A stretch of DNA of 64,000 bases. Origin: Pseudomonadota bacterium (lineage in GTDB: Bacteria; Pseudomonadota; Gammaproteobacteria; Burkholderiales; Thiobacillaceae). The first letter of the stretch is position 1. Every line of letters starts with the position of its first letter. Below are positions 1 through 64,000 of the stretch, piece after piece. Under the pieces are notes generated by a model. The model had not been told where the DNA came from. It ran no database searches and was given only the letters and a program-made list of their open reading frames with translations. Location: assembly GCA_030653935.1 (NCBI GenBank), contig JAURYL010000006.1:1-64000 (forward strand). Direction: 5' to 3'. A program made the position numbers and the translations under genes.

Positions 1-415
1 CGCGTGAAATAGTATCCATTTGGCGGGCGTTCGATGATTTATAGAGAACTTCATCTTGCCAGAAATGGCACGCCCGCACCTCATAATTCGCCCCGAAATG
101 CGAAAAATCAGACACGGTATCGGGGTTTTGCAAGTACCTCACTACCCTTCTGCTGTGATGGGTGTCAACTGACAATATGTTTTTATTGGAGGCTATTCGT
201 TTTCTTGTATCGCGTGGCCGCTGAAACTGCCTGCTAGAACATCCGCGCGCGAGTTCATACAGACCTGATGTGCTCAGTTCGTTAAATGACTTTAGTCGGG
301 GTCGTAGTAGATACATTGCCAGAATCCTCGAAAACCACTCAACACCTGCAAAATACCCACGTCCATATTCCAGTCCGTGATACTCCGAAAAATTGGCAGG
401 GAATTCGCTGTCATT
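1..415. other. Non-coding stretch at window start
   Basis: No convincing gene is visible. The only frames are short and lack a recognisable domain or ribosome binding site. The stretch lies downstream of the minus-strand UvrD gene, so it probably holds that operon's 3' end. I see no strong hairpin followed by a T-run here. Confidence 0.4.
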
Positions 416-2530
416 TCAGTGAAGCATGAGCAACAGTGCCCCTCTCTTAGCCCTGGTCATGGCGACGTAAAGCAGCTTTCGTTGGGTTTCTGTGTCCTCC
501 GGCTTCCCCAGGTAACTCTTCGGGGCAACGACTGCCACGCAGTCAAATTCAAGCCCCTTGGCGCGGTGCATGGTCGCCATGTGCACCACATCGCGGGCGT
601 CCGCGTGGTTGCTCTGGGGGGTGATGGCGACGCAACGCAGGCCGGCGACCTGCAACCGGTTCGCCAGCGCATCCCGGTTTTTCTCGCTGGACGCAACGAC
701 GCAGATGGACAGGGGCGTGCCCTCACCCTCCGTGGCCTTCCACTGCTGGATAAACTGGGCAGCCTTCTCCGCGGCGACTTCCAGTCCGTCCACATTCATC
801 AACTCGGGTTTGGGGCCATGGGACACCGACTTGTACCGCTTGGTCTCGTCGTGGCCATCGTCCAGGTCGTCAATCTCGCACCCCTCTAACAACGCCACTG
901 CCTGTCGCCGGATTTCATCGGTGGTCCGGTAATTGAGATAGAGCTTCCGGGAACGACCTCGGATGTCGATGCCGCACTTGCTCATGGCCGCCTTGTGTCG
1001 ACTGTAGATGCGCTGATGGCCATCGCCGACGAAGAATAGGTCGTTGCTCCCCGGCGCAATCATGGCCCTGAGCAAGCGCAACGCCTGCGGCCCGAAGTCC
1101 TGCGTCTCATCGACCACAATTGCGCTGTAGAGGTCGAGTCGTTCTTTTTCCGTATTCAGCAGGTCCGCCATCTCACGGTAGGCGTCGTCAACTTCCTTCA
1201 ATCTGCGTGAGGCCAACTGCCCCCGATATTCCTCAAACACAGGCCATACGGCGTCGCGCTTCGCCCGGCTCAGAATGACACCTCGGCCAATGCGTCGAGC
1301 CGTCCGATATTGGTCCAGGGTCGTGATGCCCTGAGCAAGGATGACCTGCTCCAGTTCCTGCTCGTAGAAGTTGTCAGGAAAGTCCAGGGTATCGTTTTTT
1401 ACGGCCAGGGCGGCCTGCCAAGCCTGCAAGGGGGCGTCCTGCTTGCGGTCGTAGACAATGCGATGTTCGAGCTTGTGGCTGCGCATGTAACCATTCACCC
1501 AGGCATCTAGGTTCTTTATCTCGAGCTTGGTCAGGGTATCGGCTCCGCAGAGGGTGCGCATGTTTTGGTCGATGTCGAGGGCCAGGTTCTTGGTGAACGT
1601 GCTGAAAAGCACCTTCTTGCCTGGCAGGGTGCGGTTTTCCGCCAACCACTTGGCGCGATGCATGGCCAGCACCGTCTTGCCGGTGCCAGCACCTCCCAGG
1701 ACCCGCACAGGACCGCTGCGGTCTCCCATCGCGAGCTTGTGCTGCGTGGGGTGCAGGAACACCCGCCACTGGGCCAAGGGAGCGTTCATGATGGCAATCA
1801 TGGTTTCGTCGTCATTGACGACCACGAAGCGGGACTGGGATTCCGGTGTCGTGAGCGCGGCAGCAAAGTCCTCTGTATCAATGACACGGTCCACCCGCGT
1901 CTCGCGTGCAACCAGGACCTGGTCAACCGTATCGCCCGCGGCTACCAGGAAGAGACCTTCGTAGGCCTCCAGGGGCAGCTGCGCCTGAATCGCATCCAGT
2001 TGTTCTTCCGTTTCTATCCGACGCACTTCGGGCAACAGTTCCTCGGGTACGCCGAGGCTCATCAACTCATGGTCGGACACCTGGGTGAACAGCGGATTCG
2101 CGGGGGCCGACGCAGCCACTTCCACAGGAGCGGCAGGCGACAGAGTGGAATCGTTTGCCGCGGGTATTGGCACCTGTTCCACCACGCTCTCAAGCATCAC
2201 CATCTGCATGGCGCCGGTGACCGGGTTGATAGTCAGCTTGCGGTTTTCTGCCCAGCGGTACGCCTCGTCGTGGTGGTTCACGTAGAGGAGGACATACACA
2301 TCACCCGTGCTTGGCTTGAATATGATGCCCCGCCAATCCTTGTCCATGCGGACGGATTTCAGGTTCGGGTCCCGTGCCCCGTTGATGTTCTCGTAGTTGA
2401 TGCCCGAACTCGTGGGGTCGGCCTGGAATTGGATGGCCCACTTCATGACCTTCGAATGGATATTCACCGGCAATTTTGCGAGTTGCAGCAGGAAGTCTTG
2501 CGACAGGGCAACCTTGGGACTCAAGCTCAC
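416..2530 (-). CDS. UvrD/Rep-type helicase with RelE-like N-terminal domain
   Basis: Superfamily 1A helicase of 704 aa. Walker A GGAGTGKT is at about residues 279-286, Walker B VVDETQDF at 472-479, GDGHQRIY at 502-509, the LNYRTT motif at 532-537, and motifs V/VI at 653-663 and 686-696. The first roughly 100 residues look like a RelE/ParE-type fold (a tryptophan/arginine-rich WRGIIF strand, then YVLLYVNHHDEAYRWA). A linker of about 150 residues joins the two parts. The start is GTG, with GGAG seven bases upstream; the preceding helicase gene ends 4 bases earlier, so the two are probably translationally coupled. It is the last gene of the island operon. The helicase call is firm. The RelE-like call is by eye, and a defence role is inferred from the neighbours. 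Confidence 0.85.
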   Translation of the reverse strand: MSLSPKVALSQDFLLQLAKLPVNIHSKVMKWAIQFQADPTSSGINYENINGARDPNLKSVRMDKDWRGIIFKPSTGDVYVLLYVNHHDEAYRWAENRKLTINPVTGAMQMVMLESVVEQVPIPAANDSTLSPAAPVEVAASAPANPLFTQVSDHELMSLGVPEELLPEVRRIETEEQLDAIQAQLPLEAYEGLFLVAAGDTVDQVLVARETRVDRVIDTEDFAAALTTPESQSRFVVVNDDETMIAIMNAPLAQWRVFLHPTQHKLAMGDRSGPVRVLGGAGTGKTVLAMHRAKWLAENRTLPGKKVLFSTFTKNLALDIDQNMRTLCGADTLTKLEIKNLDAWVNGYMRSHKLEHRIVYDRKQDAPLQAWQAALAVKNDTLDFPDNFYEQELEQVILAQGITTLDQYRTARRIGRGVILSRAKRDAVWPVFEEYRGQLASRRLKEVDDAYREMADLLNTEKERLDLYSAIVVDETQDFGPQALRLLRAMIAPGSNDLFFVGDGHQRIYSRHKAAMSKCGIDIRGRSRKLYLNYRTTDEIRRQAVALLEGCEIDDLDDGHDETKRYKSVSHGPKPELMNVDGLEVAAEKAAQFIQQWKATEGEGTPLSICVVASSEKNRDALANRLQVAGLRCVAITPQSNHADARDVVHMATMHRAKGLEFDCVAVVAPKSYLGKPEDTETQRKLLYVAMTRAKRGALLLMLH

Positions 2531-2534
2531 GGCA

Positions 2535-5500
2535 TTACTCCTGATAGTTCAGTTCAAGCCCCAGCAACGGGGCAATGGCCATCTGCCAAGGCGTTCCGGA
2601 TACCGTCGAGGCATCGTCGAGTAGCACGACCTGCCAGCCGGCCTCGGCCCACGGGGCTCCCATGTCTTCCTGGTCAGCACGGAGTAGCACCACAGTAGCC
2701 TCTTGCCAGGCCATTTCCGCATCGGCCAGCACACGACCTTTCTCGTCAGCCAGTTCCATACCGACTTCGGGTAGTGGGGCGCCGGCCTGAGCAAGGAGGG
2801 TCAGACCGGCCTTCAAATCGCCAAGAACCTGTTCCAGAACAGCTGCCCAGGCCGCATTCAATGCAGCTTGGCCAGGCGATTGGGGGGGCACGCCCGAAAC
2901 GCCTACATGCAGGTCATCGTAATCATGCCCGTCGAGGCCACTGGTTGTTGCCAGCCACATGCCAGGCAGGAATTGCGCCGCGTTGAACAGTTGCAGCCAA
3001 CGCCGCCATGCCAGGTGCAAGTCTTCTTCCTTCTCGGCGCCAGCTTCATCCAGCAGTACCACGCCAGGAGATGACCAGTCGCCGTCAGGAATGTGCCCCT
3101 TGGCCAGCGCCATTGGCCATCGGCCGATGTAATGGCATGGCCCGGTAATCTTTGAGAAGCTGGGTGCAAAGCCCTGCCCCGGTTCGCGGATGGATTCGGG
3201 TAGCCGGGGCAACCAGTGGCTCAGCTGCTGGGCGCAGGTAGCCCTGTCTTCCTCAGTGGAGGGAATCATCAGGAACCCCAGCCAGAGCGCATTGCGCTGG
3301 AACGTATCCAGTGCCGCATCCTTACCCTGGGCGTCGTAACCCATGGCTAGCCACTGCAAGAGTCGGGCAACCGCATGTTGGGTAAAGGCCTTTTCCTGGG
3401 CTCTGGGCACGGTGGGCGGCGCTCTGCTCCCGTCATGACGCGACATGGCGGCCAGAGGGGACTCCAGGTCGGTGTCCAGGCCGCCCTCCAGGGCCGCCTT
3501 CACGTCCTGGTGGGTGACCGACCAGACCCAGAACCCGCCGGAGGCCAGGATGGCGTTGCGTTTCCGGGCATCGTCACGCAGTCCATCCTTGTGATACGCC
3601 CAGCCGTCGCAGAACACTGCGATGGGCTTGCGCTTGGCGCCGCTCGACCACGGCCAAATCACGAAATCCGGTTTGCAATGAACCGCCACCCCCTGGTCGG
3701 GGCCAAGCTCGCACTGGAGTTCAATCCGATAACGCTGGCTGTCTACCTGGAGGACGTAGCCCGTCTTGCCATGTACCAAGTCCTGCACCAGGGTCACCAG
3801 CGGCAGGCCACCCACGCCACCGAGCCGGTTCAGGCTCTCGACGAAGCGCGCCTCCAGCACCGAGTCGAAGTTCGGATTGATATAGATTTCCGAAATGGTC
3901 TTGACCCGCTCCAGTTGGTCCAGTGAACCCACCAAGTCACTGAGCACGGCCTTCGCCATGTCGCGGGAGACCATCTCCATGCTTCGTCCAAGGCGGTACT
4001 GGTAGAGGCAGCGATAGCAGCCGTCTTTCTCCGGGTCCTGGTTACAGGAACAGGTGTTGAGCGCATCCAGGGCCATGCGCAGCACATCGGCCAGGGTGCC
4101 GGCGTCGTGGGCCAGGAGCTGGTGTAGATAACCCGTTCCGCCCGGCACAGAGTCATACAGCATGACGAAGAACTTGCGAGGTCCGCCTTCCTTTCCGGGT
4201 TCGTCCTGCAACACCATGCGCAGGTGGTCGACCTTGCCGCCGAAGCGGCGTTTGAGGCCCAGTTGCACCGCGGCCATGAAGGACTGCACCACCCGCTCGT
4301 CCACGCCGTTCTTGGTGTACGGCACCAGTATTCGCAGGACCTCGGACTCGAATTCCCGATACAGATAGAGGCATTCCAGCAGGTTGGACGGGTCCGAGCT
4401 GCCGTGCCGGGGGCAGTCGAAACTGTGGCTTTGCTCGTTCGCCTCGGCATTGCGCCGGGGCGGCTTCTGCACCTTGCCGCAGTACCGGCACAGCTTGAAC
4501 CCCGGCCGGGTGGATTCCTTGTCCGCCACCTTGAAGGCTTCCCCCGGCTTGGCCAGTTCACCGAAATTCACATCCCGGAAGGTGACCCGGGAGATGAACT
4601 CGAAGCCGAAGGGCAGCGACCCGGACGGAATCTGCCAGGCCTCGCGGATGTTTGAGGGCAGGAAGTCGGCCATCAACTGGCGCACGTAATACTTGGGTTC
4701 CCGGTCCTCCGCACTGTCGTCGATGCGGACATCGGTATCGTTGCTGTTGGCGATGGCCTGCTTGAAACGCAGCAGGGTGCGCCTTTGCGCTGCGTCTGCC
4801 CACATGGCATCGCCGCAGCGGGGGCAGGTCATATGGACGTCCGGCTCCATGGCCAGGTTCTGCATGTGGTGGCAGCCTGGACAGAAGCGCCACTCCTCGG
4901 CCTTGGCCAGATTCATGTTTATCTGGTCCACCTCCACCCGCCGCTGGTTAGCATAAAAGCGGTTTTCCGGGGCGAACTCGGACAGCGCGGACTGGGCCGG
5001 ACGCTCGTACTTCTGGGTTTTGAGGGTGACGTAGGCCCCCTCACCGGGCTCGTCTGTCCCCCGCTTGCGCCAAAGTACGGATTTCAACTCCACTCCGGAC
5101 TCGGGGAAGGCGTAATTGGGAATGAGGCCGGCGTCGGTCAGGGTATTCAGCAAGTCACGGCCGTTGATTTCCTTGATGAGCTCCAGCAACTTGTCCCGCT
5201 CGCGCAGCAGGTTGTTGATGAGGTCGCGCGTGCTGTCGTCCTGCGGCCCTTGCTGTGCCTTTGCCTTGGCCTTGTCCAGTTCCTCCTTGCGCTTCTTGTA
5301 CGCCTTCCGTTCCTCCAGCAGTTCCTCCAGGGCCTTCATCAGCCGGGTACGCAGCCCATCGACCTCGCCCTGCCCCTGTATGAAATCCAGGAGGCGACCA
5401 CGCACCACATCGTCCACGTCCCCGGCCAGCAAGGCCATGAAACTCTCGAACAGCCGTTCCTCGTTGGCCAGCACGTAGTCGCTAAAGAGATAGGGGAAGC

Positions 5501-8500
5501 GGTCCAGCTTCGCCTGGGCCATGGCATCCAGGGCCTGGGAGGTCTTCTCCGGCAAGGCGTTGGTGTTTTTGAGACTGGCCACCCAGTCGTCCATGCAGGA
5601 GGCGAACAACTGGCGCCGCAACACTTCCGCCGCCTGCAGGAAGACGCCGGGAGGTGTTACCTCCCCGGCAATCATCTCCTCGGTCTCAGCAAAGAAATAC
5701 AGGTCATGAGGACTGTTGCCATCCGCCAGGGTGGTGGTCATGGCATTGCCATCTTTGCGTCCGGCGCGGCCGATGCGCTGCAGGAAGCTGGCCTGGTTGG
5801 GCGGCACCGAACAGAGCAGGACGGAGGACAGGTCGCCGATGTCCACACCCATTTCCAGGGTGGGGGTGGCCGAGAGCAGGTTCTCGTACCAGGGCCGGGG
5901 ATGCTTGGACTTGAAACGGGTCTCCAGCGCCTCCCGTACCGGGCGCTCCAACAGGCCGGTGTGCTCCGCCGCAATGACTCGGCGCAAGTCACCCTTGCTG
6001 TAGCGTTGCGCCCACCAATCGGCAGCGAGCGGAATCAGGGTTTCGTAGGAGGATTCGACCGCATCCAGACAGGGCATGCCCAGCAAATGCTCGGCATCCT
6101 GCCGCGGCACCGCGAGTTTGCGCTTGCCCCCCGGCGTGGCCACGAAGGCTACATCTGTGGTGAGCTGCAAGGCCCCGGAACGGATGCCCAGGGTGTCGCC
6201 CTGGTGATGCTGGGTGCGCTGCAGGATGCCCGCCTCCAGCAAGGCGTCGACAGCGGCCATATTCAAGTCCGCCGCCATGCCGGGGGAAAGTAAGGCCTGT
6301 CGCGACAGGGTGGCAACGGCCCAGCGGTCGTACCAGGTGGAACGGCTATTGCTGGTCAACCTGTCGAAGCCCTGCTGAGTGCCCAGGGTCAGGAACACTG
6401 GACGCGGGGTGGACTCCCCCATCTTGGGCATCCATTCGCCACGCCCCGCACTGCGGGTGAGTCCGAAGATGTTGCCGTCGCCGGCATACAACTCCAGTTC
6501 CGCGTGCATCACGCCACCGCGCCGGCGCATGTGGTTCAACATGCCCCAGAGCCACTGGGACAGGGTGGCTTGTTCCAGGCTACGCAGGCCGAATTGCTCT
6601 TGCAGCTTGGGCAGCAAGCGGCCGGCCACCGCATCGATGCTCTCCCAGGGCACGGCCACTACTGCCTTGCCTATCCGCTCCAGGGTTCGGCCCCGGTGGC
6701 TGAGGTAGGTGAACTCGCTGTAGGCCTGCCACAAGACGCGCTTCTTCACCTTGCCCGGCAGCCGGCTCTGGCTGGGCAGGTGCTGGTGCTCCAGCAGTTC
6801 CACGCTCCAGTCGTGCTGCCAGGCCATGTTCGGGGCCAGGAACTCGGACACCAGGGTCTCCGGGTCCATGTGCAGGACCGAGGCCGGGTTGTCGAACTGG
6901 ACGGCCAGCCTGTCGAGGAAGTCGGACCAGGCCATGCTGCGCTGGCCGAACTCGTCCAGCGCATGGGCCAGGGCCGTGCGGATGTTGTTCTGGTAAGTCC
7001 GGGCGCCGAAGAAGCCGGCCCGATGGGCGGCGTCCTGCACCGAATCCGAGAAGGCGATGAGCTTCTTGTCGTCGTTGTACGGGCTGGCCCAACTACTCTC
7101 CACCACCTGAGAGCCCAGCGTGGCATTCCGAGCACCCAGCAAGAGCAGCTCGTCCCGCTCGCCACAGGCCGGGCAGGTGTTGTCGTGCCGGGTGTACTGG
7201 GTCTTGCCGACAACATGGGTACGCTGGGCCGTGACCCGAAACATAGGCGCCAGCTCCTGGTGCCCGCAGGCCAGGCAGGTTTCCTCGCCCTGCTGCACAT
7301 TGCCGCAAGCCGTGCAGACGCGCTGGTGCACACCCTCCACCTGGGAGCGGCCGAAACTTGCCGCCGCATACAAACGGGTCGCCTCGGGCCGCCGCGAGAA
7401 CCAGGTGTTGTATATCTCATCGAGCTGGGTGGAGAGCTTGCTGCTGCCCTGGACCATGCGGGAAAGCCAACCCGTGGTCCGGCATTGGCGGCACTGCACC
7501 ATGGGCAGATAGACGCCGTCCCGGTCGCTGGGCAAATCCCGGGCGCTGCGCAGTTTCACCTCAAGGGGGTCCGCGCTCAGCTTGCCCACCATGCGCCGCA
7601 GTTCGCGCACCCACAACTGCACCCGCAGGGTCACCAGGGGTTGCCGACCTTCACGCAGGGCCCAGGCCACCAGGACCAGCAAGGCATCCAGCACCATGCC
7701 CACCTGGGCTGGTGTTGCCGCAGGCAAGTTGCGGGCGAAGGCTTCCATGAGAACGGGGTAACTCACCGCCCCGCCCTTCACCAGCTTGAGCAGGTTGACG
7801 AACAACTGATGGCGCTTGAGCAGGTTCCCCAGCGCCATGCGCCAGGCGGGGTCGGCCACCTCCGCCGGCATCGGCTCCTCCGGGAACAGCAACCCGAACC
7901 AGGCCCGGATGGCGGCTTCCGGGGAGGCGTAGCGGGACGGCGCCAGCTGCTCGGCCATTTCCGGGCGGAACAGGAACATGAAGTCCACGGTAGCGTCTTC
8001 CAGGAAGGCGCCGACCCCCTGGCGGTTTTCCGTGACGACCGACTCCGGCGGGAACGGCACGCCAAACACCTGGCGAGCGTATTCGCGCAACGGCACGGTG
8101 TCCGAACCGCCCCCCAGGGTTGCCGAGGTACCGGCACAAATCAGGTGTTCAGTGGGGATTTTGAGGCGGGCGCGCAGGCGCCGCAGGAGCAAGGCCAGGT
8201 CCGTACCCTGGGCGCCATCGAAGGTGTGGAGTTCGTCCACCACCAGATAGCGCAAGGTGGTCGGTGTGTTCTGCTCCCACAACTGGCGGTCCTTGGGCCG
8301 CAGCATCAGGAAGTCCAGCATCTTGTAGTTGGTCAGCAAGATGTCGGGCGGATGCTTGCGCAGGGTATCCCGGTCGGTGATGACGCTGTCCGGGGTCATC
8401 ACGGCCCCTTCACCCGTGTTGTCCACCTGACCGCCGACGTACAGGCCGACGCGCAGGCCGGTGAAGGCCGGCACCGTAGCCACCAGTTTGGCAATCCGTC

Positions 8501-8942
8501 GTGCCTGGTCCGAGGCCAGGGCGTTCATGGGGTAAATCACCAAAGCCTTGATGCCATGCTCGCCGGCGGCGCGGGCCCTGGCACAGTGGTCCAGCACAGG
8601 GAACAGGAAACACTCGGTCTTGCCGCTGCCGGTACCGGTCGCCACCAGGGTATGTGCGGCCTGGTGCTGGCTAAGGTGTTGGGTGGATAGGCGCAGCCAG
8701 GACGCTTCCTGGTGGCTAAAGCCCGGGTGCTCGGTTTCGAAGGTGGAGAAAAAATGCTTTCCCGCACGGCCCGACACGAAGGGCAAGCCCACCTGTACGT
8801 AGGGTCCCTTGAGCCAACCCGATTCGTCCTCGACGAACCGACTCATCAAGCCATGCAGGAATGGGTCGGCCGGTTCGAAACCCGCCACCAGGAATTGCTT
8901 CAGGCCGGTCTGGATGTCTTTGGCGAGCAGGGAGGGCAGCAT
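2535..8942 (-). CDS. Giant DEAD/DEAH helicase with DUF1998 and nuclease-like C-terminus (DruE-like)
   Basis: Superfamily 2 helicase of 2135 aa, the size of the DruE helicases of Druantia anti-phage systems. Walker A ATGTGSGKTE is at residues 101-110, DELH at 236-239, SATLG at 273-277. Motifs V/VI (MGVDIGD, QRIGRAGR) are at about 1031-1062, so the two helicase lobes are split by a long insert carrying CxxC zinc pairs between about 484 and 593. More CxxC pairs follow, then a charged coiled-coil-like stretch near 1217. A DUF1998-type cysteine cluster (CSCN...CYRCLYQYR) is near 1630. After it, about residues 1755-1820, PDFVIW...IAVFCDGWAYH...RKRNAIL looks like a Vsr/DUF559-type PD-(D/E)XK nuclease fold. 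Expected role is ATP-driven DNA translocation in defence. No DruA-D, DruH, DruM, DruF or DruG partner is recognisable, so the gene symbol is withheld. Confidence 0.8.
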   Translation of the reverse strand: MLPSLLAKDIQTGLKQFLVAGFEPADPFLHGLMSRFVEDESGWLKGPYVQVGLPFVSGRAGKHFFSTFETEHPGFSHQEASWLRLSTQHLSQHQAAHTLVATGTGSGKTECFLFPVLDHCARARAAGEHGIKALVIYPMNALASDQARRIAKLVATVPAFTGLRVGLYVGGQVDNTGEGAVMTPDSVITDRDTLRKHPPDILLTNYKMLDFLMLRPKDRQLWEQNTPTTLRYLVVDELHTFDGAQGTDLALLLRRLRARLKIPTEHLICAGTSATLGGGSDTVPLREYARQVFGVPFPPESVVTENRQGVGAFLEDATVDFMFLFRPEMAEQLAPSRYASPEAAIRAWFGLLFPEEPMPAEVADPAWRMALGNLLKRHQLFVNLLKLVKGGAVSYPVLMEAFARNLPAATPAQVGMVLDALLVLVAWALREGRQPLVTLRVQLWVRELRRMVGKLSADPLEVKLRSARDLPSDRDGVYLPMVQCRQCRTTGWLSRMVQGSSKLSTQLDEIYNTWFSRRPEATRLYAAASFGRSQVEGVHQRVCTACGNVQQGEETCLACGHQELAPMFRVTAQRTHVVGKTQYTRHDNTCPACGERDELLLLGARNATLGSQVVESSWASPYNDDKKLIAFSDSVQDAAHRAGFFGARTYQNNIRTALAHALDEFGQRSMAWSDFLDRLAVQFDNPASVLHMDPETLVSEFLAPNMAWQHDWSVELLEHQHLPSQSRLPGKVKKRVLWQAYSEFTYLSHRGRTLERIGKAVVAVPWESIDAVAGRLLPKLQEQFGLRSLEQATLSQWLWGMLNHMRRRGGVMHAELELYAGDGNIFGLTRSAGRGEWMPKMGESTPRPVFLTLGTQQGFDRLTSNSRSTWYDRWAVATLSRQALLSPGMAADLNMAAVDALLEAGILQRTQHHQGDTLGIRSGALQLTTDVAFVATPGGKRKLAVPRQDAEHLLGMPCLDAVESSYETLIPLAADWWAQRYSKGDLRRVIAAEHTGLLERPVREALETRFKSKHPRPWYENLLSATPTLEMGVDIGDLSSVLLCSVPPNQASFLQRIGRAGRKDGNAMTTTLADGNSPHDLYFFAETEEMIAGEVTPPGVFLQAAEVLRRQLFASCMDDWVASLKNTNALPEKTSQALDAMAQAKLDRFPYLFSDYVLANEERLFESFMALLAGDVDDVVRGRLLDFIQGQGEVDGLRTRLMKALEELLEERKAYKKRKEELDKAKAKAQQGPQDDSTRDLINNLLRERDKLLELIKEINGRDLLNTLTDAGLIPNYAFPESGVELKSVLWRKRGTDEPGEGAYVTLKTQKYERPAQSALSEFAPENRFYANQRRVEVDQINMNLAKAEEWRFCPGCHHMQNLAMEPDVHMTCPRCGDAMWADAAQRRTLLRFKQAIANSNDTDVRIDDSAEDREPKYYVRQLMADFLPSNIREAWQIPSGSLPFGFEFISRVTFRDVNFGELAKPGEAFKVADKESTRPGFKLCRYCGKVQKPPRRNAEANEQSHSFDCPRHGSSDPSNLLECLYLYREFESEVLRILVPYTKNGVDERVVQSFMAAVQLGLKRRFGGKVDHLRMVLQDEPGKEGGPRKFFVMLYDSVPGGTGYLHQLLAHDAGTLADVLRMALDALNTCSCNQDPEKDGCYRCLYQYRLGRSMEMVSRDMAKAVLSDLVGSLDQLERVKTISEIYINPNFDSVLEARFVESLNRLGGVGGLPLVTLVQDLVHGKTGYVLQVDSQRYRIELQCELGPDQGVAVHCKPDFVIWPWSSGAKRKPIAVFCDGWAYHKDGLRDDARKRNAILASGGFWVWSVTHQDVKAALEGGLDTDLESPLAAMSRHDGSRAPPTVPRAQEKAFTQHAVARLLQWLAMGYDAQGKDAALDTFQRNALWLGFLMIPSTEEDRATCAQQLSHWLPRLPESIREPGQGFAPSFSKITGPCHYIGRWPMALAKGHIPDGDWSSPGVVLLDEAGAEKEEDLHLAWRRWLQLFNAAQFLPGMWLATTSGLDGHDYDDLHVGVSGVPPQSPGQAALNAAWAAVLEQVLGDLKAGLTLLAQAGAPLPEVGMELADEKGRVLADAEMAWQEATVVLLRADQEDMGAPWAEAGWQVVLLDDASTVSGTPWQMAIAPLLGLELNYQE

Positions 8943-8979
8943 GGCGGTTCCGGTTTATGGTTTCCTGGTCACGGCGGCG

Positions 8980-9264
8980 TCATCCCGGAAACTTCCGTGC
9001 CGTATGGACGATGTTCAGCACCACCAGGTCATCGCTGCCTACCTTCACGAACACGATGTAAGGCAGCTTGGGCACCACCAGCTCGCGGGCGCCGGGCACC
9101 CGGTCGCTGGCGCGGATACTCTCGGGGAACGGCAGCAGTGCCAAGATGGCCTCAACCAGGCGGCGTTCGACGGATTCCGCCGTCCAAGGGCTGGCCACCT
9201 CCAGGTAATAGGCAACGATGGCCGCCAGGTCGTCGAGGGCTTCGTCGGTCCAGCGCAGTTTCAT
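8980..9264 (-). CDS. RelE/ParE-family toxin
   Basis: A 94-aa protein with the ParE/RelE-type pattern: LRWTDEALDDLAAIVAYYLE at the N-terminus, SVERRLVEAI helix, then the strand set ELVVPKLPYIVFVKV and VLNIVHTARKFP at the C-terminus. ParE toxins of this type poison DNA gyrase, while RelE toxins cleave mRNA; the sequence does not decide between them. Its ATG overlaps the stop of the upstream antitoxin gene by 4 bases (ATGA), which is typical of toxin-antitoxin pairs. It sits 37 bases upstream of the giant helicase gene on the same strand, so the pair is embedded within the defence-like operon. Confidence 0.88.
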   Translation of the reverse strand: MKLRWTDEALDDLAAIVAYYLEVASPWTAESVERRLVEAILALLPFPESIRASDRVPGARELVVPKLPYIVFVKVGSDDLVVLNIVHTARKFPG

Positions 9265-9578
9265 TCCCGGGTGCCCCGCGACGTCATGGCCGCAATGCGC
9301 GCCCGTAGCGAGGCCATCGCGTCTTCATGCTCGTGGAGCGTGGTGCTTCCGGCATTGACCCGGGCCAGGGTTGCGCCCACCTTGGCGGTCAGCCAGGCGT
9401 CATAGCCCGCTTCCGGGTCCATGAAGCGTTCCGGAATAAGGGTATCCGCAGCGTCCTCGATGGAAATGAAAATACCGACGGGACGGTCGTTCTTGGTCAC
9501 CAGGACCGGCTCGCGCCGGGCCAGGTCAAGAAATTCACCGAAACGGTTCTTGGCATCGCGGGCGGTCATGGCTTTCAT
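9261..9578 (-). CDS. Phd/YefM-family antitoxin
   Basis: A 105-aa antitoxin. The N-terminus MKAMTARDAKNRFGEFLDLA, followed by PVLVTKNDRPVGIFISIED, is the classical Phd/YefM DNA-binding fold. The rest is a longer toxin-binding tail. I chose the ATG at 9578 because GGAG lies eight bases upstream and the family N-terminus begins here; a longer frame reaching 9692 has no family similarity in its extension. The gene overlaps the ParE-like toxin start by 4 bases. The complex is expected to repress its own promoter in the 128-base gap before the Xre-like gene. Confidence 0.88.
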   Translation of the reverse strand: MKAMTARDAKNRFGEFLDLARREPVLVTKNDRPVGIFISIEDAADTLIPERFMDPEAGYDAWLTAKVGATLARVNAGSTTLHEHEDAMASLRARIAAMTSRGTRE

Positions 9579-9706
9579 GGCGGACTCCAGAATGGATGAA
9601 GTGGCTAGTGTAGGCATTGTGGGCGTTCCGTGGCTGACTGGATTAGTCACCCTGGGCCGTCCGGGTGGAAGCATGATTTTCCGTCGCGTCACCCGCCGTC
9701 GCCCTT

Positions 9707-10144
9707 TCAGTGGGCTTCCGGCGCCGCAGCGGAGGCCGCGGGGCGGCTCTCTATCATCGCGTTCAGGATGAACTTGCGTAGCCGCTCGAAGCGGCCCAGA
9801 CGAATCATGTCGCGGGGGGAGATATCGCCCAGCAGGGGGTTGCGCGCCTTGAACCAGGTCACGGTCTTGTCCACATCGCCGCCAAACACCTTGGCCACCA
9901 GGTTGATGGTGAGGGCGATTTCTTCCAGGCGTTCGCGCACCGGCTCCGGCATGGCCTCGTCGAATCGCACGGACTTGGGCGACACCGCCGTCATCCGGGA
10001 AATGTCTTCTTTCTTGAGGCCAAGAAACCCCTGCACCGCCTTGGCATTGAAGCTGGCGCCAAAGCCAAAACCCATATGGTCATCCGGAACGCTGTCGAAC
10101 AGTGAAAACGCCTTCGTGCTGTGCGTAGTTGCCGAGAGCATCAT
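9707..10144 (-). CDS. Xre/MbcA/ParS-type regulator (DUF2384 C-terminus), toxin partner not found
   Basis: A 145-aa protein. A helix-turn-helix region (VQGFLGLKKEDISRMTAVSPKSVR) is at about residues 37-60. The C-terminal part FGGDVDKTVTWFKARNPLLG...RLGRFERLRKFI matches the Xre/MbcA/ParS toxin-binding domain, the antitoxin half of RES-domain toxin systems. No RES toxin is seen nearby; the next gene on the strand, after 128 bases, is the Phd antitoxin. It therefore looks like an orphan antitoxin or an extra regulator of a three-gene Xre-Phd-ParE module. Two ATGs at 10144 and 10141 share a GAGG upstream. Its leader consists of five 11-bp direct repeats. Confidence 0.8.
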   Translation of the reverse strand: MMLSATTHSTKAFSLFDSVPDDHMGFGFGASFNAKAVQGFLGLKKEDISRMTAVSPKSVRFDEAMPEPVRERLEEIALTINLVAKVFGGDVDKTVTWFKARNPLLGDISPRDMIRLGRFERLRKFILNAMIESRPAASAAAPEAH

Positions 10145-10195
10145 TTAAACCTCATATAAGCCAAAATTGAACCAGAATTAAACCACATTTAAACC
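10141..10195. promoter_or_regulatory. Five tandem 11-bp direct repeats, probable autoregulatory operator
   Basis: Five contiguous 11-mers on the + strand: tcatttaaacc, tcatataagcc, aaaattgaacc, agaattaaacc, acatttaaacc. They are phased exactly at one helical turn and end over the start codon of the Xre-like gene. Read on the minus strand the unit is GGTTTAAATGT-like. An array of this kind suits cooperative binding by a dimeric helix-turn-helix repressor. The repeat is seen directly; the binding role is inferred. Confidence 0.6.
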
Positions 10196-10226
10196 ATGCC
10201 TCATCGGTACTTTGGAAGGCTTCCCG

Positions 10227-10307
10227 TTAAGCTTGGTTCCCTGCCATTCGCATGGTTCTCGGCTTCAGACCGGTCTGGATATCGCGTGCAAGCAAAGATG
10301 GGAGCAT
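10227..10307 (-). pseudogene. Relic of a second DruE-like helicase start
   Basis: From the ATG at 10307 the minus strand encodes MLPSLLARDIQTGLK, matching 14 of the first 15 residues of the giant helicase that starts at 8942. At DNA level 11 of the 45 bases differ, mostly at silent positions, so it is a diverged homologue and not a fresh duplication. The similarity stops after codon 15 and the frame closes at 10227. The Xre and Phd/ParE genes lie between this relic and the intact helicase gene. Confidence 0.7.
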
Positions 10308-10321
10308 GAAGATAGAGTGCG

Positions 10322-10468
10322 TCATCGGCGCCCCCGCTTCTGCACTGCCACTGGCCGCCACCCCAACTTCTCCTCTATCTCCGCCCAAAGGTCGTTCAAT
10401 ACCTTCCGTTCAGCCTGGGCAATCACGCCGTTTCGCAAATCGTCCAGGTGGTACCAACACTTATCCAT
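10322..10468 (-). CDS. Short hypothetical frame or gene fragment upstream of the helicase relic
   Basis: The frame from ATG 10468 encodes 48 aa starting MDKCWYHLDDLRNGVIAQAE and ending in a basic tail. The open frame extends upstream into a palindromic repeat at 10518, so the native N-terminus may be lost. It ends 15 bases before the relic helicase start at 10307, as expected of a gene that once preceded the helicase in an operon. No family is recognised and it may not be expressed. Confidence 0.3.
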   Translation of the reverse strand: MDKCWYHLDDLRNGVIAQAERKVLNDLWAEIEEKLGWRPVAVQKRGRR

Positions 10469-10517
10469 GTCTTGGTAGAACACGCGGGTATAAGTAGGGC
10501 CGCGTAACCGTTTTGGT

Positions 10518-10639
10518 CCGTCATTCCCGCGAAGGCGGGAATCCAGTTCGTTCGTCAAACCTGGGGCTGAACAGCAATCAGATGTACGAGCTGGATTCCG
10601 GGTCCGTCATTCCCGTGAAAACGGGAACCGGAATGACGG
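10518..10639. repeat. Two REP-like palindromic repeats
   Basis: Two copies of the gtcattcccgcgaaggcggg type of palindrome, the second with a variant centre (cccgtgaaaacggg). Similar units occur at 22834-22904 and 49841-49870. They lie between the 183-aa unknown gene and the gene fragment. Confidence 0.75.
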
Positions 10640-10664
10640 TTCCAAAACGGTTTCGCGTGATCAC

Positions 10665-11216
10665 TTATACGTTTCCAGTATTAGAGATACGGTGCTTTTC
10701 GTAGGCCTGCGAGAGCAAAGTTAAGGCATGGTTCAGGCTGGTCGCGGTCGGTTCGCTGAATCCTGTTGGCATATGTACAGTGCTACCGGACAACTCGCAG
10801 CGTTCCAGACCTTTTAACTTCAGCCACAACCCGCCACGCTCAGGCAGAAGTTCCGGCTGACCTGATTTAGCTTTGCATGGACCCAGCGTGATGCATTCCC
10901 AGCGTGTGGTGCCCGGTGGCACATTTAGCGGAAAAGGATGGGGCCACTTTCCCACGCGGTTTCCACCATGGCTGCGGTCGCTCAGTGCCACCAACAATGG
11001 AGCTCCTTCGTCGAGTATCTTGACCGCTAGTTCCTGGGTCACACGCTGGCGGAAACGCTCATCGGTAATTTGGTCGGCACTGAGGGTCAGTTCTGCGAGC
11101 GTGCCCTCTTTCACGGGTACGTCACCACCGTAAAAGAATTCCCACCTATCTCCCACCCGTTTTACCGGCATGGTGACCTTGGTGCTCCAATCAGGGTCGA
11201 AGTAGTTCCCGCTCAT
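10665..11216 (-). CDS. Unknown protein of the defence-like island
   Basis: A 183-aa protein that I do not recognise. It starts MSGNYFDPDW; the middle part reads like a mostly beta-strand domain (WEFFYGGDVPVKEG, LWLKLKGLERCELSG). No transmembrane segment, signal peptide or known catalytic motif is visible. The start at 11216 has GGGAG about eight bases upstream; an alternative ATG at 11237 overlaps the methyltransferase stop. The gene follows the methyltransferase stop by 13 bases, so the two are co-transcribed and it may be an accessory subunit. It is followed by repeat-rich, degraded DNA. Confidence 0.7.
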   Translation of the reverse strand: MSGNYFDPDWSTKVTMPVKRVGDRWEFFYGGDVPVKEGTLAELTLSADQITDERFRQRVTQELAVKILDEGAPLLVALSDRSHGGNRVGKWPHPFPLNVPPGTTRWECITLGPCKAKSGQPELLPERGGLWLKLKGLERCELSGSTVHMPTGFSEPTATSLNHALTLLSQAYEKHRISNTGNV

Positions 11217-11229
11217 GTAACCGCTCCCT

Positions 11230-14200
11230 TTATCCATCCACTTCGAAGAACGCCCAGGCCAACCGATAGTCCTCCTCCCGGTTGGCGCGGGCGAAGGGGG
11301 CGGTGTAGGTGCGTTCCACGGTGCGGGGTCCACCGGGGAGGGTGTCGTCCTGCACCCATTGGGTGATGACGGTGCCATCCGGGACTTTTGTGGTGCCGCC
11401 GATGCGGCGGGCCTGGTCGTCGGCGGTGTCGCCGGCGTAGGTCCACAGGTCTTCCCAGCCGAAGTTGCCTTCGCGGAGCGTGTGGCCACCCCGACCGTCG
11501 GGGGTCTGGATGCGGGTTTTCGGGGTGGTGCGGCTGCCCTTGCGCGGCAGGCCGACGCCGACCAGGCCCTTGCTGTTGGTGAAGACGATGCGGCCGTTGA
11601 GGTCGTACCAGGTGTCGCGCTCGTAGCCCTGCATCACCGGGAACTGGACGCGGTAGATGAGCAACAGTTCTTCCAGGGTGAGGCCGAGGGCCTGGGCCAC
11701 CAGCACGTCGATTTCCACCAGGGCCATGCGGCGGGCGTAGTCGCTGCGCAGGGCGCAGTGGCGGGTCCAGGTGCTTGTCAGGTTCTGCCAGAAATCCTGG
11801 GGCAGGCGGGGGTTGGCGGGTTGGCTCCAGGACTGGTCAGCGAAGGCGAGGTCGTAGACTTCTTCCCAGAGGGGAGCGTAGTGGGTGGTGAGGCAGTTGA
11901 GCGCAAGAACCCTGGCAGAAACACCTAGCAATGCAAGGTGGGGCAATCGTCCTAATGTTGAGTCATACATATCACCAAGGCCAGTAGACTTAACAAAAAA
12001 ATCAGCCAACAGAGATGAATTAAAACCGACGACATCAACGAGGCAATTTATATCCCGAAATGCTACTGATAACACTGGATTAATATGCGCAACTCCGCGG
12101 GGAGCAATTGCTGCGATGAGTGTTCGCTCCATGCTGGAACTGATACGCCTGCGATGCACGTAACAGAAATATTCCGTCACTGGCCTAGCTTCTGTCTCGC
12201 CATGCTCTATCCAATTTACTCGTGGCGTGCGACTCAGGTATTTCTCTCGACTCTCCATGGGAAGATAGTTCGTACGAGGCAAATAGTCTTCAGGCAATTT
12301 TTCAAGGTCAATATTGTCGTAAGCCTTATGGGAATCGCAAACCTGACGGGGCGTCTTATTAAACGGCGTAGCAACATAGAAATGTGGACCAGATAGGACC
12401 AATTCCACAGGGGAGCCAGGAAAGTCCGAAGTGTTTATAGCGCGACGGCTGATGGTGCCGTCACGCTGCTGATTAGTTTCGTCAAACATCATGGTGGCAA
12501 AGTATCGCTGACTGAAATCCACTAAACGTCGTGGATGTGCGGCTAACTTTGACATTACGCTGCCTAGCGTTCCAGCATGTAATGCTGGAATGCGGGCACG
12601 AAGCGGCGAAGTTCCTGATTCATCATAAAGTTGGGCAAACGTAGCCAACAATTGAGTATCAACATGCACAACTCTATCTAGATGGCCAGTTGTATTCCAT
12701 TGCCCACTCTCATTCTTAATGCCGTCGGTTAGACCTCTGCCGTCGTGTTGGTAGCATGCATCAACAGTGGAAGGTGTAAATAGATTTGCAATTTGGTCAA
12801 ACCTAATCTTAGAGCGCTCAGGACCATAAATATTGATGCTAAAAGTTTCTCTATTGCCAATGGGAAACAACTTGAATTCGTTTTGGAAACCCAATAACGT
12901 GCGTAAGCGGGGGTATACTCCCTCGCGCAAAATTCCGCCATTAGGGTCGTCGTATGGGCCCTCAGGATGCAATAGGCCGGTGAAGCCACGGGCATTATTC
13001 AAGCCCCAAGCCAATGGCATGAAACATTTATATAGATTTGTCTGAACTCCCTTCAGTAGAGGGTAGTTCTGCATTGCATTCAGGAAATTTTGTATACCCT
13101 CTGCTTCCTGAAGTTCATCTGTCCATCCTGTCTGTAGGCCCGGGTACTGAACAAATGCATCTGCACGGAGTTTAGTTAACTCAATTGCGCTGATTTTTCG
13201 GATGGCGAAGATTGGGTTACGTTCTCCCAGTATCCCGCTTTCATTCCATATAACCTTAAGCCAAGGGGGATTTCCTAATATCAGGTCGAAGCCCCCTTGC
13301 TGAAGCAGCACATCGGCGAAGACCAGTTCCCAGTGCATAAAGCGGCGGGCCTCGGCCACGGCTTCCACCTGGACGATGCGCGGGAAGTGCTGACGCAGCT
13401 TGCTGATGCGCAGTTGCCCCAGTTTGTCATGCAGGTTGGGTTGACCCGGGTCCTGGCTCAGGGGCAACTGGAGTTCCAGCCCCAACAGGCTGGGCTGCAC
13501 CTCGGGCACGAGTACCTGGGGTGCATCGGGCACCGTGGGTTGCAGGTCCAGGCTGGGTTGTGGCGCGATGTCGACAATGTTGCCTTCCAGGATGGCGCCC
13601 ACTTCCATCCACCATGCCTCGCGGCTAGGCAGGTGGGCGCTGGCGGTGATGGGCCAGAACCAGAGGGCGCACCAGTAATCCATCACCAGCTTCAGGCGGC
13701 GGAATGGCGTGGCCAGGTCACCATCCTCATTGAGCAGACCCTGGCGGCGGATGGCTTCCTTCTGGGCGCGGCTGATGTGGCGGCCGGACTCGCCGGCATC
13801 CCGGTTTGGCCAGACGTCCAGGTCGTCCTCGGTGCGGCCCCGGTCCCGGGCCAGGTCTCGGGTGTGTTGTTCCCACAACTCCTGCACCCGGGCACTGAGC
13901 TGCTGTAGACGGGCGATTTCATAATTGCTGAAGGGGGCGGTGAACGCCTTGCGCCAGGATTTCAGGCGGTCGAAGTCGGCCGGGTACAGGCTCTTGGCCA
14001 CCTTGTCGGTGTAGCTGGCCATGCCTGGGTCGGGCAGAAGGAAGTGCCAGATTTCGTCGCCAGCTCTGGGCTGGTCCTTGCTGACCTTGCGTGGCGGTTC
14101 CTCATGCCAGGCGGGCTTGGCGCCTTTCAACAGGCCGCCGGGCCGGTAGACCTGATGGCGGGCGCCGATAAGGCTGTTGCCAGCGAATAACTGGTAGCCA

Positions 14201-16314
14201 AACCAGGGCACCCGGGCGGGGAGCGGCTGCCCTTGGGCATCGGTTTCGCCATAAATGGCGTTGAGCCAGAGGGAGACTTCCGCCAGTTCCACCGCCACCG
14301 GGTTCAGGTCGACGCCGAAGGCGTTGCGGTCGGCCAGGTACATGCGCACCTTCTGCAGTTCCCGGGCGTAGTCCTCGTTGGGAATGCGGCGCTTGAGTTC
14401 GGCCTGCTTTCGTTCCAGGTAGGCCTCGGACAACTGGTTGACGGCCTCGTTCAGGAACGCGGCGCTGCCCATGGCCGGCTCGCATACGGTAAGGGTGAGG
14501 ATGTCGTCGGCCTTTTTCACCCGCTCGCTGTTCAGCAACTCCTTGAGGGCGTACTTGACCAGGCATTGGGTGAGCACCTGGGGGGTGTAGTAGCTGGCGC
14601 TCTTCTGCCGGTCACGCCCGGCCAGGCGGTAGATGAAGCGGCCCTTGGGATGACGGCGCAGCACCCGCTGGCCGGCTTCATTCACATCGAAGACGCGCTC
14701 GTCTTCCTTGTATTCCGTCAGGCGGCTGGCGGGGACGAACCAGGCGTTTTCCAGCAGGTCGGCTTCTGAATTTGAACCGTTACGCCGGGCGGGGGCGGCG
14801 GCTTCAGCTTCGCCGTCGTCATCTCCGTCGGCGTCGTCCTCGTCAGCCACCCGGCCCTTCTTGGGCGCGGGCTTCACTTCATAGAGGTCTTCCGCGGCGA
14901 AGAAGCCCCGGTAGGAAAGCAGGGCCTCGTACACGGCGCCCAACTGGTTGATGGACAGGAGCTGGTAGCTGACGCGGCCGCTGCGCTGGCCACGCTTGCC
15001 CCGGGTGAGAGACATGAGACGGATGATGCGTTGCCAGACCAGGTTGGGAAACCGCACCTTGTTCAGTAGCGGCATGGTGGCGTCGTCGAACAAGCGGCTG
15101 TCCAGGGGTGCCAGGGCAAAGGTGTCCTTCGCCCCCTGGGTGGCGTCACGGATGCTCTGCTGCCCGGTCATGCCGGCGCCCTGGGCCAGCAGTCGGAACA
15201 GCCGGCGCAGAGTGGTATCGAAGTAAACGCCATCCCGCGCATGGGGCGTGGTGAGGGGCTGCATTTCCAGGTCGCGCAGGCTCTCCAGGCTGTAGCCCTT
15301 GAGGTAGACCTCGCTCTTGCCGATGGGCACATAGCCCAGTTCGGGCCGCGCTTCGATGTAGAACATGAACAGCAGGCGGTAGACCATGCGCAGGCATTCC
15401 ATGCTCAGGTCGGCCGGGTCCAGCTTGTACTGCCCGGAATAGACGCTCTTCTTGCTGCCGCTGGCCTGTTCGTCGAGTTGGCGTGCCGCCTCGTTGCCGA
15501 GCAGTTCGATGGCTTCGCGCAGGGCGTATTTCAGGTCTTCACTGACGCCAAAGGCGTGCTTGTGGGCGTTTTCGTCCAGGCTTTCCAGCAGGCTGCTGCC
15601 TTCTGCCGGGGCCAGACAATCCTTGTGCAGCAGGGCAGCGCAGGCCTTCAGGGTGTCGCTGTCCTTGCGGTCCAGGATTTCGGCCCAGTCGAAGCGCAGC
15701 GCCCGGTTGTTGGGCCACTTGTAGCGGTCCAGCAGCAGCCACTGGTCCAGGCCCACCAGCAGGACATAGCGTGGCGGGTGGTCGGCGCCGAACACGGCAT
15801 CTGAGAGCAGGTCAGCCCAGGTCTCGCCATGCAGGGCCGGGGGAACGGTATCGCCGCCGAAATGCAGGCTGGCCAGCTTGTGGTCCAGCAGGTCTTCATT
15901 CTCCGCACCTGGTTGGTAGGCCGGGATGACCACCAGCCGGGGCAGCGTCAGCCAGAGCGGGATGGGCAGGCCAGCGGCAAGTTCGGTCGGGGTGGGCAGC
16001 GGCGCCGGGGCGGGGTAGCCCAGGGCTTGCAACAGGCCGGTCTGGATGCGGGTGAACACCTGCCAGCGCTCGGCATCGTCCTTGGCACGTTGAATCTGAC
16101 CGCGCTGGCTGAACCACTTCTGGGCCCAGCCTTGCAGGCGCTTGTTGGGGGAGCGATGGGCTTCCTCGTTGGGGTGGGCAGCCTCGGCCGCGTCCCAGCC
16201 TTCCAGGCGGGCCTTGATGTCGCCTTTGAAGACTTCGGACAGGTAATGGTGGCTGTAGAACTCGTTTTCGTTGGCAATGCCAGCGAAGGTCTGGACGGCT
16301 TCGAGGACGGGCAT
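11230..16314 (-). CDS. Large Eco57I-like N6-adenine DNA methyltransferase (DrmMI-like)
   Basis: A 1694-aa protein. The AdoMet-binding motif I (CEPAMGSAAFLNEA) is near residue 610 and the catalytic NPPW motif near 1015, the gamma-class order of N6-adenine methyltransferases fused to specificity domains (Eco57I/type IIG, PglX, DISARM DrmMI). A long N-terminal region of about 550 residues precedes the methylase core; I do not see a clear nuclease motif there. I start it at ATG 16314, two bases after the SNF2 helicase stop, since the family-like sequence begins MPVLEAVQTF. From about 13270 to 11900, just C-terminal to NPPW, the DNA is clearly poorer in GC than both flanks, fitting an exchanged target-recognition domain. 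It probably marks host DNA for the neighbouring helicases. Confidence 0.82.
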   Translation of the reverse strand: MPVLEAVQTFAGIANENEFYSHHYLSEVFKGDIKARLEGWDAAEAAHPNEEAHRSPNKRLQGWAQKWFSQRGQIQRAKDDAERWQVFTRIQTGLLQALGYPAPAPLPTPTELAAGLPIPLWLTLPRLVVIPAYQPGAENEDLLDHKLASLHFGGDTVPPALHGETWADLLSDAVFGADHPPRYVLLVGLDQWLLLDRYKWPNNRALRFDWAEILDRKDSDTLKACAALLHKDCLAPAEGSSLLESLDENAHKHAFGVSEDLKYALREAIELLGNEAARQLDEQASGSKKSVYSGQYKLDPADLSMECLRMVYRLLFMFYIEARPELGYVPIGKSEVYLKGYSLESLRDLEMQPLTTPHARDGVYFDTTLRRLFRLLAQGAGMTGQQSIRDATQGAKDTFALAPLDSRLFDDATMPLLNKVRFPNLVWQRIIRLMSLTRGKRGQRSGRVSYQLLSINQLGAVYEALLSYRGFFAAEDLYEVKPAPKKGRVADEDDADGDDDGEAEAAAPARRNGSNSEADLLENAWFVPASRLTEYKEDERVFDVNEAGQRVLRRHPKGRFIYRLAGRDRQKSASYYTPQVLTQCLVKYALKELLNSERVKKADDILTLTVCEPAMGSAAFLNEAVNQLSEAYLERKQAELKRRIPNEDYARELQKVRMYLADRNAFGVDLNPVAVELAEVSLWLNAIYGETDAQGQPLPARVPWFGYQLFAGNSLIGARHQVYRPGGLLKGAKPAWHEEPPRKVSKDQPRAGDEIWHFLLPDPGMASYTDKVAKSLYPADFDRLKSWRKAFTAPFSNYEIARLQQLSARVQELWEQHTRDLARDRGRTEDDLDVWPNRDAGESGRHISRAQKEAIRRQGLLNEDGDLATPFRRLKLVMDYWCALWFWPITASAHLPSREAWWMEVGAILEGNIVDIAPQPSLDLQPTVPDAPQVLVPEVQPSLLGLELQLPLSQDPGQPNLHDKLGQLRISKLRQHFPRIVQVEAVAEARRFMHWELVFADVLLQQGGFDLILGNPPWLKVIWNESGILGERNPIFAIRKISAIELTKLRADAFVQYPGLQTGWTDELQEAEGIQNFLNAMQNYPLLKGVQTNLYKCFMPLAWGLNNARGFTGLLHPEGPYDDPNGGILREGVYPRLRTLLGFQNEFKLFPIGNRETFSINIYGPERSKIRFDQIANLFTPSTVDACYQHDGRGLTDGIKNESGQWNTTGHLDRVVHVDTQLLATFAQLYDESGTSPLRARIPALHAGTLGSVMSKLAAHPRRLVDFSQRYFATMMFDETNQQRDGTISRRAINTSDFPGSPVELVLSGPHFYVATPFNKTPRQVCDSHKAYDNIDLEKLPEDYLPRTNYLPMESREKYLSRTPRVNWIEHGETEARPVTEYFCYVHRRRISSSMERTLIAAIAPRGVAHINPVLSVAFRDINCLVDVVGFNSSLLADFFVKSTGLGDMYDSTLGRLPHLALLGVSARVLALNCLTTHYAPLWEEVYDLAFADQSWSQPANPRLPQDFWQNLTSTWTRHCALRSDYARRMALVEIDVLVAQALGLTLEELLLIYRVQFPVMQGYERDTWYDLNGRIVFTNSKGLVGVGLPRKGSRTTPKTRIQTPDGRGGHTLREGNFGWEDLWTYAGDTADDQARRIGGTTKVPDGTVITQWVQDDTLPGGPRTVERTYTAPFARANREEDYRLAWAFFEVDG

Positions 16315-16316
16315 GG

Positions 16317-19262
16317 TCAGGCTCCGACTACGGCTTGGGGATGGCACACGCCGGCCAACACCTGTATCCAGGGCTGGGGCTCGGTGGTGAGGGTGTCGTG
16401 CACCCACTGGCGGTAGTCGTCAAAGACGCCGTTGATTTGCTTGCTGCGTTGCTCGAAGCGACCCCGCTTCACGGTTTCAAGTTGGCGTTCCAGGTCCAGG
16501 GTGAGTTGCTCAAGCTGGCGTTCCTGCAGGCGCTTCAGCTCTGCCAGGGTGCCTTCCAGGCGCTGGGCGAGGGCGGCGGAAAAACGCTCCTGCTTGTTCA
16601 GCATATGGGCGTGCATGGTCTGCACCGCCTTCGGCAGGGCCGCCTGCATGGTCTGGGTGATGGCATCCAGTTCCCCCGTGTGGCCCCGGTTCGGCAGCCC
16701 GCCCGCCTTGAGGCCGGCGCGGGTCACGAAGGTATCGAATGGCTCCAACCTGAACTCCGCCGGTTTCGCAGGGGTGTGGATGCGGCTGGCCACCTGCCAC
16801 TCGACCAGGAGGGGCTGGCCTTTGCGGTTGGGTACCAGGCTCATCAGGATGAACGCCTGCTCTCCCGGTTGCAGCTTCATGCTCTGCAGCAGCGGGGCAC
16901 GGTGCCGGCCGAAGTGGGTGAGCACCCGGTCGCCCAGCCAGTCCATGATGGGATGCTGGGGCCACAGGTAATGCAGCTGGGGCCAGGTGTCTTCCTCTGC
17001 CCTGGCCTGCCGCGCCGACTCGATGGCCTGTGCCATGCGCTGGGGGTCGGCGCACAGGGAGTAATGGTCGTTGGCGGCCTGCACTTCGCGTGGCAACTGG
17101 CGCAAGCGCTCCTGCAGGTCATAGGGGGCGGTCAAGGCGATGATTTGCTCGGCATCTTCCGCTGACCACTGGCACAGGGTCTGCCCGTGGTTGAGTTGGG
17201 TGAGGGCCGTCTTGGTGTAATGGATGTCGCTGTCGAACAGGGAGGCAGGTTCGTCGATATGGTTCAGGCTGCTGTCGGGCTTAGCGTCGGCGCCGCCGCC
17301 GAACAATTCCATCAGGAAGTCACCTTCGTTTTCGCCGTTCTCCAGACCCTTGGACTTTGCCGCCTTGTCCATGGCGGCTTCGACCTGCTCCGGCGTTTTG
17401 CCATTGGCCATGAAATCAGCGACTTTCTCGGCTTCCTTGTCCGGGTCGTAGACATTGAGGAAGGCCGAGGGGTCACCCAGGTTGACGTTGGCTTGCTCGT
17501 CCTTCTTCTCCAGGATTTCCAGGATGCGCAGGTCGCCCTTGATTTTCTCAGTCACGGCCTCGGTGAACAGATAGACGATGTGGGGCTGCTGCTTCTGCCC
17601 GTAGCGGTCGATCCGGCCATTGCGCTGCTGGAACACCATCAGGGACCAAGGCAGGTCGAAGTGCACCAGGCGGTGGCTGAAGTAGTGCAGGTTCAGGCCT
17701 TCGCTGGCTACGTCGGAACACAGCAGAACCCGCATGGGGTCATCGAGGCGGCCGAATCGTTCCACCAGTTCCTGCTGCTCGGTATCCGACATCTGACCGT
17801 AGAGCACCTCTATCTGGCGAGGCTTGAGCTTGAGGTCGCTGCAGAGCTGCTGGTACAGCCAGCGCAGGGTCTCGATGCGCTCGGAAAAGATGACCAGGCG
17901 GTCGGTGGCCTCATGCATCTGCCAGCCGAATTCAGGCGAACGCAGGTACTTCAACAGGCGCTGGTATTTGCTGAACTGGCCGGCAGCCGGGTCCTGCACC
18001 AAGGCCTTCAAGGACTCAGCCAGGACTTGCAGGCCGTTCACTTCATCCAGCTCGTCTGAGGTCGGGCTGGATTTGCCCGATAGGATTTCGATGCGCTTCT
18101 GGGTGGACTCCAGTGCTGCGGCGGGGCTGGAGAACAGCCCCTTCTGCAGGCCGATGCGCTGGAGTTCCTGCTGGCGTCCTGCCTTGTGCTGGCCTGCCTG
18201 AGTGAACGCGACGTCGAGCAGCGCACGGTAGGCCGCTTCTTCGAGTGGGCTGGCGGCCTGGCGCAAGCAGGTGGTCTTGCGCTCCTGGAAGTCGGCGGAC
18301 ACCTGGTCCTTGATGTCTTTCTTGAAGCGGCGAATCACCAGGCCTTTGCTGCGGAAATCATCCGGCGTATAGAAATCCGGGTCGGAAATCGCCGTGGGGT
18401 CCAGCAGGCTCATCAGGGAGGCAAAGCTGCGCGCCGAGCCGTCATGGGGCGTGGCCGAGAGCAGCATCAGGGTATCCGAGCGGGTCGCCAGCAACTTGGC
18501 CAGACGGGCGCGGCGGGACAAGCCGGATTCGCCCGCCCGGGCCGCCACGTTGTGGCACTCGTCGATGACGATGATGTCCCACCAGGCGTTTTCCAGGTAG
18601 TTGCGGTATTCCAGATTGCTCTTGAGTGTGTCGACGGAAATGATGCTGCGGTCAAAGTAGTTGAACGGGTTGTGGTTGGCGGGAATGCGGTTGCGCACCC
18701 GTGCCAGGCCGACCGAATCCAGCCGCACCAGCGGGATGGAGAAGCGACTCCACCACTCCTTCTGGAACTGGGTGAGCATGGCCTTCTGGGTCACGACCAG
18801 GATGCGCTTGCCCCGTCCACGTTGAATCAACTCGGTGGCCAGCACCCCGGCTTCCAGGGTCTTGCCCAGGCCCACCGAGTCGGCAATCAGGATGCGGGAG
18901 CGCGGTTGCCGCAGGGCCTGCAAGGCCGGGTCCAGCTGGTAAGGCACCAGGTTCATGACGCCGCGATGGCCGAGATGGATTTTCTCGTCGTTGGCAACGC
19001 CACGGCGGCGATGGCTTTCCAGGTACAGCACGGTGGCGTTGTAGGCCGGGGTGTCGTCCGGCACCAGTTCGGTCTTGGCCGGGTCGAGGATGTCGATGGC
19101 GTCCTCAAGGCTGGTCAGGAACAAGGCCGACTGGCCGCGAACCAGCTCGGAGATGCCATCGCAGGTGAGCAGCCAGCCGCCATCCACGGCAGGGTCGACA
19201 CGACGAATCAGCCACTCTTCATCACGAATAACGGCTCGTGCGCCGGGGGCGAAGGGGAGCAT
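16317..19262 (-). CDS. SNF2-family helicase (DrmD-like)
   Basis: A 981-aa superfamily 2 ATPase. The Walker A ADSVGLGKT is at about residues 127-135, the DECH box at 234-237, SATPHDG at 269-275, and QRNGRIDRYGQ (motif VI) near 550. The C-terminal 400 residues include glutamine/leucine-rich helices. SNF2 helicases of this layout sit directly upstream of an adenine methyltransferase in class 1 DISARM (drmD-drmMI), the arrangement seen here with a two-base gap. No strong Shine-Dalgarno is visible before ATG 19262. It is probably the first gene of the island operon. DrmA, DrmB and DrmC are not present as separate genes. Confidence 0.85.
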   Translation of the reverse strand: MLPFAPGARAVIRDEEWLIRRVDPAVDGGWLLTCDGISELVRGQSALFLTSLEDAIDILDPAKTELVPDDTPAYNATVLYLESHRRRGVANDEKIHLGHRGVMNLVPYQLDPALQALRQPRSRILIADSVGLGKTLEAGVLATELIQRGRGKRILVVTQKAMLTQFQKEWWSRFSIPLVRLDSVGLARVRNRIPANHNPFNYFDRSIISVDTLKSNLEYRNYLENAWWDIIVIDECHNVAARAGESGLSRRARLAKLLATRSDTLMLLSATPHDGSARSFASLMSLLDPTAISDPDFYTPDDFRSKGLVIRRFKKDIKDQVSADFQERKTTCLRQAASPLEEAAYRALLDVAFTQAGQHKAGRQQELQRIGLQKGLFSSPAAALESTQKRIEILSGKSSPTSDELDEVNGLQVLAESLKALVQDPAAGQFSKYQRLLKYLRSPEFGWQMHEATDRLVIFSERIETLRWLYQQLCSDLKLKPRQIEVLYGQMSDTEQQELVERFGRLDDPMRVLLCSDVASEGLNLHYFSHRLVHFDLPWSLMVFQQRNGRIDRYGQKQQPHIVYLFTEAVTEKIKGDLRILEILEKKDEQANVNLGDPSAFLNVYDPDKEAEKVADFMANGKTPEQVEAAMDKAAKSKGLENGENEGDFLMELFGGGADAKPDSSLNHIDEPASLFDSDIHYTKTALTQLNHGQTLCQWSAEDAEQIIALTAPYDLQERLRQLPREVQAANDHYSLCADPQRMAQAIESARQARAEEDTWPQLHYLWPQHPIMDWLGDRVLTHFGRHRAPLLQSMKLQPGEQAFILMSLVPNRKGQPLLVEWQVASRIHTPAKPAEFRLEPFDTFVTRAGLKAGGLPNRGHTGELDAITQTMQAALPKAVQTMHAHMLNKQERFSAALAQRLEGTLAELKRLQERQLEQLTLDLERQLETVKRGRFEQRSKQINGVFDDYRQWVHDTLTTEPQPWIQVLAGVCHPQAVVGA

Positions 19263-19575
19263 GTCTATGTAATTCGCTATTAACTAGGAACTAGGCCAAT
19301 TTGGATGGCGCCTCTGCCGGTTTTATTATTCTTGCTGCATGCTCATCGAGTGTCAGTAAGACAGAGCTGCTAGCTCGCATTGTGCCTTGCTTGGTTATTC
19401 GAGTGTCAAAGGCTTCGACGAGTCTGGTCGTGGCAAAGGACTGGAAGCACACAAGCTGGCCCGCCTAGCACCTTCGCCGCCCTATTAAGGGCGACGTTAC
19501 ATAGGTGCCTTGGCCTGGACTTTGATGTAGATGCTGCGCGCTTTTGGGCCATGGCCGCCGCGCATGCTGTAATTG
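19263..19575. other. Intergenic stretch, probable promoter region of the island operon
   Basis: This 313-base stretch lies between the SNF2 helicase start and the end of the upstream 101-aa gene. It is poorer in GC near 19265-19340 than the genes around it, as expected for a promoter, but I cannot fix a -35/-10 pair. A + strand frame inside it shows no family features and is not called. Confidence 0.35.
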
Positions 19576-19881
19576 TTATAACTGCTGCTTTGCGTTTGCT
19601 AGGGACTCAGGCCAGGTCGCTACGCCTGTGTTGTACGCACTCGCGGCCGCATCGAAGCGCGCGAGCGTCTCTGAAAACCTGCGAGTAGCCCGCTTGTTGT
19701 CTTCTACCCGGCACCATAGTGGTACACCTGCATCGTCAAAGCGCATATTCGTCGGGATTTTCTTCGGTACGCGTGGCTTGCCCTCGCTATCGACCTCGAC
19801 AAGCGCGAGATAAATGCGCACCGGCCAGGTGTACTGGCCCCCGCCCTGGGTGCCGCGCTCGAAAACTACTGCTCGTCTCAT
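19576..19881 (-). CDS. Hypothetical protein at island edge
   Basis: A 101-aa soluble protein starting MRRAVVFERGTQGGGQYTWP. Its beginning resembles a beta-strand domain (YTWPVRIYLALVEVD) and its end is helical. No family is recognised. The ATG at 19881 has GGAG seven bases upstream; the longer open frame to 20142 overlaps the tRNA-Pro gene and is not used. It runs in the same direction as the defence-like operon, 313 bases before it, so it could be part of the accessory island. Confidence 0.6.
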   Translation of the reverse strand: MRRAVVFERGTQGGGQYTWPVRIYLALVEVDSEGKPRVPKKIPTNMRFDDAGVPLWCRVEDNKRATRRFSETLARFDAAASAYNTGVATWPESLANAKQQL

Positions 19882-20103
19882 GATGTGCTCCGTTAATTGC
19901 GAGCAATCCGTTTTGTCGCTCGTACTAGATATAGCAACGGGCATGTAGTGTTTCGCCGATAGACGAAACTTTTTTGCGAGCGCGCAGCGAGCAGGCGTTA
20001 GAGTGCTGTCCAGATATTGTCCAACTGAGATGGACAAGCAGGGCGCAAAGGCAGAAGCGGGCGAAGGCCCGTCCGCTGCTAAGTCTTTGAGAGTGCTTGA
20101 ATT

Positions 20104-20182
<79 letters not shown>

Positions 20183-20234
20183 ACTTGAACCGCTCCCGGA
20201 ACCGGGGACGGTGAAACAACGGTGAATCTATAAA

Positions 20235-21203
20235 CTAAAAATCGCGGCTGACCGCGAAGGCCGACAATTCTAGCAAAGCGGCCTTGTATTGGCTATCCGG
20301 AATTTTGGATAAAGCACTACTCGCCAATCTGGTTTCCGCCTCGGCCTGCTTGCGGGCGTGGTCGAGGGCGCCGGTGCTCTGGACAATGGCGAGAATTTCA
20401 TCGAACTGGCTAGCATCGCCCTGCTTGATGGCATTGCGGATGATCTCGGTCTGCTCCGGGGTGCCGTGTTTCATGGCGAACAGCAGGGGCAGGGTAGGCT
20501 TGCCTTCGGCCAGGTCGTCGCCGACGTTCTTGCCGATCACGTCGCTGGTGCCGGAGTAGTCCAGGACATCGTCGATGATCTGGAACGCCGTGCCCAGGTG
20601 CATGCCGTAATCGCCCAGCGCGTCTTCCTGCTCGCGCGGCGCGTTCTGGACGATGGCGCCGAGGCGGCCGGCGGCCTCAAACAGTTTCGCGGTCTTGTAG
20701 CGAATGACGCGCAGGTAGGCCGCTTCGTCGATGTCCGGATCATTGCAGTTCATGAGCTGCAATACCTCGCCCTCGGCAATGACGTTGGTGGCGTCCGAAA
20801 GCACTTCCATGACCCGCAGATTGTGCAGCGAAACCATCATCTGGAAGGCGCGTGAGTAGAGAAAGTCACCCACCAGCACGCTGGCGGAATTGCCGAACAG
20901 GGCATTGGCGGTATCCCGGCCGCGACGCAGGGCGGAGGCATCCACCACGTCGTCGTGCAGCAGGGTGGCGGTGTGGATGAACTCCACCACGGCGGCAAGT
21001 TCGTGATGCTGGACACCCTCATGCCCCATCGCTTTGGCCGCGAGCACCACCAGGGCGGGGCGCAGACGCTTGCCGCCGCTGTGGATGATGTACTCGGAGA
21101 CCTGTCGCACCAGCGCCACTTCGGAATGCAGCCGCGCGCGGATGACCTGATCGACCTTGGCCATGTCGGCGGTCAGTAGCGTTTGCAGCGTGGGGGATGA
21201 CAC
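20235..21203 (-). CDS. ispB: Octaprenyl diphosphate synthase
   Basis: A 322-aa trans-polyprenyl synthase that elongates farnesyl diphosphate with isopentenyl diphosphate to make the quinone side chain. The first aspartate-rich motif LLHDDVVD is at about residues 81-88 and the second, IIDDVLDYSG, near 210. GGKRLRPAL and the KTAKLFEAA helix are also typical of the family. Its length is normal for IspB. It sits between tRNA-Pro and tRNA-Thr genes on the same strand. Confidence 0.92.
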   Translation of the reverse strand: MSSPTLQTLLTADMAKVDQVIRARLHSEVALVRQVSEYIIHSGGKRLRPALVVLAAKAMGHEGVQHHELAAVVEFIHTATLLHDDVVDASALRRGRDTANALFGNSASVLVGDFLYSRAFQMMVSLHNLRVMEVLSDATNVIAEGEVLQLMNCNDPDIDEAAYLRVIRYKTAKLFEAAGRLGAIVQNAPREQEDALGDYGMHLGTAFQIIDDVLDYSGTSDVIGKNVGDDLAEGKPTLPLLFAMKHGTPEQTEIIRNAIKQGDASQFDEILAIVQSTGALDHARKQAEAETRLASSALSKIPDSQYKAALLELSAFAVSRDF

Positions 21204-21238
21204 GATGTGGGCGAGGTGGCTGTGGGTGGTGAAGTGTT

Positions 21239-21314
<76 letters not shown>

Positions 21315-21383
21315 TTTCTGGGGCGCGGATTATACATTTCTGGCGGCAATGCCCAAATATGGTTCACACGTACCCCATTTTCT

Positions 21384-22805
21384 TCACTCGAACCGGTAGC
21401 CCAGGCGCAACCCGCCCCAATGCCGGCCCTTGATGTAGATCGGGGCGGAAAGGTCTTTCATCAGGACATGTTTGCCACCGCCCATGTCGCGGCGATAGGT
21501 TTGCAGCAGAAAAGGCTTCTCGTTGCGGCCGGCGGCGAGGCCGGTGCGGTCGTTGAAAATGCGGCGGTTGCGGCAGTTGGCGGCATTCCATTCCGGATTG
21601 CGTCCCTGTGGTTTGGAAAATTTCAGGTTGTGCGTCGGGAGGTAGCCGTTGCGGTCGATCGCCGCGCAAAACACCACCTGGGGCGAGACGTTCAGCATGG
21701 ATTCCTGGATGGGCGGCAATACCGCGTCGCTGAGGCGCAGGTAGCGGGTGGTCTGTTGTGCTGGATTGCTGCCGGCGACAGGCAGGTAGTTCTCGTCGAA
21801 CAAATCGTTCAGGCTGATGCGGCCGTCATCCACAGCGTCTTCGAAGAGCAGGCCGATTTCATTCGCGGCTTCGACCACCGCGCTGATATAGGGTGAATCC
21901 TCGGTTTCCAAACCGCTGTGTGTGGTGATCTCGATCAGGTTTTCGCTCAAGCCGAGCAGCGCGTGGGCGCGACCGCGCGAGGCCTCCAGCGTCCTGGAGG
22001 AGGTTTCCACGTCCTTGTCCAGGGCTTGTACCGCGTTCAGCACGTTGTCACACGCGGTCAGGTTGCCGTCCGCCTGGCTGGAGATGTGATGGATCTTTGC
22101 CGCCACCGCGCCAAATGCGCTTCGGAAAGCCTCGATGGCGGCATCCACGGCGGCTTCGGCGCCACCTTGCTTGCCGCCGTGTTCAGCCTCGACTTCCTTG
22201 GCCAATGCTTCCACGCGCTGATCCAGTTGTGACACCGTGTTGCTGATCAGTTGACTGGAGGACTGTACCCGCTGCGCCAGGTCCTTCACCGCGTCGGCGA
22301 CGACGCCGAAGCCCTTGCCCGCTTCGCCGGCGCGGACGGCTTCCACCGAGGCGTTGAAGGCGACAATGCGGGTCTGGAAGGCGATCTGGCCGATTTCATC
22401 CGCCGCCCGCGCCACCTGCTTCAATGCCACGCCGACGCTGGAAATCCCTTCTTCCACACGTGAAACCGCGCTGGCCAGCATGCGGGTCTCCGCGAGCGCC
22501 GATTCGACGCGGCCGCGTGTTTGCCCGGCCAGTGTCTCGGCCTCGCGGGCTTCGTGGCTGATGGACTGGTTTGAGGAGACCATGCCGCGGATGTCCTCGA
22601 ATAGCTTGTCGAATGCTTCGCTCTGGCTGCGGTTGATGGCGCCGAGATCATCGAGAGCGCCAGCGATATCGGCGGCTTCTCGCCCCAGACCGCCGGCCTG
22701 CCGCACAAATTCGGAAAGCGTGGCGTGGATCTGGCCTTGATCGTATGGCATGGCGTTCGCGCGGCTGGGGAAGATGTCGCCAATAGCGGCGCGATTGGCA
22801 GACAC
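21384..22805 (-). CDS. Soluble methyl-accepting chemotaxis protein
   Basis: A 473-aa chemoreceptor without transmembrane segments. Residues 40-300 form the helical signalling domain; the hairpin tip (QIAFQTRIVAFNASVEAVRAGEAGKGFGVVADAVK) is the conserved region that contacts CheA/CheW. The C-terminal roughly 150 residues, ending KGRHWGGLRLGYRFE, are a sensory domain placed after the signalling domain, with QTYRRDMGGGKHVLMKDLSAPIY resembling a Cache-type ligand domain. The start is GTG 22805, or ATG 22751 (MPYDQG); neither has a strong ribosome binding site. No che genes are nearby. Confidence 0.85.
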   Translation of the reverse strand: MSANRAAIGDIFPSRANAMPYDQGQIHATLSEFVRQAGGLGREAADIAGALDDLGAINRSQSEAFDKLFEDIRGMVSSNQSISHEAREAETLAGQTRGRVESALAETRMLASAVSRVEEGISSVGVALKQVARAADEIGQIAFQTRIVAFNASVEAVRAGEAGKGFGVVADAVKDLAQRVQSSSQLISNTVSQLDQRVEALAKEVEAEHGGKQGGAEAAVDAAIEAFRSAFGAVAAKIHHISSQADGNLTACDNVLNAVQALDKDVETSSRTLEASRGRAHALLGLSENLIEITTHSGLETEDSPYISAVVEAANEIGLLFEDAVDDGRISLNDLFDENYLPVAGSNPAQQTTRYLRLSDAVLPPIQESMLNVSPQVVFCAAIDRNGYLPTHNLKFSKPQGRNPEWNAANCRNRRIFNDRTGLAAGRNEKPFLLQTYRRDMGGGKHVLMKDLSAPIYIKGRHWGGLRLGYRFE

Positions 22806-22833
22806 TTTAGGAAACGCCGATTAATTCCCCATC

Positions 22834-22904
22834 CGTCGTTCCCGCGCAGGCGGGAACCCAGTTAAATCAACAATCTGGATGCCCGCCTTCGCGGGCATGA
22901 CGGA
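22834..22904. repeat. Pair of REP-like palindromes in opposite orientation
   Basis: Two palindromes, cgttcccgcgcaggcgggaac and gatgcccgccttcgcgggcat, flank a short AT-rich spacer. They belong to the same family as the units near 10518 and 49841. The rest of 22806-23202 shows no gene. Confidence 0.75.
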
Positions 22905-23202
22905 ATAAATCAGTGCTTCCTTTAGGCGCCGGGACACATTAGCTTCAGTATTCCGCCGTGCCACACGTCGCTTTCAGAGGGTGCGTGGCCATGAGGGGCG
23001 TGCTCTCAGCGCCCCATCATGGTCCAACTCGTTCGGCGCCTTGCTCGGAGGCCGTGAAATCGCGCCAACTACTGCCGCGCCTGTTTGGAGCTCAAGCCGT
23101 CGGGGTTCGCGCCGCCCGTTCAGGATCAAATAGGTGATTGAAATATATGAATAAAAAGTGTAGATTAGCGGACTCTAATATTTCTTCATGTGAGGAGCGA
23201 GC

Positions 23203-23529
23203 ATGTTCGGCATGTACAACATCAAGGAACTGGACGTCGATGCCCTGGACGCCAGCAAGGAACAGATTCATCTGATCGACGTGCGTACCGAAGGTGAGGT
23301 TTCGCGCGGCATCATCGGCGGCGCCATTCATATCCCCCTGCATCTGCTGCCGCTGCGCGCAACGGAGATTCCGCAGGACAGGCCCGTGGTGATCTACTGC
23401 AATTCCGGCGCCCGTTCCGCGCAAGCCTGTGCCTTCATGGCCGCCAAGGGCTTCGAAAACATGCACAACCTGGCGGGTGGCATCATGGCTTGGGCGCGTT
23501 CCGGCAAGCCGCTCGCCGCGCGGTCTTGA
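23203..23529 (+). CDS. Single-domain rhodanese-like sulfurtransferase
   Basis: A 108-aa rhodanese domain. LIDVRTEGEVSRGIIGGAIHIPL is the substrate-side segment, and the catalytic cysteine is in IYCNSGARSAQA near residue 66, followed by the GGIMAWARSGKPL end typical of the family. It would carry sulfane sulfur as a cysteine persulfide. The next two genes encode TusA and DsrE2, so it probably feeds sulfur to them. GAGGAG lies seven bases before the ATG. Confidence 0.9.
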   Translation: MFGMYNIKELDVDALDASKEQIHLIDVRTEGEVSRGIIGGAIHIPLHLLPLRATEIPQDRPVVIYCNSGARSAQACAFMAAKGFENMHNLAGGIMAWARSGKPLAARS

Positions 23530-23630
23530 TGACTTGATTCATGTCACGCGGGCGCGTTGCAATCTCCCCGCAAGCGGCGTAAATTACGCCGGCTTTTTTC
23601 AGTACTTGCTAATTTTCTGAAGGAAAAACC

Positions 23631-23858
23631 ATGAATTTCGACAAAGAACTCGACGCGCGCGGCCTCAACTGCCCCCTGCCCATCCTGCGCTGCAAGAAAT
23701 CGCTGAATGAAATGACCTCCGGTCTGATCTTGAAGGTGGTCTCCACCGACCCGGGTTCAGTCAAGGACTTCGCCGCCTTCGCCAAGCAAACCGGCAACGA
23801 ACTCCTCTCATCCGCCGAAGCTGGTGGCGAATACACCTTCTTCATCAAGAAGAAGTAA
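23631..23858 (+). CDS. tusA: TusA-family sulfur carrier
   Basis: A 75-aa TusA/SirA protein. The signature LDARGLNCPLPILRCKK carries the persulfide-bearing cysteine in the CPxP motif at residues 14-17. Length and fold match the family. It accepts sulfur from a rhodanese or cysteine desulfurase and passes it on for tRNA thiolation or, in sulfur oxidisers, for transfer to the Dsr or Hdr route. Placement between a rhodanese and DsrE2 suggests sulfur trafficking. It starts with AAGGA six bases upstream. Confidence 0.92.
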   Translation: MNFDKELDARGLNCPLPILRCKKSLNEMTSGLILKVVSTDPGSVKDFAAFAKQTGNELLSSAEAGGEYTFFIKKK

Positions 23859-23897
23859 GCACTTCACTTCTTATCAACCTTTCTGAGAGGTGCTGTG

Positions 23898-24410
23898 ATG
23901 GACGATCAAAAGAAGCTGGCGATCATCGCGACCAAGGGCACGCTGGACTGGGCCTATCCCCCGTTCATTCTGGCATCCACGGCCGCCGCGCTGGGTTACG
24001 AAACCCAGATTTTCTTCACCTTCTACGGCCTGCAGATGCTGCGCAAGGATCTCAGCGGCCTCAAGGTCAGCCCCCTGGGCAACCCGGGCATGCCCATGAA
24101 GATGCCCTTCGGACCGAAATGGTTCAAGGAAATCAACTGGAACATCCCCAACGCGGTTCAGGCATTTGTGCCCGGTTACGAGTCCGTTGCCACCGCTCTG
24201 ATGAAGCAGACCATCAAGAACAACGGTGTGGCGTCCATTCCTGAATTGCGCGAGCTGTGCCAGGAAGCGGAAGTCAAATTCATCGCCTGCCAGATGACCG
24301 TTGAATTGTTCGGCTTCGAACACAGCGACTTCATCGATGGCGTCGAATACGGTGGCGCCGCCACCTTCTTCGAATTCGCCGGTGAGACGGATATCTGTTT
24401 GTATATCTAA
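23898..24410 (+). CDS. DsrE2-type (DsrE/DsrF/DrsH-like) sulfur-transfer protein
   Basis: A 170-aa protein with the DsrE-like fold: KLAIIATKGTLDWAYPPFILASTAAALG at the N-terminus, the FFTFYGLQMLR strand-helix, and KFIACQMTVELFGF near residue 135, whose cysteine fits the sulfur-binding site of DsrE2/DsrE3 proteins. Such proteins often occur with rhodanese and TusA in sulfur-metabolising bacteria, as here. I start it at ATG 23898 because AGAGG lies seven bases upstream; GTG 23895 is also possible. A strong terminator follows. Confidence 0.88.
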   Translation: MDDQKKLAIIATKGTLDWAYPPFILASTAAALGYETQIFFTFYGLQMLRKDLSGLKVSPLGNPGMPMKMPFGPKWFKEINWNIPNAVQAFVPGYESVATALMKQTIKNNGVASIPELRELCQEAEVKFIACQMTVELFGFEHSDFIDGVEYGGAATFFEFAGETDICLYI

Positions 24411-24427
24411 GGCTGGTTTATGCGTAC

Positions 24428-24457
24428 AAAAAAGCCGCCTTCGGGCGGCTTTTTTTA
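24428..24457 (+). terminator. Rho-independent terminator after the DsrE2 gene
   Basis: GCCGCC-TTCG-GGCGGC hairpin flanked by an A-run and a T-run, 18 bases after the stop codon. It ends the rhodanese-TusA-DsrE2 unit. Confidence 0.9.
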
Positions 24458-24724
24458 TGGTTTTCTTTGTTTTCTAGATGCAAATGACTTTGATTAAGAA
24501 TCGAATGCGTCTTTTTTGTCTGGTTAATTGGTACTAGAAAAAACGCCCCACGGATGTGATTCGTTTGCAATCAATATGTTAGCTTATGCTGATATGCCAC
24601 TATGCCTTGGGCTTTTTCGCAAAAACGCCTTGCGGGAGTTGACGTCCGTCTTTACCATGCCCCGAGTTTTGCTTGGGTGATGACCTGGGTGAAAACGTTC
24701 ATACGCGATTTCGAGGAGATATAA

Positions 24725-26140
24725 ATGCGCAAGACCCCGCTTCTACTTGCCCTGGCCGCCATCGGCTTTACGGGTTCGGCTTTTGCCACCAATGGCATGA
24801 ACTTGGAAGGTTATGGCCCGATTGCCGCCGCTATGGGTGGTGCATCGATGGCATACGATAACGGTACGGCTGCTGTGATGAACAACCCCGCCACGCTTGG
24901 CCTGATGGAGCAGGGTAGTCGTCTGGATTTTGCTGTAGGTATGCTGGGGCCTGACGTTACGTCTAAGATGGCCGGAATGCCTGATGCGGTATCAGGTGGT
25001 GATGCCTACTATATGCCCGCAGTTGGTTATACAAAAAATAATGGTCATTTGACTTATGGCGTTGGAATGTTTGCGCAAGGTGGTATGGGAACGGAATATT
25101 CCGCAACCTCATTTATGTCTGCGGGATCGGGCTTGCCGACGCGTTCAGAGTTGGGTGTGGGGCGTTTGATTTTTCCTCTTGCCTATAAAGTAAATTCTGA
25201 TTTAACAATCGGTGGCTCCCTGGATTATGTCTGGGCCATGATGGACTTGAAAATGGCTATGAGTGGAGGTCAGTTCGCCGATATGGTCGCGCCATTAGGT
25301 GGCACGCAAACCTATGGAACGGCTTCTGGCACAATGGTGACGGGGTTGGCCGGTGCTGTGACAGGTGGTGCATTAACTGGCGTTAACTGGGCGTATTTTG
25401 ATTTCTCCGATAATAATGATTACACGGGCAAGACAAAGGCAACGGGGTTTGCTGGGAAGCTTGGTCTTGTATACAAAATAAATCCTAAAACCAGCATTGG
25501 TATGAGCTACCACTCCAAGACCAGTTTGGGGGACATGAAAGGTGATGCGACGCTCAGCATGGAAGTAGTATCCGCTGGTGGCGCGGGGAATCCTTTCGGC
25601 CCAGCAGGTGCCGTCACAATGCCTGTTACTGGTTCAATTAAGATTGTCGACTTCCAGTGGCCAGAAACTTATGGGTTTGGTATGGCTCATCAGGTCAATG
25701 AGCGTTTGATGATCGCGGCTGACTACAAGCGTATTAATTGGGCCGATGCTATGCGAGATTTTAAGATGTCGTTTACTGCCGATAGTTCTGCTGCGAATGG
25801 TGGTTTCGCAGGGGCTACCATGGACGCGACTTTGTATCAAAACTGGGATGATCAGGATATTTTCCTGATTGGCATGTCGTATAAGGCAACTGATGCACTG
25901 ACGCTGCGTGCGGGGGCTAATTTCGCGAATAATCCTATCCCGGACCAGTACATGAACCCGCTGTTTCCTGCTATCGAGAAAAACCATTACACGGCAGGCG
26001 TGGGCTATGCTCTCAACAAGGCAAGCGATGTGAACTTTTCCTTGCAGCATGCACCGAAAGTTTCACAAACAAACGGTTCCGGCGTGACCGTCGACCACAG
26101 CCAGACCAGCTGGCAGTTTATGTACAGCAAGCGTTTCTAA
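24725..26140 (+). CDS. FadL/OmpP1/TodX-type outer membrane porin
   Basis: A 471-aa outer membrane protein with a signal peptide (MRKTPLLLALAAIGFTGSAFA, cleavage about residue 21). The mature start TNGMNLEGYGPIAAAMGGASMAYDNGTAAVMNNPATL is the hallmark of the FadL hatch segment, followed by alternating beta strands and a C-terminal phenylalanine (YSKRF) for outer membrane insertion. FadL proteins pass hydrophobic compounds such as long-chain fatty acids or aromatics. GAGGAG precedes the ATG. The DNA from about 24900 to 26100 is poorer in GC than neighbouring genes. The substrate cannot be read from sequence. Confidence 0.88.
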   Translation: MRKTPLLLALAAIGFTGSAFATNGMNLEGYGPIAAAMGGASMAYDNGTAAVMNNPATLGLMEQGSRLDFAVGMLGPDVTSKMAGMPDAVSGGDAYYMPAVGYTKNNGHLTYGVGMFAQGGMGTEYSATSFMSAGSGLPTRSELGVGRLIFPLAYKVNSDLTIGGSLDYVWAMMDLKMAMSGGQFADMVAPLGGTQTYGTASGTMVTGLAGAVTGGALTGVNWAYFDFSDNNDYTGKTKATGFAGKLGLVYKINPKTSIGMSYHSKTSLGDMKGDATLSMEVVSAGGAGNPFGPAGAVTMPVTGSIKIVDFQWPETYGFGMAHQVNERLMIAADYKRINWADAMRDFKMSFTADSSAANGGFAGATMDATLYQNWDDQDIFLIGMSYKATDALTLRAGANFANNPIPDQYMNPLFPAIEKNHYTAGVGYALNKASDVNFSLQHAPKVSQTNGSGVTVDHSQTSWQFMYSKRF

Positions 26141-26162
26141 GCCACAGGCCTTAGAATACGTG

Positions 26163-26196
26163 GGCCGGTGGGCGTGAGCCCCCGGCCTTTTTTCTT
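26163..26196 (+). terminator. Terminator after the FadL-type porin gene
   Basis: Hairpin GGCCGG-t-GGGC / GCCC-CCGGCC with a GTGA loop and a run of T residues directly after it. Confidence 0.85.
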
Positions 26197-26217
26197 GATG
26201 TTTCAATGGAGTCCGAG

Positions 26218-27090
26218 ATGCGGAAGTTGCTGATCACCCTGTTTCTGATTGGCTTTGCGCCACTGGCCCTGGCCCTCAGCCCCTATTACTACGGCGACAA
26301 GGTGCCGGCCGGCGAGATTCCGGCGGTTCTGGCCCAGGTCGAGGCCAAGCTGGTCAAGGCCGGTTTTCAGGTGGTTGGCAAGCACACGCCACCCGGGCTG
26401 CCTGGCCATGGCGTGATCGTGGTGACCGATGAAGGCCTGCTCTCCGTCGTGCGCAAGATGGGTGGCGCCAACATCGTTGGAGCGCCCATCCGCATCGGTG
26501 TGAAAGCGGACGGCACGGTGTCTTATATGAACCTGGACTACTGGGAGCGGGCATTTTTTCGCAAACAGTATTCCTACGCACAGCGTACGGTGAGAGCGGC
26601 CCAGGCGAAACTGGTGAAGGCGCTGGGTGCCGGCAAGCCCTTTGGTGGTAGCGTCGACAAGATCGATCTGGCCGATTACCAGTACATGTTCGGCATGGAG
26701 GGGTTCGATTCCGACAAGAACGTGGTCATGGAACATCTTTCCTTTGACGACGCGGTGAAGACCATCCAGGACAACCTGACGCGTGGCGTCGGCAGGACAT
26801 CCAAGGTCTATGAAATCATCATGCCGGACAAGAAGCTTGCGGTGTTCGGCGTGGCGCTGAACGACCCCAAGGAAGGCGAAGGTTGGTGGGTGAAGAGTGC
26901 CAGCGCCGAGAACATCGCGGCGTTGCCTTACGAGATTTATGTGGTGAACAACAAGGCCGGCCATCTGTTCGCGCGCTTCCGTATTGCATTGGGTTGGCCG
27001 AATGTGGGCATGGGTACCTTCATGCGCATCGTCGAGGCGCCCGGCGTGATACGGGATACTTTGACCGAAGTAGCTGGCGGTTCGCCGTAG
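26218..27090 (+). CDS. Exported protein of unknown function with DUF302-like segments
   Basis: A 290-aa protein with a signal peptide (MRKLLITLFLIGFAPLALA). The mature part shows two similar halves: APIRIGVKADGTVSYMNLDYW and LPYEIYVVNNKAGHLFARFRI both look like the strand segment of DUF302 domains, a resemblance judged by eye. No metal or heme motif is evident. ATG 26218 has GGAG eight bases upstream; a start at 26206 is less likely. It follows the porin terminator, so it is a separate unit. Its role is unknown. Confidence 0.7.
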   Translation: MRKLLITLFLIGFAPLALALSPYYYGDKVPAGEIPAVLAQVEAKLVKAGFQVVGKHTPPGLPGHGVIVVTDEGLLSVVRKMGGANIVGAPIRIGVKADGTVSYMNLDYWERAFFRKQYSYAQRTVRAAQAKLVKALGAGKPFGGSVDKIDLADYQYMFGMEGFDSDKNVVMEHLSFDDAVKTIQDNLTRGVGRTSKVYEIIMPDKKLAVFGVALNDPKEGEGWWVKSASAENIAALPYEIYVVNNKAGHLFARFRIALGWPNVGMGTFMRIVEAPGVIRDTLTEVAGGSP

Positions 27091-27132
27091 CCATGTCGGG
27101 TTACGCCTGCGGCTAACCCGACCTACGCGACC

Positions 27133-27157
27133 AGGCCCCCGCAGGGGCCTTTTCAAT
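27133..27157 (+). terminator. Probable terminator after the exported protein gene
   Basis: AGGCCCC-cgca-GGGGCCT stem followed by TTTCAATTTTT. A separate palindrome (gtcgggtt...aacccgac, 27095-27122) precedes it. Confidence 0.65.
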
Positions 27158-27186
27158 TTTTGCCCGAGCCAAATGCTTGTAGCAAC

Positions 27187-27268
27187 GTAGGGCGGAACGC
27201 GAAGCGGTTCCGCCGATTTATACGGCGGATCGTTTTACGGCGGATCGCCCTTCGGGCATCCGCCCTAC
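27187..27268. repeat. Palindromic repeat providing the mnmC stop codon
   Basis: An inverted repeat whose outer arms read gtagggcgga and tccgccctac, with inner ggcggatcg units. The minus-strand TAG stop of mnmC (27265-27267) lies inside the outer arm, so the repeat forms the 3' end of that gene. Confidence 0.7.
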
Positions 27269-29160
27269 CGCCGCCGATGTGCGCGCAATAGAAACCGTGC
27301 CGGGTCGATGGCGTCGAGCAGGTCAGTTTCCACCGGGGACGGGTCGCCGTTGAGGCGGCTGGCGAGGATTTCCGCCGCCAGGGTTGCCCAGACCAGACCA
27401 CGGGAGCCGAGTCCGAGCAGGCCGTAAAGGCCCTCCTGGCGCGGCACGTCCTTGAGTCGCAGGTCGTGCGGCAGCTTGGCATGAGCGTCCGCCAGGGCGC
27501 CGACCAGGGGCAGACGATCCGGAGTGGTGGCGCGGAAACCGACGCGGCCGTCGAGGCTGGTCGGGTCGAGCAAGACGCCGGGCAGGATGCGTTCCAGGCG
27601 GGCGAGATTGCCGACATGTTCGTCTTCACGCAATTCCAGGCCCGCGTCATCGGCATAGGACGCACCAACACAGTGGATGCCGTCGACGGCCGGGGTGAGG
27701 TAACCGTCGCAGCAGGCGGGCAAGTGGAAGTCGGGCAGCAATCCTTGTCGGATGTGGCTGACCTGGCCGCGTGCAAGAGTGATCGGTAGCTCCGGCGCCA
27801 GGTCGCGCGTCGCGGCGCCGACGGCCAGGATCAACACCGGTGCGGCGGCGATCAGCTGGTCATCGCCATCGAGCAGCCGCCATTGCGTTGCGTCGCGTTC
27901 GATGCGCGCGGTTTCCCGGTCGCCGAGAAAGGTGATGCGTTCTCCACCCGCCGCGAGCATGGCGCGGCAGAGGCTGGGTGGATTGGCCCAGCCGCCAGCG
28001 GGAAACAACCAGGCGCCGAAGGCTGTGTCGCAGCCCAGGCGTTGGCTGGCGTCGCGTCGTTCGAGAAAGCGCGCGTAGTCGTCGGGATAGGTGCCCGCTA
28101 TCAGGAGGTTGCGCATCTGGCGCTCATGTGCCGCGTCGCGGGCAATCTGGAGCACCCCATCGAGATTGCGCCGTGAAGCGAACCCGGCGCGCTCCAACGC
28201 CGCCCAGGCGCGCCTGGCATGTAGGAAACAGGCGCGGTTGAGACGGGAGACGAGGTTGTCGTCTCGCGAGAGCATGGGGCGGACGATGCCGGCGATATTG
28301 CCAGAGGCCTCGCCGGCGGAATGCGCGTGCCGTTCCACCACGGTTACCGACCAACCACGCGCGGTCAGACGTTCGGCGATGGCGCAGCCGGCCAGACCGG
28401 CGCCCAGGACTACGGCGCGGCGCTCATGGGCTGCCGCCACATGCCAGGCAGGCGCCTGACCGGCCATCAACCCCGCCGCCAGCATGTGCCGTTTGCGGCC
28501 GAAACCGGGGCGTTTGGCGACCTCGAAGCCGGCGGCGCGCAAGTCCTCGCGCACTTGTCCCGCAACGCACCAAGTGGCCAGGGTGGCCGTGGGCGCGGCG
28601 AGTCGGGCGAGATGGCGTAACAGTTCAGGCGACCACATCGCGGGGTTTTTCTTCGGGTCGAAGCCATCCAGGTAGAAGGCGTCGACGCGCGCGTCGCAGT
28701 GGCGCAGCACGCTGTCCACCTCGCCCAGCAGGAGCGTGAGCACTACCCGGCCGCAAGCGAGTTCGAGGCGATGGAAACCGGGCGTGAGCGGCGGCCAGGC
28801 AGCGACCAGTTCCCGGCTCAGGGCGTCGAATTCCGGCCAGCGTCCGTGCAGCCGCACCAGATCGTCGGTGGCGAAGGGGTGTTTTTCCACCGCCAGATAG
28901 TGCAGGTGGCCGCAACGTCGCGGGTCATCCCGCCAGGCGTCCCAGGTGGCGAGAAAATTGAGGCCGCTGCCGAAGCCGGTTTCCAGGATGACGAAGCGAT
29001 CCCGGCCGCTCCAGCGATGCGGCAGTTCATTGCCTTGCAGGAAGACATGGCGCGCCTGGCCGGGGCCACCGTCGGCGGAATGGTAGATGTCGTCGTAGGT
29101 CTCGGAGAACGGCGTGCCATCCTCGGCGTGAGCGAGGCGGGCGGGGAGGAGGCCGGACAT
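27265..29160 (-). CDS. mnmC: Bifunctional tRNA mnm5s2U biosynthesis protein MnmC
   Basis: A 631-aa fusion enzyme that finishes the mnm5s2U modification at wobble uridine 34 of tRNA. The N-terminal methyltransferase domain carries FVILETGFGSGLNFL near residues 55-70 and YLDGFDPKKNPAMWS near 180. The C-terminal FAD-dependent oxidoreductase begins with the dinucleotide-binding motif VVLGAGLAGCAIAERL near 250. Length and domain order match E. coli MnmC. The extreme C-terminus, RFLLRAHRRR, runs into a palindromic repeat. No ribosome binding site stands out at ATG 29160. Confidence 0.92.
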   Translation of the reverse strand: MSGLLPARLAHAEDGTPFSETYDDIYHSADGGPGQARHVFLQGNELPHRWSGRDRFVILETGFGSGLNFLATWDAWRDDPRRCGHLHYLAVEKHPFATDDLVRLHGRWPEFDALSRELVAAWPPLTPGFHRLELACGRVVLTLLLGEVDSVLRHCDARVDAFYLDGFDPKKNPAMWSPELLRHLARLAAPTATLATWCVAGQVREDLRAAGFEVAKRPGFGRKRHMLAAGLMAGQAPAWHVAAAHERRAVVLGAGLAGCAIAERLTARGWSVTVVERHAHSAGEASGNIAGIVRPMLSRDDNLVSRLNRACFLHARRAWAALERAGFASRRNLDGVLQIARDAAHERQMRNLLIAGTYPDDYARFLERRDASQRLGCDTAFGAWLFPAGGWANPPSLCRAMLAAGGERITFLGDRETARIERDATQWRLLDGDDQLIAAAPVLILAVGAATRDLAPELPITLARGQVSHIRQGLLPDFHLPACCDGYLTPAVDGIHCVGASYADDAGLELREDEHVGNLARLERILPGVLLDPTSLDGRVGFRATTPDRLPLVGALADAHAKLPHDLRLKDVPRQEGLYGLLGLGSRGLVWATLAAEILASRLNGDPSPVETDLLDAIDPARFLLRAHRRR

Positions 29161-29163
29161 GTT

Positions 29164-29223
29164 TGTAGCGCCAGCGTCTCGCCGGCGTCCTTGGTCATTC
29201 GCCGACGAGACGCCGGCGCTACA
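29164..29223. repeat. Inverted repeat between mnmC and hslO
   Basis: Arms tgtagcgccagcgtctcg and cgagacgccggcgctaca around a short centre fill the whole gap between the two genes. Related gcgccggc-type palindromes occur near 33780 and 49938-50018. Confidence 0.75.
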
Positions 29224-30090
29224 TCAATGCAAAGTCGGAGAGGGCGGCTCGAACAGGGCGGCGACGGCGGCACCGTCGAGTCGATAGTTGTGGTTGCAGA
29301 TGTCGTCGCGAATTACGATCTCGCCCTTTTCGCGCAGGATGGCGTCGCATTCGGCGCGACCGAACGAGCGCAGCATGTTCTGCACTTTCTCCCAGTCTTC
29401 CGGGCAGTGGTGACTGACCGGGCGAGGGGGATAGACGCGGACATCCTCCTCGGGAAAGACGCGGCGCAGCAGGTCCACCGGCGCCTGGCCGAGCATTTCC
29501 GGCGCGCGCAGAGTGGCGAGCATATGTTGGATGCGGTTCCAGCCGTCGGCGTCGCGCGCGTCGGCGCTCGGCAGTTTCTGCAGGAACAGACCGACGGCGC
29601 GTTCCGGCCCGGCCGCCAGCATGAGGCGGGTGGGTTGTTGCTCGGACTGGCTCAGGTAGTGCTCGAAAATCGCGGCGATGCTGTCGCCGACCAATGGCAC
29701 CAGGCTTTGGTAGGGCTGGCGCATGCCGGCAGTGTCCAGGGTCAGGGCCAGTTGGCCGTGTCCGAGCAGATCGGGCGTCAGAAGCTGGCCATGCAGGGCC
29801 TCCGGCCGCCAGTGCGCCATGCCGCGCAGGCGCAGTTGCTCGTCGCAATCGAGCACCAGCAGATTCACCGGCCCTTCGCCGCGCAACTGGAAGGTCATGC
29901 GCCCGGGTTGTTTCAGGTTGGCGCCGATCAGCGTGGTCACGGCGCTCATTTCGCCGAGCAGATTCGCCACCGCCGGCGGATAGCCACGCCCCGCCAGGAG
30001 CGAGCGCCAGGTACTGTCGAGCGAAACGATGGCGCCACGGATGTCCAGGTGTTCGAACAGAAAGGGGTGGACGTGGTTGAGCGAGGGCAT
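29224..30090 (-). CDS. hslO: Hsp33-family redox chaperone with incomplete zinc site
   Basis: A 288-aa Hsp33-family protein. The core (HLDIRGAIVSLDSTWRSLL, LRGEGPVNLLVLDCDEQLRLRGMAHW) and C-terminal switch region (FGRAECDAILREKGEIVIRDDICNHNYRLD) align with the family. Typical Hsp33 holds zinc through CxC and CxxC pairs and is activated when they oxidise. Here the first pair reads HCPED (one Cys near residue 228) and the second DDIC (one Cys near 267), so two of the four ligands are replaced by acidic residues. The chaperone fold looks complete, but thiol-switch activation may be altered. The stop lies at the edge of the inverted repeat shared with mnmC. Confidence 0.88.
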   Translation of the reverse strand: MPSLNHVHPFLFEHLDIRGAIVSLDSTWRSLLAGRGYPPAVANLLGEMSAVTTLIGANLKQPGRMTFQLRGEGPVNLLVLDCDEQLRLRGMAHWRPEALHGQLLTPDLLGHGQLALTLDTAGMRQPYQSLVPLVGDSIAAIFEHYLSQSEQQPTRLMLAAGPERAVGLFLQKLPSADARDADGWNRIQHMLATLRAPEMLGQAPVDLLRRVFPEEDVRVYPPRPVSHHCPEDWEKVQNMLRSFGRAECDAILREKGEIVIRDDICNHNYRLDGAAVAALFEPPSPTLH

Positions 30091-30121
30091 GAGGGTTTGG
30101 GCGGTGAGAAGAGGCGCGATT

Positions 30122-30679
30122 TTACGCCGACTGCTTCAGCCGTTCCGCATGGCGCAGGCTGAACTTGGCGACCTTGGGGCCGACCACGGCGCGGCAATAG
30201 GGTTGCCCGGGGTTCTGTTCGAAATAGCGTTGGTGGTAAGCCTCCGCCGGCCAGAATGTGGCGGCCTCGACCACCTGGGTGACGATGCCGCTGGGGAAGA
30301 CGCCGCGCGCGGTCAGTTCGGCGATCACGGCTTCCGCCTCGGCGCGTTGTTCCGGGCTGTGCCAGAAAATGGCGGAGCGGTACTGGCTGCCGACATCATT
30401 GCCCTGGCGGTTGAGGGTGGTGGGGTCGTGCAGGTCGAAGAAGCATTCCAGCAGGTCGCGGTAACTGATCTCATCCGGATCGAAGCGTACCTGAACCACT
30501 TCGGCGTGGCCGCTGCGGCCGCCGCAAACTTGTTCATAGCTGGGACGCTCGCTCTCGCCGCCCATATAGCCGGAAATCGCGTCGTGGACGCCGCGCAAAC
30601 GATTGAACGCGGTTTCCAGACACCAGAAGCAACCACCGGCAAGGGTGGCGATGGCATCGTCGTTGGCGGAAGTGGTCAT
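30122..30679 (-). CDS. msrA: Peptide methionine sulfoxide reductase MsrA
   Basis: A 185-aa MsrA, which reduces the S-epimer of methionine sulfoxide. The catalytic motif is GGCFWCLE near residue 16. GYMGGESERPSYEQVCGGRSGHAEVVQV, FFDLHDPTTLNRQGNDVGSQYRSAIF and HQRYFEQNP are family landmarks. ATG 30679 was chosen because GGAG lies ten bases upstream and the family N-terminus begins here. It ends 31 bases before hslO on the same strand, so the two oxidative-damage genes are probably an operon. Confidence 0.93.
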   Translation of the reverse strand: MTTSANDDAIATLAGGCFWCLETAFNRLRGVHDAISGYMGGESERPSYEQVCGGRSGHAEVVQVRFDPDEISYRDLLECFFDLHDPTTLNRQGNDVGSQYRSAIFWHSPEQRAEAEAVIAELTARGVFPSGIVTQVVEAATFWPAEAYHQRYFEQNPGQPYCRAVVGPKVAKFSLRHAERLKQSA

Positions 30680-30782
30680 GGTCTGGTCTCCTGGGGCATG
30701 GGCAACATTATGAACAGACCGTGGGCTACAGGTTCCACGTAAATTGCCGATAACACGGCACCCCCTCTCACCGACGGCAACG

Positions 30783-32057
30783 ATGAGCGCACTGGAACAG
30801 AAAATCTCTCCCAGCCAATTGCGGCTTGGCCTGTATATCCGCCTGGATGGCTGGATGGAGCATCCCTTCCTGTTCAGCAGCTTCAAGATTCGCAATGACA
30901 AGCAGCTCCGGGTGTTGCAATCGCTGGGCCTGGAGTCGCTTTGGTGGTCGCCGGGAAAAAGCGATGGCCTACCCTTGCCGCTTCCGGCCGCGACCGACGC
31001 GCCGCCGCCGGCCGTGGCGCCGGAGGTGGACCCGGAAATGGCGGCGATGTGGCAGGCCAAGCAGGCGCGGCGGGAGAGCCTGGCGCGCCAGCGCGAGGCC
31101 TATGGTCGCTGCGAAAAAAAGTTTAATGCCAGTGTCGGCCGGGTCAAATCGCTGCTGCGCAACTTGTTCTCGCGGCCCCAGGAAACCCTGGCGCAGGCAC
31201 AGGAAGTGGTCGCCGAACTGGTCGATACCCTGCTTGCCGAGAAGGACGTGCTGTTGCACTTGATGGCGGCCAAGAGTGGTGATGAAGGCACGTATTACCA
31301 TGCCCTCAACGTCACCATGTTGTCCCTCATGCTGGGCCGCGAGGCGGGGCTGACGGCCGCCGAGATGCGTGCCCTGGGGCTGGGTGCCCTGCTGCACGAT
31401 ATGGGTAAGGAGCGCGTGCCCAGCCAGATCTTGCTGAAGAAAACTCCCTTGACCGCCGCCGAGCGCACCTTTTATCAACAACATGTGGTGTACGGCCTGG
31501 AAATGGCCACGAAACTGCCCGATCTGCCGCACGGCGCGCTGGAAGTGATCGCCCAACATCACGAAATGCTCGATGGCACCGGTTTCCCCGGCAAGCTGAT
31601 GGCCAACCGGATCGGTCGCATGGGCCGCATCGTCGCCATCTGCAACAGCTACGACGACTATTGCAACCGGCTCAACCCGGCCGAGGCGATGACTCCGGCC
31701 GAGGCGCTGGCGCGCATGTTCAAGCGGGAACGCGAGAAATTCGACGCCGAGTTGTTACAGCATTTCATCCGCTGCCTGGGGGTCTATCCGCCCGGCAGTA
31801 TCGTGCAACTCAGCAACGACGCCATTGGCCTGGTGGTGAGTGTCAATCAGGGGCAATTGCTGCACCCCATCCTGTTGCTCTATGACCCGGCGGTACCCAA
31901 GGAGGAGGCGTTGATGCTGGATCTGCACGATGAACCCGAGCTGGCCATTGTCCGTACCTTGCAGCCGAACGTGCTCTCGCGCGATATCCATGATTATCTG
32001 AGTCCGCGCAGCCGCATCAGTTATTACGCGGAAGGGAGTTCAGAGCGGGCAACGTAG
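30783..32057 (+). CDS. HD-GYP domain protein, probable cyclic-di-GMP phosphodiesterase
   Basis: A 424-aa protein. The N-terminal part (SPSQLRLGLYIRLDGWMEHPFLFSSFKI) is a DUF3391-type domain often found before HD-GYP. The HD-GYP domain spans about 165-370: ALNVTMLSLMLGRE, the metal-binding LLHDMGKERVP, and HHEMLDGTGFPG, where the usual GYP tripeptide reads GFP. Such proteins hydrolyse cyclic-di-GMP. No membrane segment is visible. The ATG at 30783 is used; the upstream extension from 30744 lacks family similarity. Confidence 0.88.
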   Translation: MSALEQKISPSQLRLGLYIRLDGWMEHPFLFSSFKIRNDKQLRVLQSLGLESLWWSPGKSDGLPLPLPAATDAPPPAVAPEVDPEMAAMWQAKQARRESLARQREAYGRCEKKFNASVGRVKSLLRNLFSRPQETLAQAQEVVAELVDTLLAEKDVLLHLMAAKSGDEGTYYHALNVTMLSLMLGREAGLTAAEMRALGLGALLHDMGKERVPSQILLKKTPLTAAERTFYQQHVVYGLEMATKLPDLPHGALEVIAQHHEMLDGTGFPGKLMANRIGRMGRIVAICNSYDDYCNRLNPAEAMTPAEALARMFKREREKFDAELLQHFIRCLGVYPPGSIVQLSNDAIGLVVSVNQGQLLHPILLLYDPAVPKEEALMLDLHDEPELAIVRTLQPNVLSRDIHDYLSPRSRISYYAEGSSERAT

Positions 32058-32189
32058 GTCGGATGCCCAAAGGTCGATCCGACGAATACGTGGAAGGAAG
32101 TCGCTACGCAGGGTGTGGTGAGGAACGAACCGCACCACGCGACGTGGCCGTGGGCGATGCGGTTTGCTGCGCTCACCACATCCTACGTC

Positions 32190-33335
32190 TTACCCCAGCC
32201 GCCGCTTCACCAACGCCACCCAGTACGCCACGCCCAACGGCAGGATGGCGTCGTTGAAGTCGTAATGCGGGTTGTGCAGCATGCAGCCGCCCTCGGCCTC
32301 ACCGTTGCCGATCCAGACATAGCAGCCGGGTTTTTCCCGCAACATGTAGGAGAAATCCTCCGCGCCCATCGAGGGCGGCAACTCGGTATGCACGTTGTCG
32401 TCGCCGGCGACCGCGCGCGCCACTTCCACGCAGAGGCCGGCCTCTGCGGCGCTATTGACGGTGGGCGGGTAGCCGCGGCGGTAATCCAGATGCGCCTGGA
32501 CGCCGTGGGCGGCGGCGATGCCGGCGCTCAGGCGCTCCAGTGCCGCCTCAATCCGGTCCTGTACCTCGGCGCGAAAGGTGCGCACGGTGCCGCCGATGTG
32601 GGCCTTGGCGGGGATGACGTTGTAGGCCTCGCCACCCGCGAAAAAACGGGTGACCGAGAGGACAGCGGGATCGAGCGGATCGAGCGCGCGGCTGACCACG
32701 GTTTGCAGTGCCTGCACCAGCGCGGCGCCCGCGATCAGCGGGTCGCGCGCCTGTTGCGGCATGGCGGCGTGGCCGCCGTGGCCTTCGAGCACGATGTCGA
32801 ACTGGTCGGCGCAGGCCATCACCGGACCGTTATGCACCGCGAATTGACCCACCGCCAGGCCCGGCCAGTTGTGCATGCCGAACACCGCATCCACCGGAAA
32901 TTGCTCGAACAGGCCCTGCTCAATCATCACCCGTGCACCGCCGTCGGTTTCCTCGGCGGGCTGGAAGATGAACACCACGGTGCCGTTGAAATCCGCGTCC
33001 TCGGCCAGTTCCCGCGCCGCCCCCAGCAGCATCGCGGTGTGGCCGTCATGGCCGCAGGCGTGCATGCGGCCCTCGTGCCGGGAGCGGTGCGGGAACAGGT
33101 TCTGTTCGTGCAGGGGCAGAGCGTCCAGGTCGGCGCGCAGGCCGATACAGCGCTCGCTGTCGCCATTCCTGAGGACACCGACGACGCCGGTGCCGGCGAG
33201 GCCGCGATGCACTTCGAGTCCGAGCGAGCGCAGGTAGTCGGCCACCACCTCGCTGCTGCGATGTTCCTCGAACGCCAGTTCGGGGTGCGCGTGCAGGTCG
33301 TGGCGCAGCGCGACCAGGCCTGCCGTGTCCATCAT
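32190..33335 (-). CDS. M20 family amidohydrolase (hippurate hydrolase-like)
   Basis: A 381-aa metal-dependent amidohydrolase of the M20D type, which removes N-acyl groups from amino acids. Metal-site motifs include HACGHDGHTAMLLGAA near residues 94-109 and SMGAEDFSYMLREKPGCYVWIGNG near the C-terminus. The dimerisation-domain segment GHGGHAAMPQQARDP is near 190. The substrate cannot be decided from sequence. Its start overlaps the stop of the SirB2-like gene upstream by 4 bases, so they are co-transcribed. Confidence 0.88.
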   Translation of the reverse strand: MMDTAGLVALRHDLHAHPELAFEEHRSSEVVADYLRSLGLEVHRGLAGTGVVGVLRNGDSERCIGLRADLDALPLHEQNLFPHRSRHEGRMHACGHDGHTAMLLGAARELAEDADFNGTVVFIFQPAEETDGGARVMIEQGLFEQFPVDAVFGMHNWPGLAVGQFAVHNGPVMACADQFDIVLEGHGGHAAMPQQARDPLIAGAALVQALQTVVSRALDPLDPAVLSVTRFFAGGEAYNVIPAKAHIGGTVRTFRAEVQDRIEAALERLSAGIAAAHGVQAHLDYRRGYPPTVNSAAEAGLCVEVARAVAGDDNVHTELPPSMGAEDFSYMLREKPGCYVWIGNGEAEGGCMLHNPHYDFNDAILPLGVAYWVALVKRRLG

Positions 33336-33715
33336 GCCACTCCCGGGATGACCTGCTTGGTCACCGCCACGGCGACGATATAGGCGAAGACGCCAAGCGC
33401 GGCGATCATCGCTTTCACCCGGATGCTCTTGGTGCGGCCGCGTTTCAGGGCCACGGTGCCGAGCCCGATATAGGCGAGCAGGCCGATGATCTTGGCCATG
33501 ATCCAGGGATGGTCCAGCGGGTTGAGGCCACCCACCAGCAGCAGGGCGATGGCGGCGGTCAGCAGCAGGGTGTCGTTGATATGCGGCGCGATTTTCAGCC
33601 AGCGCGCTTGCAGGCGTGGCGAGTCGGCCAGCATCCAGAAGCCGCGCAGCAGGAACAGTGCCAGGGTGACGACGACGGTGAGGGCGTGCAGGTATTTTAG
33701 GGTGGTGTAGTCCAT
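33332..33715 (-). CDS. SirB2-family inner membrane protein
   Basis: A 127-aa protein with four hydrophobic helices, matching the SirB family: YTTLKYLHALTVVVTLALFLLRGFWML, PHINDTLLLTAAIALLL, PWIMAKIIGLLAYIGLGTVAL and AALGVFAYIVAVAVTK. The function of the family is unsettled. ATG 33715 is chosen because the longer open frame to 33937 adds only sequence from a palindromic repeat. It overlaps the amidohydrolase gene by 4 bases. Confidence 0.85.
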   Translation of the reverse strand: MDYTTLKYLHALTVVVTLALFLLRGFWMLADSPRLQARWLKIAPHINDTLLLTAAIALLLVGGLNPLDHPWIMAKIIGLLAYIGLGTVALKRGRTKSIRVKAMIAALGVFAYIVAVAVTKQVIPGVA

Positions 33716-33804
33716 GAATCGGGGTGTGTCGTGCCGGTTTGTCGGCCCGAAGGGCGGCCGGCTGTTTGTGAAAGATGCCGGCTGGAAGCCGGCGCTACAA
33801 GAGC

Positions 33805-35475
33805 TCAGGTTTCTTTGACAGGTTGCAGCCGCGCGATCAGCGCATTGGTCGAGGCATCGTGGGTGCCCGTCGCCTGGCCGCCTGTGAGTTCCGGCAGGAT
33901 GGCTTTCGCCAATTGCTTGCCCAGTTCCACCCCCCATTGATCGTAGGAGTTGAGGTCCCAGATCGCGCCCTGCACGAATACCTTGTGCTCGTAGAGGGCG
34001 ATGAGGCGGCCCAGGGTGCGCGGGGTGAGCTTGCGGTAGAGCAGGGTGTTGGTCGGGCGGTTGCCGGGAAAGACCTTGTGCGGCGACAGCGCCTTGATCT
34101 CGCGCTTGCCCAGGCCAGCGGCCGCCAGTTCCGCATCCACCTCGGCGGCGGTCTTGCCGCGCATCAGCGCCTCGGTTTGGGCGAGAAAGTTGGACAGCAG
34201 CACGGCATGCTGCCCACCGTGTTGGCCAATGAGGTCGTTATGCGATTCGGCGGCGGCCAGAAAGTCGCAGGGAATCAGCTTCGTGCCCTGGTGGATCATC
34301 TGATAGAAGGCGTGCTGGCCGTTGCTGCCGGGCTCGCCGAACAGCACCGGGCCGCTGGAGGTCTTCACGGCCTTGCCGTCGCGCATCACGCCCTTGCCGT
34401 TGCTCTCCATGTCGAGCTGTTGCAGATAGGCGGGGAAACGCGCGAGCCGCTGTTCGTAGGGCAGCACGGCGTAACTTTGCGCGTCCCAGAAATTGTTGTA
34501 CCAGACACCCAGCACGGCCATGAGTACCGGCATGTTTTCCGCCAGAGGCGCCGTGCGGAAGTGCTCGTCCATGTCATGAGCGCCGGCCAGCAGTTCCTCG
34601 AATTCGTCCATGCCGATGTACAGCGCGATGGGCAGGCCGATGGCGCTCCACAACGAATAGCGTCCGCCCACCCAGTCCCAGAAACCGAACATGTTGGCTG
34701 GGTCGATGCCGAAGGCTTCGACCGCTTCCGCGTTGGTGGAGACCGCGACGAAGTGCTTCGCCACCGCGCTTGCATCCTTTGCGCTGTTCAGCAGCCAGGT
34801 GCGCGCGGCCTCGGCGTTGAGCAGGGTTTCCTGGGTGGTGAAAGTTTTCGAGGCGACGATGAACAGGGTGGTGGCCGGGTCGAGGTCTTCCAGGGTGTCG
34901 TGCAGATGGCTGGGGTCGACATTGGAGACGAAGTGGGCGCGGATGTTGCCGCCGTATGGCTTCAACGCCAGGCAGACCATCGCCGGGCCGAGATCGGAAC
35001 CGCCGATGCCGATGTTGACGATGTCGGTGATGGGTTTGCCGCTACCGCCTTTCGCCGCGTAGCCCTTCCATTTTCCGGTACGGACGCGGTCGGCGAAGCC
35101 GCGCATGCGTTCGAGTACCTCGCGCACCTCCGGCATCACGTCATGGCCGTCGACCATGACCGGTCGTTCCGAGCGGTTGCGCAGCGCGGTATGTAGCACC
35201 GCGCGATCCTCGGTCAGGTTGATCCTGTCGCCCGCGAACAGAGCATCGCGCAGGATTTCGACGCCGCATTCCTTCGCCAGTTTCAGCAGCAGCTTCAGGG
35301 TTTGCGGACGGATCAAATTCTTCGAGTAATCCAGCAACAGGTCGTCCAGTTGCAGGGAAAAGCGCTCGAAGCGTTTCTTGTCCCCGGCGAACAGTTCGCG
35401 CAGATGCAGTGCATTCCAGGCGCGGCGTTCTTCTTTCAGGGCTTTCCAGGCGGTGGTTTTAGTGGGAGAGGGCAT
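33805..35475 (-). CDS. pgi: Glucose-6-phosphate isomerase
   Basis: A 556-aa Pgi, interconverting glucose-6-phosphate and fructose-6-phosphate. Family landmarks are [19 protein letters not shown] near residues 150-168, [10 protein letters not shown] near 215, [20 protein letters not shown] near 380 and the catalytic-lysine region [15 protein letters not shown] near 515. Length is normal. It stands near glgB and glgC, which draw on the same hexose phosphate pool. A partial palindromic unit (gccggctggaagccggcgctac) lies just downstream. Confidence 0.95.
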
Positions 35476-35482
35476 GATTTGA

Positions 35483-35722
35483 TTACTTGCTCACATGAAA
35501 TCGGTTTTCGACCCGTTCCGTCAGGTCGAAGACAGTGACGGGGTCGTGAGTGAAGACATTGGTTTCGGTTTCGTTCCCACGCTCCAGCGTGGGAATGCCG
35601 TTTCGACGCTCCAGCGTCGTGGTGGTCTTTTGGACGCTGGAGCGTCCAAGAACTGCTCCCACGCTGGAGCGTGGGAGCGAGGGAATCGCTCGTTCCAGCC
35701 ATGCCGCCAGGGCCTCATCCAC
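35483..35722 (-). CDS. Small frame with palindromic repeats inserted in frame
   Basis: A 79-aa frame with GTG start at 35722, overlapping the stop of the upstream 101-aa gene by 8 bases. It begins [13 protein letters not shown] and ends [22 protein letters not shown], both of which look like real protein. The middle of about 36 codons is translated from four palindromic repeat units (35572-35678), giving RSSV and LERG-type strings. The frame stays open through them. It may be a small toxin-like partner of the 101-aa gene that has been expanded, or a pseudogene. No family is recognised with confidence. Confidence 0.45.
35572..35678. repeat. Cluster of four palindromes with core gctccagcg
   Basis: Palindromes at 35574-35595 (ttcccacgctccagcgtggg), 35604-35619, 35631-35648 and 35656-35677, all with acgctccagcgt or its complement at the centre. 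They form one compact array inside the small frame at 35483-35722. Confidence 0.85.
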
Positions 35723-36020
35723 GCGTTACTCCGGCGCCGGTCAATTTGTTTTCCAGGCTGGCCGCCAGGGTCGCGTAGCCGTCCCAATCGAACCATTCAG
35801 ACGAGTCGCCCAGTTCACCTGAGTCAAAACGGCGCTGGAATTCGTCAGTGCTCATGCTGTGGCGCTGTTCGAATGCCAGCAGCTTTTCGCGGAATCCGGC
35901 CAGCTTGCGGCGGTCATTGTCGATCAGGCATTCAATGACCTTGTCCAGCAATTGGGTCGTGGCAGTCGGATCCGACGACAGTTGTTCGATCAGGTGGATT
36001 TTTTCCGCGATGGCGTTCAT
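35715..36020 (-). CDS. Small helical protein of unknown function
   Basis: A 101-aa acidic, mostly helical protein: MNAIAEKIHLIEQLSSDPTA, LDKVIECLIDNDRRKLAGFREKLLAFEQRH, then DSSEWFDWDGYATLAASLENKL. Size, charge and overlap with the following small frame resemble an antitoxin-like gene in a two-gene module, but no family is recognised. It ends 8 bases inside the next frame and starts 21 bases after the glgB stop. Confidence 0.65.
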   Translation of the reverse strand: MNAIAEKIHLIEQLSSDPTATTQLLDKVIECLIDNDRRKLAGFREKLLAFEQRHSMSTDEFQRRFDSGELGDSSEWFDWDGYATLAASLENKLTGAGVTRG

Positions 36021-36041
36021 GGTGGGATTTTCCGCGTTTGT

Positions 36042-38201
36042 TCAATCCTGATAAAGCACCACCCCCGCCAGCGGCGGCAGGGTGATGACGACGGACTGAG
36101 GATAGCCCATCCAGGCCTTTTCTTCAGACATCAGGCCGGCGCCGTTGCCGAGGTTGCCGCCGCCATAGAAGCCGGAGTCGCTGTTGAAGATTTCCCGCCA
36201 GAAGCCGGCGGCCGGGGCGCCGATGCGATAGCCCTCGCGCGGCACCGGGGTGAAGTTGAAGGCGATGATGACCGAACGGCCCTGGCTGTCGCGGCGCTGG
36301 AAACTCAGGATGGATTGATCGGCGTCGTGGCAGTCGATCCAGGCGAAGCCGTCGGGGTAGAAGTCCAGTTCGTGCAGGGGGGGCAGGTCGCGGTAGAGGC
36401 GGTTGAGGTCGCGCAGACAGCTCTTGACGCCGGCATGCCCGTCGATTGCCAACAGTTCCCAGTCCAGCCCGCCTTGCGTCGACCACTCGCGGCCCTGGCC
36501 GATCTCGTTGCCCATGAAGTTGAGCTTCTTGCCGGCACTGAGCATCTGGTAGCTGAGCATCAGGCGCAGGTTGGCGAATTTCTGCCAGGCGTCGCCCGGC
36601 ATCTTGCCGAGCAGTGATCGCTTTCCGTGCACGACTTCATCGTGGGAGAAGGGCAGGACGAAGTTCTCCGTGTAAGCGTAGAGCTGGCCGAAGGTAAGAT
36701 TGTTGTGGTTGAAGCGGCGAAAGACCGGGTCGAGGCTGAAGTAGGACAGGGTGTCGTTCATCCAGCCCATGTTCCATTTCATCGAGAAGCCGAGGCCGCC
36801 CAGATGCACCGGCTTCGAGACCATCGGCCAGGAGGTGGATTCCTCGGCGATGGTCAGTGCCCCGGGGAAGGTGCCATGCACCATCGTATTCATTTCCCGC
36901 AGGAAATCGATGACCTCCAGGTTCTCGCGGCCGCCATATTTGTTCGGCAGCCACTCGTCCGCTTTGCGCGAATAGTCGAGGTAGAGCATGGAGGCGACGG
37001 CGTCGACGCGGAGGCCGTCCAGGTGGAACTGGTCCAGCCAGTAATGGGCGCTGGCGAGAAGGAAACCTTTCACCTCGGCGCGGCCGTAATTGAAGATGTG
37101 GGTGCCCCAGTCCTGGTGCACGCCCAGGCGCGGGTCTTCGTGCTCGAACAGGGCGGTACCGTCGAAGCGGGCCAGGGCCCAGGCATCCATCGGAAAATGC
37201 CCCGGCACCCAATCCAGCAGCACGCCGATATTGGCCTGGTGGCAGGCGTCGACGAAGGCGCGGAACTGGTCGGCGCTACCCAGGCGCGAGGTCGGCGCGA
37301 AATAACCGGTGGTCTGGTAGCCCCAGGATTCGTCCAGTGGATGCTCGGTGATCGGCATCAACTCGATATGGGTGTAGCCCATGTCGGCCACGTAGGGGAC
37401 CAGCGTTTCGGTCAATTCCGGCCAGGTGAGGAAGTGGCCGTCAGCGGCGCGCTTCCAGGAGCCGGCATGCACCTCGTAGGTGTTCATCGGCGCGTGCAGC
37501 CAGTCGCGTTGCGCCCGCTCCTTCAGCCAGGTGCCGTCATTCCAGGCGTGTTCGGTCGGCTTGACCACCACGGCGGCGCTGCCGGGGCGGAGTTCGAAAC
37601 CCTGGGCAAAGGGGTCAGTCTTGACCAGGATCTCGCCGCTGGCGCGGTTGCGCAGTTCCAGCCGATAAAGATCGCCCGGCACCAGGCCGGGGATGAACAG
37701 TTCCCAGATGCCGGAGCCGCCCCGCGCGCGCATCTGATGCGGGCGGCCATCCCAGTTATTAAAGTTGCCCACCACGGAAACCCGTTCCGCATTGGGCGCC
37801 CAGACGGCAAAACGCACGCCATCGACACCGTGCAGGTTCATCGGGTGGGCGCCGAAGGTGCGCCAGGCTTCCAGCAGACGGCCCTCGTTGAACAGGTACA
37901 GCTCCTGTTCGGTGATGCTGGGTTCAAAGGCGTAGGGGTCGGTCATCTCGAAAGTGGTTCCGTCTTCCTCGACGGCCAGCCGCCAGGGACGCGCCGGCGG
38001 CTGTTCACCATGCCACTCGAACATGCCGCGCGCATCGGCGCGGGTCATCGCGACGGCGCCTTCGGGCAGCAACAGGGAGACGCGGCTCGCGGCCGGACGG
38101 AAAACCCGCAACACCCAGGCGTTCTGGCTGCGATGCAGGCCGAGTACGGCGAAGGGATCGTGGTGGCGGACGGTGATCAGGCGTTCGATGGAATGGGGCA
38201 T
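36042..38201 (-). CDS. glgB: 1,4-alpha-glucan branching enzyme
   Basis: A 719-aa GH13 branching enzyme that forms alpha-1,6 branches in glycogen. The N-terminal CBM48 part ([33 protein letters not shown]) is followed by the catalytic barrel: [23 protein letters not shown] with the nucleophile Asp, IAEESTSWP with the acid/base Glu, and [12 protein letters not shown]. Length is standard. It is divergent from glgC across 116 bases, so the pair probably shares a control region. Confidence 0.95.
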
Positions 38202-38317
38202 GAAGGGCCTTCCTGGGCGGTATTGCGGGAACAGATAAAGCGGTATGTCGGAGAATCAGGATAACGCTATCGGGTATTATACGAACTAATGTTCCACGAG
38301 ATTTCCAAGGGGGAAGC

Positions 38318-39598
38318 ATGGTCAAGGAGTATCCGCGTTTCGTTAGTCTGCTGACGAAAAACACTGTCGCGTTAATACTGGCCGGAGGGCGCGGTAGTCG
38401 TTTGAAGCAGTTGACCGACTGGCGCGCCAAGCCTGGTGTTCCCTTCGGCGGAAAATTCCGCATCATCGATTTCCCGCTGTCCAACTGCATGAACTCCGGC
38501 ATCCGCCGGATCGGCGTCATCACGCAGTACAAGTCGCACAGCCTGATCAAGCACATCCAGCGCGGCTGGGGTTTCCTGCGCGGCGAATTCAACGAGTTCG
38601 TCGAACTGCTGCCGGCGCAACAGCGGGTGGCGGAAGACTCCTGGTACAAGGGCACCGCCGACGCGGTCTACCAGAACCTCGACATCCTGCGCGTCTACAA
38701 GCCGGAATACGTGCTCATCCTGGCCGGCGACCACATCTACAAGCAGGATTACGGCGAGATGATCGCCCACCACGTGCGCAACGAGGCCGACATGACCGTC
38801 GCCTGCATCGAGGTGCCGACCGAGGAAGCCTCCGCGTTCGGCGTGATCGCGGTGGACGAAGAAGGTCGCGTGGTCGAGTTCATCGAGAAACCCAAGAACC
38901 CGCCCTGCATGCCGGACAAACCGGGCACCACGCTGTGTTCGATGGGCATCTACGTGTTCAACGCCGCCTTCCTGTTCGAACAACTGGTGCGCGATGCCGA
39001 TGATCGCCAATCCGGGCACGATTTCGGCACCAACATCATTCCGCACCTGATCAAGGCCGGCTACCGCATCTACGCCCACAGCTTCAACGAAAGCTGTGTT
39101 CGGCGCGAGGACGAGGAACCCTACTGGCGCGACGTCGGTACCGTGGACGCCTACTGGGAAGCCAACCTCGACCTGGCGCGCGTCACCCCGGAACTCAACC
39201 TCTACGACAAGGACTGGCCGATCTGGACATATCAGGAACAACTGCCGCCAGCCAAGTTCGTGTTCGACCAGGAAAATCGGCGCGGCATGGCGGTCGACTC
39301 CATGGTTTCCGGCGGCTGCATCATCAGCGGCGCCATCGTCCGCGGATCGGTGCTGTTCTCCAACGTGCGAGTCAAGGAAGGCGCCTACCTGGAAGAAGCC
39401 GTGGTGCTGCCCGATGTGGAGATCGGCGAAGGCGCCATCCTCAAAAAAGTCATCATCGACCGTGGCTGCATCATCCCGCCCGGCACGACCATCGGCGTCA
39501 ACCGCGCCGAAGACGAGAAACGCTTCCACGTCACCGGCAAGGGCGTCACCCTGGTCACCCCGGAAATGCTGGGCCAGTCCTACCACCATTTCCGCTAG
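38318..39598 (+). CDS. glgC: Glucose-1-phosphate adenylyltransferase
   Basis: A 426-aa ADP-glucose pyrophosphorylase, the committing step of glycogen synthesis. The nucleotide-binding [26 protein letters not shown] is near residues 22-47, [11 protein letters not shown] and DHIYKQDY follow, and the C-terminal left-handed beta-helix carries repeated I-G hexapeptides ([19 protein letters not shown]). A GGGGGA ribosome binding site is six bases before the ATG. A possible -10 (tattat) lies near 38275. Confidence 0.95.
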
Positions 39599-39831
39599 GC
39601 CGGCGGGGTCCTAGGCGGAAGCACCGATTTCGTCGTTGTCGTGTGGGTGTGGTCGAGTGTCTTGGCATTCAGATCGCAAAGCGGGTGCTCGAAACTGTCG
39701 GGCTGGATTTGCTGGTAGGAATCAACGGGTAGGCGTTTATGCCTGCTACGGTTTGAAACGATCTATTCGCGCAGGCCTTGCTGAAGTGAATAAATTGGCG
39801 CTACGTGAATCGTAGTCGGTAACGCGTGGCC

Positions 39832-39965
39832 GTAGGGGCGGGTTTCAAACCCGCCCCTACTCGCGATGCAATGGAGGCTATCGCGGGCAAGCCCGCACCT
39901 GCGATATCTGTAGCGTGCGCCGTGCGCACGATTCACGTCCGATCCGTGTGCACGGCGCACGCTAC
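39832..39965. repeat. Two palindromic repeats of different types
   Basis: gtaggggcgggttt/aaacccgcccctac at 39832-39860 is a near-perfect hairpin. gtagcgtgcgccgtgcgcac with its inverted partner at 39910-39965 is a second. The latter resembles in design the hairpin inside nirN (57829-57876). The stretch 39599-40012 holds no gene apart from these. Confidence 0.8.
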
Positions 39966-40012
39966 CATCGCTGGCATGTGGGTGGTCGGCATGACCTGTC
40001 CGACAGACTGGC

Positions 40013-41956
40013 CCCCGGGGTTCGACAGTTTGCCCCCAAAAATCCCGTTTTTTGCTCTGAGACCCCCGCAGCCATGCGGGTTGAGTGGGCCATTTTCAAA
40101 AACACGTGTGGTGGCACGTTGAGCGTTTTTGGTGCTTTTATTGACGCTGCATCAGGCCCTGATGAAGTGGCGGCATGCATGTCAAGATCACCACCTCCGG
40201 AAGTCGCCGCTACGTCCAACTCGTCGAGTCCTTCCGCGATGACGCCGGCCGGGTAAAAAAGCGCACGGTCGCCACCCTCGGCCGGCTCGATCAGCTCGGG
40301 GGCGAGCTGGATTCCGTTATCAGCGGCTTGCTCAAGGTGATGGGACGTGAACCCCTGGGCGCGGCCATGCCGGAACCCTCGGTCGCGTTCGAATCGGCGC
40401 GCGCCCTGGGGGATGTCTGGATGCTGACCGAGTTGTGGAAGGAACTCGGCTTTGGCGAATTGCGCCGGGTCTTTCGCAAGACGCGCCACACCACCGACAT
40501 CGAAGCCCTGATCCGGATCATGGTGCTCAACCGCTTGTGCGACCCGGACTCCAAGCTCGGCGTGTTACGTTGGCTGGAGACGGTCGCCCTGCCTGAAGTC
40601 GAGGTGGCCGAGATCACCCACCAGCAGTTGTTGCGCAGCATGGATGCGCTGATGGATCACCAGGACGAAGTCGATGCGGTCGTGGCTGGGCTGTTGCGGC
40701 CGTTGCTCGACCAGGATCTGTCGATGGTCTTCTACGACCTGACCACGATCCGCAGCGAAGGGCTGGTGACGGTGGAGAAGGATGTGCGCAAGTACGGGCA
40801 ATCCAAAGAAGGCATGATTGCCCGCCAGTTCATGCTTGGGGTGGTGCAAACGGCCGAAGGCCTGCCGATCTACCACGAGGTGTTCGATGGCAATGCGTCA
40901 GAGACCAAGACGCTGTTGCCCACCCTCACGAAGGTACTGGCCCGCTTTCCGGCGGTGCGACGCCTGATCCTGGTGGCGGATCGCGGGTTGTTGAGCCTGG
41001 ATAACCTGGAATCGCTGCAAGCGATCCGCCTCGCCAACGAGCAGGCGCTCGAGTTCATCATCGCCGTGCCGGGCCGGCGTTATCACGAGTTTGCCGATCT
41101 GCTGGGCGACTTCCACCGTGATACATGCGTGACCGCCACCGAGGAAGTCATCGGTGAGTTGGCCTGGAACAAGATGCGCCTGGTGATTGCACATGATCCG
41201 GTCATGGCGGCGATCCAGACGCAACGGCGCGGCGAGCGCATCGATGCCTTGATCGCGCAAGGGGAACAGTGGGCCGGCAAGCTCGGCGACCAGGAGGGCG
41301 GTGTCAAACGCCGGGGCCGCAAGCTCTCGGACAGCGGCACCAAGGCGCGCTTCTTCCATGCGGTGAGCGAGGCGCACCTATCCAAGATCATCAAGGTCGA
41401 TCTGGCCGCGCAATTGTTCAGCTACGACCTTGATGCTGATGCCCGCAAGCTGGCGGAGATGATGGATGGCAAGCTGTTGTTGGTCACCAACGTGCAAGGG
41501 CTGAAGTCCGAGGATGTGGTTGCGCGCTACAAGTCGCTCGCCGACATCGAACGCGGCTTCAAGGTGCTCAAGTCGGAACTGGAGATTGGCCCGGTGTACC
41601 ACCGGCTGCCGGAGCGGATTCGGGCACACGCTTCGATCTGCTTCATGGCGCTGATCCTGCACCGGGTCATGCGCGCCCGCTTGCGCGCGGCGCACACCGG
41701 GCTGACGCCGGAACGCGCGCTGGAGCAACTACGCCGCATCCAACATCACCGCATCCAGCATCACCGCATCCGTCTCAACGGCGCCAAGCCAGTGACAGGG
41801 GTGTCTTCCATCAACGAAGGACAGAGTGAGGTGTTCAGTGCCCTCAGGGTAAAAAAATCAGTCGCCACGCAGCAGTTGACCCTGTTGTAGTGGAGCGTTT
41901 TGAATTCGTGTCTAACGAAATCAAGGAGTTGTCGGATTAACTGTCGAACCCCGGGG
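40013..41956 (+). mobile_element. IS1634-type insertion sequence
   Basis: A roughly 1.94-kb element with one transposase gene. The ends are inverted repeats: ccccggggttcgacagtt at 40013-40030 and its complement at 41939-41956. The outermost ccccgggg is itself a palindrome, so it could be either the terminal repeat or an 8-bp target duplication; the inner ttcgacagtt is inverted-repeat sequence in either case. The insertion lies between glgC and the symporter gene and does not break a recognisable gene. Confidence 0.8.
40175..41890 (+). CDS. IS1634-family DDE transposase
   Basis: A 571-aa transposase. The DDE pattern can be followed: Asp in VFYDLTTIRSEG near residue 189, Asp in LILVADRGLLS near 269, and the YKSLADIERGFKVLKSELEIGPVYHRLPERIRAH region near 455 with the catalytic Glu. 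The N-terminus MHVKITTSGSRRYVQLVESFRD...KRTVATLGRLDQL is typical of the family. The frame is open over the expected length, so the element may be active. Confidence 0.9.
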   Translation: MHVKITTSGSRRYVQLVESFRDDAGRVKKRTVATLGRLDQLGGELDSVISGLLKVMGREPLGAAMPEPSVAFESARALGDVWMLTELWKELGFGELRRVFRKTRHTTDIEALIRIMVLNRLCDPDSKLGVLRWLETVALPEVEVAEITHQQLLRSMDALMDHQDEVDAVVAGLLRPLLDQDLSMVFYDLTTIRSEGLVTVEKDVRKYGQSKEGMIARQFMLGVVQTAEGLPIYHEVFDGNASETKTLLPTLTKVLARFPAVRRLILVADRGLLSLDNLESLQAIRLANEQALEFIIAVPGRRYHEFADLLGDFHRDTCVTATEEVIGELAWNKMRLVIAHDPVMAAIQTQRRGERIDALIAQGEQWAGKLGDQEGGVKRRGRKLSDSGTKARFFHAVSEAHLSKIIKVDLAAQLFSYDLDADARKLAEMMDGKLLLVTNVQGLKSEDVVARYKSLADIERGFKVLKSELEIGPVYHRLPERIRAHASICFMALILHRVMRARLRAAHTGLTPERALEQLRRIQHHRIQHHRIRLNGAKPVTGVSSINEGQSEVFSALRVKKSVATQQLTLL

Positions 41957-42084
41957 TCATGGTTCTGAGTGGCATAGTCGATGCCCGGCGCGGGAGAGAG
42001 GGCTCGGAATGGTGGGTAAGGCAATCCGCCGGCGCGGGGGATGTCGGTTAAGATTGCCCGCTTTCGCGCCCGCGTTTTCTCCCC

Positions 42085-43388
42085 ATGCCCGAGAAGCATT
42101 CCCACACCCTGACTCGTCAGATCGTCATCGCCATGCTTGCCGGGATCGGCTTGGGGGTGGCGTTGAATTTGCTGGGCGCGGCGGCTTGGGTGCAAGCGGG
42201 GTTGTTGTCGATGGCTTGCTGCACGTGGCCGGTTCGATCTTCGTTTCCGCCTTGAAGATGATGGTGGTGCCGCTGGTTTTCGTTTCCCTGGTGGTGGGGG
42301 TGACGGCGTTGTCGGACATACAGACGCTGGGGCGCATCGGCGTCAAGGCGTTGGGGCTGTACCTGGCGACCACGGCGATCGCGGTGAGTATCGCCTTGAG
42401 TCTGGCGGTGCTGGTCGAACCGGGGCGGGGCTTCGACGCCGGCGCTACGGCCGCCAGTTTCACCGGCAAGGAGGCGCCGCCGTTCACTCAGGTGCTGATC
42501 GACATGGTGCCGACCAATCCGGTGGCGGCGATGGCCGAGGGCAACATGTTGCAGATCATCGTGTTCGCGCTGCTGTTCGGCGTCGCGATCACCATGTCCG
42601 GCGCGCGCGGCAAGCATGTGCTGAATCTGTTCGGCGATCTCGACGCGGTAATCATGCACATGGTCGAGTGGATCATGCGGCTGGCGCCCTATGGCGTGTT
42701 CGCGCTGATCACGCGCGCCTTCGCCAGCCAGGGGCTTGATCTGCTGCTGCCGCTGGCCGCTTATGTCTTGACCCTGACCGCCGCGCTGGCCTTGCAGGTG
42801 TTCGTCACCTATCCGTTGTTGCTGCATTTTCTCGGGTCGCTCAACCCGCTGGTTTTCCTGAAGAAAATGCGCGATCCGGCGGCCTTCGCGTTTTCCACCG
42901 CCAGTTCCGGGGCGACCATTCCGGTGACCTTGCACACGGTGGAAAAGAAGCTGGGCGTGAAGAATGGTATCGCCGCGTTCACCGTGCCCATGGGCGCCAC
43001 CATCAATATGGATGGCACCGCGATGATGCAGGGGGTGGCGACGGTGTTCATCGCCAACGTCTACGGCATCGAGCTTGGCCTGACCCAGTATCTGCTGGTG
43101 GTGCTGACCGCCACCCTGGCCTCGGTCGGCACCGCCGCCGTGCCCGGGGTCGGCCTGGTTACCCTGACCATGGTGTTGGGGCAGGTCGGCCTGCCGGTCG
43201 AGGGCATCGCTTTGATCATCGGTGTCGACCGCTTGCTCGACATGATGCGTACCGCCTGCAATGTCACCGGTGATTGCGCGGTCAGTTGCATCGTCGCCAA
43301 CAGCGAGGGCGGTCTGGATCGAGCCGTGTTCGACGACCCCGAGTCGGGTTCGGTCGAAGACGCCACACGCCGTCCAACCACGTCATAA
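42085..43388 (+). pseudogene. Dicarboxylate/glutamate:cation symporter (DAACS) with a one-base frameshift
   Basis: The protein is a DAACS/GltP-type transporter: SSGATIPVTLHTVEKKLG, GATINMDGTAMMQGVATVF, VPGVGLVTLTMVL and RTACNVTGDCAV are family landmarks. From about 42200 to the end the frame is open (about 395 codons). The natural N-terminus, MPEKHSHTLTRQIVIAMLAG, lies in a different frame from ATG 42085. Adding one G to the four-G run at 42198-42201 joins the two into a normal transporter (VQAGVVVDGLLHVAGS). It is therefore either a recent pseudogene, a slippage-controlled gene or a sequencing error. Confidence 0.8.
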
Positions 43389-43405
43389 GCCCTCCGCCCC
43401 ACCTC

Positions 43406-43951
43406 ATGTCGCCGCGATTTCGCCGTTTTTTCCCCAGCCGGGAGAGCATTCACAACAACCGCTGGTTGCGCTGGCTGGCGCCCCATCTCACGCACCCGCG
43501 CCTGTGGCATTTCAGCCGTCGTGGCGTCGCCATGGGGGTGGCGTTGGGGGTGTTTTTCGGCCTGCTCATTCCCATCGCGCAAATTCCCTTCGCCGCCGGC
43601 ACGGCCATGCTGCTGCGCGCCAACGTGCCGGCTGCCATCGGCAGCACCCTGGTGACCAACCCGGTGACGTTCGCGCCCATCTACTATGGCGCCTATCAGA
43701 TCGGCCGCTGGGTGACCGGCGAGACGCTGGCATCCGAGCCGAACCTGCCCGCCATGTCTTCGGAAAAACTGATGCGGCGCGCCGAGGCCGATCCCTGGGC
43801 GCGCCTGACCAACCTGGGCAAGCCGTTGTTGGTTGGCCTGGCCATCGTTTCCACCACGATGGGCTTGTTGGTCTACGCCCTCATCAGCCTGTTCTGGCGC
43901 TGGCGGGTGATCGCCAAACGACGCAGACGGATTGGTGGTGATCGATCCTGA
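43406..43951 (+). CDS. DUF2062 membrane protein
   Basis: A 181-aa protein with the DUF2062 pattern: HFSRRGVAMGVALGVFFGLLIPIAQIPFAAGTAMLLRANVPAAIGSTLVTNPVTFAPIYYGAYQIG, then a C-terminal hydrophobic helix and a basic tail. About three membrane segments. Function is not established for the family. ATG 43406 is chosen, 18 bases after the symporter stop; the longer open frame to 43274 overlaps the symporter gene. Confidence 0.85.
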   Translation: MSPRFRRFFPSRESIHNNRWLRWLAPHLTHPRLWHFSRRGVAMGVALGVFFGLLIPIAQIPFAAGTAMLLRANVPAAIGSTLVTNPVTFAPIYYGAYQIGRWVTGETLASEPNLPAMSSEKLMRRAEADPWARLTNLGKPLLVGLAIVSTTMGLLVYALISLFWRWRVIAKRRRRIGGDRS

Positions 43952-43959
43952 ATGCCGGT

Positions 43960-44289
43960 TCAGTTATCCCGCGCCGGTTTCTTCTTGTCACCCACCTGGG
44001 GCAGATGCTGGTGCAGCGCCGATTTCGCCAGCAGGTGCGCCGAGACCGGCGCGGTGATGAACAGGAACAGGGTGATCAGCACTTCGTGCAGGCTGATGCC
44101 TTCGCCCTGGCTGTTGAAGTAGAGCGACGAGGCGATCAGTAGGCAGCCCACGCCCAGGGTGGTGGCCTTGGTGGGGCCGTGCAGGCGGGTGTAGAAGTCG
44201 CGCAGCCGGGCGAGGCCGAGTGAGCCGATGAAGGTGAATATCGCGCCGGCGAGGATCAGGAAGGACAAGGCATATTCCAGCATGTTCAT
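43960..44289 (-). CDS. mrpG: Na+(K+)/H+ antiporter subunit G
   Basis: A 109-aa MnhG/MrpG/PhaG subunit with three membrane helices (LSFLILAGAIFTFIGSLGLARL, TLGVGCLLIASSLYF, ITLFLFITAPVSAHLLAKSA). LRDFYTRLHGPTKATTLGVGCLL is the family signature. It is the last gene of the six-gene mrp operon and ends 9 bases before the convergent DUF2062 gene. Confidence 0.93.
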   Translation of the reverse strand: MNMLEYALSFLILAGAIFTFIGSLGLARLRDFYTRLHGPTKATTLGVGCLLIASSLYFNSQGEGISLHEVLITLFLFITAPVSAHLLAKSALHQHLPQVGDKKKPARDN

Positions 44290-44292
44290 CTC

Positions 44293-44562
44293 CTATTCGA
44301 TGATGTCGCCGCGCAGCAGGTACTTGCACAGCGCCACGGTGCCGACGAAGCCCATCAGGGCGATCAGCAGCGCCGCCTCGAAATAAAGGGCGCTGCCGAG
44401 GTGGATGCCGAGCAACACCAGCAGGGCGATGGTGTTCACGTAGAGGGTGTCCAGCGCCAGGATGCGATCCGGCGCGCTGGGGCCGCGCAACAGGCGCCAG
44501 AAACTCAGGGCGACGGCGGCGCCGACGAGGGTGAAGGCGATGGGGATGACCAGGCTCAGCAT
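44293..44562 (-). CDS. mrpF: Na+(K+)/H+ antiporter subunit F
   Basis: An 89-aa MrpF with three helices. LLRGPSAPDRILALDTLYVNTIALLVLLG is the conserved segment, followed by AALLIALMGFVGTVALCKYLLRGDIIE. The ATG at 44562 overlaps the mrpE stop by 7 bases; the longer open frame upstream is only antisense-like read-through of mrpE in another frame. It ends 3 bases before mrpG. Confidence 0.92.
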   Translation of the reverse strand: MLSLVIPIAFTLVGAAVALSFWRLLRGPSAPDRILALDTLYVNTIALLVLLGIHLGSALYFEAALLIALMGFVGTVALCKYLLRGDIIE

Positions 44563-45050
44563 GATTCGAATACCGCTTTCAAGGGCGCCTCGTAACGCGA
44601 TTTGATCTGGTCGCGCACGGCAGCCGGGTCGGGCGCGTCGAGGGCGTGCACCAGCAGCACGCGGCGATCCTCGCTGAGCAGGGCGGAGACCGTGCCCGGC
44701 GTCAGACAGATGGTGTTGGCGAGCAGGCTGATGGCCAGATCGCTTTCCAGCGCCAGCGGCACTTCGATGAATGCTGGCCGCAGGCGGGACGGCCGGCCGA
44801 GGATGAGCCGGGCCACCGCGAGGTTGGCGATGACGATGTCGAACAGCACGACGCCGAGAAAACGCAGCAGCACCCACGGTTGGCGGATGCGCACCGTCTC
44901 CGGCCAGAATTGCAAGGTGAACAGCGGAATCAGCCAGCCGAGGAGCGCGCCCAGGAGCAGGTGTCCGGGCGCCAGGCTGTTGTTGAGCAGCAGCCAGACC
45001 GCCGTCAGGGCCGGGGTGAGCAGGGGGTGTGGTAACAGGCGCGTGCTCAT
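44556..45050 (-). CDS. mrpE: Na+(K+)/H+ antiporter subunit E
   Basis: A 164-aa MrpE. Hydrophobic helices occupy the first 90 residues (ALTAVWLLLNNSLAPGHLLLGALLGWLIPL, VLLRFLGVVLFDIVIANLAVARLIL). The cytoplasmic C-terminal half carries NTICLTPGTVSALLSEDRRVLLVHALD, the family signature. It overlaps mrpD and mrpF, and is expected to help assemble the antiporter complex. Confidence 0.92.
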   Translation of the reverse strand: MSTRLLPHPLLTPALTAVWLLLNNSLAPGHLLLGALLGWLIPLFTLQFWPETVRIRQPWVLLRFLGVVLFDIVIANLAVARLILGRPSRLRPAFIEVPLALESDLAISLLANTICLTPGTVSALLSEDRRVLLVHALDAPDPAAVRDQIKSRYEAPLKAVFESC

Positions 45051-46555
45051 GGCCGGCCTCCGAGAACAGCATGGATGTAGTGATAGGGTTGCAGCAATTG
45101 CTCGGCGGTGGCGCCGGCAATCACGTGCAGCGGCCCGGCCGCGACGGTCAGGGCCAGAGTCAGCAGCAGCAGGCCCAGCGCCGGTGCCAGCGGCGCGGTC
45201 ACGGTCGGCGTTGCCGTGCCCGGCGCCTCCGGCAGGGTACGGAAGAACAGCAGGCTGCCGGCGCGCGCCAGCGCGATCAGCCCGAGCAGGCCGCCGAGCA
45301 GGACCAGGGACATAACCCAGGGGCCGGCGGGATGCGTCAGCGCTGCCCGCAACAACAGAAACTTGCCGATGAAGCCGGACAGGGGCGGCAGCCCCGCCAG
45401 CAGAATCGCCGTCACGAAGAACAGACCGCCGAGCAATGGCGCGCCGACCATCGCCGGGGCCGGCTCGAAGCGGTCGCCGATTACGCCGCGCGCCTGGGTG
45501 ATGCGCTCGGCGAGCAGGAACAGGGCGGCGGCGGCGAAGGTGGAATGTGGCAAGTAATACAGGCCCGCCGCGATGCCGCCGGCGCTGCCGAGGGCGAAGG
45601 CGGTCAGCAACGAGCCCACCGAGGCAACCACCAGATACGCGGCCTGCTCACGCAGCGCGCGCGCCGCCAGGGCGCCGAGCAGGCCGACGATCAGCGTTGC
45701 CAGGGCCAGCGGCAACAGCCAGGGTTCGATCAGTCCGCTCATGCTCCCGGCCTGCGCGCCGAAGATCAGGGTGGTGACCCGCAGAATCGCGTAGGCGCCG
45801 ACCTTGGTCATGATCGCGAACAGCGCCGCCACTGGCGCGCTGGTGTGGGCATAGGCCGCCGGCAACCACAGATACAAGGGCAGCAGCGCGGCCTTGAGCG
45901 CGAATACGGCGAACAACAGGAGGCCGGCGGCGCGCGCCGGGCCCAGGTTCTCCGCCGGCACCGCCGCCATCTTCACGGCCAGGTCGGCCATGTTCAGGGT
46001 GCCGAAGAGCCCGTAAAGGGTGCCGACGGCGATCAGGAACAGGGAGGAACCGGCGAGGTTGAGCGCCACGTAGTGCAGGCCGGCCTTGGTTCGCGCGCGG
46101 CCGCCGCCGTGCAGGATGAGACCATACGAGGCCAGCAGCAGCACCTCGAAAAAGACGAACAGGTTGAACAGGTCGCCGGTGAGAAAGGCGCCGTTGAGGC
46201 CGAACAACTGCAACTGGAACAGGACATGGAAATGGCGGCCGCCGACATCTTCACCGCGACAGGCGTGCAGCAACGGGAACAGCGCGAGCAGGGCGGTGAT
46301 CAGCAGCATCCAGGCGGCCAGCCGGTCGGCCACCAGGACGATGCCGTAAGGCGCCGGCCAGTTGCCCAGGGCATAGGTCAGGATGTCGCCGCCGTCGACC
46401 GCCTGGAGCAGCATCGTCGCCAGGCCGATCTGACCGAGCACGGCGGCGATGCTGAACGCGCGGCGGAAGCCGATGCCGAGCAGATGCCGCGTCAGCAGCA
46501 GCACGATGCCGGCGAACAGGGGCAGCAGGAGGGGGGCGATGGTCAGGTGGGTCAT
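45047..46555 (-). CDS. mrpD: Na+(K+)/H+ antiporter subunit D
   Basis: A 502-aa NuoN/NuoM-like proton-channel subunit with about 14 membrane helices. GDLFNLFVFFEVLLLASYGLI carries the key glutamate, and LKAALLPLYLWLPAAYAHTSAPVAALFAIMTKVGAYAILR holds the conserved lysine pattern near residue 220. It overlaps mrpC and mrpE by 4 bases each, implying translational coupling. Confidence 0.94.
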   Translation of the reverse strand: MTHLTIAPLLLPLFAGIVLLLTRHLLGIGFRRAFSIAAVLGQIGLATMLLQAVDGGDILTYALGNWPAPYGIVLVADRLAAWMLLITALLALFPLLHACRGEDVGGRHFHVLFQLQLFGLNGAFLTGDLFNLFVFFEVLLLASYGLILHGGGRARTKAGLHYVALNLAGSSLFLIAVGTLYGLFGTLNMADLAVKMAAVPAENLGPARAAGLLLFAVFALKAALLPLYLWLPAAYAHTSAPVAALFAIMTKVGAYAILRVTTLIFGAQAGSMSGLIEPWLLPLALATLIVGLLGALAARALREQAAYLVVASVGSLLTAFALGSAGGIAAGLYYLPHSTFAAAALFLLAERITQARGVIGDRFEPAPAMVGAPLLGGLFFVTAILLAGLPPLSGFIGKFLLLRAALTHPAGPWVMSLVLLGGLLGLIALARAGSLLFFRTLPEAPGTATPTVTAPLAPALGLLLLTLALTVAAGPLHVIAGATAEQLLQPYHYIHAVLGGRP

Positions 46556-46884
46556 TCGTATTCCCCATCGACATGATCATTGCCCATCTCCGCCCGCGCC
46601 TTCAGCGCCAGCATGATGACGAAAGCGGTCATGGCGAAGCCGATGACGATGGCGGTCAACACCAGGGCTTGCGGCACCGGGTCGGCATAGCCGCCACCGA
46701 GGCCGGCGCCGATCACCGGTGGTCGGCCGATGGTCAGGCGCCCCATCGCGAACAGGAACAAATTCACCGCGTAGGAAAGAAGCGTCAGCCCCAGCACCAC
46801 CGGGAAAGTGCGGCCGCGCAGCGCCAGATAAACGCCGCAGGCGGTGAGCAAGCCGATCAACGACGCGAGCAGGGCTTCCATCAA
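46552..46884 (-). CDS. mrpC: Na+(K+)/H+ antiporter subunit C
   Basis: A 110-aa NuoK-like subunit with three helices ([63 protein letters not shown]). [15 protein letters not shown] is the conserved loop-helix of the family. It overlaps mrpA and mrpD by 4 bases. Confidence 0.94.
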
Positions 46885-49712
46885 CGATCCTCCGCGACGC
46901 GTTGGTTCAATGGTACGGGACAGGCGTCATCGCCATGGCTGGCGTCGTGCATCAGACCGAGGTGAATCAGGATCAGCAGGGTGGCGCCGACCACCACCAG
47001 ATAGACGCCGAGGTCGAAGGCCATGGCCGACGCCAGCTCGAATTCACCCACCAGGGGCCAATCGAAATGGCCGAAGGTGGAGGTCAGGAAGGGATGGTCG
47101 AAGGCCAGACTGGCCAGGCCGGTGAGGGTGGCGATGGACAGTCCCGCCGCGATGGTCGGGTGCAGGTTCGCCGGCAGCCGGTCGTGGGTCCAGGCGACGC
47201 CATTGGCCAGGTACTGCATGATCAGCGCCACGGCGGTAACCAGGCCGGCGATGAAGCCGCCGCCGGGCAGGTTGTGGCCGCGCAGCAGGATGAAGATGGA
47301 CACCAGCAACGCCAGCGGCAGCAGCAAGCGGGTCAGCGAGGCCATGATGGCGGGGTGCGAATCCCAATTCCAGGCGCGGCCGACGTCATCGCAGCCGCGC
47401 CCGTCGAGACGCAGTTTGTCCAGCATGGCGTAGATCGCCAGGCCGGCCAGGGCCAGCACCGTGATCTCGCCCAGGGTGTCGAAACCGCGGAAGTCCACCA
47501 GGATGACGTTGACCACGTTGTGGCCGCCGCCGCCGGGCACGCTGTTCGCCAGGAAGAAATCGGCGATGCCGCTGTAGGGCCGCGTCAGCACCGCCCAGGC
47601 GAGGGCGCCGACCCCCAGTCCGGCGAGGCCGGCCAGGAGGGCGTCGCGGAGACGCCGGCCGCGATGGGATTCGGCCGGCGTCTGTTGCGGCAGGAAATAG
47701 AGGGCGAGCAGCAACAGGATCACCGTCACCACCTCCACGGAAAGCTGGGTCAGGGCCAGGTCGGGCGCGGAGAACTTCACGAAGATCAGCGACACCAGCA
47801 GGCCCACCGCGCCGATCAACACCAGCGCGACGAAGCGTTGTCGGTGCAGGGCGACCGTGGCGATCATGGCGGCGGCCATGGCCAGGGCCGCGAACAAGCT
47901 GACGCCGTCCACCGGCAGCAGCGCGCGCGGGCCGCTCAGCGGCGAGTCGGCGGAGAACCAGCCGGCGCCGCCGAGAAGCAGGGCGAAGCCGATGAACACG
48001 GCCAGCAGGCGTTGCAGCGAGCCGGCGTCGAGCAGCCGCGTCAGCCCGCCGGCGAGGGCGAACAAGCCGTCCTGCAACGCGTTGTAGAGGCGGCGCGCGT
48101 CGATGCGATCTTCCAGGCGGTCATACAGCACGAACAGGGGCTTGCGTCCGAAATAAAGCAGGCCGCCGCCGAGCAGGGCGATCACGCTCATCCACAGCGC
48201 CGGGCTGAAGCCGTGCCAGATGGCCAGATCGTGCGGCGGCGGCGGCGCTTGCAGGACGCTGGCCGACGCCAGGGTGAGGATGGGCTGCACGGTCAGCGCC
48301 GGCAGGATGCCGACCAGCAGGCAGAGCGCGACCAGTATTTCCACCGGCACCTTCATCCAGCGTGGCGGTTCGTGCGGCGTCCTGGGCAGGTCGATGGGCT
48401 CGCCGTTGAAAAACACGTCATGGATGAAGCGCAGGGAATAGGCCACGGCGAAAATGCCGGCCACGGTCACCGCCAGCGGCAACAGCCAGCCGAACTGCAT
48501 CTGGGTGGCCAGGCTGACCGCTTCCGCGAAGAACATTTCCTTGGACAGGAAGCCGTTGACCAGCGGCACCCCGGCCATCGCCGCCGCCGCCACCATCGCC
48601 AGGGTGGCGGTATAGGGCATGTATTTCCAGAGGCCGTTGATACGGCGCATGTCGCGGGTTCCGGTCTCGTGGTCGATGATGCCGGCGGCCATGAACAGCG
48701 AGGCCTTGAAGATGGCGTGATTGATGATGTGGAACACCCCCGCCACCGCCGCCAGCGGCGTGCCGATGCCGAACAGCAGGGTGATCAGGCCCAGGTGGCT
48801 GATGGTGGAATAAGCCAGCAACCCCTTCAAATCGTGCTTGAACAGGGCGGTGATGGCGCCGATCAACAAGGTCATCATGCCGACGCCGCCGACCAGATGC
48901 GACCACTCCCAGGTACCCGACAAGGCGGGAAACAGACGCGCCAGGAGAAATACCCCGGCTTTGACCATGGTCGCCGAATGCAGATAGGCGGAAACCGGCG
49001 TCGGCGCGGCCATCGCGTGCGGCAGCCAGAAATGGAAGGGAAACTGTGCCGACTTGGTGAACGCACCGATCAAGACCAGGATCAGGGTGGGCGTATACAA
49101 GGGGTGCGCGCGGATCAGATCGCCCGAGGCCAGGATCACCGTCAGGTCGTAGCTGCCCGTGATCTCCCCGAGCAGCAAAATACCGCCGAGCAGCGCCAGG
49201 CCGCCGGCGCCGGTGATGGCCAGGGCCATGCGCGCCCCGTTGCGCGCCTCCTCCCGCTCCCGCCAGTAGCCGATCAGCAGGAAGGAACTGAGGCTGGTCA
49301 GTTCCCAGAAGATCAGCAACTGGATCAGGTTCTCCGAGAGCACCACGCCCAGCATCGAACCCATGAACAGCAGCAGATAGGCGTACAGGCGGCCGAGACT
49401 GTCGCGCTCCGACAGGTAGTAGCGGGCATAGACGATGACCAGCAGGCCGATGCCCAGGATCAGCCCCGCGAACAGCAGGCCCAGGCCATCGAGACGAAAC
49501 GCCAGATCCAGCCCGACCGTCGGCATCCAGGCGAGGCGCTGCACCAGCGTCTCTCCGACAGCGACCGGCTCCACCACGCCAGCCAGGGTGGCGATCGCGC
49601 CAAGGGTCACCAGCCCCGCGCTCCAGGCGGCGGCAAAGCGGCTCAAACGACTGGCCCACGCGACCAGGATCGCGCCGATGAAGGGGATCAGTACAACGAA
49701 AAGCAGTGTCAT
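46881..49712 (-). CDS. mrpA: Na+(K+)/H+ antiporter subunit A fused to subunit B
   Basis: A 943-aa fusion. Residues 1-780 are the NuoL-like Mrp[17 protein letters not shown] with the key Glu near 140, [40 protein letters not shown] near 220, and the MrpA C-terminal extension ([20 protein letters not shown]). The last roughly 150 residues ([42 protein letters not shown]) are MrpB, a fusion known in proteobacterial Mrp (group 2-type) systems. The complex exchanges Na+ or K+ for protons at the inner membrane for pH and salt homeostasis. It is the first gene of the operon. Confidence 0.94.
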
Positions 49713-49840
49713 GAGCGCATCTTACCGGCAGCGCCCCGGGATGAGCCAAGGAACATACCGAATGCCGGCAAGCGGTGTGGTGGAGGGGCTTGTCCTGACC
49801 CGTCCGGCCGGGACAGGTTCCGCGAGGCCGTGATTTCATA

Positions 49841-49870
49841 CCGTCATGCCCGCGAAGGCGGGCATCCAGG
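49841..49870. repeat. REP-like palindrome
   Basis: ccgtcatgcccgcgaaggcgggcatccagg, one unit of the family seen near 10518 and 22834. Confidence 0.75.
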
Positions 49871-49937
49871 TTGTAGATTCAGGCTCGCAAGAAATACATT
49901 GCAAGCAACTGATTCGAAATGAAGTGTTCGTGCACAG

Positions 49938-50018
49938 GTAGCGCCGGCTTCCGGCCGGCGTCTTTCGAAACTGTCAGCCGCCTTTACTGTAAAGACGCCG
50001 GCTGGAAGCCGGCGCTAC
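49938..50018. repeat. Long inverted repeat of gcgccggc type
   Basis: Arms gtagcgccggcttccggccg and cggctggaagccggcgctac surround a short centre. The same arm type occurs next to pgi and between mnmC and hslO. Confidence 0.8.
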
Positions 50019-50116
50019 ACGCGAGGTGCATTTGACGTGTTTCTTCGGCGCGATTTGCGGCAGATGGCCGACTGCTTCGCTCTTTTCTCGTTAGCTGGTG
50101 ACGCGAACCGGCAAGG

Positions 50117-50217
50117 TTCCCCCCTTTTTCAAAGGGGGGTAGGGGGGATTTGCGGGCGCTTGGACGGCCACCACCCGTGGAGAAATCCCCCTCAATCCCC
50201 CTTTGGTAAAGGGGGAA
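50117..50217. repeat. Inverted repeat with ccccctttttcaaagggggg hairpins
   Basis: Two G/C-run hairpins in inverted orientation, the left ending in aggggggattt and the right starting with aaatccccctcaa. It could be a miniature transposable unit. Together with the two neighbouring repeats it fills most of the 49713-50291 gap, where no gene is visible. Confidence 0.75.
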
Positions 50218-50291
50218 GTCACCTCCTCATCGGCTTTCGCGCGGATCAGCGGCTCACAGGAAAAGGACCTTGATTGGGTTCACGCCGCAGT

Positions 50292-50305
50292 TTGATGTTG
50301 GTCAA
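50292..50305 (+). promoter_or_regulatory. FNR/DNR-like box upstream of nnrS
   Basis: TTGATGTTGGTCAA matches the TTGAT-N4-ATCAA consensus at 9 of 10 positions. Its centre is 63 bases before the ATG used for nnrS. With a class II position (-41.5) transcription would start about 20 bases before that ATG. NnrS genes are classically under NO-responsive DNR/NnrR control, which supports the call. Confidence 0.6.
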
Positions 50306-50361
50306 GGTTGCCATTCCATTCGGCGCCGACACTCGGCTGTCTTTCCGCTTCGCTCATGGTC

Positions 50362-51555
50362 ATGCACCGACTCTGGTCTACCTACACCGCCGCGCAGCAT
50401 CGCGTGATGTTCCTTCCCGGCGCTCTGCTTGTCGTGCTGGCCATGCTTTGGTGGCTGTTTGATCTGGAAATCCGGCGCGCGGGCGGCGTCGGCTTGGGCG
50501 AATTGCCGGGGCCGGCGCTGCATGGCTGGTGGATGGTGTATGGGTTCTTCCCATTCTTCGTGTTCGGTTTCCTGTTCACGGCGGCGCCCAGTTGGTCGGG
50601 CGGGCCGGCCGTTCCCCGGCCCGCTTATGTGGCGAGCGGCGTGCTGATGGCCCTGGGCGGGTTCGCCATTCTCGCCGGTCTGGTCGTGCCGGGGTTGGCG
50701 CTGCACCTGCTCGGCTGGAGCGTGGCGGTGTGGGCGCTGCTGCGCACGGTCAGCGGTGCGCCGGCGGGTGATCGACTGCATACCGGTATCGCCACGGCGG
50801 CGGCGGCGCTGGGCGGCGTTGGCTGCGCGCTGTTCCTGGCCTGGGCGGCGGCGGATTGGCCCGATGCCTTGGCCCTGGCGGAAGCCATCGGCCTTTGGGG
50901 CTTCCTGACGCCCACCTTCCTGGTCGTGTGTCATCGCATGATTCCCTGGTTCACCAGCCGCATCGTGCCCAATTACGTGATGGTCCGGCCCTATGGTCCG
51001 CTCTGGGCGCTGTTGGCCGGCTGCCTGCTGCACGCGACGCTGGAGGTGATGCAGCGGCGCGAACTGCTTTGGTGGGTGGATCTGCCGATGGCGATCATCG
51101 TGTTCTGGTTCTCCAGTCGCTGGGGCGTGGCGCGCGGCGCCCGCCAGGTGCGCCTGCTCGCCATGCTGCACCTGGGATTCCTCTGGGCCGGTCTGGCTTT
51201 CACGCTTTACGCCATCGACAGCCTGGCGCGTTACGCCGGACTGAGCTGGAATGCCGGCCAGGCGCCGCTGCATGCCCTCGGCATCGGCTTTTTCGCCAGC
51301 ATGCTGATCGGCATGGCTTCCCGCGTCAGCCTCGGCCATTCCGGGCGCAAGCTGGAAGCCGACGCGACGACCTGGGGACTGTTCTGGTTGATACAAGCGG
51401 CGGTGTTGCCGCGGCTGCTGCCGGATCTGGTTCCGGGGCTGCCGCTGTGGTTGGCGACTCTGGCGGGTGTCTTGTGGTTGCTCGCGTTTGTCGTGTGGGC
51501 CGGGAAATACGCGCCGATGTACTGGCGGCCGAGGGCGGACGGCAAGGCGGGCTAG
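50362..51555 (+). CDS. nnrS: NnrS-family membrane protein
   Basis: A 397-aa protein with about 12 hydrophobic helices, matching NnrS, a heme/copper-binding membrane protein linked to resistance to nitric oxide stress. LWGFLTPTFLVVCHRMIPWFTS, HALGIGFFASMLIGMASRVSLGHSGRKL and the histidines within helices are family features. The longer frame from 50308 would begin inside the promoter, so I use ATG 50362 (50356 is also possible). It converges on the sensor kinase gene. Confidence 0.88.
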   Translation: MHRLWSTYTAAQHRVMFLPGALLVVLAMLWWLFDLEIRRAGGVGLGELPGPALHGWWMVYGFFPFFVFGFLFTAAPSWSGGPAVPRPAYVASGVLMALGGFAILAGLVVPGLALHLLGWSVAVWALLRTVSGAPAGDRLHTGIATAAAALGGVGCALFLAWAAADWPDALALAEAIGLWGFLTPTFLVVCHRMIPWFTSRIVPNYVMVRPYGPLWALLAGCLLHATLEVMQRRELLWWVDLPMAIIVFWFSSRWGVARGARQVRLLAMLHLGFLWAGLAFTLYAIDSLARYAGLSWNAGQAPLHALGIGFFASMLIGMASRVSLGHSGRKLEADATTWGLFWLIQAAVLPRLLPDLVPGLPLWLATLAGVLWLLAFVVWAGKYAPMYWRPRADGKAG

Positions 51556-51573
51556 CCGCCCGTCGGCGGGCAG

Positions 51574-54500
51574 TCAGTTCGGCAGTTCCAGATGGAAGGT
51601 GGCGCCCTCGCCGGGGGCGCTTTCGGCGCGGATCTGGCCGCCCATGCGCTGCATGGCCTTGCGCACGATGGCGAGGCCGACGCCGGTTCCGGGGTATTCC
51701 TCGGCGCGTTGCAGGCGTTGGAATATCTCGAAAATGCGGTCGTGGAAGCGCATGTCGAAGCCGATGCCGTTGTCCGCGACCGAGAGCCTTGTGCTGTTGT
51801 CTCCGGATTCTCCCCGGATCGTCAGCTTCGGCGGCTGGCTGTCGCGGGTGAACTTGAGCGCGTTGTCGATCAGGTTGCGCAGTACCATGGCGAGGCCATC
51901 CGGATCGGCGCGCACACTCAACCCTTCCAGGGTTACATCGACGCGCATGCCGCGCGCCTCGATATCCGCCCGTCGCTCTTCCAGAATGGCCGCCACCTGA
52001 CGCGAGAGATCCAGTTGCTGGCCGTTGAGGCTGCGCCGTTCCATGCGGGAGTAGGCGAGCAGATCCTCGATCAGTTCCCCCATCTGGTCGACACCCTGGC
52101 GCACGTTGTTCAGGAACAGCCGGCCCTCCTCGTCCAGTTGACCCTGGTGGTCCTCCAGCAGCAGCCGGCTGTAACCGTCGATACCGCGCAGCGGCGCTTT
52201 CAGGTCGTGCGACACGGTATAGGTGAAGGTCTCCAACTCCTTGTTGGCGGTGGCCAGTTCCGCCGTGCGCAGTCGCACCCTTCCCTCCAGCTCGGCGTTG
52301 AGCTGGATAATTTCATCCTCCATCCGCTTGCGCTCGGTGATGTCGCGCGACACCACCACCACCCGTTCTACCGTGCCATCCACCCTGCGGATGACGCCCC
52401 CCTGCGATTCCATCTCGCGCACGTCACCGCCAGGCAACACAAAGCGGAAGGCAACCCGTTGGCCAGTGCCGGTCGCGATGGTTTCCCGGAACACCTGGCG
52501 TACTCGTTCCTGATCGTCCGGGTGAATTTCCGCGAACGAATCGGTCCCCTTCAGGGCCTCGGGATCGCCGAACAACTTGCCGTAGGAAGGGCTGTTGTAA
52601 AGGCGGCGGCCTTCCAGATCGAGCACGGCCACCAGGTCGCCCATGTTTTCCGCAATCAGGCGGAAGAAGGCTTCCTGCTCCTGAAGCGCGGCTTCTATCT
52701 GTTTGCGTGCGCTGATGTCGTTGATGGCGGCGAAGATGGCGGGTTCGTTATCGAATTCCACGATCGACGCGGAAACAAGTGCCCAGAACGGGCGCCCATC
52801 CCTGCCGCGCATGCGCACCTCAAGGTCTTCGACGTGGCCCGCTTGCCGCATCTGCTCGATGAAGCGTACCCGTTCTGCCGGGTCCTCATAAAAACCATCC
52901 GCAGCTTGGCCGATGCCTTGTTCGCGCGTGATTCCATACTGAATTTCCGCGCGATGGTTGCCATAAAGCAGGATGCCGTCGCGGACCCGGGAGAGCACGG
53001 CGGGGAAGGGAGCCTTTTCGAGCAGCGAGCGATAGCGGGTTTCGCTTTCCTGGAGGGCACTTTCAGCGGCCTTGCGGGCGTCGATGTCCTCGATCACCGA
53101 GATGAAATAGTCCGGCCCGTCATCCCCCTTCCAGACCAGTGAGACTGAGAGATTGATCCAGACGATGCCACCATCCTTGCGGATGCAACGCTTTTCCATC
53201 GAATAGGAATCGATCTCGCGCACCAGCATGCGGCGCACCTGGCCGAGATCGGAGTCGAGATCGTCCGGGTGGGTGATGTCCTGGAAAGTCCGGGTCATCA
53301 GTTCCGCCTGGTCGTAGCCGACGATATCGCACAGCGTCTGGTTCACGCGCAGCCAGTGGCCCTCGGGCGACACCAGCGCGATGCCCACCGCCGCCTGCTC
53401 GAAGGTGGCGAGGAAGCGGGCCTCGCTGTCACGCAACGCCGCTTCGGCCTGCTTGCGTGCCGTGATGTTCCGGGCGATTCCCAGCACACCCAGTAGCTTG
53501 GCCTGGTCGTCGTATACCGGTGTCTTGATGGTTTCCAGTAATTCCCGGTGACCGTCACTGGCGAAGGTGACCCATTCCTCGTTGACGCTGGGGCCACCCA
53601 CCGCGATGGCGGCACGGTCCTTCTCACGGAAGGCATCGGCCAGTTCGGCGGGCACGAAATCGTGGTCGCTCTTGCCCAGGATATCCGCCTCTTCGGCCCC
53701 GAAGAACTGCTCGAAACGCGGGTTGCAGGTGAGGTAAACGCCCTCGGGGTCTTTCAGCCAGACCAGGTCGGGGATGGTCTTCAATAGCGCGATCAGGCGG
53801 GCGCTCTGGCTGGCCAGCTTTTGTTCCGCCCGCACCCGCGCGGAGACGTCGCTGATGATGCCGCCGACCAGGGGGGCGCCGTCGGCGCGCGGAATCAGGA
53901 AACGCTGGGTATCGCAAACCAGGGGGGTGCCGTTCGCGGCCGTCAGGCTTTCCTGGCGGCGAAGTTGTCCTTCAATCAGCACGCGTTGGTCGATGGCCGC
54001 CATTGCCCGGGCCGTCGGCGATTCGGCCCCGGCCTCGTCGCGGCAGGGCAGGTTGTCGCACAGCCAGCGGTTCTGGAACAGCATGTGGTCGTCGGCGGTG
54101 TCGCGGATGTAGGCTCCGGCGGGCAGGTTGGCCATGAAGTGTTCGAACAGATTCTGGCTTTCCCGCCAGCGCGCGGCGGTTTCCCGCAAAGCCTGATTGC
54201 CGCGCGCCAGCCGGAAAGCCATGATCGCCGCAGCCACGGCCGCCAGCAGGCCCATCAGGCGAATCAGGTTGACGCTCGTGTCCGGATTTTGTCCCCAGCC
54301 CGCGGCGGGAAGGGCCGCCATGTGCCAGGTGCCGCCGGGCAGGGTGATGTCGAGCGCCACCGGTTGCCTGGCGAAAATCGAGGCGTCGCCGAAGAACACC
54401 GGCCCCCCCGCGCCGCTGCCATTGCTGCCGCGTAGCGCCAGGTCAAGGCCCATGCCGGGGTCGCGCAGGCCCGCCTTGTGGTAAAGCGTTTCCGCGTCGA

Positions 54501-55872
54501 TGACCGCCGAAACCAGACCCCAGAAGCGCCGCTCGCCGCCGGGCCGGGTCGGGGCCAGGAATACCGGTTCCCGCGCGATGATGCCGATGCCGCCCTGTTG
54601 CAGGCGCAGCGGTCCGGCCAGTACCGAGAGGCCGCTGTCGCGCGCGCGCAGGGCGGCTTGGCGTTGCTCGGGATGGGTGCGGTAGTCCAGGCCGATGGCG
54701 GCTTTGTTGCCCGCCAGCGGGTACATCAGGGAAATCACCAGGTCCGGAGCGGCGGCGATATTGCGCAGGGCATGGCGCTCATCCACCAGGTTGCGGGCGA
54801 TGCCGGCGAATTCGCTCTGGTCCATGTCCGGCTTGGCGGCGACGACCGCGGCGAGGCCATGCACCAGGAACAGGTTGGCGTTGACCACCCCTTCGAGACG
54901 GGCGCGCAGGGCGGACAGTTCGCCCTGCACGCTGGCCTTCTCCATTTCCAGCGCCCGCTGTTGGGCGAAATGTTCGATGACCCGTTCGCTGAAGAGCACC
55001 AGCAGCGCGGCGAGCAGGGCGAATATCCAGGCGCGTGGGCGACCGCCCAGGAAACCGGCCATGATCGCGGCGCTTGGCCGTACCCGCGAGGGAGGCGCCG
55101 CCTCTGGCTGGAGCACGGCGGCAATCTGGTGATGGGTGACCAGACCGATGAACTGGCCGTTGGCATCGGTCACCAGCAGCCGGCGAATTTTCAGTTCGTC
55201 CATGCGCCGGATGGCCTCGCCAAGCGACGCGCCGGGAAGGATGGCGGCGACAGGTCGGCTCATGGCTTCGCCGAGAGTGCGGGACAAACCGCTATCGCCT
55301 TCCTGGCTCATGCGCACCAGATCGCGCTCGGTGAGGATGCCGGCGGCTTCACCCGCCTTTTCCACGATCACGCAGTCCAGATGCTGCTTGGCCATCAGGT
55401 GCGCGGCTTCCCGGACCAGCGCGTCCTCGGGCAGAGTGGTCAGAGCCCGCAGCATTACCGAGGCCACGTCCCTGGAGCGAACCAGATGCTGAAATCCGAA
55501 ATGGCGGATGAAGTCGCCCTCGGTGACGATGCCCGCCAGCCGGCCCTCGCCGTCGACCACGATGAGATGGCGCACCTTATGCTCGGACATCAGGCCGTAG
55601 GCGGACAGGAAACCGAGCTCCGGCGTCGCGCTCATGGGCGGGCTGCTCATGACATCGGCCACCGCGAGCGCGTCCGGTTGTTCTCGCCGATAGGCCAGCA
55701 GCACCGCGTCGCGCTCGGTGAAGATGCCCAGAGGCTGCTGCCGCTCGTCCACCACCACCAGCGCGCTGACCCGTAACTCGCGCATCTGGGCGAGCGCCTG
55801 GGACACCGGCGTATCCGGTGCCACAGTGTGAACCGGGAAAGTCAGAATGTCGGCCAGGCTGGCGGTTTGCAT
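51574..55872 (-). CDS. Multi-sensor histidine kinase (4 CBS, CHASE, 5 PAS, HisKA, HATPase)
   Basis: A 1432-aa kinase. Four CBS motifs occupy residues 1-260. A membrane helix (AWIFALLAALLVLFSERVI) near 285 and a second near 540 enclose a CHASE-type extracytoplasmic domain. Five PAS segments follow (about 575, 695, 820, 945 and 1070). The HisKA box FTYTVSHDLKAPLRGIDGYSRLL has the phospho-accepting His near 1215, and the HATPase ends with NLIDNALKFT, VADNGIGFD and GTGVGLAIVRK. CBS domains bind adenine nucleotides, so this protein can combine energy charge, an external ligand and PAS signals. No response regulator is adjacent; the partner is unknown. Confidence 0.9.
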   Translation of the reverse strand: MQTASLADILTFPVHTVAPDTPVSQALAQMRELRVSALVVVDERQQPLGIFTERDAVLLAYRREQPDALAVADVMSSPPMSATPELGFLSAYGLMSEHKVRHLIVVDGEGRLAGIVTEGDFIRHFGFQHLVRSRDVASVMLRALTTLPEDALVREAAHLMAKQHLDCVIVEKAGEAAGILTERDLVRMSQEGDSGLSRTLGEAMSRPVAAILPGASLGEAIRRMDELKIRRLLVTDANGQFIGLVTHHQIAAVLQPEAAPPSRVRPSAAIMAGFLGGRPRAWIFALLAALLVLFSERVIEHFAQQRALEMEKASVQGELSALRARLEGVVNANLFLVHGLAAVVAAKPDMDQSEFAGIARNLVDERHALRNIAAAPDLVISLMYPLAGNKAAIGLDYRTHPEQRQAALRARDSGLSVLAGPLRLQQGGIGIIAREPVFLAPTRPGGERRFWGLVSAVIDAETLYHKAGLRDPGMGLDLALRGSNGSGAGGPVFFGDASIFARQPVALDITLPGGTWHMAALPAAGWGQNPDTSVNLIRLMGLLAAVAAAIMAFRLARGNQALRETAARWRESQNLFEHFMANLPAGAYIRDTADDHMLFQNRWLCDNLPCRDEAGAESPTARAMAAIDQRVLIEGQLRRQESLTAANGTPLVCDTQRFLIPRADGAPLVGGIISDVSARVRAEQKLASQSARLIALLKTIPDLVWLKDPEGVYLTCNPRFEQFFGAEEADILGKSDHDFVPAELADAFREKDRAAIAVGGPSVNEEWVTFASDGHRELLETIKTPVYDDQAKLLGVLGIARNITARKQAEAALRDSEARFLATFEQAAVGIALVSPEGHWLRVNQTLCDIVGYDQAELMTRTFQDITHPDDLDSDLGQVRRMLVREIDSYSMEKRCIRKDGGIVWINLSVSLVWKGDDGPDYFISVIEDIDARKAAESALQESETRYRSLLEKAPFPAVLSRVRDGILLYGNHRAEIQYGITREQGIGQAADGFYEDPAERVRFIEQMRQAGHVEDLEVRMRGRDGRPFWALVSASIVEFDNEPAIFAAINDISARKQIEAALQEQEAFFRLIAENMGDLVAVLDLEGRRLYNSPSYGKLFGDPEALKGTDSFAEIHPDDQERVRQVFRETIATGTGQRVAFRFVLPGGDVREMESQGGVIRRVDGTVERVVVVSRDITERKRMEDEIIQLNAELEGRVRLRTAELATANKELETFTYTVSHDLKAPLRGIDGYSRLLLEDHQGQLDEEGRLFLNNVRQGVDQMGELIEDLLAYSRMERRSLNGQQLDLSRQVAAILEERRADIEARGMRVDVTLEGLSVRADPDGLAMVLRNLIDNALKFTRDSQPPKLTIRGESGDNSTRLSVADNGIGFDMRFHDRIFEIFQRLQRAEEYPGTGVGLAIVRKAMQRMGGQIRAESAPGEGATFHLELPN

Positions 55873-56038
55873 GGGGCGATCTTCATCCGTGGAATAGGGA
55901 AACGACGTCGGTAAGACGGTGTATCGAACGGATGATGAGCGTGGTGGGCGGCTTGGGCAACCGCGATATAGGCGGGTTCTGGAGGGTGCCGCCCTTGGGG
56001 GAGGGTGATGTCGGTGCTACAGGATGGCGAAGTGCAAT

Positions 56039-56063
56039 AAAAAACGGGGGCCGAAGCCCCCGT
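56039..56063 (-). terminator. Terminator after the 37-codon gene
   Basis: On the minus strand, ACGGGGGC-TTCG-GCCCCCGT followed by a run of T. It is a perfect 8-bp stem with a TTCG tetraloop, 19 bases after the stop codon, and closes the transcript of the nir region. Confidence 0.9.
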
Positions 56064-56081
56064 AGTCGGGAATGCGCTGGT

Positions 56082-56195
56082 TCAGACCTTGACGATGTCG
56101 AACAGGTACAGGAGGCCGAAGTGGAAGACGATGAAGAGCGCGACGGCGTAGACGACGGCGGAGTTTTCGCTCTTTTCAAACATTTTCTGCATCAT
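56082..56195 (-). CDS. 37-aa single-helix membrane protein
   Basis: A short gene with GGAG seven bases before ATG 56195. It encodes 37 residues: a charged start (MMQKMFEKSENS), one hydrophobic helix (AVVYAVALFIVFHFGLLYLF) and the end DIVKV. A perfect terminator follows, and an FNR/DNR-like box precedes it, so it has the layout of a real, separately controlled gene. It lies after nirN. No family is recognised; small helices of this kind often stabilise membrane redox complexes, but that is only inference. Confidence 0.65.
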   Translation of the reverse strand: MMQKMFEKSENSAVVYAVALFIVFHFGLLYLFDIVKV

Positions 56196-56268
56196 GGGAG
56201 TGCTCCAAATAGGGGTTGCGTGTGGGGTGAACGATACCTATCCGTTCACCCTCGGTCGAGATGCCGAC

Positions 56269-56282
56269 TTGATAGATGTCAA
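56269..56282 (-). promoter_or_regulatory. FNR/DNR-like box upstream of the 37-aa gene
   Basis: On the minus strand TTGACATCTATCAA matches TTGAT-N4-ATCAA at 9 of 10 positions. It lies in the gap after nirN, with its centre about 80 bases before the ATG of the small gene. A loose -10-like stretch (GATAGGTAT) lies 35-40 bases downstream of the centre. Confidence 0.55.
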
Positions 56283-56285
56283 AGA

Positions 56286-57890
56286 TCAGTGGCTTGTCCC
56301 TTCTGAGAGCCGGGTCTTGTTCCACACGTTGTATTTACCCACCGGCCGCTTCATCGGCAGACGCTTGATTTCCTTCAGGGTCTTGGCGTCGTAGACGATG
56401 AGGGCGCCGTCCATTTCCCAGATGGAAACCAGGGCGTACTTGCCGTAGCGGTCGAATTCGACATGGGTGGCGGTCTTGCCCGGCATCGGGGTGAGGTTGG
56501 CGACGATCTCCAGGGTTTGCTTGTCGATGACGTGCATGATGTCGTGCTTCTGGCCGAAGAACACGTCCGCCCAGACATAGGGGCTGTTCTCGTGGCCGCG
56601 CAGGAAGAAGCCGGGGCCGGCGGTGGGGATGGTCTTGATGGTCTTCCATGTCTTCATGTCGATCACCGTGACCAGGCCATCCTTGAGGTTGGGCGAGGCC
56701 ATCACGCGTTGTGGCTTGCCCTGGTCGTCCAGCCTGTCCCAGGTGATGCCGGAGCCCAGATGCGGCATGCCGGCGAGATCCAGTTCCGCGATTTTGCGCC
56801 CGGCGCCGAGGTGGATGACCTGGCCTTTCGGGCTGCTGCGCGAGGCGCCGAGGATGTAGTCGTAGTTCTGGTCGAAGTAGAAATCGTCGAGGTAGTCGTC
56901 GAGGACGATATGCCGCACCGGCAGCGGGCCGGGTTCGGGGATGGCTTCCTTGAGTCGATAGTCGTGCACCAGGCCCTTGTAGACCGGGCGGCCGTCATAG
57001 GGGATTTCCCAGACTTCCGGGATGTCCTTGAGCGCGGCGATGAAGCTTTTGCGTGGGCGCGCGTCGTAGACCGCCGAGACGCGCGAGGTCTTGCCGGTAT
57101 TGCCGACCACCGGGATGACTTTGACCAGCGATAGGTCCTTGCCGTCCAGCGCCACCAGCGTGTGCGGCAGATAGTTGGCGGCCATCACGTATTTGCCGTC
57201 GCTGGACACCGCGACGTTGCGGGTGTTGATGCCGACGCGGGCTTCGGCCACCACTTTCAGGTTCCACAAGTCGAATTTGGTGATCCAGCCATCACGCGTC
57301 GCCCAGTAGACGAAGCGTCCATCCGGAGTGAACTTGGGGCCGCCGTGCAGGGCATAGCGGGTGGGGAAGCGGATGATCGGCTCCATCACGTCGCCATCCA
57401 GCACCGTGATGTGATGGTCGCCGTGTTCCACCACCAGGGTGATGTTCGTCGGATCGGCCTTGAATACCGGCTTGGCGGGGAGGTCGACGGCATCCTGGTA
57501 GACGATGTGCGAAGCCTTGATGTCCTCTTCATCCCATTTAGGCGGGTGCGTCGGCGGCGTATAGATCCACGCCGCCAGAGCCTTGATCTCGTCTTCGGTA
57601 AGAATCTCCTTGTAGGCCGGCATCTGGGTCGCGGGCAGGCCGTTGGCAATGGCTTTGGCGGCATCCGGCTTCTTCAGGCGGGCCAGCGATTCCGGCAGCA
57701 GGGTCGGCCCCATGCCGCCGAGGCGGTTGGGCGCGTGGCAGGAGAGGCAGTGGGTCTCGTAGAGTTTTTCCGGGTCGGGCGCGGCGTGGGACGGGCTGGC
57801 CAGCAGGGACAGGCCGACGAGGAGGGCATAGGGTGCGCCACGCGCACCGATTGTCTGGTGCGCGTGGCGCACCCTACCGAATAGCTTCAT
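56286..57890 (-). CDS. nirN: NirN, c-type cytochrome with heme d1-binding domain
   Basis: A 534-aa periplasmic protein. After a signal peptide (LLVGLSLLASPSHA) comes a cytochrome c domain with CLSCH near residue 50 and the axial-Met segment GLPATQMPAYKEIL near 90. The remaining roughly 400 residues form the d1-type eight-bladed propeller (FTPDGRFVYWATRDGWITKFDLWNL, VAVSSDGKYVMAANYLPHTLVALD). NirN is the dihydro-heme d1 dehydrogenase that completes heme d1 for NirS. The ATG lies one base after the nirJ stop. Codons 5 to 20 coincide with a perfect hairpin repeat, giving an unusually basic signal-peptide start (GRVRHAHQTIGARGAPYA). Confidence 0.9.
   Translation of the reverse strand: MKLFGRVRHAHQTIGARGAPYALLVGLSLLASPSHAAPDPEKLYETHCLSCHAPNRLGGMGPTLLPESLARLKKPDAAKAIANGLPATQMPAYKEILTEDEIKALAAWIYTPPTHPPKWDEEDIKASHIVYQDAVDLPAKPVFKADPTNITLVVEHGDHHITVLDGDVMEPIIRFPTRYALHGGPKFTPDGRFVYWATRDGWITKFDLWNLKVVAEARVGINTRNVAVSSDGKYVMAANYLPHTLVALDGKDLSLVKVIPVVGNTGKTSRVSAVYDARPRKSFIAALKDIPEVWEIPYDGRPVYKGLVHDYRLKEAIPEPGPLPVRHIVLDDYLDDFYFDQNYDYILGASRSSPKGQVIHLGAGRKIAELDLAGMPHLGSGITWDRLDDQGKPQRVMASPNLKDGLVTVIDMKTWKTIKTIPTAGPGFFLRGHENSPYVWADVFFGQKHDIMHVIDKQTLEIVANLTPMPGKTATHVEFDRYGKYALVSIWEMDGALIVYDAKTLKEIKRLPMKRPVGKYNVWNKTRLSEGTSH
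57829..57876. repeat. Perfect 20-bp-arm hairpin inside nirN signal-peptide codons
   Basis: Left arm 57829-57848 and right arm 57857-57876 are exact reverse complements (core gggtgcgccacgcgcacc) with an 8-base loop. It begins 14 bases after the nirN start codon and is translated in frame. It would form a very stable mRNA stem close to the start site. Confidence 0.92.
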
Positions 57891-57891
57891 G

Positions 57892-59067
57892 TCAAATCTC
57901 CAGAACTTGGGGCGCGCGATGTGAATGGACGAGGCCAATTTCCTCATCGCTCAGATAACAACCCGGGTCTTCCGCCCAGAAATCATCCGTGGTCTGCCAG
58001 GCGCGTACCCGGGTGTTGCCATTGCAAATGGCGAGATGGTCACAGCCGGCGCAACGGCCGGTTACCGGTCGCGGCGAGGTCTTCAGGCCGGCCATGAGCG
58101 GGTCGGAGGTGTCTTGCCAGATTTCCGAGAACGGCCGCTCGCGGACATTGCCCAGCGGGTAGTTCCACCACATGGTGTCCGGATGCACGACGCCGAGATT
58201 GTCGATGTTGGCGATGTTGACGCCGGAGGCGTTGCCGCCCCATTGCGCAAGCTTCTGACGGATGTGTTCCGCTTGTTCCGGGAAGCGTTCACGTACCCAG
58301 TTCAGCAGATAGGCGCCGTCGGCGTCGTTGTTGCCGGTGACGTATTCGCGCAGCTGTCCGGCCTGAACCTGTTGCAGGCAGCGCTCGAACAGGCGATCCA
58401 GCGCCGCTCGCGTGGTGCGGTGGTGGGCGTCGTCCTTCCGGTTCTTGTTGCCGCGCCCGGCGTAGTTGAGATGCGAGAGATAGAACTTGTGGATGCCTTC
58501 GTTTTCCGTGAGCGCCAGCAGGGCGGGGAAGTCGTCGGCGTTGTCCTGGGTGAGGGTGAAGCGGATGCCGACCTTGGCGCCGGCGTCGCGGCACAGGCGC
58601 ACGCCGTTCAGCGCAGCCTCGAACGCCCCCTCTTTGCGGCGGAAGCGGTCATGGGTGTCCGCAAGGCCGTCGAGGCTGATGCCGACGTAATCGAAGCCGG
58701 TGGCGGCGATGTCCGCCACATTTTTTTCATCGACCAGGGTGCCGTTGGTGGAAAGGCCGACATAGAAACCCATCGCCTTGGCGCGGCGGCCGATTTCGAA
58801 GATGTCCGGGCGCAGCAGCGGTTCGCCGCCGGAAAGGATCAACACCGGCACATGGAAGGCTTTGAGGTCGTCCATCACCTGGAACACTTCGGTGGTGGAA
58901 AGCTCGCCGGCGAAGTCCTTGTCCGCCGAGATCGAGTAACAGTGCTTGCAGGTGAGGTTGCAGCGACGCACCAGATTCCAGATTACAACCGGGCCGGGTG
59001 GCGCGCGCTTGGGCCCGAGCGGCGTCGGGTTGATGAGTTCCTGCATGAACTGGGTGACACGGAACAT
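57892..59067 (-). CDS. nirJ: Radical SAM heme d1 biosynthesis protein NirJ
   Basis: A 391-aa radical SAM enzyme. The Fe-S motif CNLTCKHCYSIS is near residues 36-47, LSGGEPLLRPDIFEI follows near 79, and the C-terminal cysteine-rich SPASM-like segment GRCAGCDHLAICNGNTRVRAW is near 340. NirJ removes propionate side chains from didecarboxysiroheme on the way to heme d1. It is followed by nirN after one base and preceded by the hemerythrin-like gene with a 46-base gap. Confidence 0.94.
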   Translation of the reverse strand: MFRVTQFMQELINPTPLGPKRAPPGPVVIWNLVRRCNLTCKHCYSISADKDFAGELSTTEVFQVMDDLKAFHVPVLILSGGEPLLRPDIFEIGRRAKAMGFYVGLSTNGTLVDEKNVADIAATGFDYVGISLDGLADTHDRFRRKEGAFEAALNGVRLCRDAGAKVGIRFTLTQDNADDFPALLALTENEGIHKFYLSHLNYAGRGNKNRKDDAHHRTTRAALDRLFERCLQQVQAGQLREYVTGNNDADGAYLLNWVRERFPEQAEHIRQKLAQWGGNASGVNIANIDNLGVVHPDTMWWNYPLGNVRERPFSEIWQDTSDPLMAGLKTSPRPVTGRCAGCDHLAICNGNTRVRAWQTTDDFWAEDPGCYLSDEEIGLVHSHRAPQVLEI

Positions 59068-59113
59068 CGGTTTCTCCTGTGGCGCCGACGAGTTCGGCCC
59101 GCGAGCGGGCCGC

Positions 59114-59635
59114 CTAAATCGGCGGTTGGTAGAGCGGGTACAACGTGGTTTCCTCGGTGGCGATGCGGCGGGTTAGGACCTGGGCGATAGCGTCCAGTTC
59201 CCGCGCAAATTCGGACCACGCCTCATCATTCCATTGCTCGCGTTCACTGTGGCGGAACAGGAACGAGGTCAGCGCCTTGCCGATGCCGCGCATCTCATGC
59301 TGGAAACCATGCACGACGTCGGCGTGTGCGGCATCACCGGTGTGTTGAACGTAGACGTAGAAGCGCACATTTTCCGTGAGCAGGTGGTCGCGTATGGCAT
59401 TGCCGAAGTCGCTCAGATTTTTCGTCAGCAGCTCGGCATTGCGTGCCTGACTGGCCGCGACAATACGCCCGAACAGTCCCTCCAGGCGGCGGTGGTCTTC
59501 GATCAGGTGGCTGACCAGATGCGGGTCATAGTGGATATGCGTGCCTGGCGCGGTCCCAGTGGCGGCTGATTCGGCCGCAGCGGTATCGTTGTCCGTCTGA
59601 CTTGACTGAAACCAGCGTTTGAGAAATTCGAACAT
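59114..59635 (-). CDS. Hemerythrin-like domain protein in the nir operon
   Basis: A 173-aa protein. Residues about 35-165 look like a HHE-type four-helix bundle: HLVSHLIEDHRRLEGLFGRI, FGNAIRDHLLTENVRFYVYVQH, FQHEMRGIGKAL and ATEETTLYPLYQPP, with His/Glu positions as for a di-iron site. It could sense or scavenge oxygen or nitric oxide. It is not one of the standard heme d1 genes but lies between nirH and nirJ on the same strand with short gaps, so it is co-transcribed. Confidence 0.8.
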   Translation of the reverse strand: MFEFLKRWFQSSQTDNDTAAAESAATGTAPGTHIHYDPHLVSHLIEDHRRLEGLFGRIVAASQARNAELLTKNLSDFGNAIRDHLLTENVRFYVYVQHTGDAAHADVVHGFQHEMRGIGKALTSFLFRHSEREQWNDEAWSEFARELDAIAQVLTRRIATEETTLYPLYQPPI

Positions 59636-59662
59636 GGCACGCTCCTGGGGTGGTTGTGTTTT

Positions 59663-60169
59663 TTATGTGATACGCAAGCCGGTCTTTTTCAGAATGCCCT
59701 GGCTGTAAAGAATATCCGACGCGTGGCAGGCCGGGCCCAGCAGGGCGCGGATCTCCTCGGCGTAGGCGGTCACTTCCTCGCGGGTCTTGCCGTGCAGCAT
59801 GGCGAACAAGTTGTAGGGCCATTGCGGACGGCGGCGTGGCCGCCGGTAGCAATGCGAGACGAAATCCAGGCGGCCGACCCGCTCGCCCAGTTCATCCACG
59901 AGTTCATCCGCCACGTCCCAGACCGACATGCCGTTGGCGTGGTAACCGAGGGCGTAATGGTTGGGTACCAGGCCGATGCGACGGATGGCGCCGCTCGCCC
60001 GCATTCGTTCCAGCCGCGCCATCACCTCTTCGGCGGGGATGCCGATTTTTTCGGCGATGGCGTGGTAGGGGCGTGGCACCAGCGGCAATCCGCCCTGGGT
60101 GGCGGCAATGAGGCGCAAATCCAGGCTGTCTACCGGCAGCTTTGCGCTGTTGGAGGTCGGATCGGCCAT
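59663..60169 (-). CDS. nirH: Heme d1 biosynthesis protein NirH (siroheme decarboxylase subunit)
   Basis: A 168-aa Lrp/AsnC-like protein: a helix-turn-helix-like start (LRLIAATQGGLPLVPRPYHAIAEKIGIPAEEVMARLERM), then HYALGYHANGMSVWDV and SHCYRRPRRRPQWPYNLFAMLHGKT, the NirH/NirL type end. NirD, NirL, NirG and NirH decarboxylate siroheme to 12,18-didecarboxysiroheme. It follows the truncated hemoglobin gene by 11 bases. Confidence 0.88.
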   Translation of the reverse strand: MADPTSNSAKLPVDSLDLRLIAATQGGLPLVPRPYHAIAEKIGIPAEEVMARLERMRASGAIRRIGLVPNHYALGYHANGMSVWDVADELVDELGERVGRLDFVSHCYRRPRRRPQWPYNLFAMLHGKTREEVTAYAEEIRALLGPACHASDILYSQGILKKTGLRIT

Positions 60170-60180
60170 GACTCAGGGCC

Positions 60181-60552
60181 TCAACACTCGACGATGTCCG
60201 CCTTGGTGCTGTCGATGAAGGCCAGAACCTCGCCACGTTCGCGCGCGGGTAGATTGAAAGCGTCCAGGGTGGCGTTGAGATGGCCCATGAAGGCCGTCCA
60301 GTCCGCCTCGCTGATGCGCATGCCCTTGTGCGACAGTTTCATGTCGCGGCCGGTGTAATACATCGGCCCGCCGGCGGCGTTGGAGAGAAAGTCCACCAGC
60401 AGTTGCTGTTCGCGCTGGAGGCCATCGTCACTCCGGTTTGCCCAGAAGCGGCCCAGCAGGGCGTCGCCAAACAGGCGGGGCAGCAGATTGTCGGCGACGG
60501 CGGCGACGGCGTCATAGCCGCCCAGGCGGGTGTATAGGGTTGCTTCGGTCAT
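60181..60552 (-). CDS. Group 1 truncated hemoglobin
   Basis: A 123-aa truncated hemoglobin. TLYTRLGGYDAVAAVADNLLPRLFGD is the A/B-helix start, FLSNAAGGPMYYTGRDMKLSHKGMRIS carries the glycine motif and the proximal His (KLSHKGM near residue 72). In the B helix, leucines stand where a Tyr is usual. Such globins convert nitric oxide to nitrate with oxygen. The gene lies between nirG and nirH in the nir operon, an unusual insertion that fits nitric oxide protection. Confidence 0.9.
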   Translation of the reverse strand: MTEATLYTRLGGYDAVAAVADNLLPRLFGDALLGRFWANRSDDGLQREQQLLVDFLSNAAGGPMYYTGRDMKLSHKGMRISEADWTAFMGHLNATLDAFNLPARERGEVLAFIDSTKADIVEC

Positions 60553-60587
60553 TTAACTTCTCCTGGAAGATGCGCTTCCGCGCTCAT

Positions 60588-61121
60588 TCATGCCTGCAAT
60601 TTCAGTTCTACAAAAAACTCCCGCTCCTTGGGGAAGCGGTAGATCGGGTAATTCGTCACGGATTCGATGTACTGGAAGGCGCTTTCCACTTTATCAGGGG
60701 TTTCCGCCGCGCCCACGAACCAGAGGTTCAGAGTGTGCCCGCGCCGGTAGTTGTGGGCGATTTCCGGTTGCGCGTTGACGAAGGCGGCGACACGGTCGAA
60801 ATCGTTATCCGGCAGCGACATCGCCGCAAGGATATTGGCGCCGCCGAGGCGGTCGGCGTTGAACAGCGGGCCGAAGCGGGTGAGGACGCCGGCCTGGAGC
60901 AGTTTGTCGATACGCTCGATCAGCTCGCGCTCGTCCAGGCCCAGGGTCCGCGCCGCCTCCAGGAACGGCCATTCGCAGATGGGAAAGCCGCCTTGCAGGT
61001 TGTTGACGATGCGACGGTCGGTTTCGTCCAGTTCCGCCCGCGAGCACTCGGCGTTTCGCCTGCTCACGTGCGTGGGGGCGGGGGGCTGCGTGCGTCGAGC
61101 CCCGCGTTTGACACCGGCCAT
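60588..61121 (-). CDS. nirG: Heme d1 biosynthesis protein NirG (siroheme decarboxylase subunit)
   Basis: A 177-aa Lrp-like protein. After a basic extension of about 25 residues comes DRRIVNNLQGGFPICEWPFLEAARTLGLDERELIERI and the NirG/NirD type segment IAHNYRRGHTLNLWFVGAAETPDKV. It works with the NirDL fusion and NirH. I start it at ATG 61121, two bases after the nirDL stop, with AGGTGG upstream. Confidence 0.88.
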   Translation of the reverse strand: MAGVKRGARRTQPPAPTHVSRRNAECSRAELDETDRRIVNNLQGGFPICEWPFLEAARTLGLDERELIERIDKLLQAGVLTRFGPLFNADRLGGANILAAMSLPDNDFDRVAAFVNAQPEIAHNYRRGHTLNLWFVGAAETPDKVESAFQYIESVTNYPIYRFPKEREFFVELKLQA

Positions 61122-61123
61122 GT

Positions 61124-62209
61124 TCAGGCCACCTTGGCCAGATTGCTGTAGCGGGCGCCGCACTGCTTGAAGCGACGCTGTGAGAACAAGGGTTGGCAGG
61201 CGATGTGATCAAGGCCGAGCTCGCCGCGCAGGCGCGACAGCTCTTCCAGGACGGCGGCGCGGTCTTGCCCGTGCAGCATGGAAAACAGGTTGTAGCGCCA
61301 GTGCGGCGGTTGCCGGGGGCGCTGGTAGCACAGGGTGACGGCGGCTTGCCCGGCGAGGGCATGGCCCACGCTCGATACTTCCGCGTCCGGCACATCCCAC
61401 ACCACCATCGCGTTGGCGTGGTAACCCAGTTCGCGGTGTCGAACCACGACGCCGAAACGACGGATGACGCCGATGTCCAACAGCCGCGCCAACCGCGCCA
61501 ATACCGCTTCCTCGCGCCAGCCCAGGCGGGCGGCGAGCACGGCGTAGGGGCGCGGGCTGAGGCCGATGCCACCTTCCAGGGCGGCGGCCAGCGTGTAGTC
61601 CGCGGATTCGAGGACGATGTCCTCGGGCTCACTGCGGCGGCGGACGGGATCGAGGTGAGGGCGATGCCGCGCCTCCCTGCCCCTTGCTCCTTGCCCCTTG
61701 CCCCTTCCGAGGTCGAAGCCCAGATCGATATGAAAATCTTCCTGCATGGGCAGGTCGAGCACCGGGCCGGCGGCCAGATCACCGATTTCCGTGAGCACTT
61801 CCGCCACCCGTTCACGGCTGGGCGCGGTGGCGACGAACCAGAGGTTGAATTCGTGTTCGCGCTCGTAATTGTGGTTGACCTCGGGGTAGGCGCTGATGCC
61901 GCGCGCCACCGCCTCGATGCGGTCGGGCGCCACCGAGACCGCCGCCAGCGTGCTCCAGCCCAGGGTGTGCGGGCGGAACACGGCGCCGATACGGGAGACC
62001 GTGCCGCCTTCGGCCAAGGATTGCAGACGAACAATCACTTCCGCCTCGGAAATGCCCAGGCGATGCGCCAGTTCCGCGTAGGGACGCGAGACGAGCGGGA
62101 AATCGCGTTGCCAGTCGTTGACCAGCCGGAAATCAGTGGGGTCGATTTTGGCTGTGTCGAGGTTGAGTCCAGCGGTTGAGTCGGTCATGAGGGTTGGCAT
62201 GGTGGTCAT
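61124..62209 (-). CDS. nirDL: NirDL fusion (siroheme decarboxylase)
   Basis: A 361-aa fusion of two Lrp-like units. Residues 15-165 are NirD-like (VSRPYAELAHRLGISEAEVIVRLQSL, VNHNYEREHEFNLWFVATA); 200-361 are NirL-like (SPRPYAVLAARLGWREEAVLARLARLL, LCYQRPRQPPHWRYNLFSMLHG). Fused NirDL is known in other denitrifiers. The linker (about 168-200) is basic and comes from repetitive DNA with ccttgcccc units (61683-61709), so it seems to have been lengthened by a repeat. The leader upstream is the heptamer repeat at 62211-62238 and no Shine-Dalgarno is visible. Confidence 0.9.
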   Translation of the reverse strand: MTTMPTLMTDSTAGLNLDTAKIDPTDFRLVNDWQRDFPLVSRPYAELAHRLGISEAEVIVRLQSLAEGGTVSRIGAVFRPHTLGWSTLAAVSVAPDRIEAVARGISAYPEVNHNYEREHEFNLWFVATAPSRERVAEVLTEIGDLAAGPVLDLPMQEDFHIDLGFDLGRGKGQGARGREARHRPHLDPVRRRSEPEDIVLESADYTLAAALEGGIGLSPRPYAVLAARLGWREEAVLARLARLLDIGVIRRFGVVVRHRELGYHANAMVVWDVPDAEVSSVGHALAGQAAVTLCYQRPRQPPHWRYNLFSMLHGQDRAAVLEELSRLRGELGLDHIACQPLFSQRRFKQCGARYSNLAKVA

Positions 62210-62210
62210 A

Positions 62211-62238
62211 TCCGAAATCCGAAGTCCGAAATCCGAAA
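62211..62238. repeat. Heptamer tandem repeat (tccgaaa x4) before nirDL
   Basis: Four 7-bp units (tccgaaa, tccgaag, tccgaaa, tccgaaa) fill almost the entire 32-base gap between nirF and nirDL. They replace any normal ribosome binding site. Confidence 0.85.
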
Positions 62239-62241
62239 TTC

Positions 62242-63498
62242 CTAGAGCCCGAAGCGGTGCGCGCGCGACGAGAAGAAGATGCCGCTGGGGGCGTCGACAG
62301 GGAGTTCACCGAGCTTGTTGAAGGTGGCGGTGTCGTAGATGTCGACGCGGTTGGCGTCGCGCACCGAAACCCAGATATGTTCGCCACGCGGGGTGAACTC
62401 CATGTGCAGCACTGCTTTTCCCGGTTTCATGGTGTGCATCACGGCGCGGTTTTCGACATCGATCACCTGCACGGTGTCGTAATGCGGGAAGGCGAAGTTG
62501 ACCCAGAGGCGGCGACCGGTGGGGTCGCTCATGACGAACACCGGTTGCCCGGCGACCGGGATGACGCCGACTTTTTCCCAGGTGCCAATATCCACCAGAA
62601 CCACTTCATGCCGCCCGACGCCGGGAATGAAGGCCAGGTTGCCGGCGACCGCCCAGGTTTCCAGGTGCGGCATCTTGTACACCGGCAGTTTCTGTTCGCC
62701 ACGGCCGTAATCCGGCAAGGCGCGTTTCACACCGCGTTCCGGGTGCCACATGTCGAGCACTGCGACGCCGTCTTCGCCATAAAGACCGGCCACATACCAG
62801 CGGCCGTCGCCGGTGATGAGGGCGTCGTAGGGCTGGTTGCCGATGTTCTTGAACTTGGTGATCTTCGGTTGGCGCGGGTTTTCCGAGATGTCCATGATCC
62901 AGATTTCGCCGGCATCGAACAGGGAGAAGGCGAAGCGGTTGTTGAAGCTGTCTTCCAGGCCGACCACGCGTGAGAGGGCTTTGGTTTCCTCGGAATACGC
63001 GGGAATGTCGGCGACCTGTTCCAGGGTTTCCGCGTCGAACAACTTGACGCCGCCCGGCACATAGTTGGCGGCGGCGATCCAGCGGCCGTCCTGGGAGATG
63101 GCGCCGCCGATGGAGTTGCCGGACTGCATCACCCGCTTGACGATCTTGCCGGTGAGCAGATCCACCTTGGAGAGGCCGCCGTCGCGGCCGAAGACATAGG
63201 CGTAGCGGGCGTCGCGGGAAAACACGGCGGCGGCGTGCGAGGTGTCGCCGAGGCCTTCCACTCGTTGCAGCAGGGTACGTTTCGTGGTGTCGACCAACTG
63301 GATCGAGCCTTTGGCGCGCTCGATGATCAGGCCGAGGTCGCCGGTGCCGCGCAGTTCATCGGCGTTCGTCGCCAGGGCGGGGAGCGTCAGTGCAAGGGCG
63401 GCCAGGAGGGTGAGCAGAGGACGGAATCTTGTGGGGCGAGGCGCGCTCGCCGATTCACCGCGTTTGGTGCGTGTGTCGCACCCCATTGGAGAAGTCAT
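62242..63498 (-). CDS. nirF: Heme d1 biosynthesis protein NirF
   Basis: A 418-aa protein related to the d1 domain of NirS but without a cytochrome c part. After an N-terminal hydrophobic segment (LLTLLAALALTLPALA) come propeller repeats such as FSRDARYAYVFGRDGGLSKVDLL, ISQDGRWIAAANYVPGGVKLFDAETL and FTPRGEHIWVSVRDANRVDIYDTATF. NirF acts late in heme d1 synthesis in the periplasm. The ATG overlaps the nirC stop by 4 bases, which fixes the start; a longer open frame to 63777 overlaps nirC. Confidence 0.92.
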   Translation of the reverse strand: MTSPMGCDTRTKRGESASAPRPTRFRPLLTLLAALALTLPALATNADELRGTGDLGLIIERAKGSIQLVDTTKRTLLQRVEGLGDTSHAAAVFSRDARYAYVFGRDGGLSKVDLLTGKIVKRVMQSGNSIGGAISQDGRWIAAANYVPGGVKLFDAETLEQVADIPAYSEETKALSRVVGLEDSFNNRFAFSLFDAGEIWIMDISENPRQPKITKFKNIGNQPYDALITGDGRWYVAGLYGEDGVAVLDMWHPERGVKRALPDYGRGEQKLPVYKMPHLETWAVAGNLAFIPGVGRHEVVLVDIGTWEKVGVIPVAGQPVFVMSDPTGRRLWVNFAFPHYDTVQVIDVENRAVMHTMKPGKAVLHMEFTPRGEHIWVSVRDANRVDIYDTATFNKLGELPVDAPSGIFFSSRAHRFGL

Positions 63499-63815
63499 TC
63501 CGGAAATCCTTTCAACAATTTGTCCACAATCCAGCGCGTGTCGGCTTCCGACAGATAGGGCAACCAGCCCGGCATGGCGGTGCCGGGGATGCCATACAGG
63601 ATGGCGGGGATCAGGGTTTCGGCGGGTTTGTTTTTCAACGCCTCGGCGGTGAGTGACGAGCCGAGGCCGCCGGTGAGTTTGAGGCCGTGACAAAAGCCGC
63701 ATTCCTGGCGCACGAAGTGGGTGAGCTCCTGTTGTCGGGCCGCCGGCAAGCCGTCGGCCTGCGTCGGGAGCGCGCAACAGAAAAGCAGGGTCGTGAGCCA
63801 GGGATGCGTTTTCAT
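63495..63815 (-). CDS. nirC: c-type cytochrome NirC
   Basis: A 106-aa periplasmic monoheme cytochrome. A signal peptide (MKTHPWLTTLLFCCALPTQA) is followed by CGFCHG near residues 39-44 and the Met-ligand segment GIPGTAMPGWLPYLSEADTRWIV. NirC proteins can donate electrons to NirS or take part in its maturation. It overlaps nirF by 4 bases and follows nirS by 50 bases. Confidence 0.92.
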   Translation of the reverse strand: MKTHPWLTTLLFCCALPTQADGLPAARQQELTHFVRQECGFCHGLKLTGGLGSSLTAEALKNKPAETLIPAILYGIPGTAMPGWLPYLSEADTRWIVDKLLKGFPE

Positions 63816-63865
63816 GGGTGGGTTTGAAGCGCGGCGGCGGGCCGCCGCGCTTCGATCAGGTCAGG

Positions 63866-64000
<135 letters not shown>

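Follow-up and report, generated by a model that had tools for sequence, protein, structure and literature searches.

Introduction

Among the described anti-phage systems, ARMADA type II is closest to the locus reported here. Bell et al. introduced the name in a 2025 preprint (PMC12458937) and tested the system in E. coli; according to the main text, it comprises ArmA (SNF2), ArmB (a methylase), ArmC (a YprA/DUF1998 helicase) and ArmD (RelE-UvrD). The same text reports that mutating any of the four Arm proteins abolishes or reduces protection, that this protection is non-abortive and that the SAM-motif mutant G605A of ArmB lost only part of its activity. The literature search turned up one paper on ARMADA itself and two in which it is mentioned. 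In the relevant passage of a 2026 review, ARMADA is grouped with systems that restrict 'by unknown mechanisms'.

Results

The window carries an ARMADA type II operon

The window, which is the whole stretch of DNA that was analysed (64,000 nucleotides; C72:1-64000), belongs to an assembly of 3.8 Mb in 135 contigs. ORF and Pfam analysis confirmed the one-strand defence operon proposed in the first-pass annotation, consisting of four large open ORFs, all on the minus strand, in the order armA-armB-armC-armD:

16317-19262, minus strand: armA, SNF2/RapA (BrxHII-like) helicase, 981 aa (Pfam SNF2-rel, Helicase_C)
11230-16314, minus strand: armB, PglX/type IIG-like adenine methyltransferase, 1694 aa (Eco57I 40 bits)
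2535-8942, minus strand: armC, YprA-like DEAD helicase with MZB/DUF1998, 2135 aa (DEAD 75.9 bits, MZB 48 bits at a cut-off of 24.2, Helicase_C 35.6 bits)
416-2530, minus strand: armD, UvrD/GajB-like helicase with a fused RelE-like domain in front (about residues 1-112), 704 aa (UvrD 76 bits)

The start of armB was taken as the ATG two bases past the preceding stop codon. ArmB also matches N6_Mtase with 19.3 bits, just below the cut-off of 20.4, and lacks a Pfam nuclease domain. In the C-terminal region of ArmC, REase_MTES_1575 scores 17.2 bits, below its cut-off of 38.2, and this part of the protein is a possible Vsr/MTES-like nuclease region; a Vsr-type nuclease at the C-terminus belongs to the description of ArmC in ARMADA type II. 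The RelE part of ArmD has no Pfam match. An AF2 model of residues 1-250, built on an alignment of 29 sequences, reached a mean pLDDT of 86.0, and the best PDB match of the N-terminal model is RelE 2khe (E 8.7e-4, TM 0.77 by target length). In this model the first ~112 residues fold as RelE. The RelE-UvrD protein read from the letters alone was thereby borne out, UvrD by Pfam and RelE by predicted fold.

Best local alignments with the proteins of E. coli ATCC 8739, where armA-B-C-D are contiguous, gave identities of 48.6% for ArmA, 46.7% for ArmB, 37.4% for ArmC (over residues 1-1866) and 40.8% for ArmD. The residues that were mutated in E. coli are conserved in the aligned window proteins in eight of eight cases: K134 and D234 of ArmA (E. 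coli K136/D236), G616 and N1015 of ArmB (G605/N971), K108 and D236 of ArmC (K110/D234), and K285 and D474 of ArmD (K266/D454). As ARMADA II demands, a BrxHII/RapA-like SNF2 helicase stands in the first place, a PglX-like methyltransferase in the second, a YprA-like helicase with DUF1998 in the third and a GajB-like UvrD helicase with an N-terminal RelE domain in the last, and the A-B-C-D order on one strand is kept, with cargo between B and C. Judged by gene set, order, domains, homology and active residues, the operon is an ARMADA type II system and not the hybrid or undescribed system that had been suggested. Nor is the combination restricted to its own genome, a case for which the first-pass annotation had allowed; it was found in many genomes.

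ArmB contains an exchangeable segment

A dip in GC content and a drop in identity delimit one part of armB:

11815-13254, minus strand: exchangeable specificity-like (TRD-like) segment of ArmB, about residues 1021-1500

Per 60 codons, the GC content of the segment is 41-56%, against 59-71% in the flanking blocks. The ArmB proteins of the window and of the locus L012 share 93% identity in the core and 61% in the segment. In a set of 31 full-length genes, core identity in the five closest pairs is 99, 96, 94, 93 and 89%, with segment identity at 67, 55, 53, 61 and 60%, respectively, and the C-terminal part back at 87-97%. Some close pairs depart from this pattern and differ little in the segment, for example L075/L077 (core 78%, segment 72%). 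Segment GC is lower than core GC in 30/31 genes (L021 is the exception, and in L047 the difference is only 0.3 points), and in 24/31 the nearest neighbour by segment is not the nearest by core.

The same pattern was found by megablast in E. coli. The ArmB core of ATCC 8739 is present at an identity of at least 95% and a coverage of at least 80% in all 515 genomes matched (515/515), and its segment is covered to at least 80% in 12 of the 501 genomes with a match. The segment variant of the plasmid-borne locus L053 is covered to at least 80% in 239/501 E. coli genomes; at its best place, it reaches an identity of at least 99% in 34/501 and stays below 95% in the others.

In type I, IIG and PglX enzymes, the specificity domain typically stands out as a variable patch in a conserved methylase. 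By this analogy, the ArmB segment would set the methylation motif. The first-pass annotation had proposed self-marking by the methylase, which we regard as plausible, and the exchangeable segment supports, without proving, a self-marking based on methylation. The literature searched yielded no methylation data for any ARMADA, and the word 'methylation' occurs 0 times in the main text of PMC12458937; like the partial loss of activity in G605A, this counts against the reading.

The armB-armC junction is a cargo slot

A search of genome contigs with the ArmC of the window yielded 50 loci. In total, 64 loci were examined, comprising those of the contig scan together with loci from E. coli, plasmids, further genomes and one viral contig; all were collected via one ArmC, they are related and hence not independent, and many lie in draft assemblies. 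The G374 and G377 loci, being identical with L012 and L002, entered the count a single time. Junction gaps were run to the stop codon, and a slot was called filled above 300 nt.

Among the 47 loci with a measurable ArmB-ArmC junction, 34 have more than 300 nt there. At the ArmA-ArmB junction this is the case in 0/34 loci, among them the rearranged L035, whose value is not a gap, and at the ArmC-ArmD junction in 1/37 (L035). Treating the loci as unrelated, the contrast has a Fisher p of 8.7e-18. Where ArmA-ArmB and ArmB-ArmC were both measured (n=32, L035 excluded), expansion is confined to ArmB-ArmC in 20 loci and to ArmA-ArmB in 0; where ArmB-ArmC and ArmC-ArmD were both measured (n=27), 17 are expanded only at the former, 0 only at the latter and 1 at both. 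Among the loci from beyond the genome-contig scan, the window counted, 9/13 measured slots are filled. Two loci stand outside the junction count: L083 (score filter), which shows both ends and is filled with ~5.7 kb, and L037 (its ArmB match ends early), with a gap of ~207 nt. Since 13/47 ArmB-ArmC junctions are empty or shorter than 300 nt, the cargo is not needed.

On an ArmC tree of 47 rows, slot occupancy changes at least nine times; the tree was made by a quick method, contains several long branches and some fragment rows, and has no type I, Druantia or DISARM references. Sister loci often differ in cargo or occupancy (window/L012, L014/L023, L003/L008, L016/L017, L027/L041); shared cargo is the exception (SIR2 in L004/L019; PIN in L043/L047/L048). 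In E. coli, a junction query of 1.2 kb is covered to at least 80% in one place in 514 of the 518 matching genomes, a count in which pieces up to ~1.1 kb apart may be joined and short insertions may hide. Each of the 15 rows listed consists of one piece. By eye, no conserved att-like motif was seen at the slot borders, the window's own left border aside.

Two loci show peculiarities in the core genes. In L012 (10001-16476; G374, same genus), armC lies in two frames, split near residue 620. In L010 (16417-20990), tblastn matches to ArmD extend over 4.6 kb, against 2.1 kb expected, which points to a partial second copy of armD or to inserted DNA within the gene.

The slot of the window is layered

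The cargo of the window is layered and partly decayed. The first-pass annotation does not mention its Phd/YefM-ParE pair, its Xre/MbcA-like gene or its second armC 5' end. Going from armB, the order is the front of a ~240-aa gene, a hairpin, the back of this gene, an armC remnant, an Xre/MbcA-like gene, a Phd/YefM-ParE pair and armC:

8943-11229, minus strand: ArmB-ArmC cargo slot, 2287 nt (junction survey)
10665-11216, minus strand: N-terminal part of the ~240-aa slot protein (the '183-aa unknown'), aligned with longer relatives (alignment A1)
10488-10670, no strand assigned: REP/MITE-like inverted-repeat element in the ~240-aa gene, 183 nt, 29-nt inverted arms, DNA fold z -7.8
10322-10501, minus strand: C-terminal part of the interrupted ~240-aa gene (profile A1 match, E 3.5e-19)
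10262-10308, minus strand: scar left by a second, diverged armC 5' end, 47 nt, 77% (direct repeat D2 with 8897-8943)
9707-10144, minus strand: Xre/MbcA-like antitoxin, 145 aa (weak Pfam/NCBIfam matches below curated cut-offs)
9261-9578, minus strand: Phd/YefM antitoxin (Pfam 35.3 bits, cut-off 29.8; 96% to L002)
8980-9264, minus strand: ParE/RelE-superfamily toxin, 94 aa (Pfam ParE_toxin 48.1 bits; 95% to L002)

The 183-aa ORF of the first-pass annotation is present. As a unit of its own it did not hold, and it is rather the N-terminal part of a ~240-aa cargo family with longer relatives in L008, L014, L018, L027, L030 and L092 (alignment A1). On the sequence, the gene is cut by the REP-like hairpin, which has 66 matches in its own genome including itself, all others being partial. 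We also considered whether the ORF belongs to the conserved core of the system and rejected this, as it is a cargo gene, present in six ARMADA slots (window, L008, L014, L018, L027, L030) and once outside ARMADA, in L092 (G418), beside a ResIII helicase. There (L092 5666-12668), the relative lies downstream of the helicase and upstream of a Sir2-like ORF, named by eye, and the surroundings are possibly another defence operon. The family has no Pfam or NCBIfam match, a search of PDB and BFVD with its AF2 model (7 sequences, pLDDT 70.5) gave no hit at E <= 0.001, and the viral contigs and plasmids searched contain no confirmed relative. Within the order it was found in 2/399 genomes, the window's own and one with a weak match at a contig end.

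The Xre/MbcA-like protein is 78% identical to L012 8558-8986. In L012 the relative is followed by a RES gene, whereas the window has no RES at this place. The armC scar is a weak tblastn match (E 2.6e-4). Remnants of an armC 5' end lie inside the slots of four loci, namely the window, L006, L035 and L044, and in the last three the remnant is followed by small ORFs and then by the real armC. These second 5' ends suggest that the cargo was acquired serially.

Cargo in other loci

In 25/34 filled slots, one or more ORFs match a Pfam or PADLOC profile. SIR2 was found in L004 and L019, GmrSD in L014, L021 and L045, and PIN in L041, L043, L044, L047 and L048. L006 carries a near full-length match to MkoA (1722 bits), which we take to be Mokosh, and L016 an HEPN-SNF2 gene together with a sacsin protein that matches TmtA, presumably Tiamat. 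Further cargo consists of sacsin/NOV_C (L099), NOV_C (L011), RhuM (L017), RES (L012, domain 65.8 bits), HNH with HipA (L075), HicB (L040), HATPase (L034), DUF2442 (L036, in a slot of 305 nt), AAA (L054), ThiF/DUF6791 (L035, opposite strand), PIN/HTH (L039, opposite strand), a ParA-like match below cut-off (L080) and the Phd-ParE pair of the window. L099 is the one ArmC relative in viral contigs. In L014, a cargo SNF2 helicase at 4908-8069 covers nearly the whole DrmD profile (854 bits); its neighbours in the slot are GmrSD and the ~240-aa gene.

The slots of L008, L018, L027 and L030 contain nothing but the ~240-aa family and ORFs with no match, and 5/34 filled slots have no recognised gene (L032 and L079, with one ORF scanned in each, and L076-L078, which lay outside the scan). 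Slots with one end out of view were kept outside the count, for example L005 with DUF4062/AlbA and L009 with UvrD. Defence and toxin-antitoxin types account for many of the cargo genes that could be recognised; with the exception of L039 and L035, the cargo has the same orientation as the operon.

Genomic setting

A tRNA-Pro(cgg) gene lies at 20106-20182 of the window on the minus strand. The 3' part of this gene plus 5 nt past it recurs as an exact repeat of 73 nt on another contig, at G000:C82:11790-11862 on the minus strand (L105:11790-11862). The repeat is consistent with a far att site of an island that starts at the tRNA-Pro and holds ARMADA; a second tRNA-Pro gene at this place is also possible, because ARAGORN calls tRNA-Pro there too. 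Past the tRNA, at 20235-32057, the window contains ordinary genes (polyprenyl synthetase, MCP, FadL-like porin, a methyltransferase/FAD oxidoreductase that we assume to be MnmC-like, Hsp33 and an HD domain), and four of the ten scanned ORFs have no match. In the same-genus G374 (L074 and L090), no tRNA was found in ~7 kb upstream of armA, and a tRNA-Leu lies ~1.6 kb past armD, so that the genomic place of the same-genus ARMADA seems to be different.

Discussion

We consider it very likely that the locus is an ARMADA type II anti-phage system with two evolvable modules, probably situated in an island beside tRNA-Pro. ArmB would read a DNA motif via its exchangeable recognition segment and methylate the host DNA. 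The translocase ArmA would engage unmarked phage DNA, and ArmC, as a helicase and putative nuclease, would attack the unmarked DNA together with ArmD, in an order of events that we infer. The gap between armB and armC probably serves as a landing slot, which secondary defence and toxin-antitoxin genes would enter by recombination. Cargo may arrive together with an armC 5' end, and the armC 5' remnants suggest a homologous crossover in armC on the right and a non-homologous join on the left. Genes in the slot would be placed for transcription with the operon and could act as a backup. Taken as a whole, ARMADA II would be a self-marking platform with two swappable cartridges, where the ArmB segment resets self and the slot modules, as backup or guardian, arrive with the armC 5' end and fire when ARMADA is blocked. 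We put this forward tentatively, as a rather unlikely proposal in its complete form.

It is close to an even question whether the slot is merely a tolerated landing place and its cargo has no functional link to ARMADA. Insertions would then be harmless for lack of translational coupling between armB and armC. The very mixed cargo types, which often differ between sister loci, and the decay of cargo in the window fit this reading. Moreover, empty ArmB-ArmC gaps measure 10-66 nt (L003, L007, L010, L013, L015, L023, L025), against mostly -4 to 4 nt at ArmC-ArmD, and in E. coli, where the two genes are contiguous, armB and armC overlap by one base. However, gaps of 1-3 nt occur between ArmA and ArmB in 16/34 loci too, yet none of the 34 exceeds 300 nt, and a mere landing place does not sit easily with the many recognised cargo genes of defence or toxin-antitoxin type on the operon strand (L039 and L035 excepted).

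The slot genes may instead be guardians, set off once ARMADA is blocked or overwhelmed by a phage, like PrrC in type I R-M; we regard this as possible, with the balance against it. Their position within the operon and the presence of SIR2, PIN, RES, HipA, ParE and HEPN genes in the slots point in this direction, and precedents are described in the texts on PrrC in EcoprrI (PMC12707154) and on backup effectors within BREX operons (PMC12839542). On the other hand, toxin-antitoxin pairs are also selfish stabilisers. Defence islands are, as is generally known, rich in such genes anyway.

It is improbable that the locus has decayed and lost its function in this genome. The interrupted ~240-aa gene, the Xre antitoxin lacking the RES partner seen in L012 and the split armC of the same-genus L012 would agree with decay, but in the window each of the four core genes has an open reading frame, and the active residues tested are conserved.

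The PADLOC profiles explain how the idea of a hybrid arose. PADLOC-DB of 2023 was searched with the operon proteins only, and the best 25 matches per protein were considered. They belong to other systems, e.g. DrmD, DruE, DrmMI, type IIG and GajB. The resemblances as such were correct: ArmA matches DrmD (317 bits) and ArmB DrmMI (158 bits), as stated for the SNF2-methylase pair and DISARM, and the 2135-aa DUF1998 helicase ArmC matches DruE (339 bits). In the best 25 matches per protein, the profile search that the first-pass annotation recommended links the proteins only to profiles of other systems; the full set matches ARMADA by homology. The absence of further DISARM and Druantia partners also held in part. 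DrmB, DrmC, DruH, DruA-D and DruM/F/G do not appear among the best 25 matches per operon protein, whereas DrmA profiles cross-match ArmA (221 bits) and ArmC (59 bits). If the system is ARMADA, this is the reason why the partners are missing. A hybrid or undescribed DISARM/Druantia system is highly improbable despite the DrmD, DruE and DrmMI scores, since the ARMADA II set and order are present, the NCBIfam DISARM_DrmD score of ArmA (329.6 bits) is under the cut-off of 610, and MZB (DUF1998) and DEAD lie in one 2135-aa ORF, in contrast to the separate DrmB of DISARM; we discarded the hybrid on the match with the published gene set, homology and residues. ArmB was also considered as a stand-alone type IIG R-M enzyme, given 815.5 bits with the PADLOC type IIG profile, and this was rejected because it is a member of a conserved four-gene operon and has no Pfam nuclease domain.

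The ArmB segment varies among E. coli with near-identical cores, so that self-marking can be tested by comparing methylomes. The slot, in turn, is a place to look for new defence genes, such as the ~240-aa family. It is invisible in the E. coli systems studied, where armB directly adjoins armC.

Comparison with known systems

The ARMADA type II system described in the main text of PMC12458937 has the same four genes, order, main domains and eight mutated residues as the window. The window differs by a cargo slot of 2.3 kb between armB and armC, which the E. coli systems inspected do not have. The main-text parts of that preprint make no mention of the slot or of an exchange of the ArmB segment, and its supplements may list slot genes; compared with this text, both the armB-armC cargo slot and the exchangeable ArmB segment appear to be new.

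Class 1 DISARM has a DrmD-like helicase and a DrmMI-like methylase in common with the window operon, which in contrast has a fused DUF1998-helicase and ArmD, with no DrmB or DrmC among the listed matches. Druantia shares the giant YprA/DUF1998 helicase (DruE), to which the window adds a methylase and an SNF2 protein, with no other Dru protein among the listed matches. In type I R-M with embedded PrrC, as described in PMC12707154, a toxin-type gene likewise lies inside a modification/restriction locus, but the core enzymes differ from those of the window operon. BREX, as presented in PMC12839542, also has a PglX-like methylase and a helicase, and its GmrSD, HNH, PIN and HEPN effectors, within or next to the operon, are comparable to the slot cargo; PglZ and BrxL are not among the best 25 PADLOC matches per window operon protein. 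In-operon backups similar to the slot cargo are already known in BREX and type I R-M. Unlike in BREX, the cargo of ARMADA is concentrated at one of three junctions.
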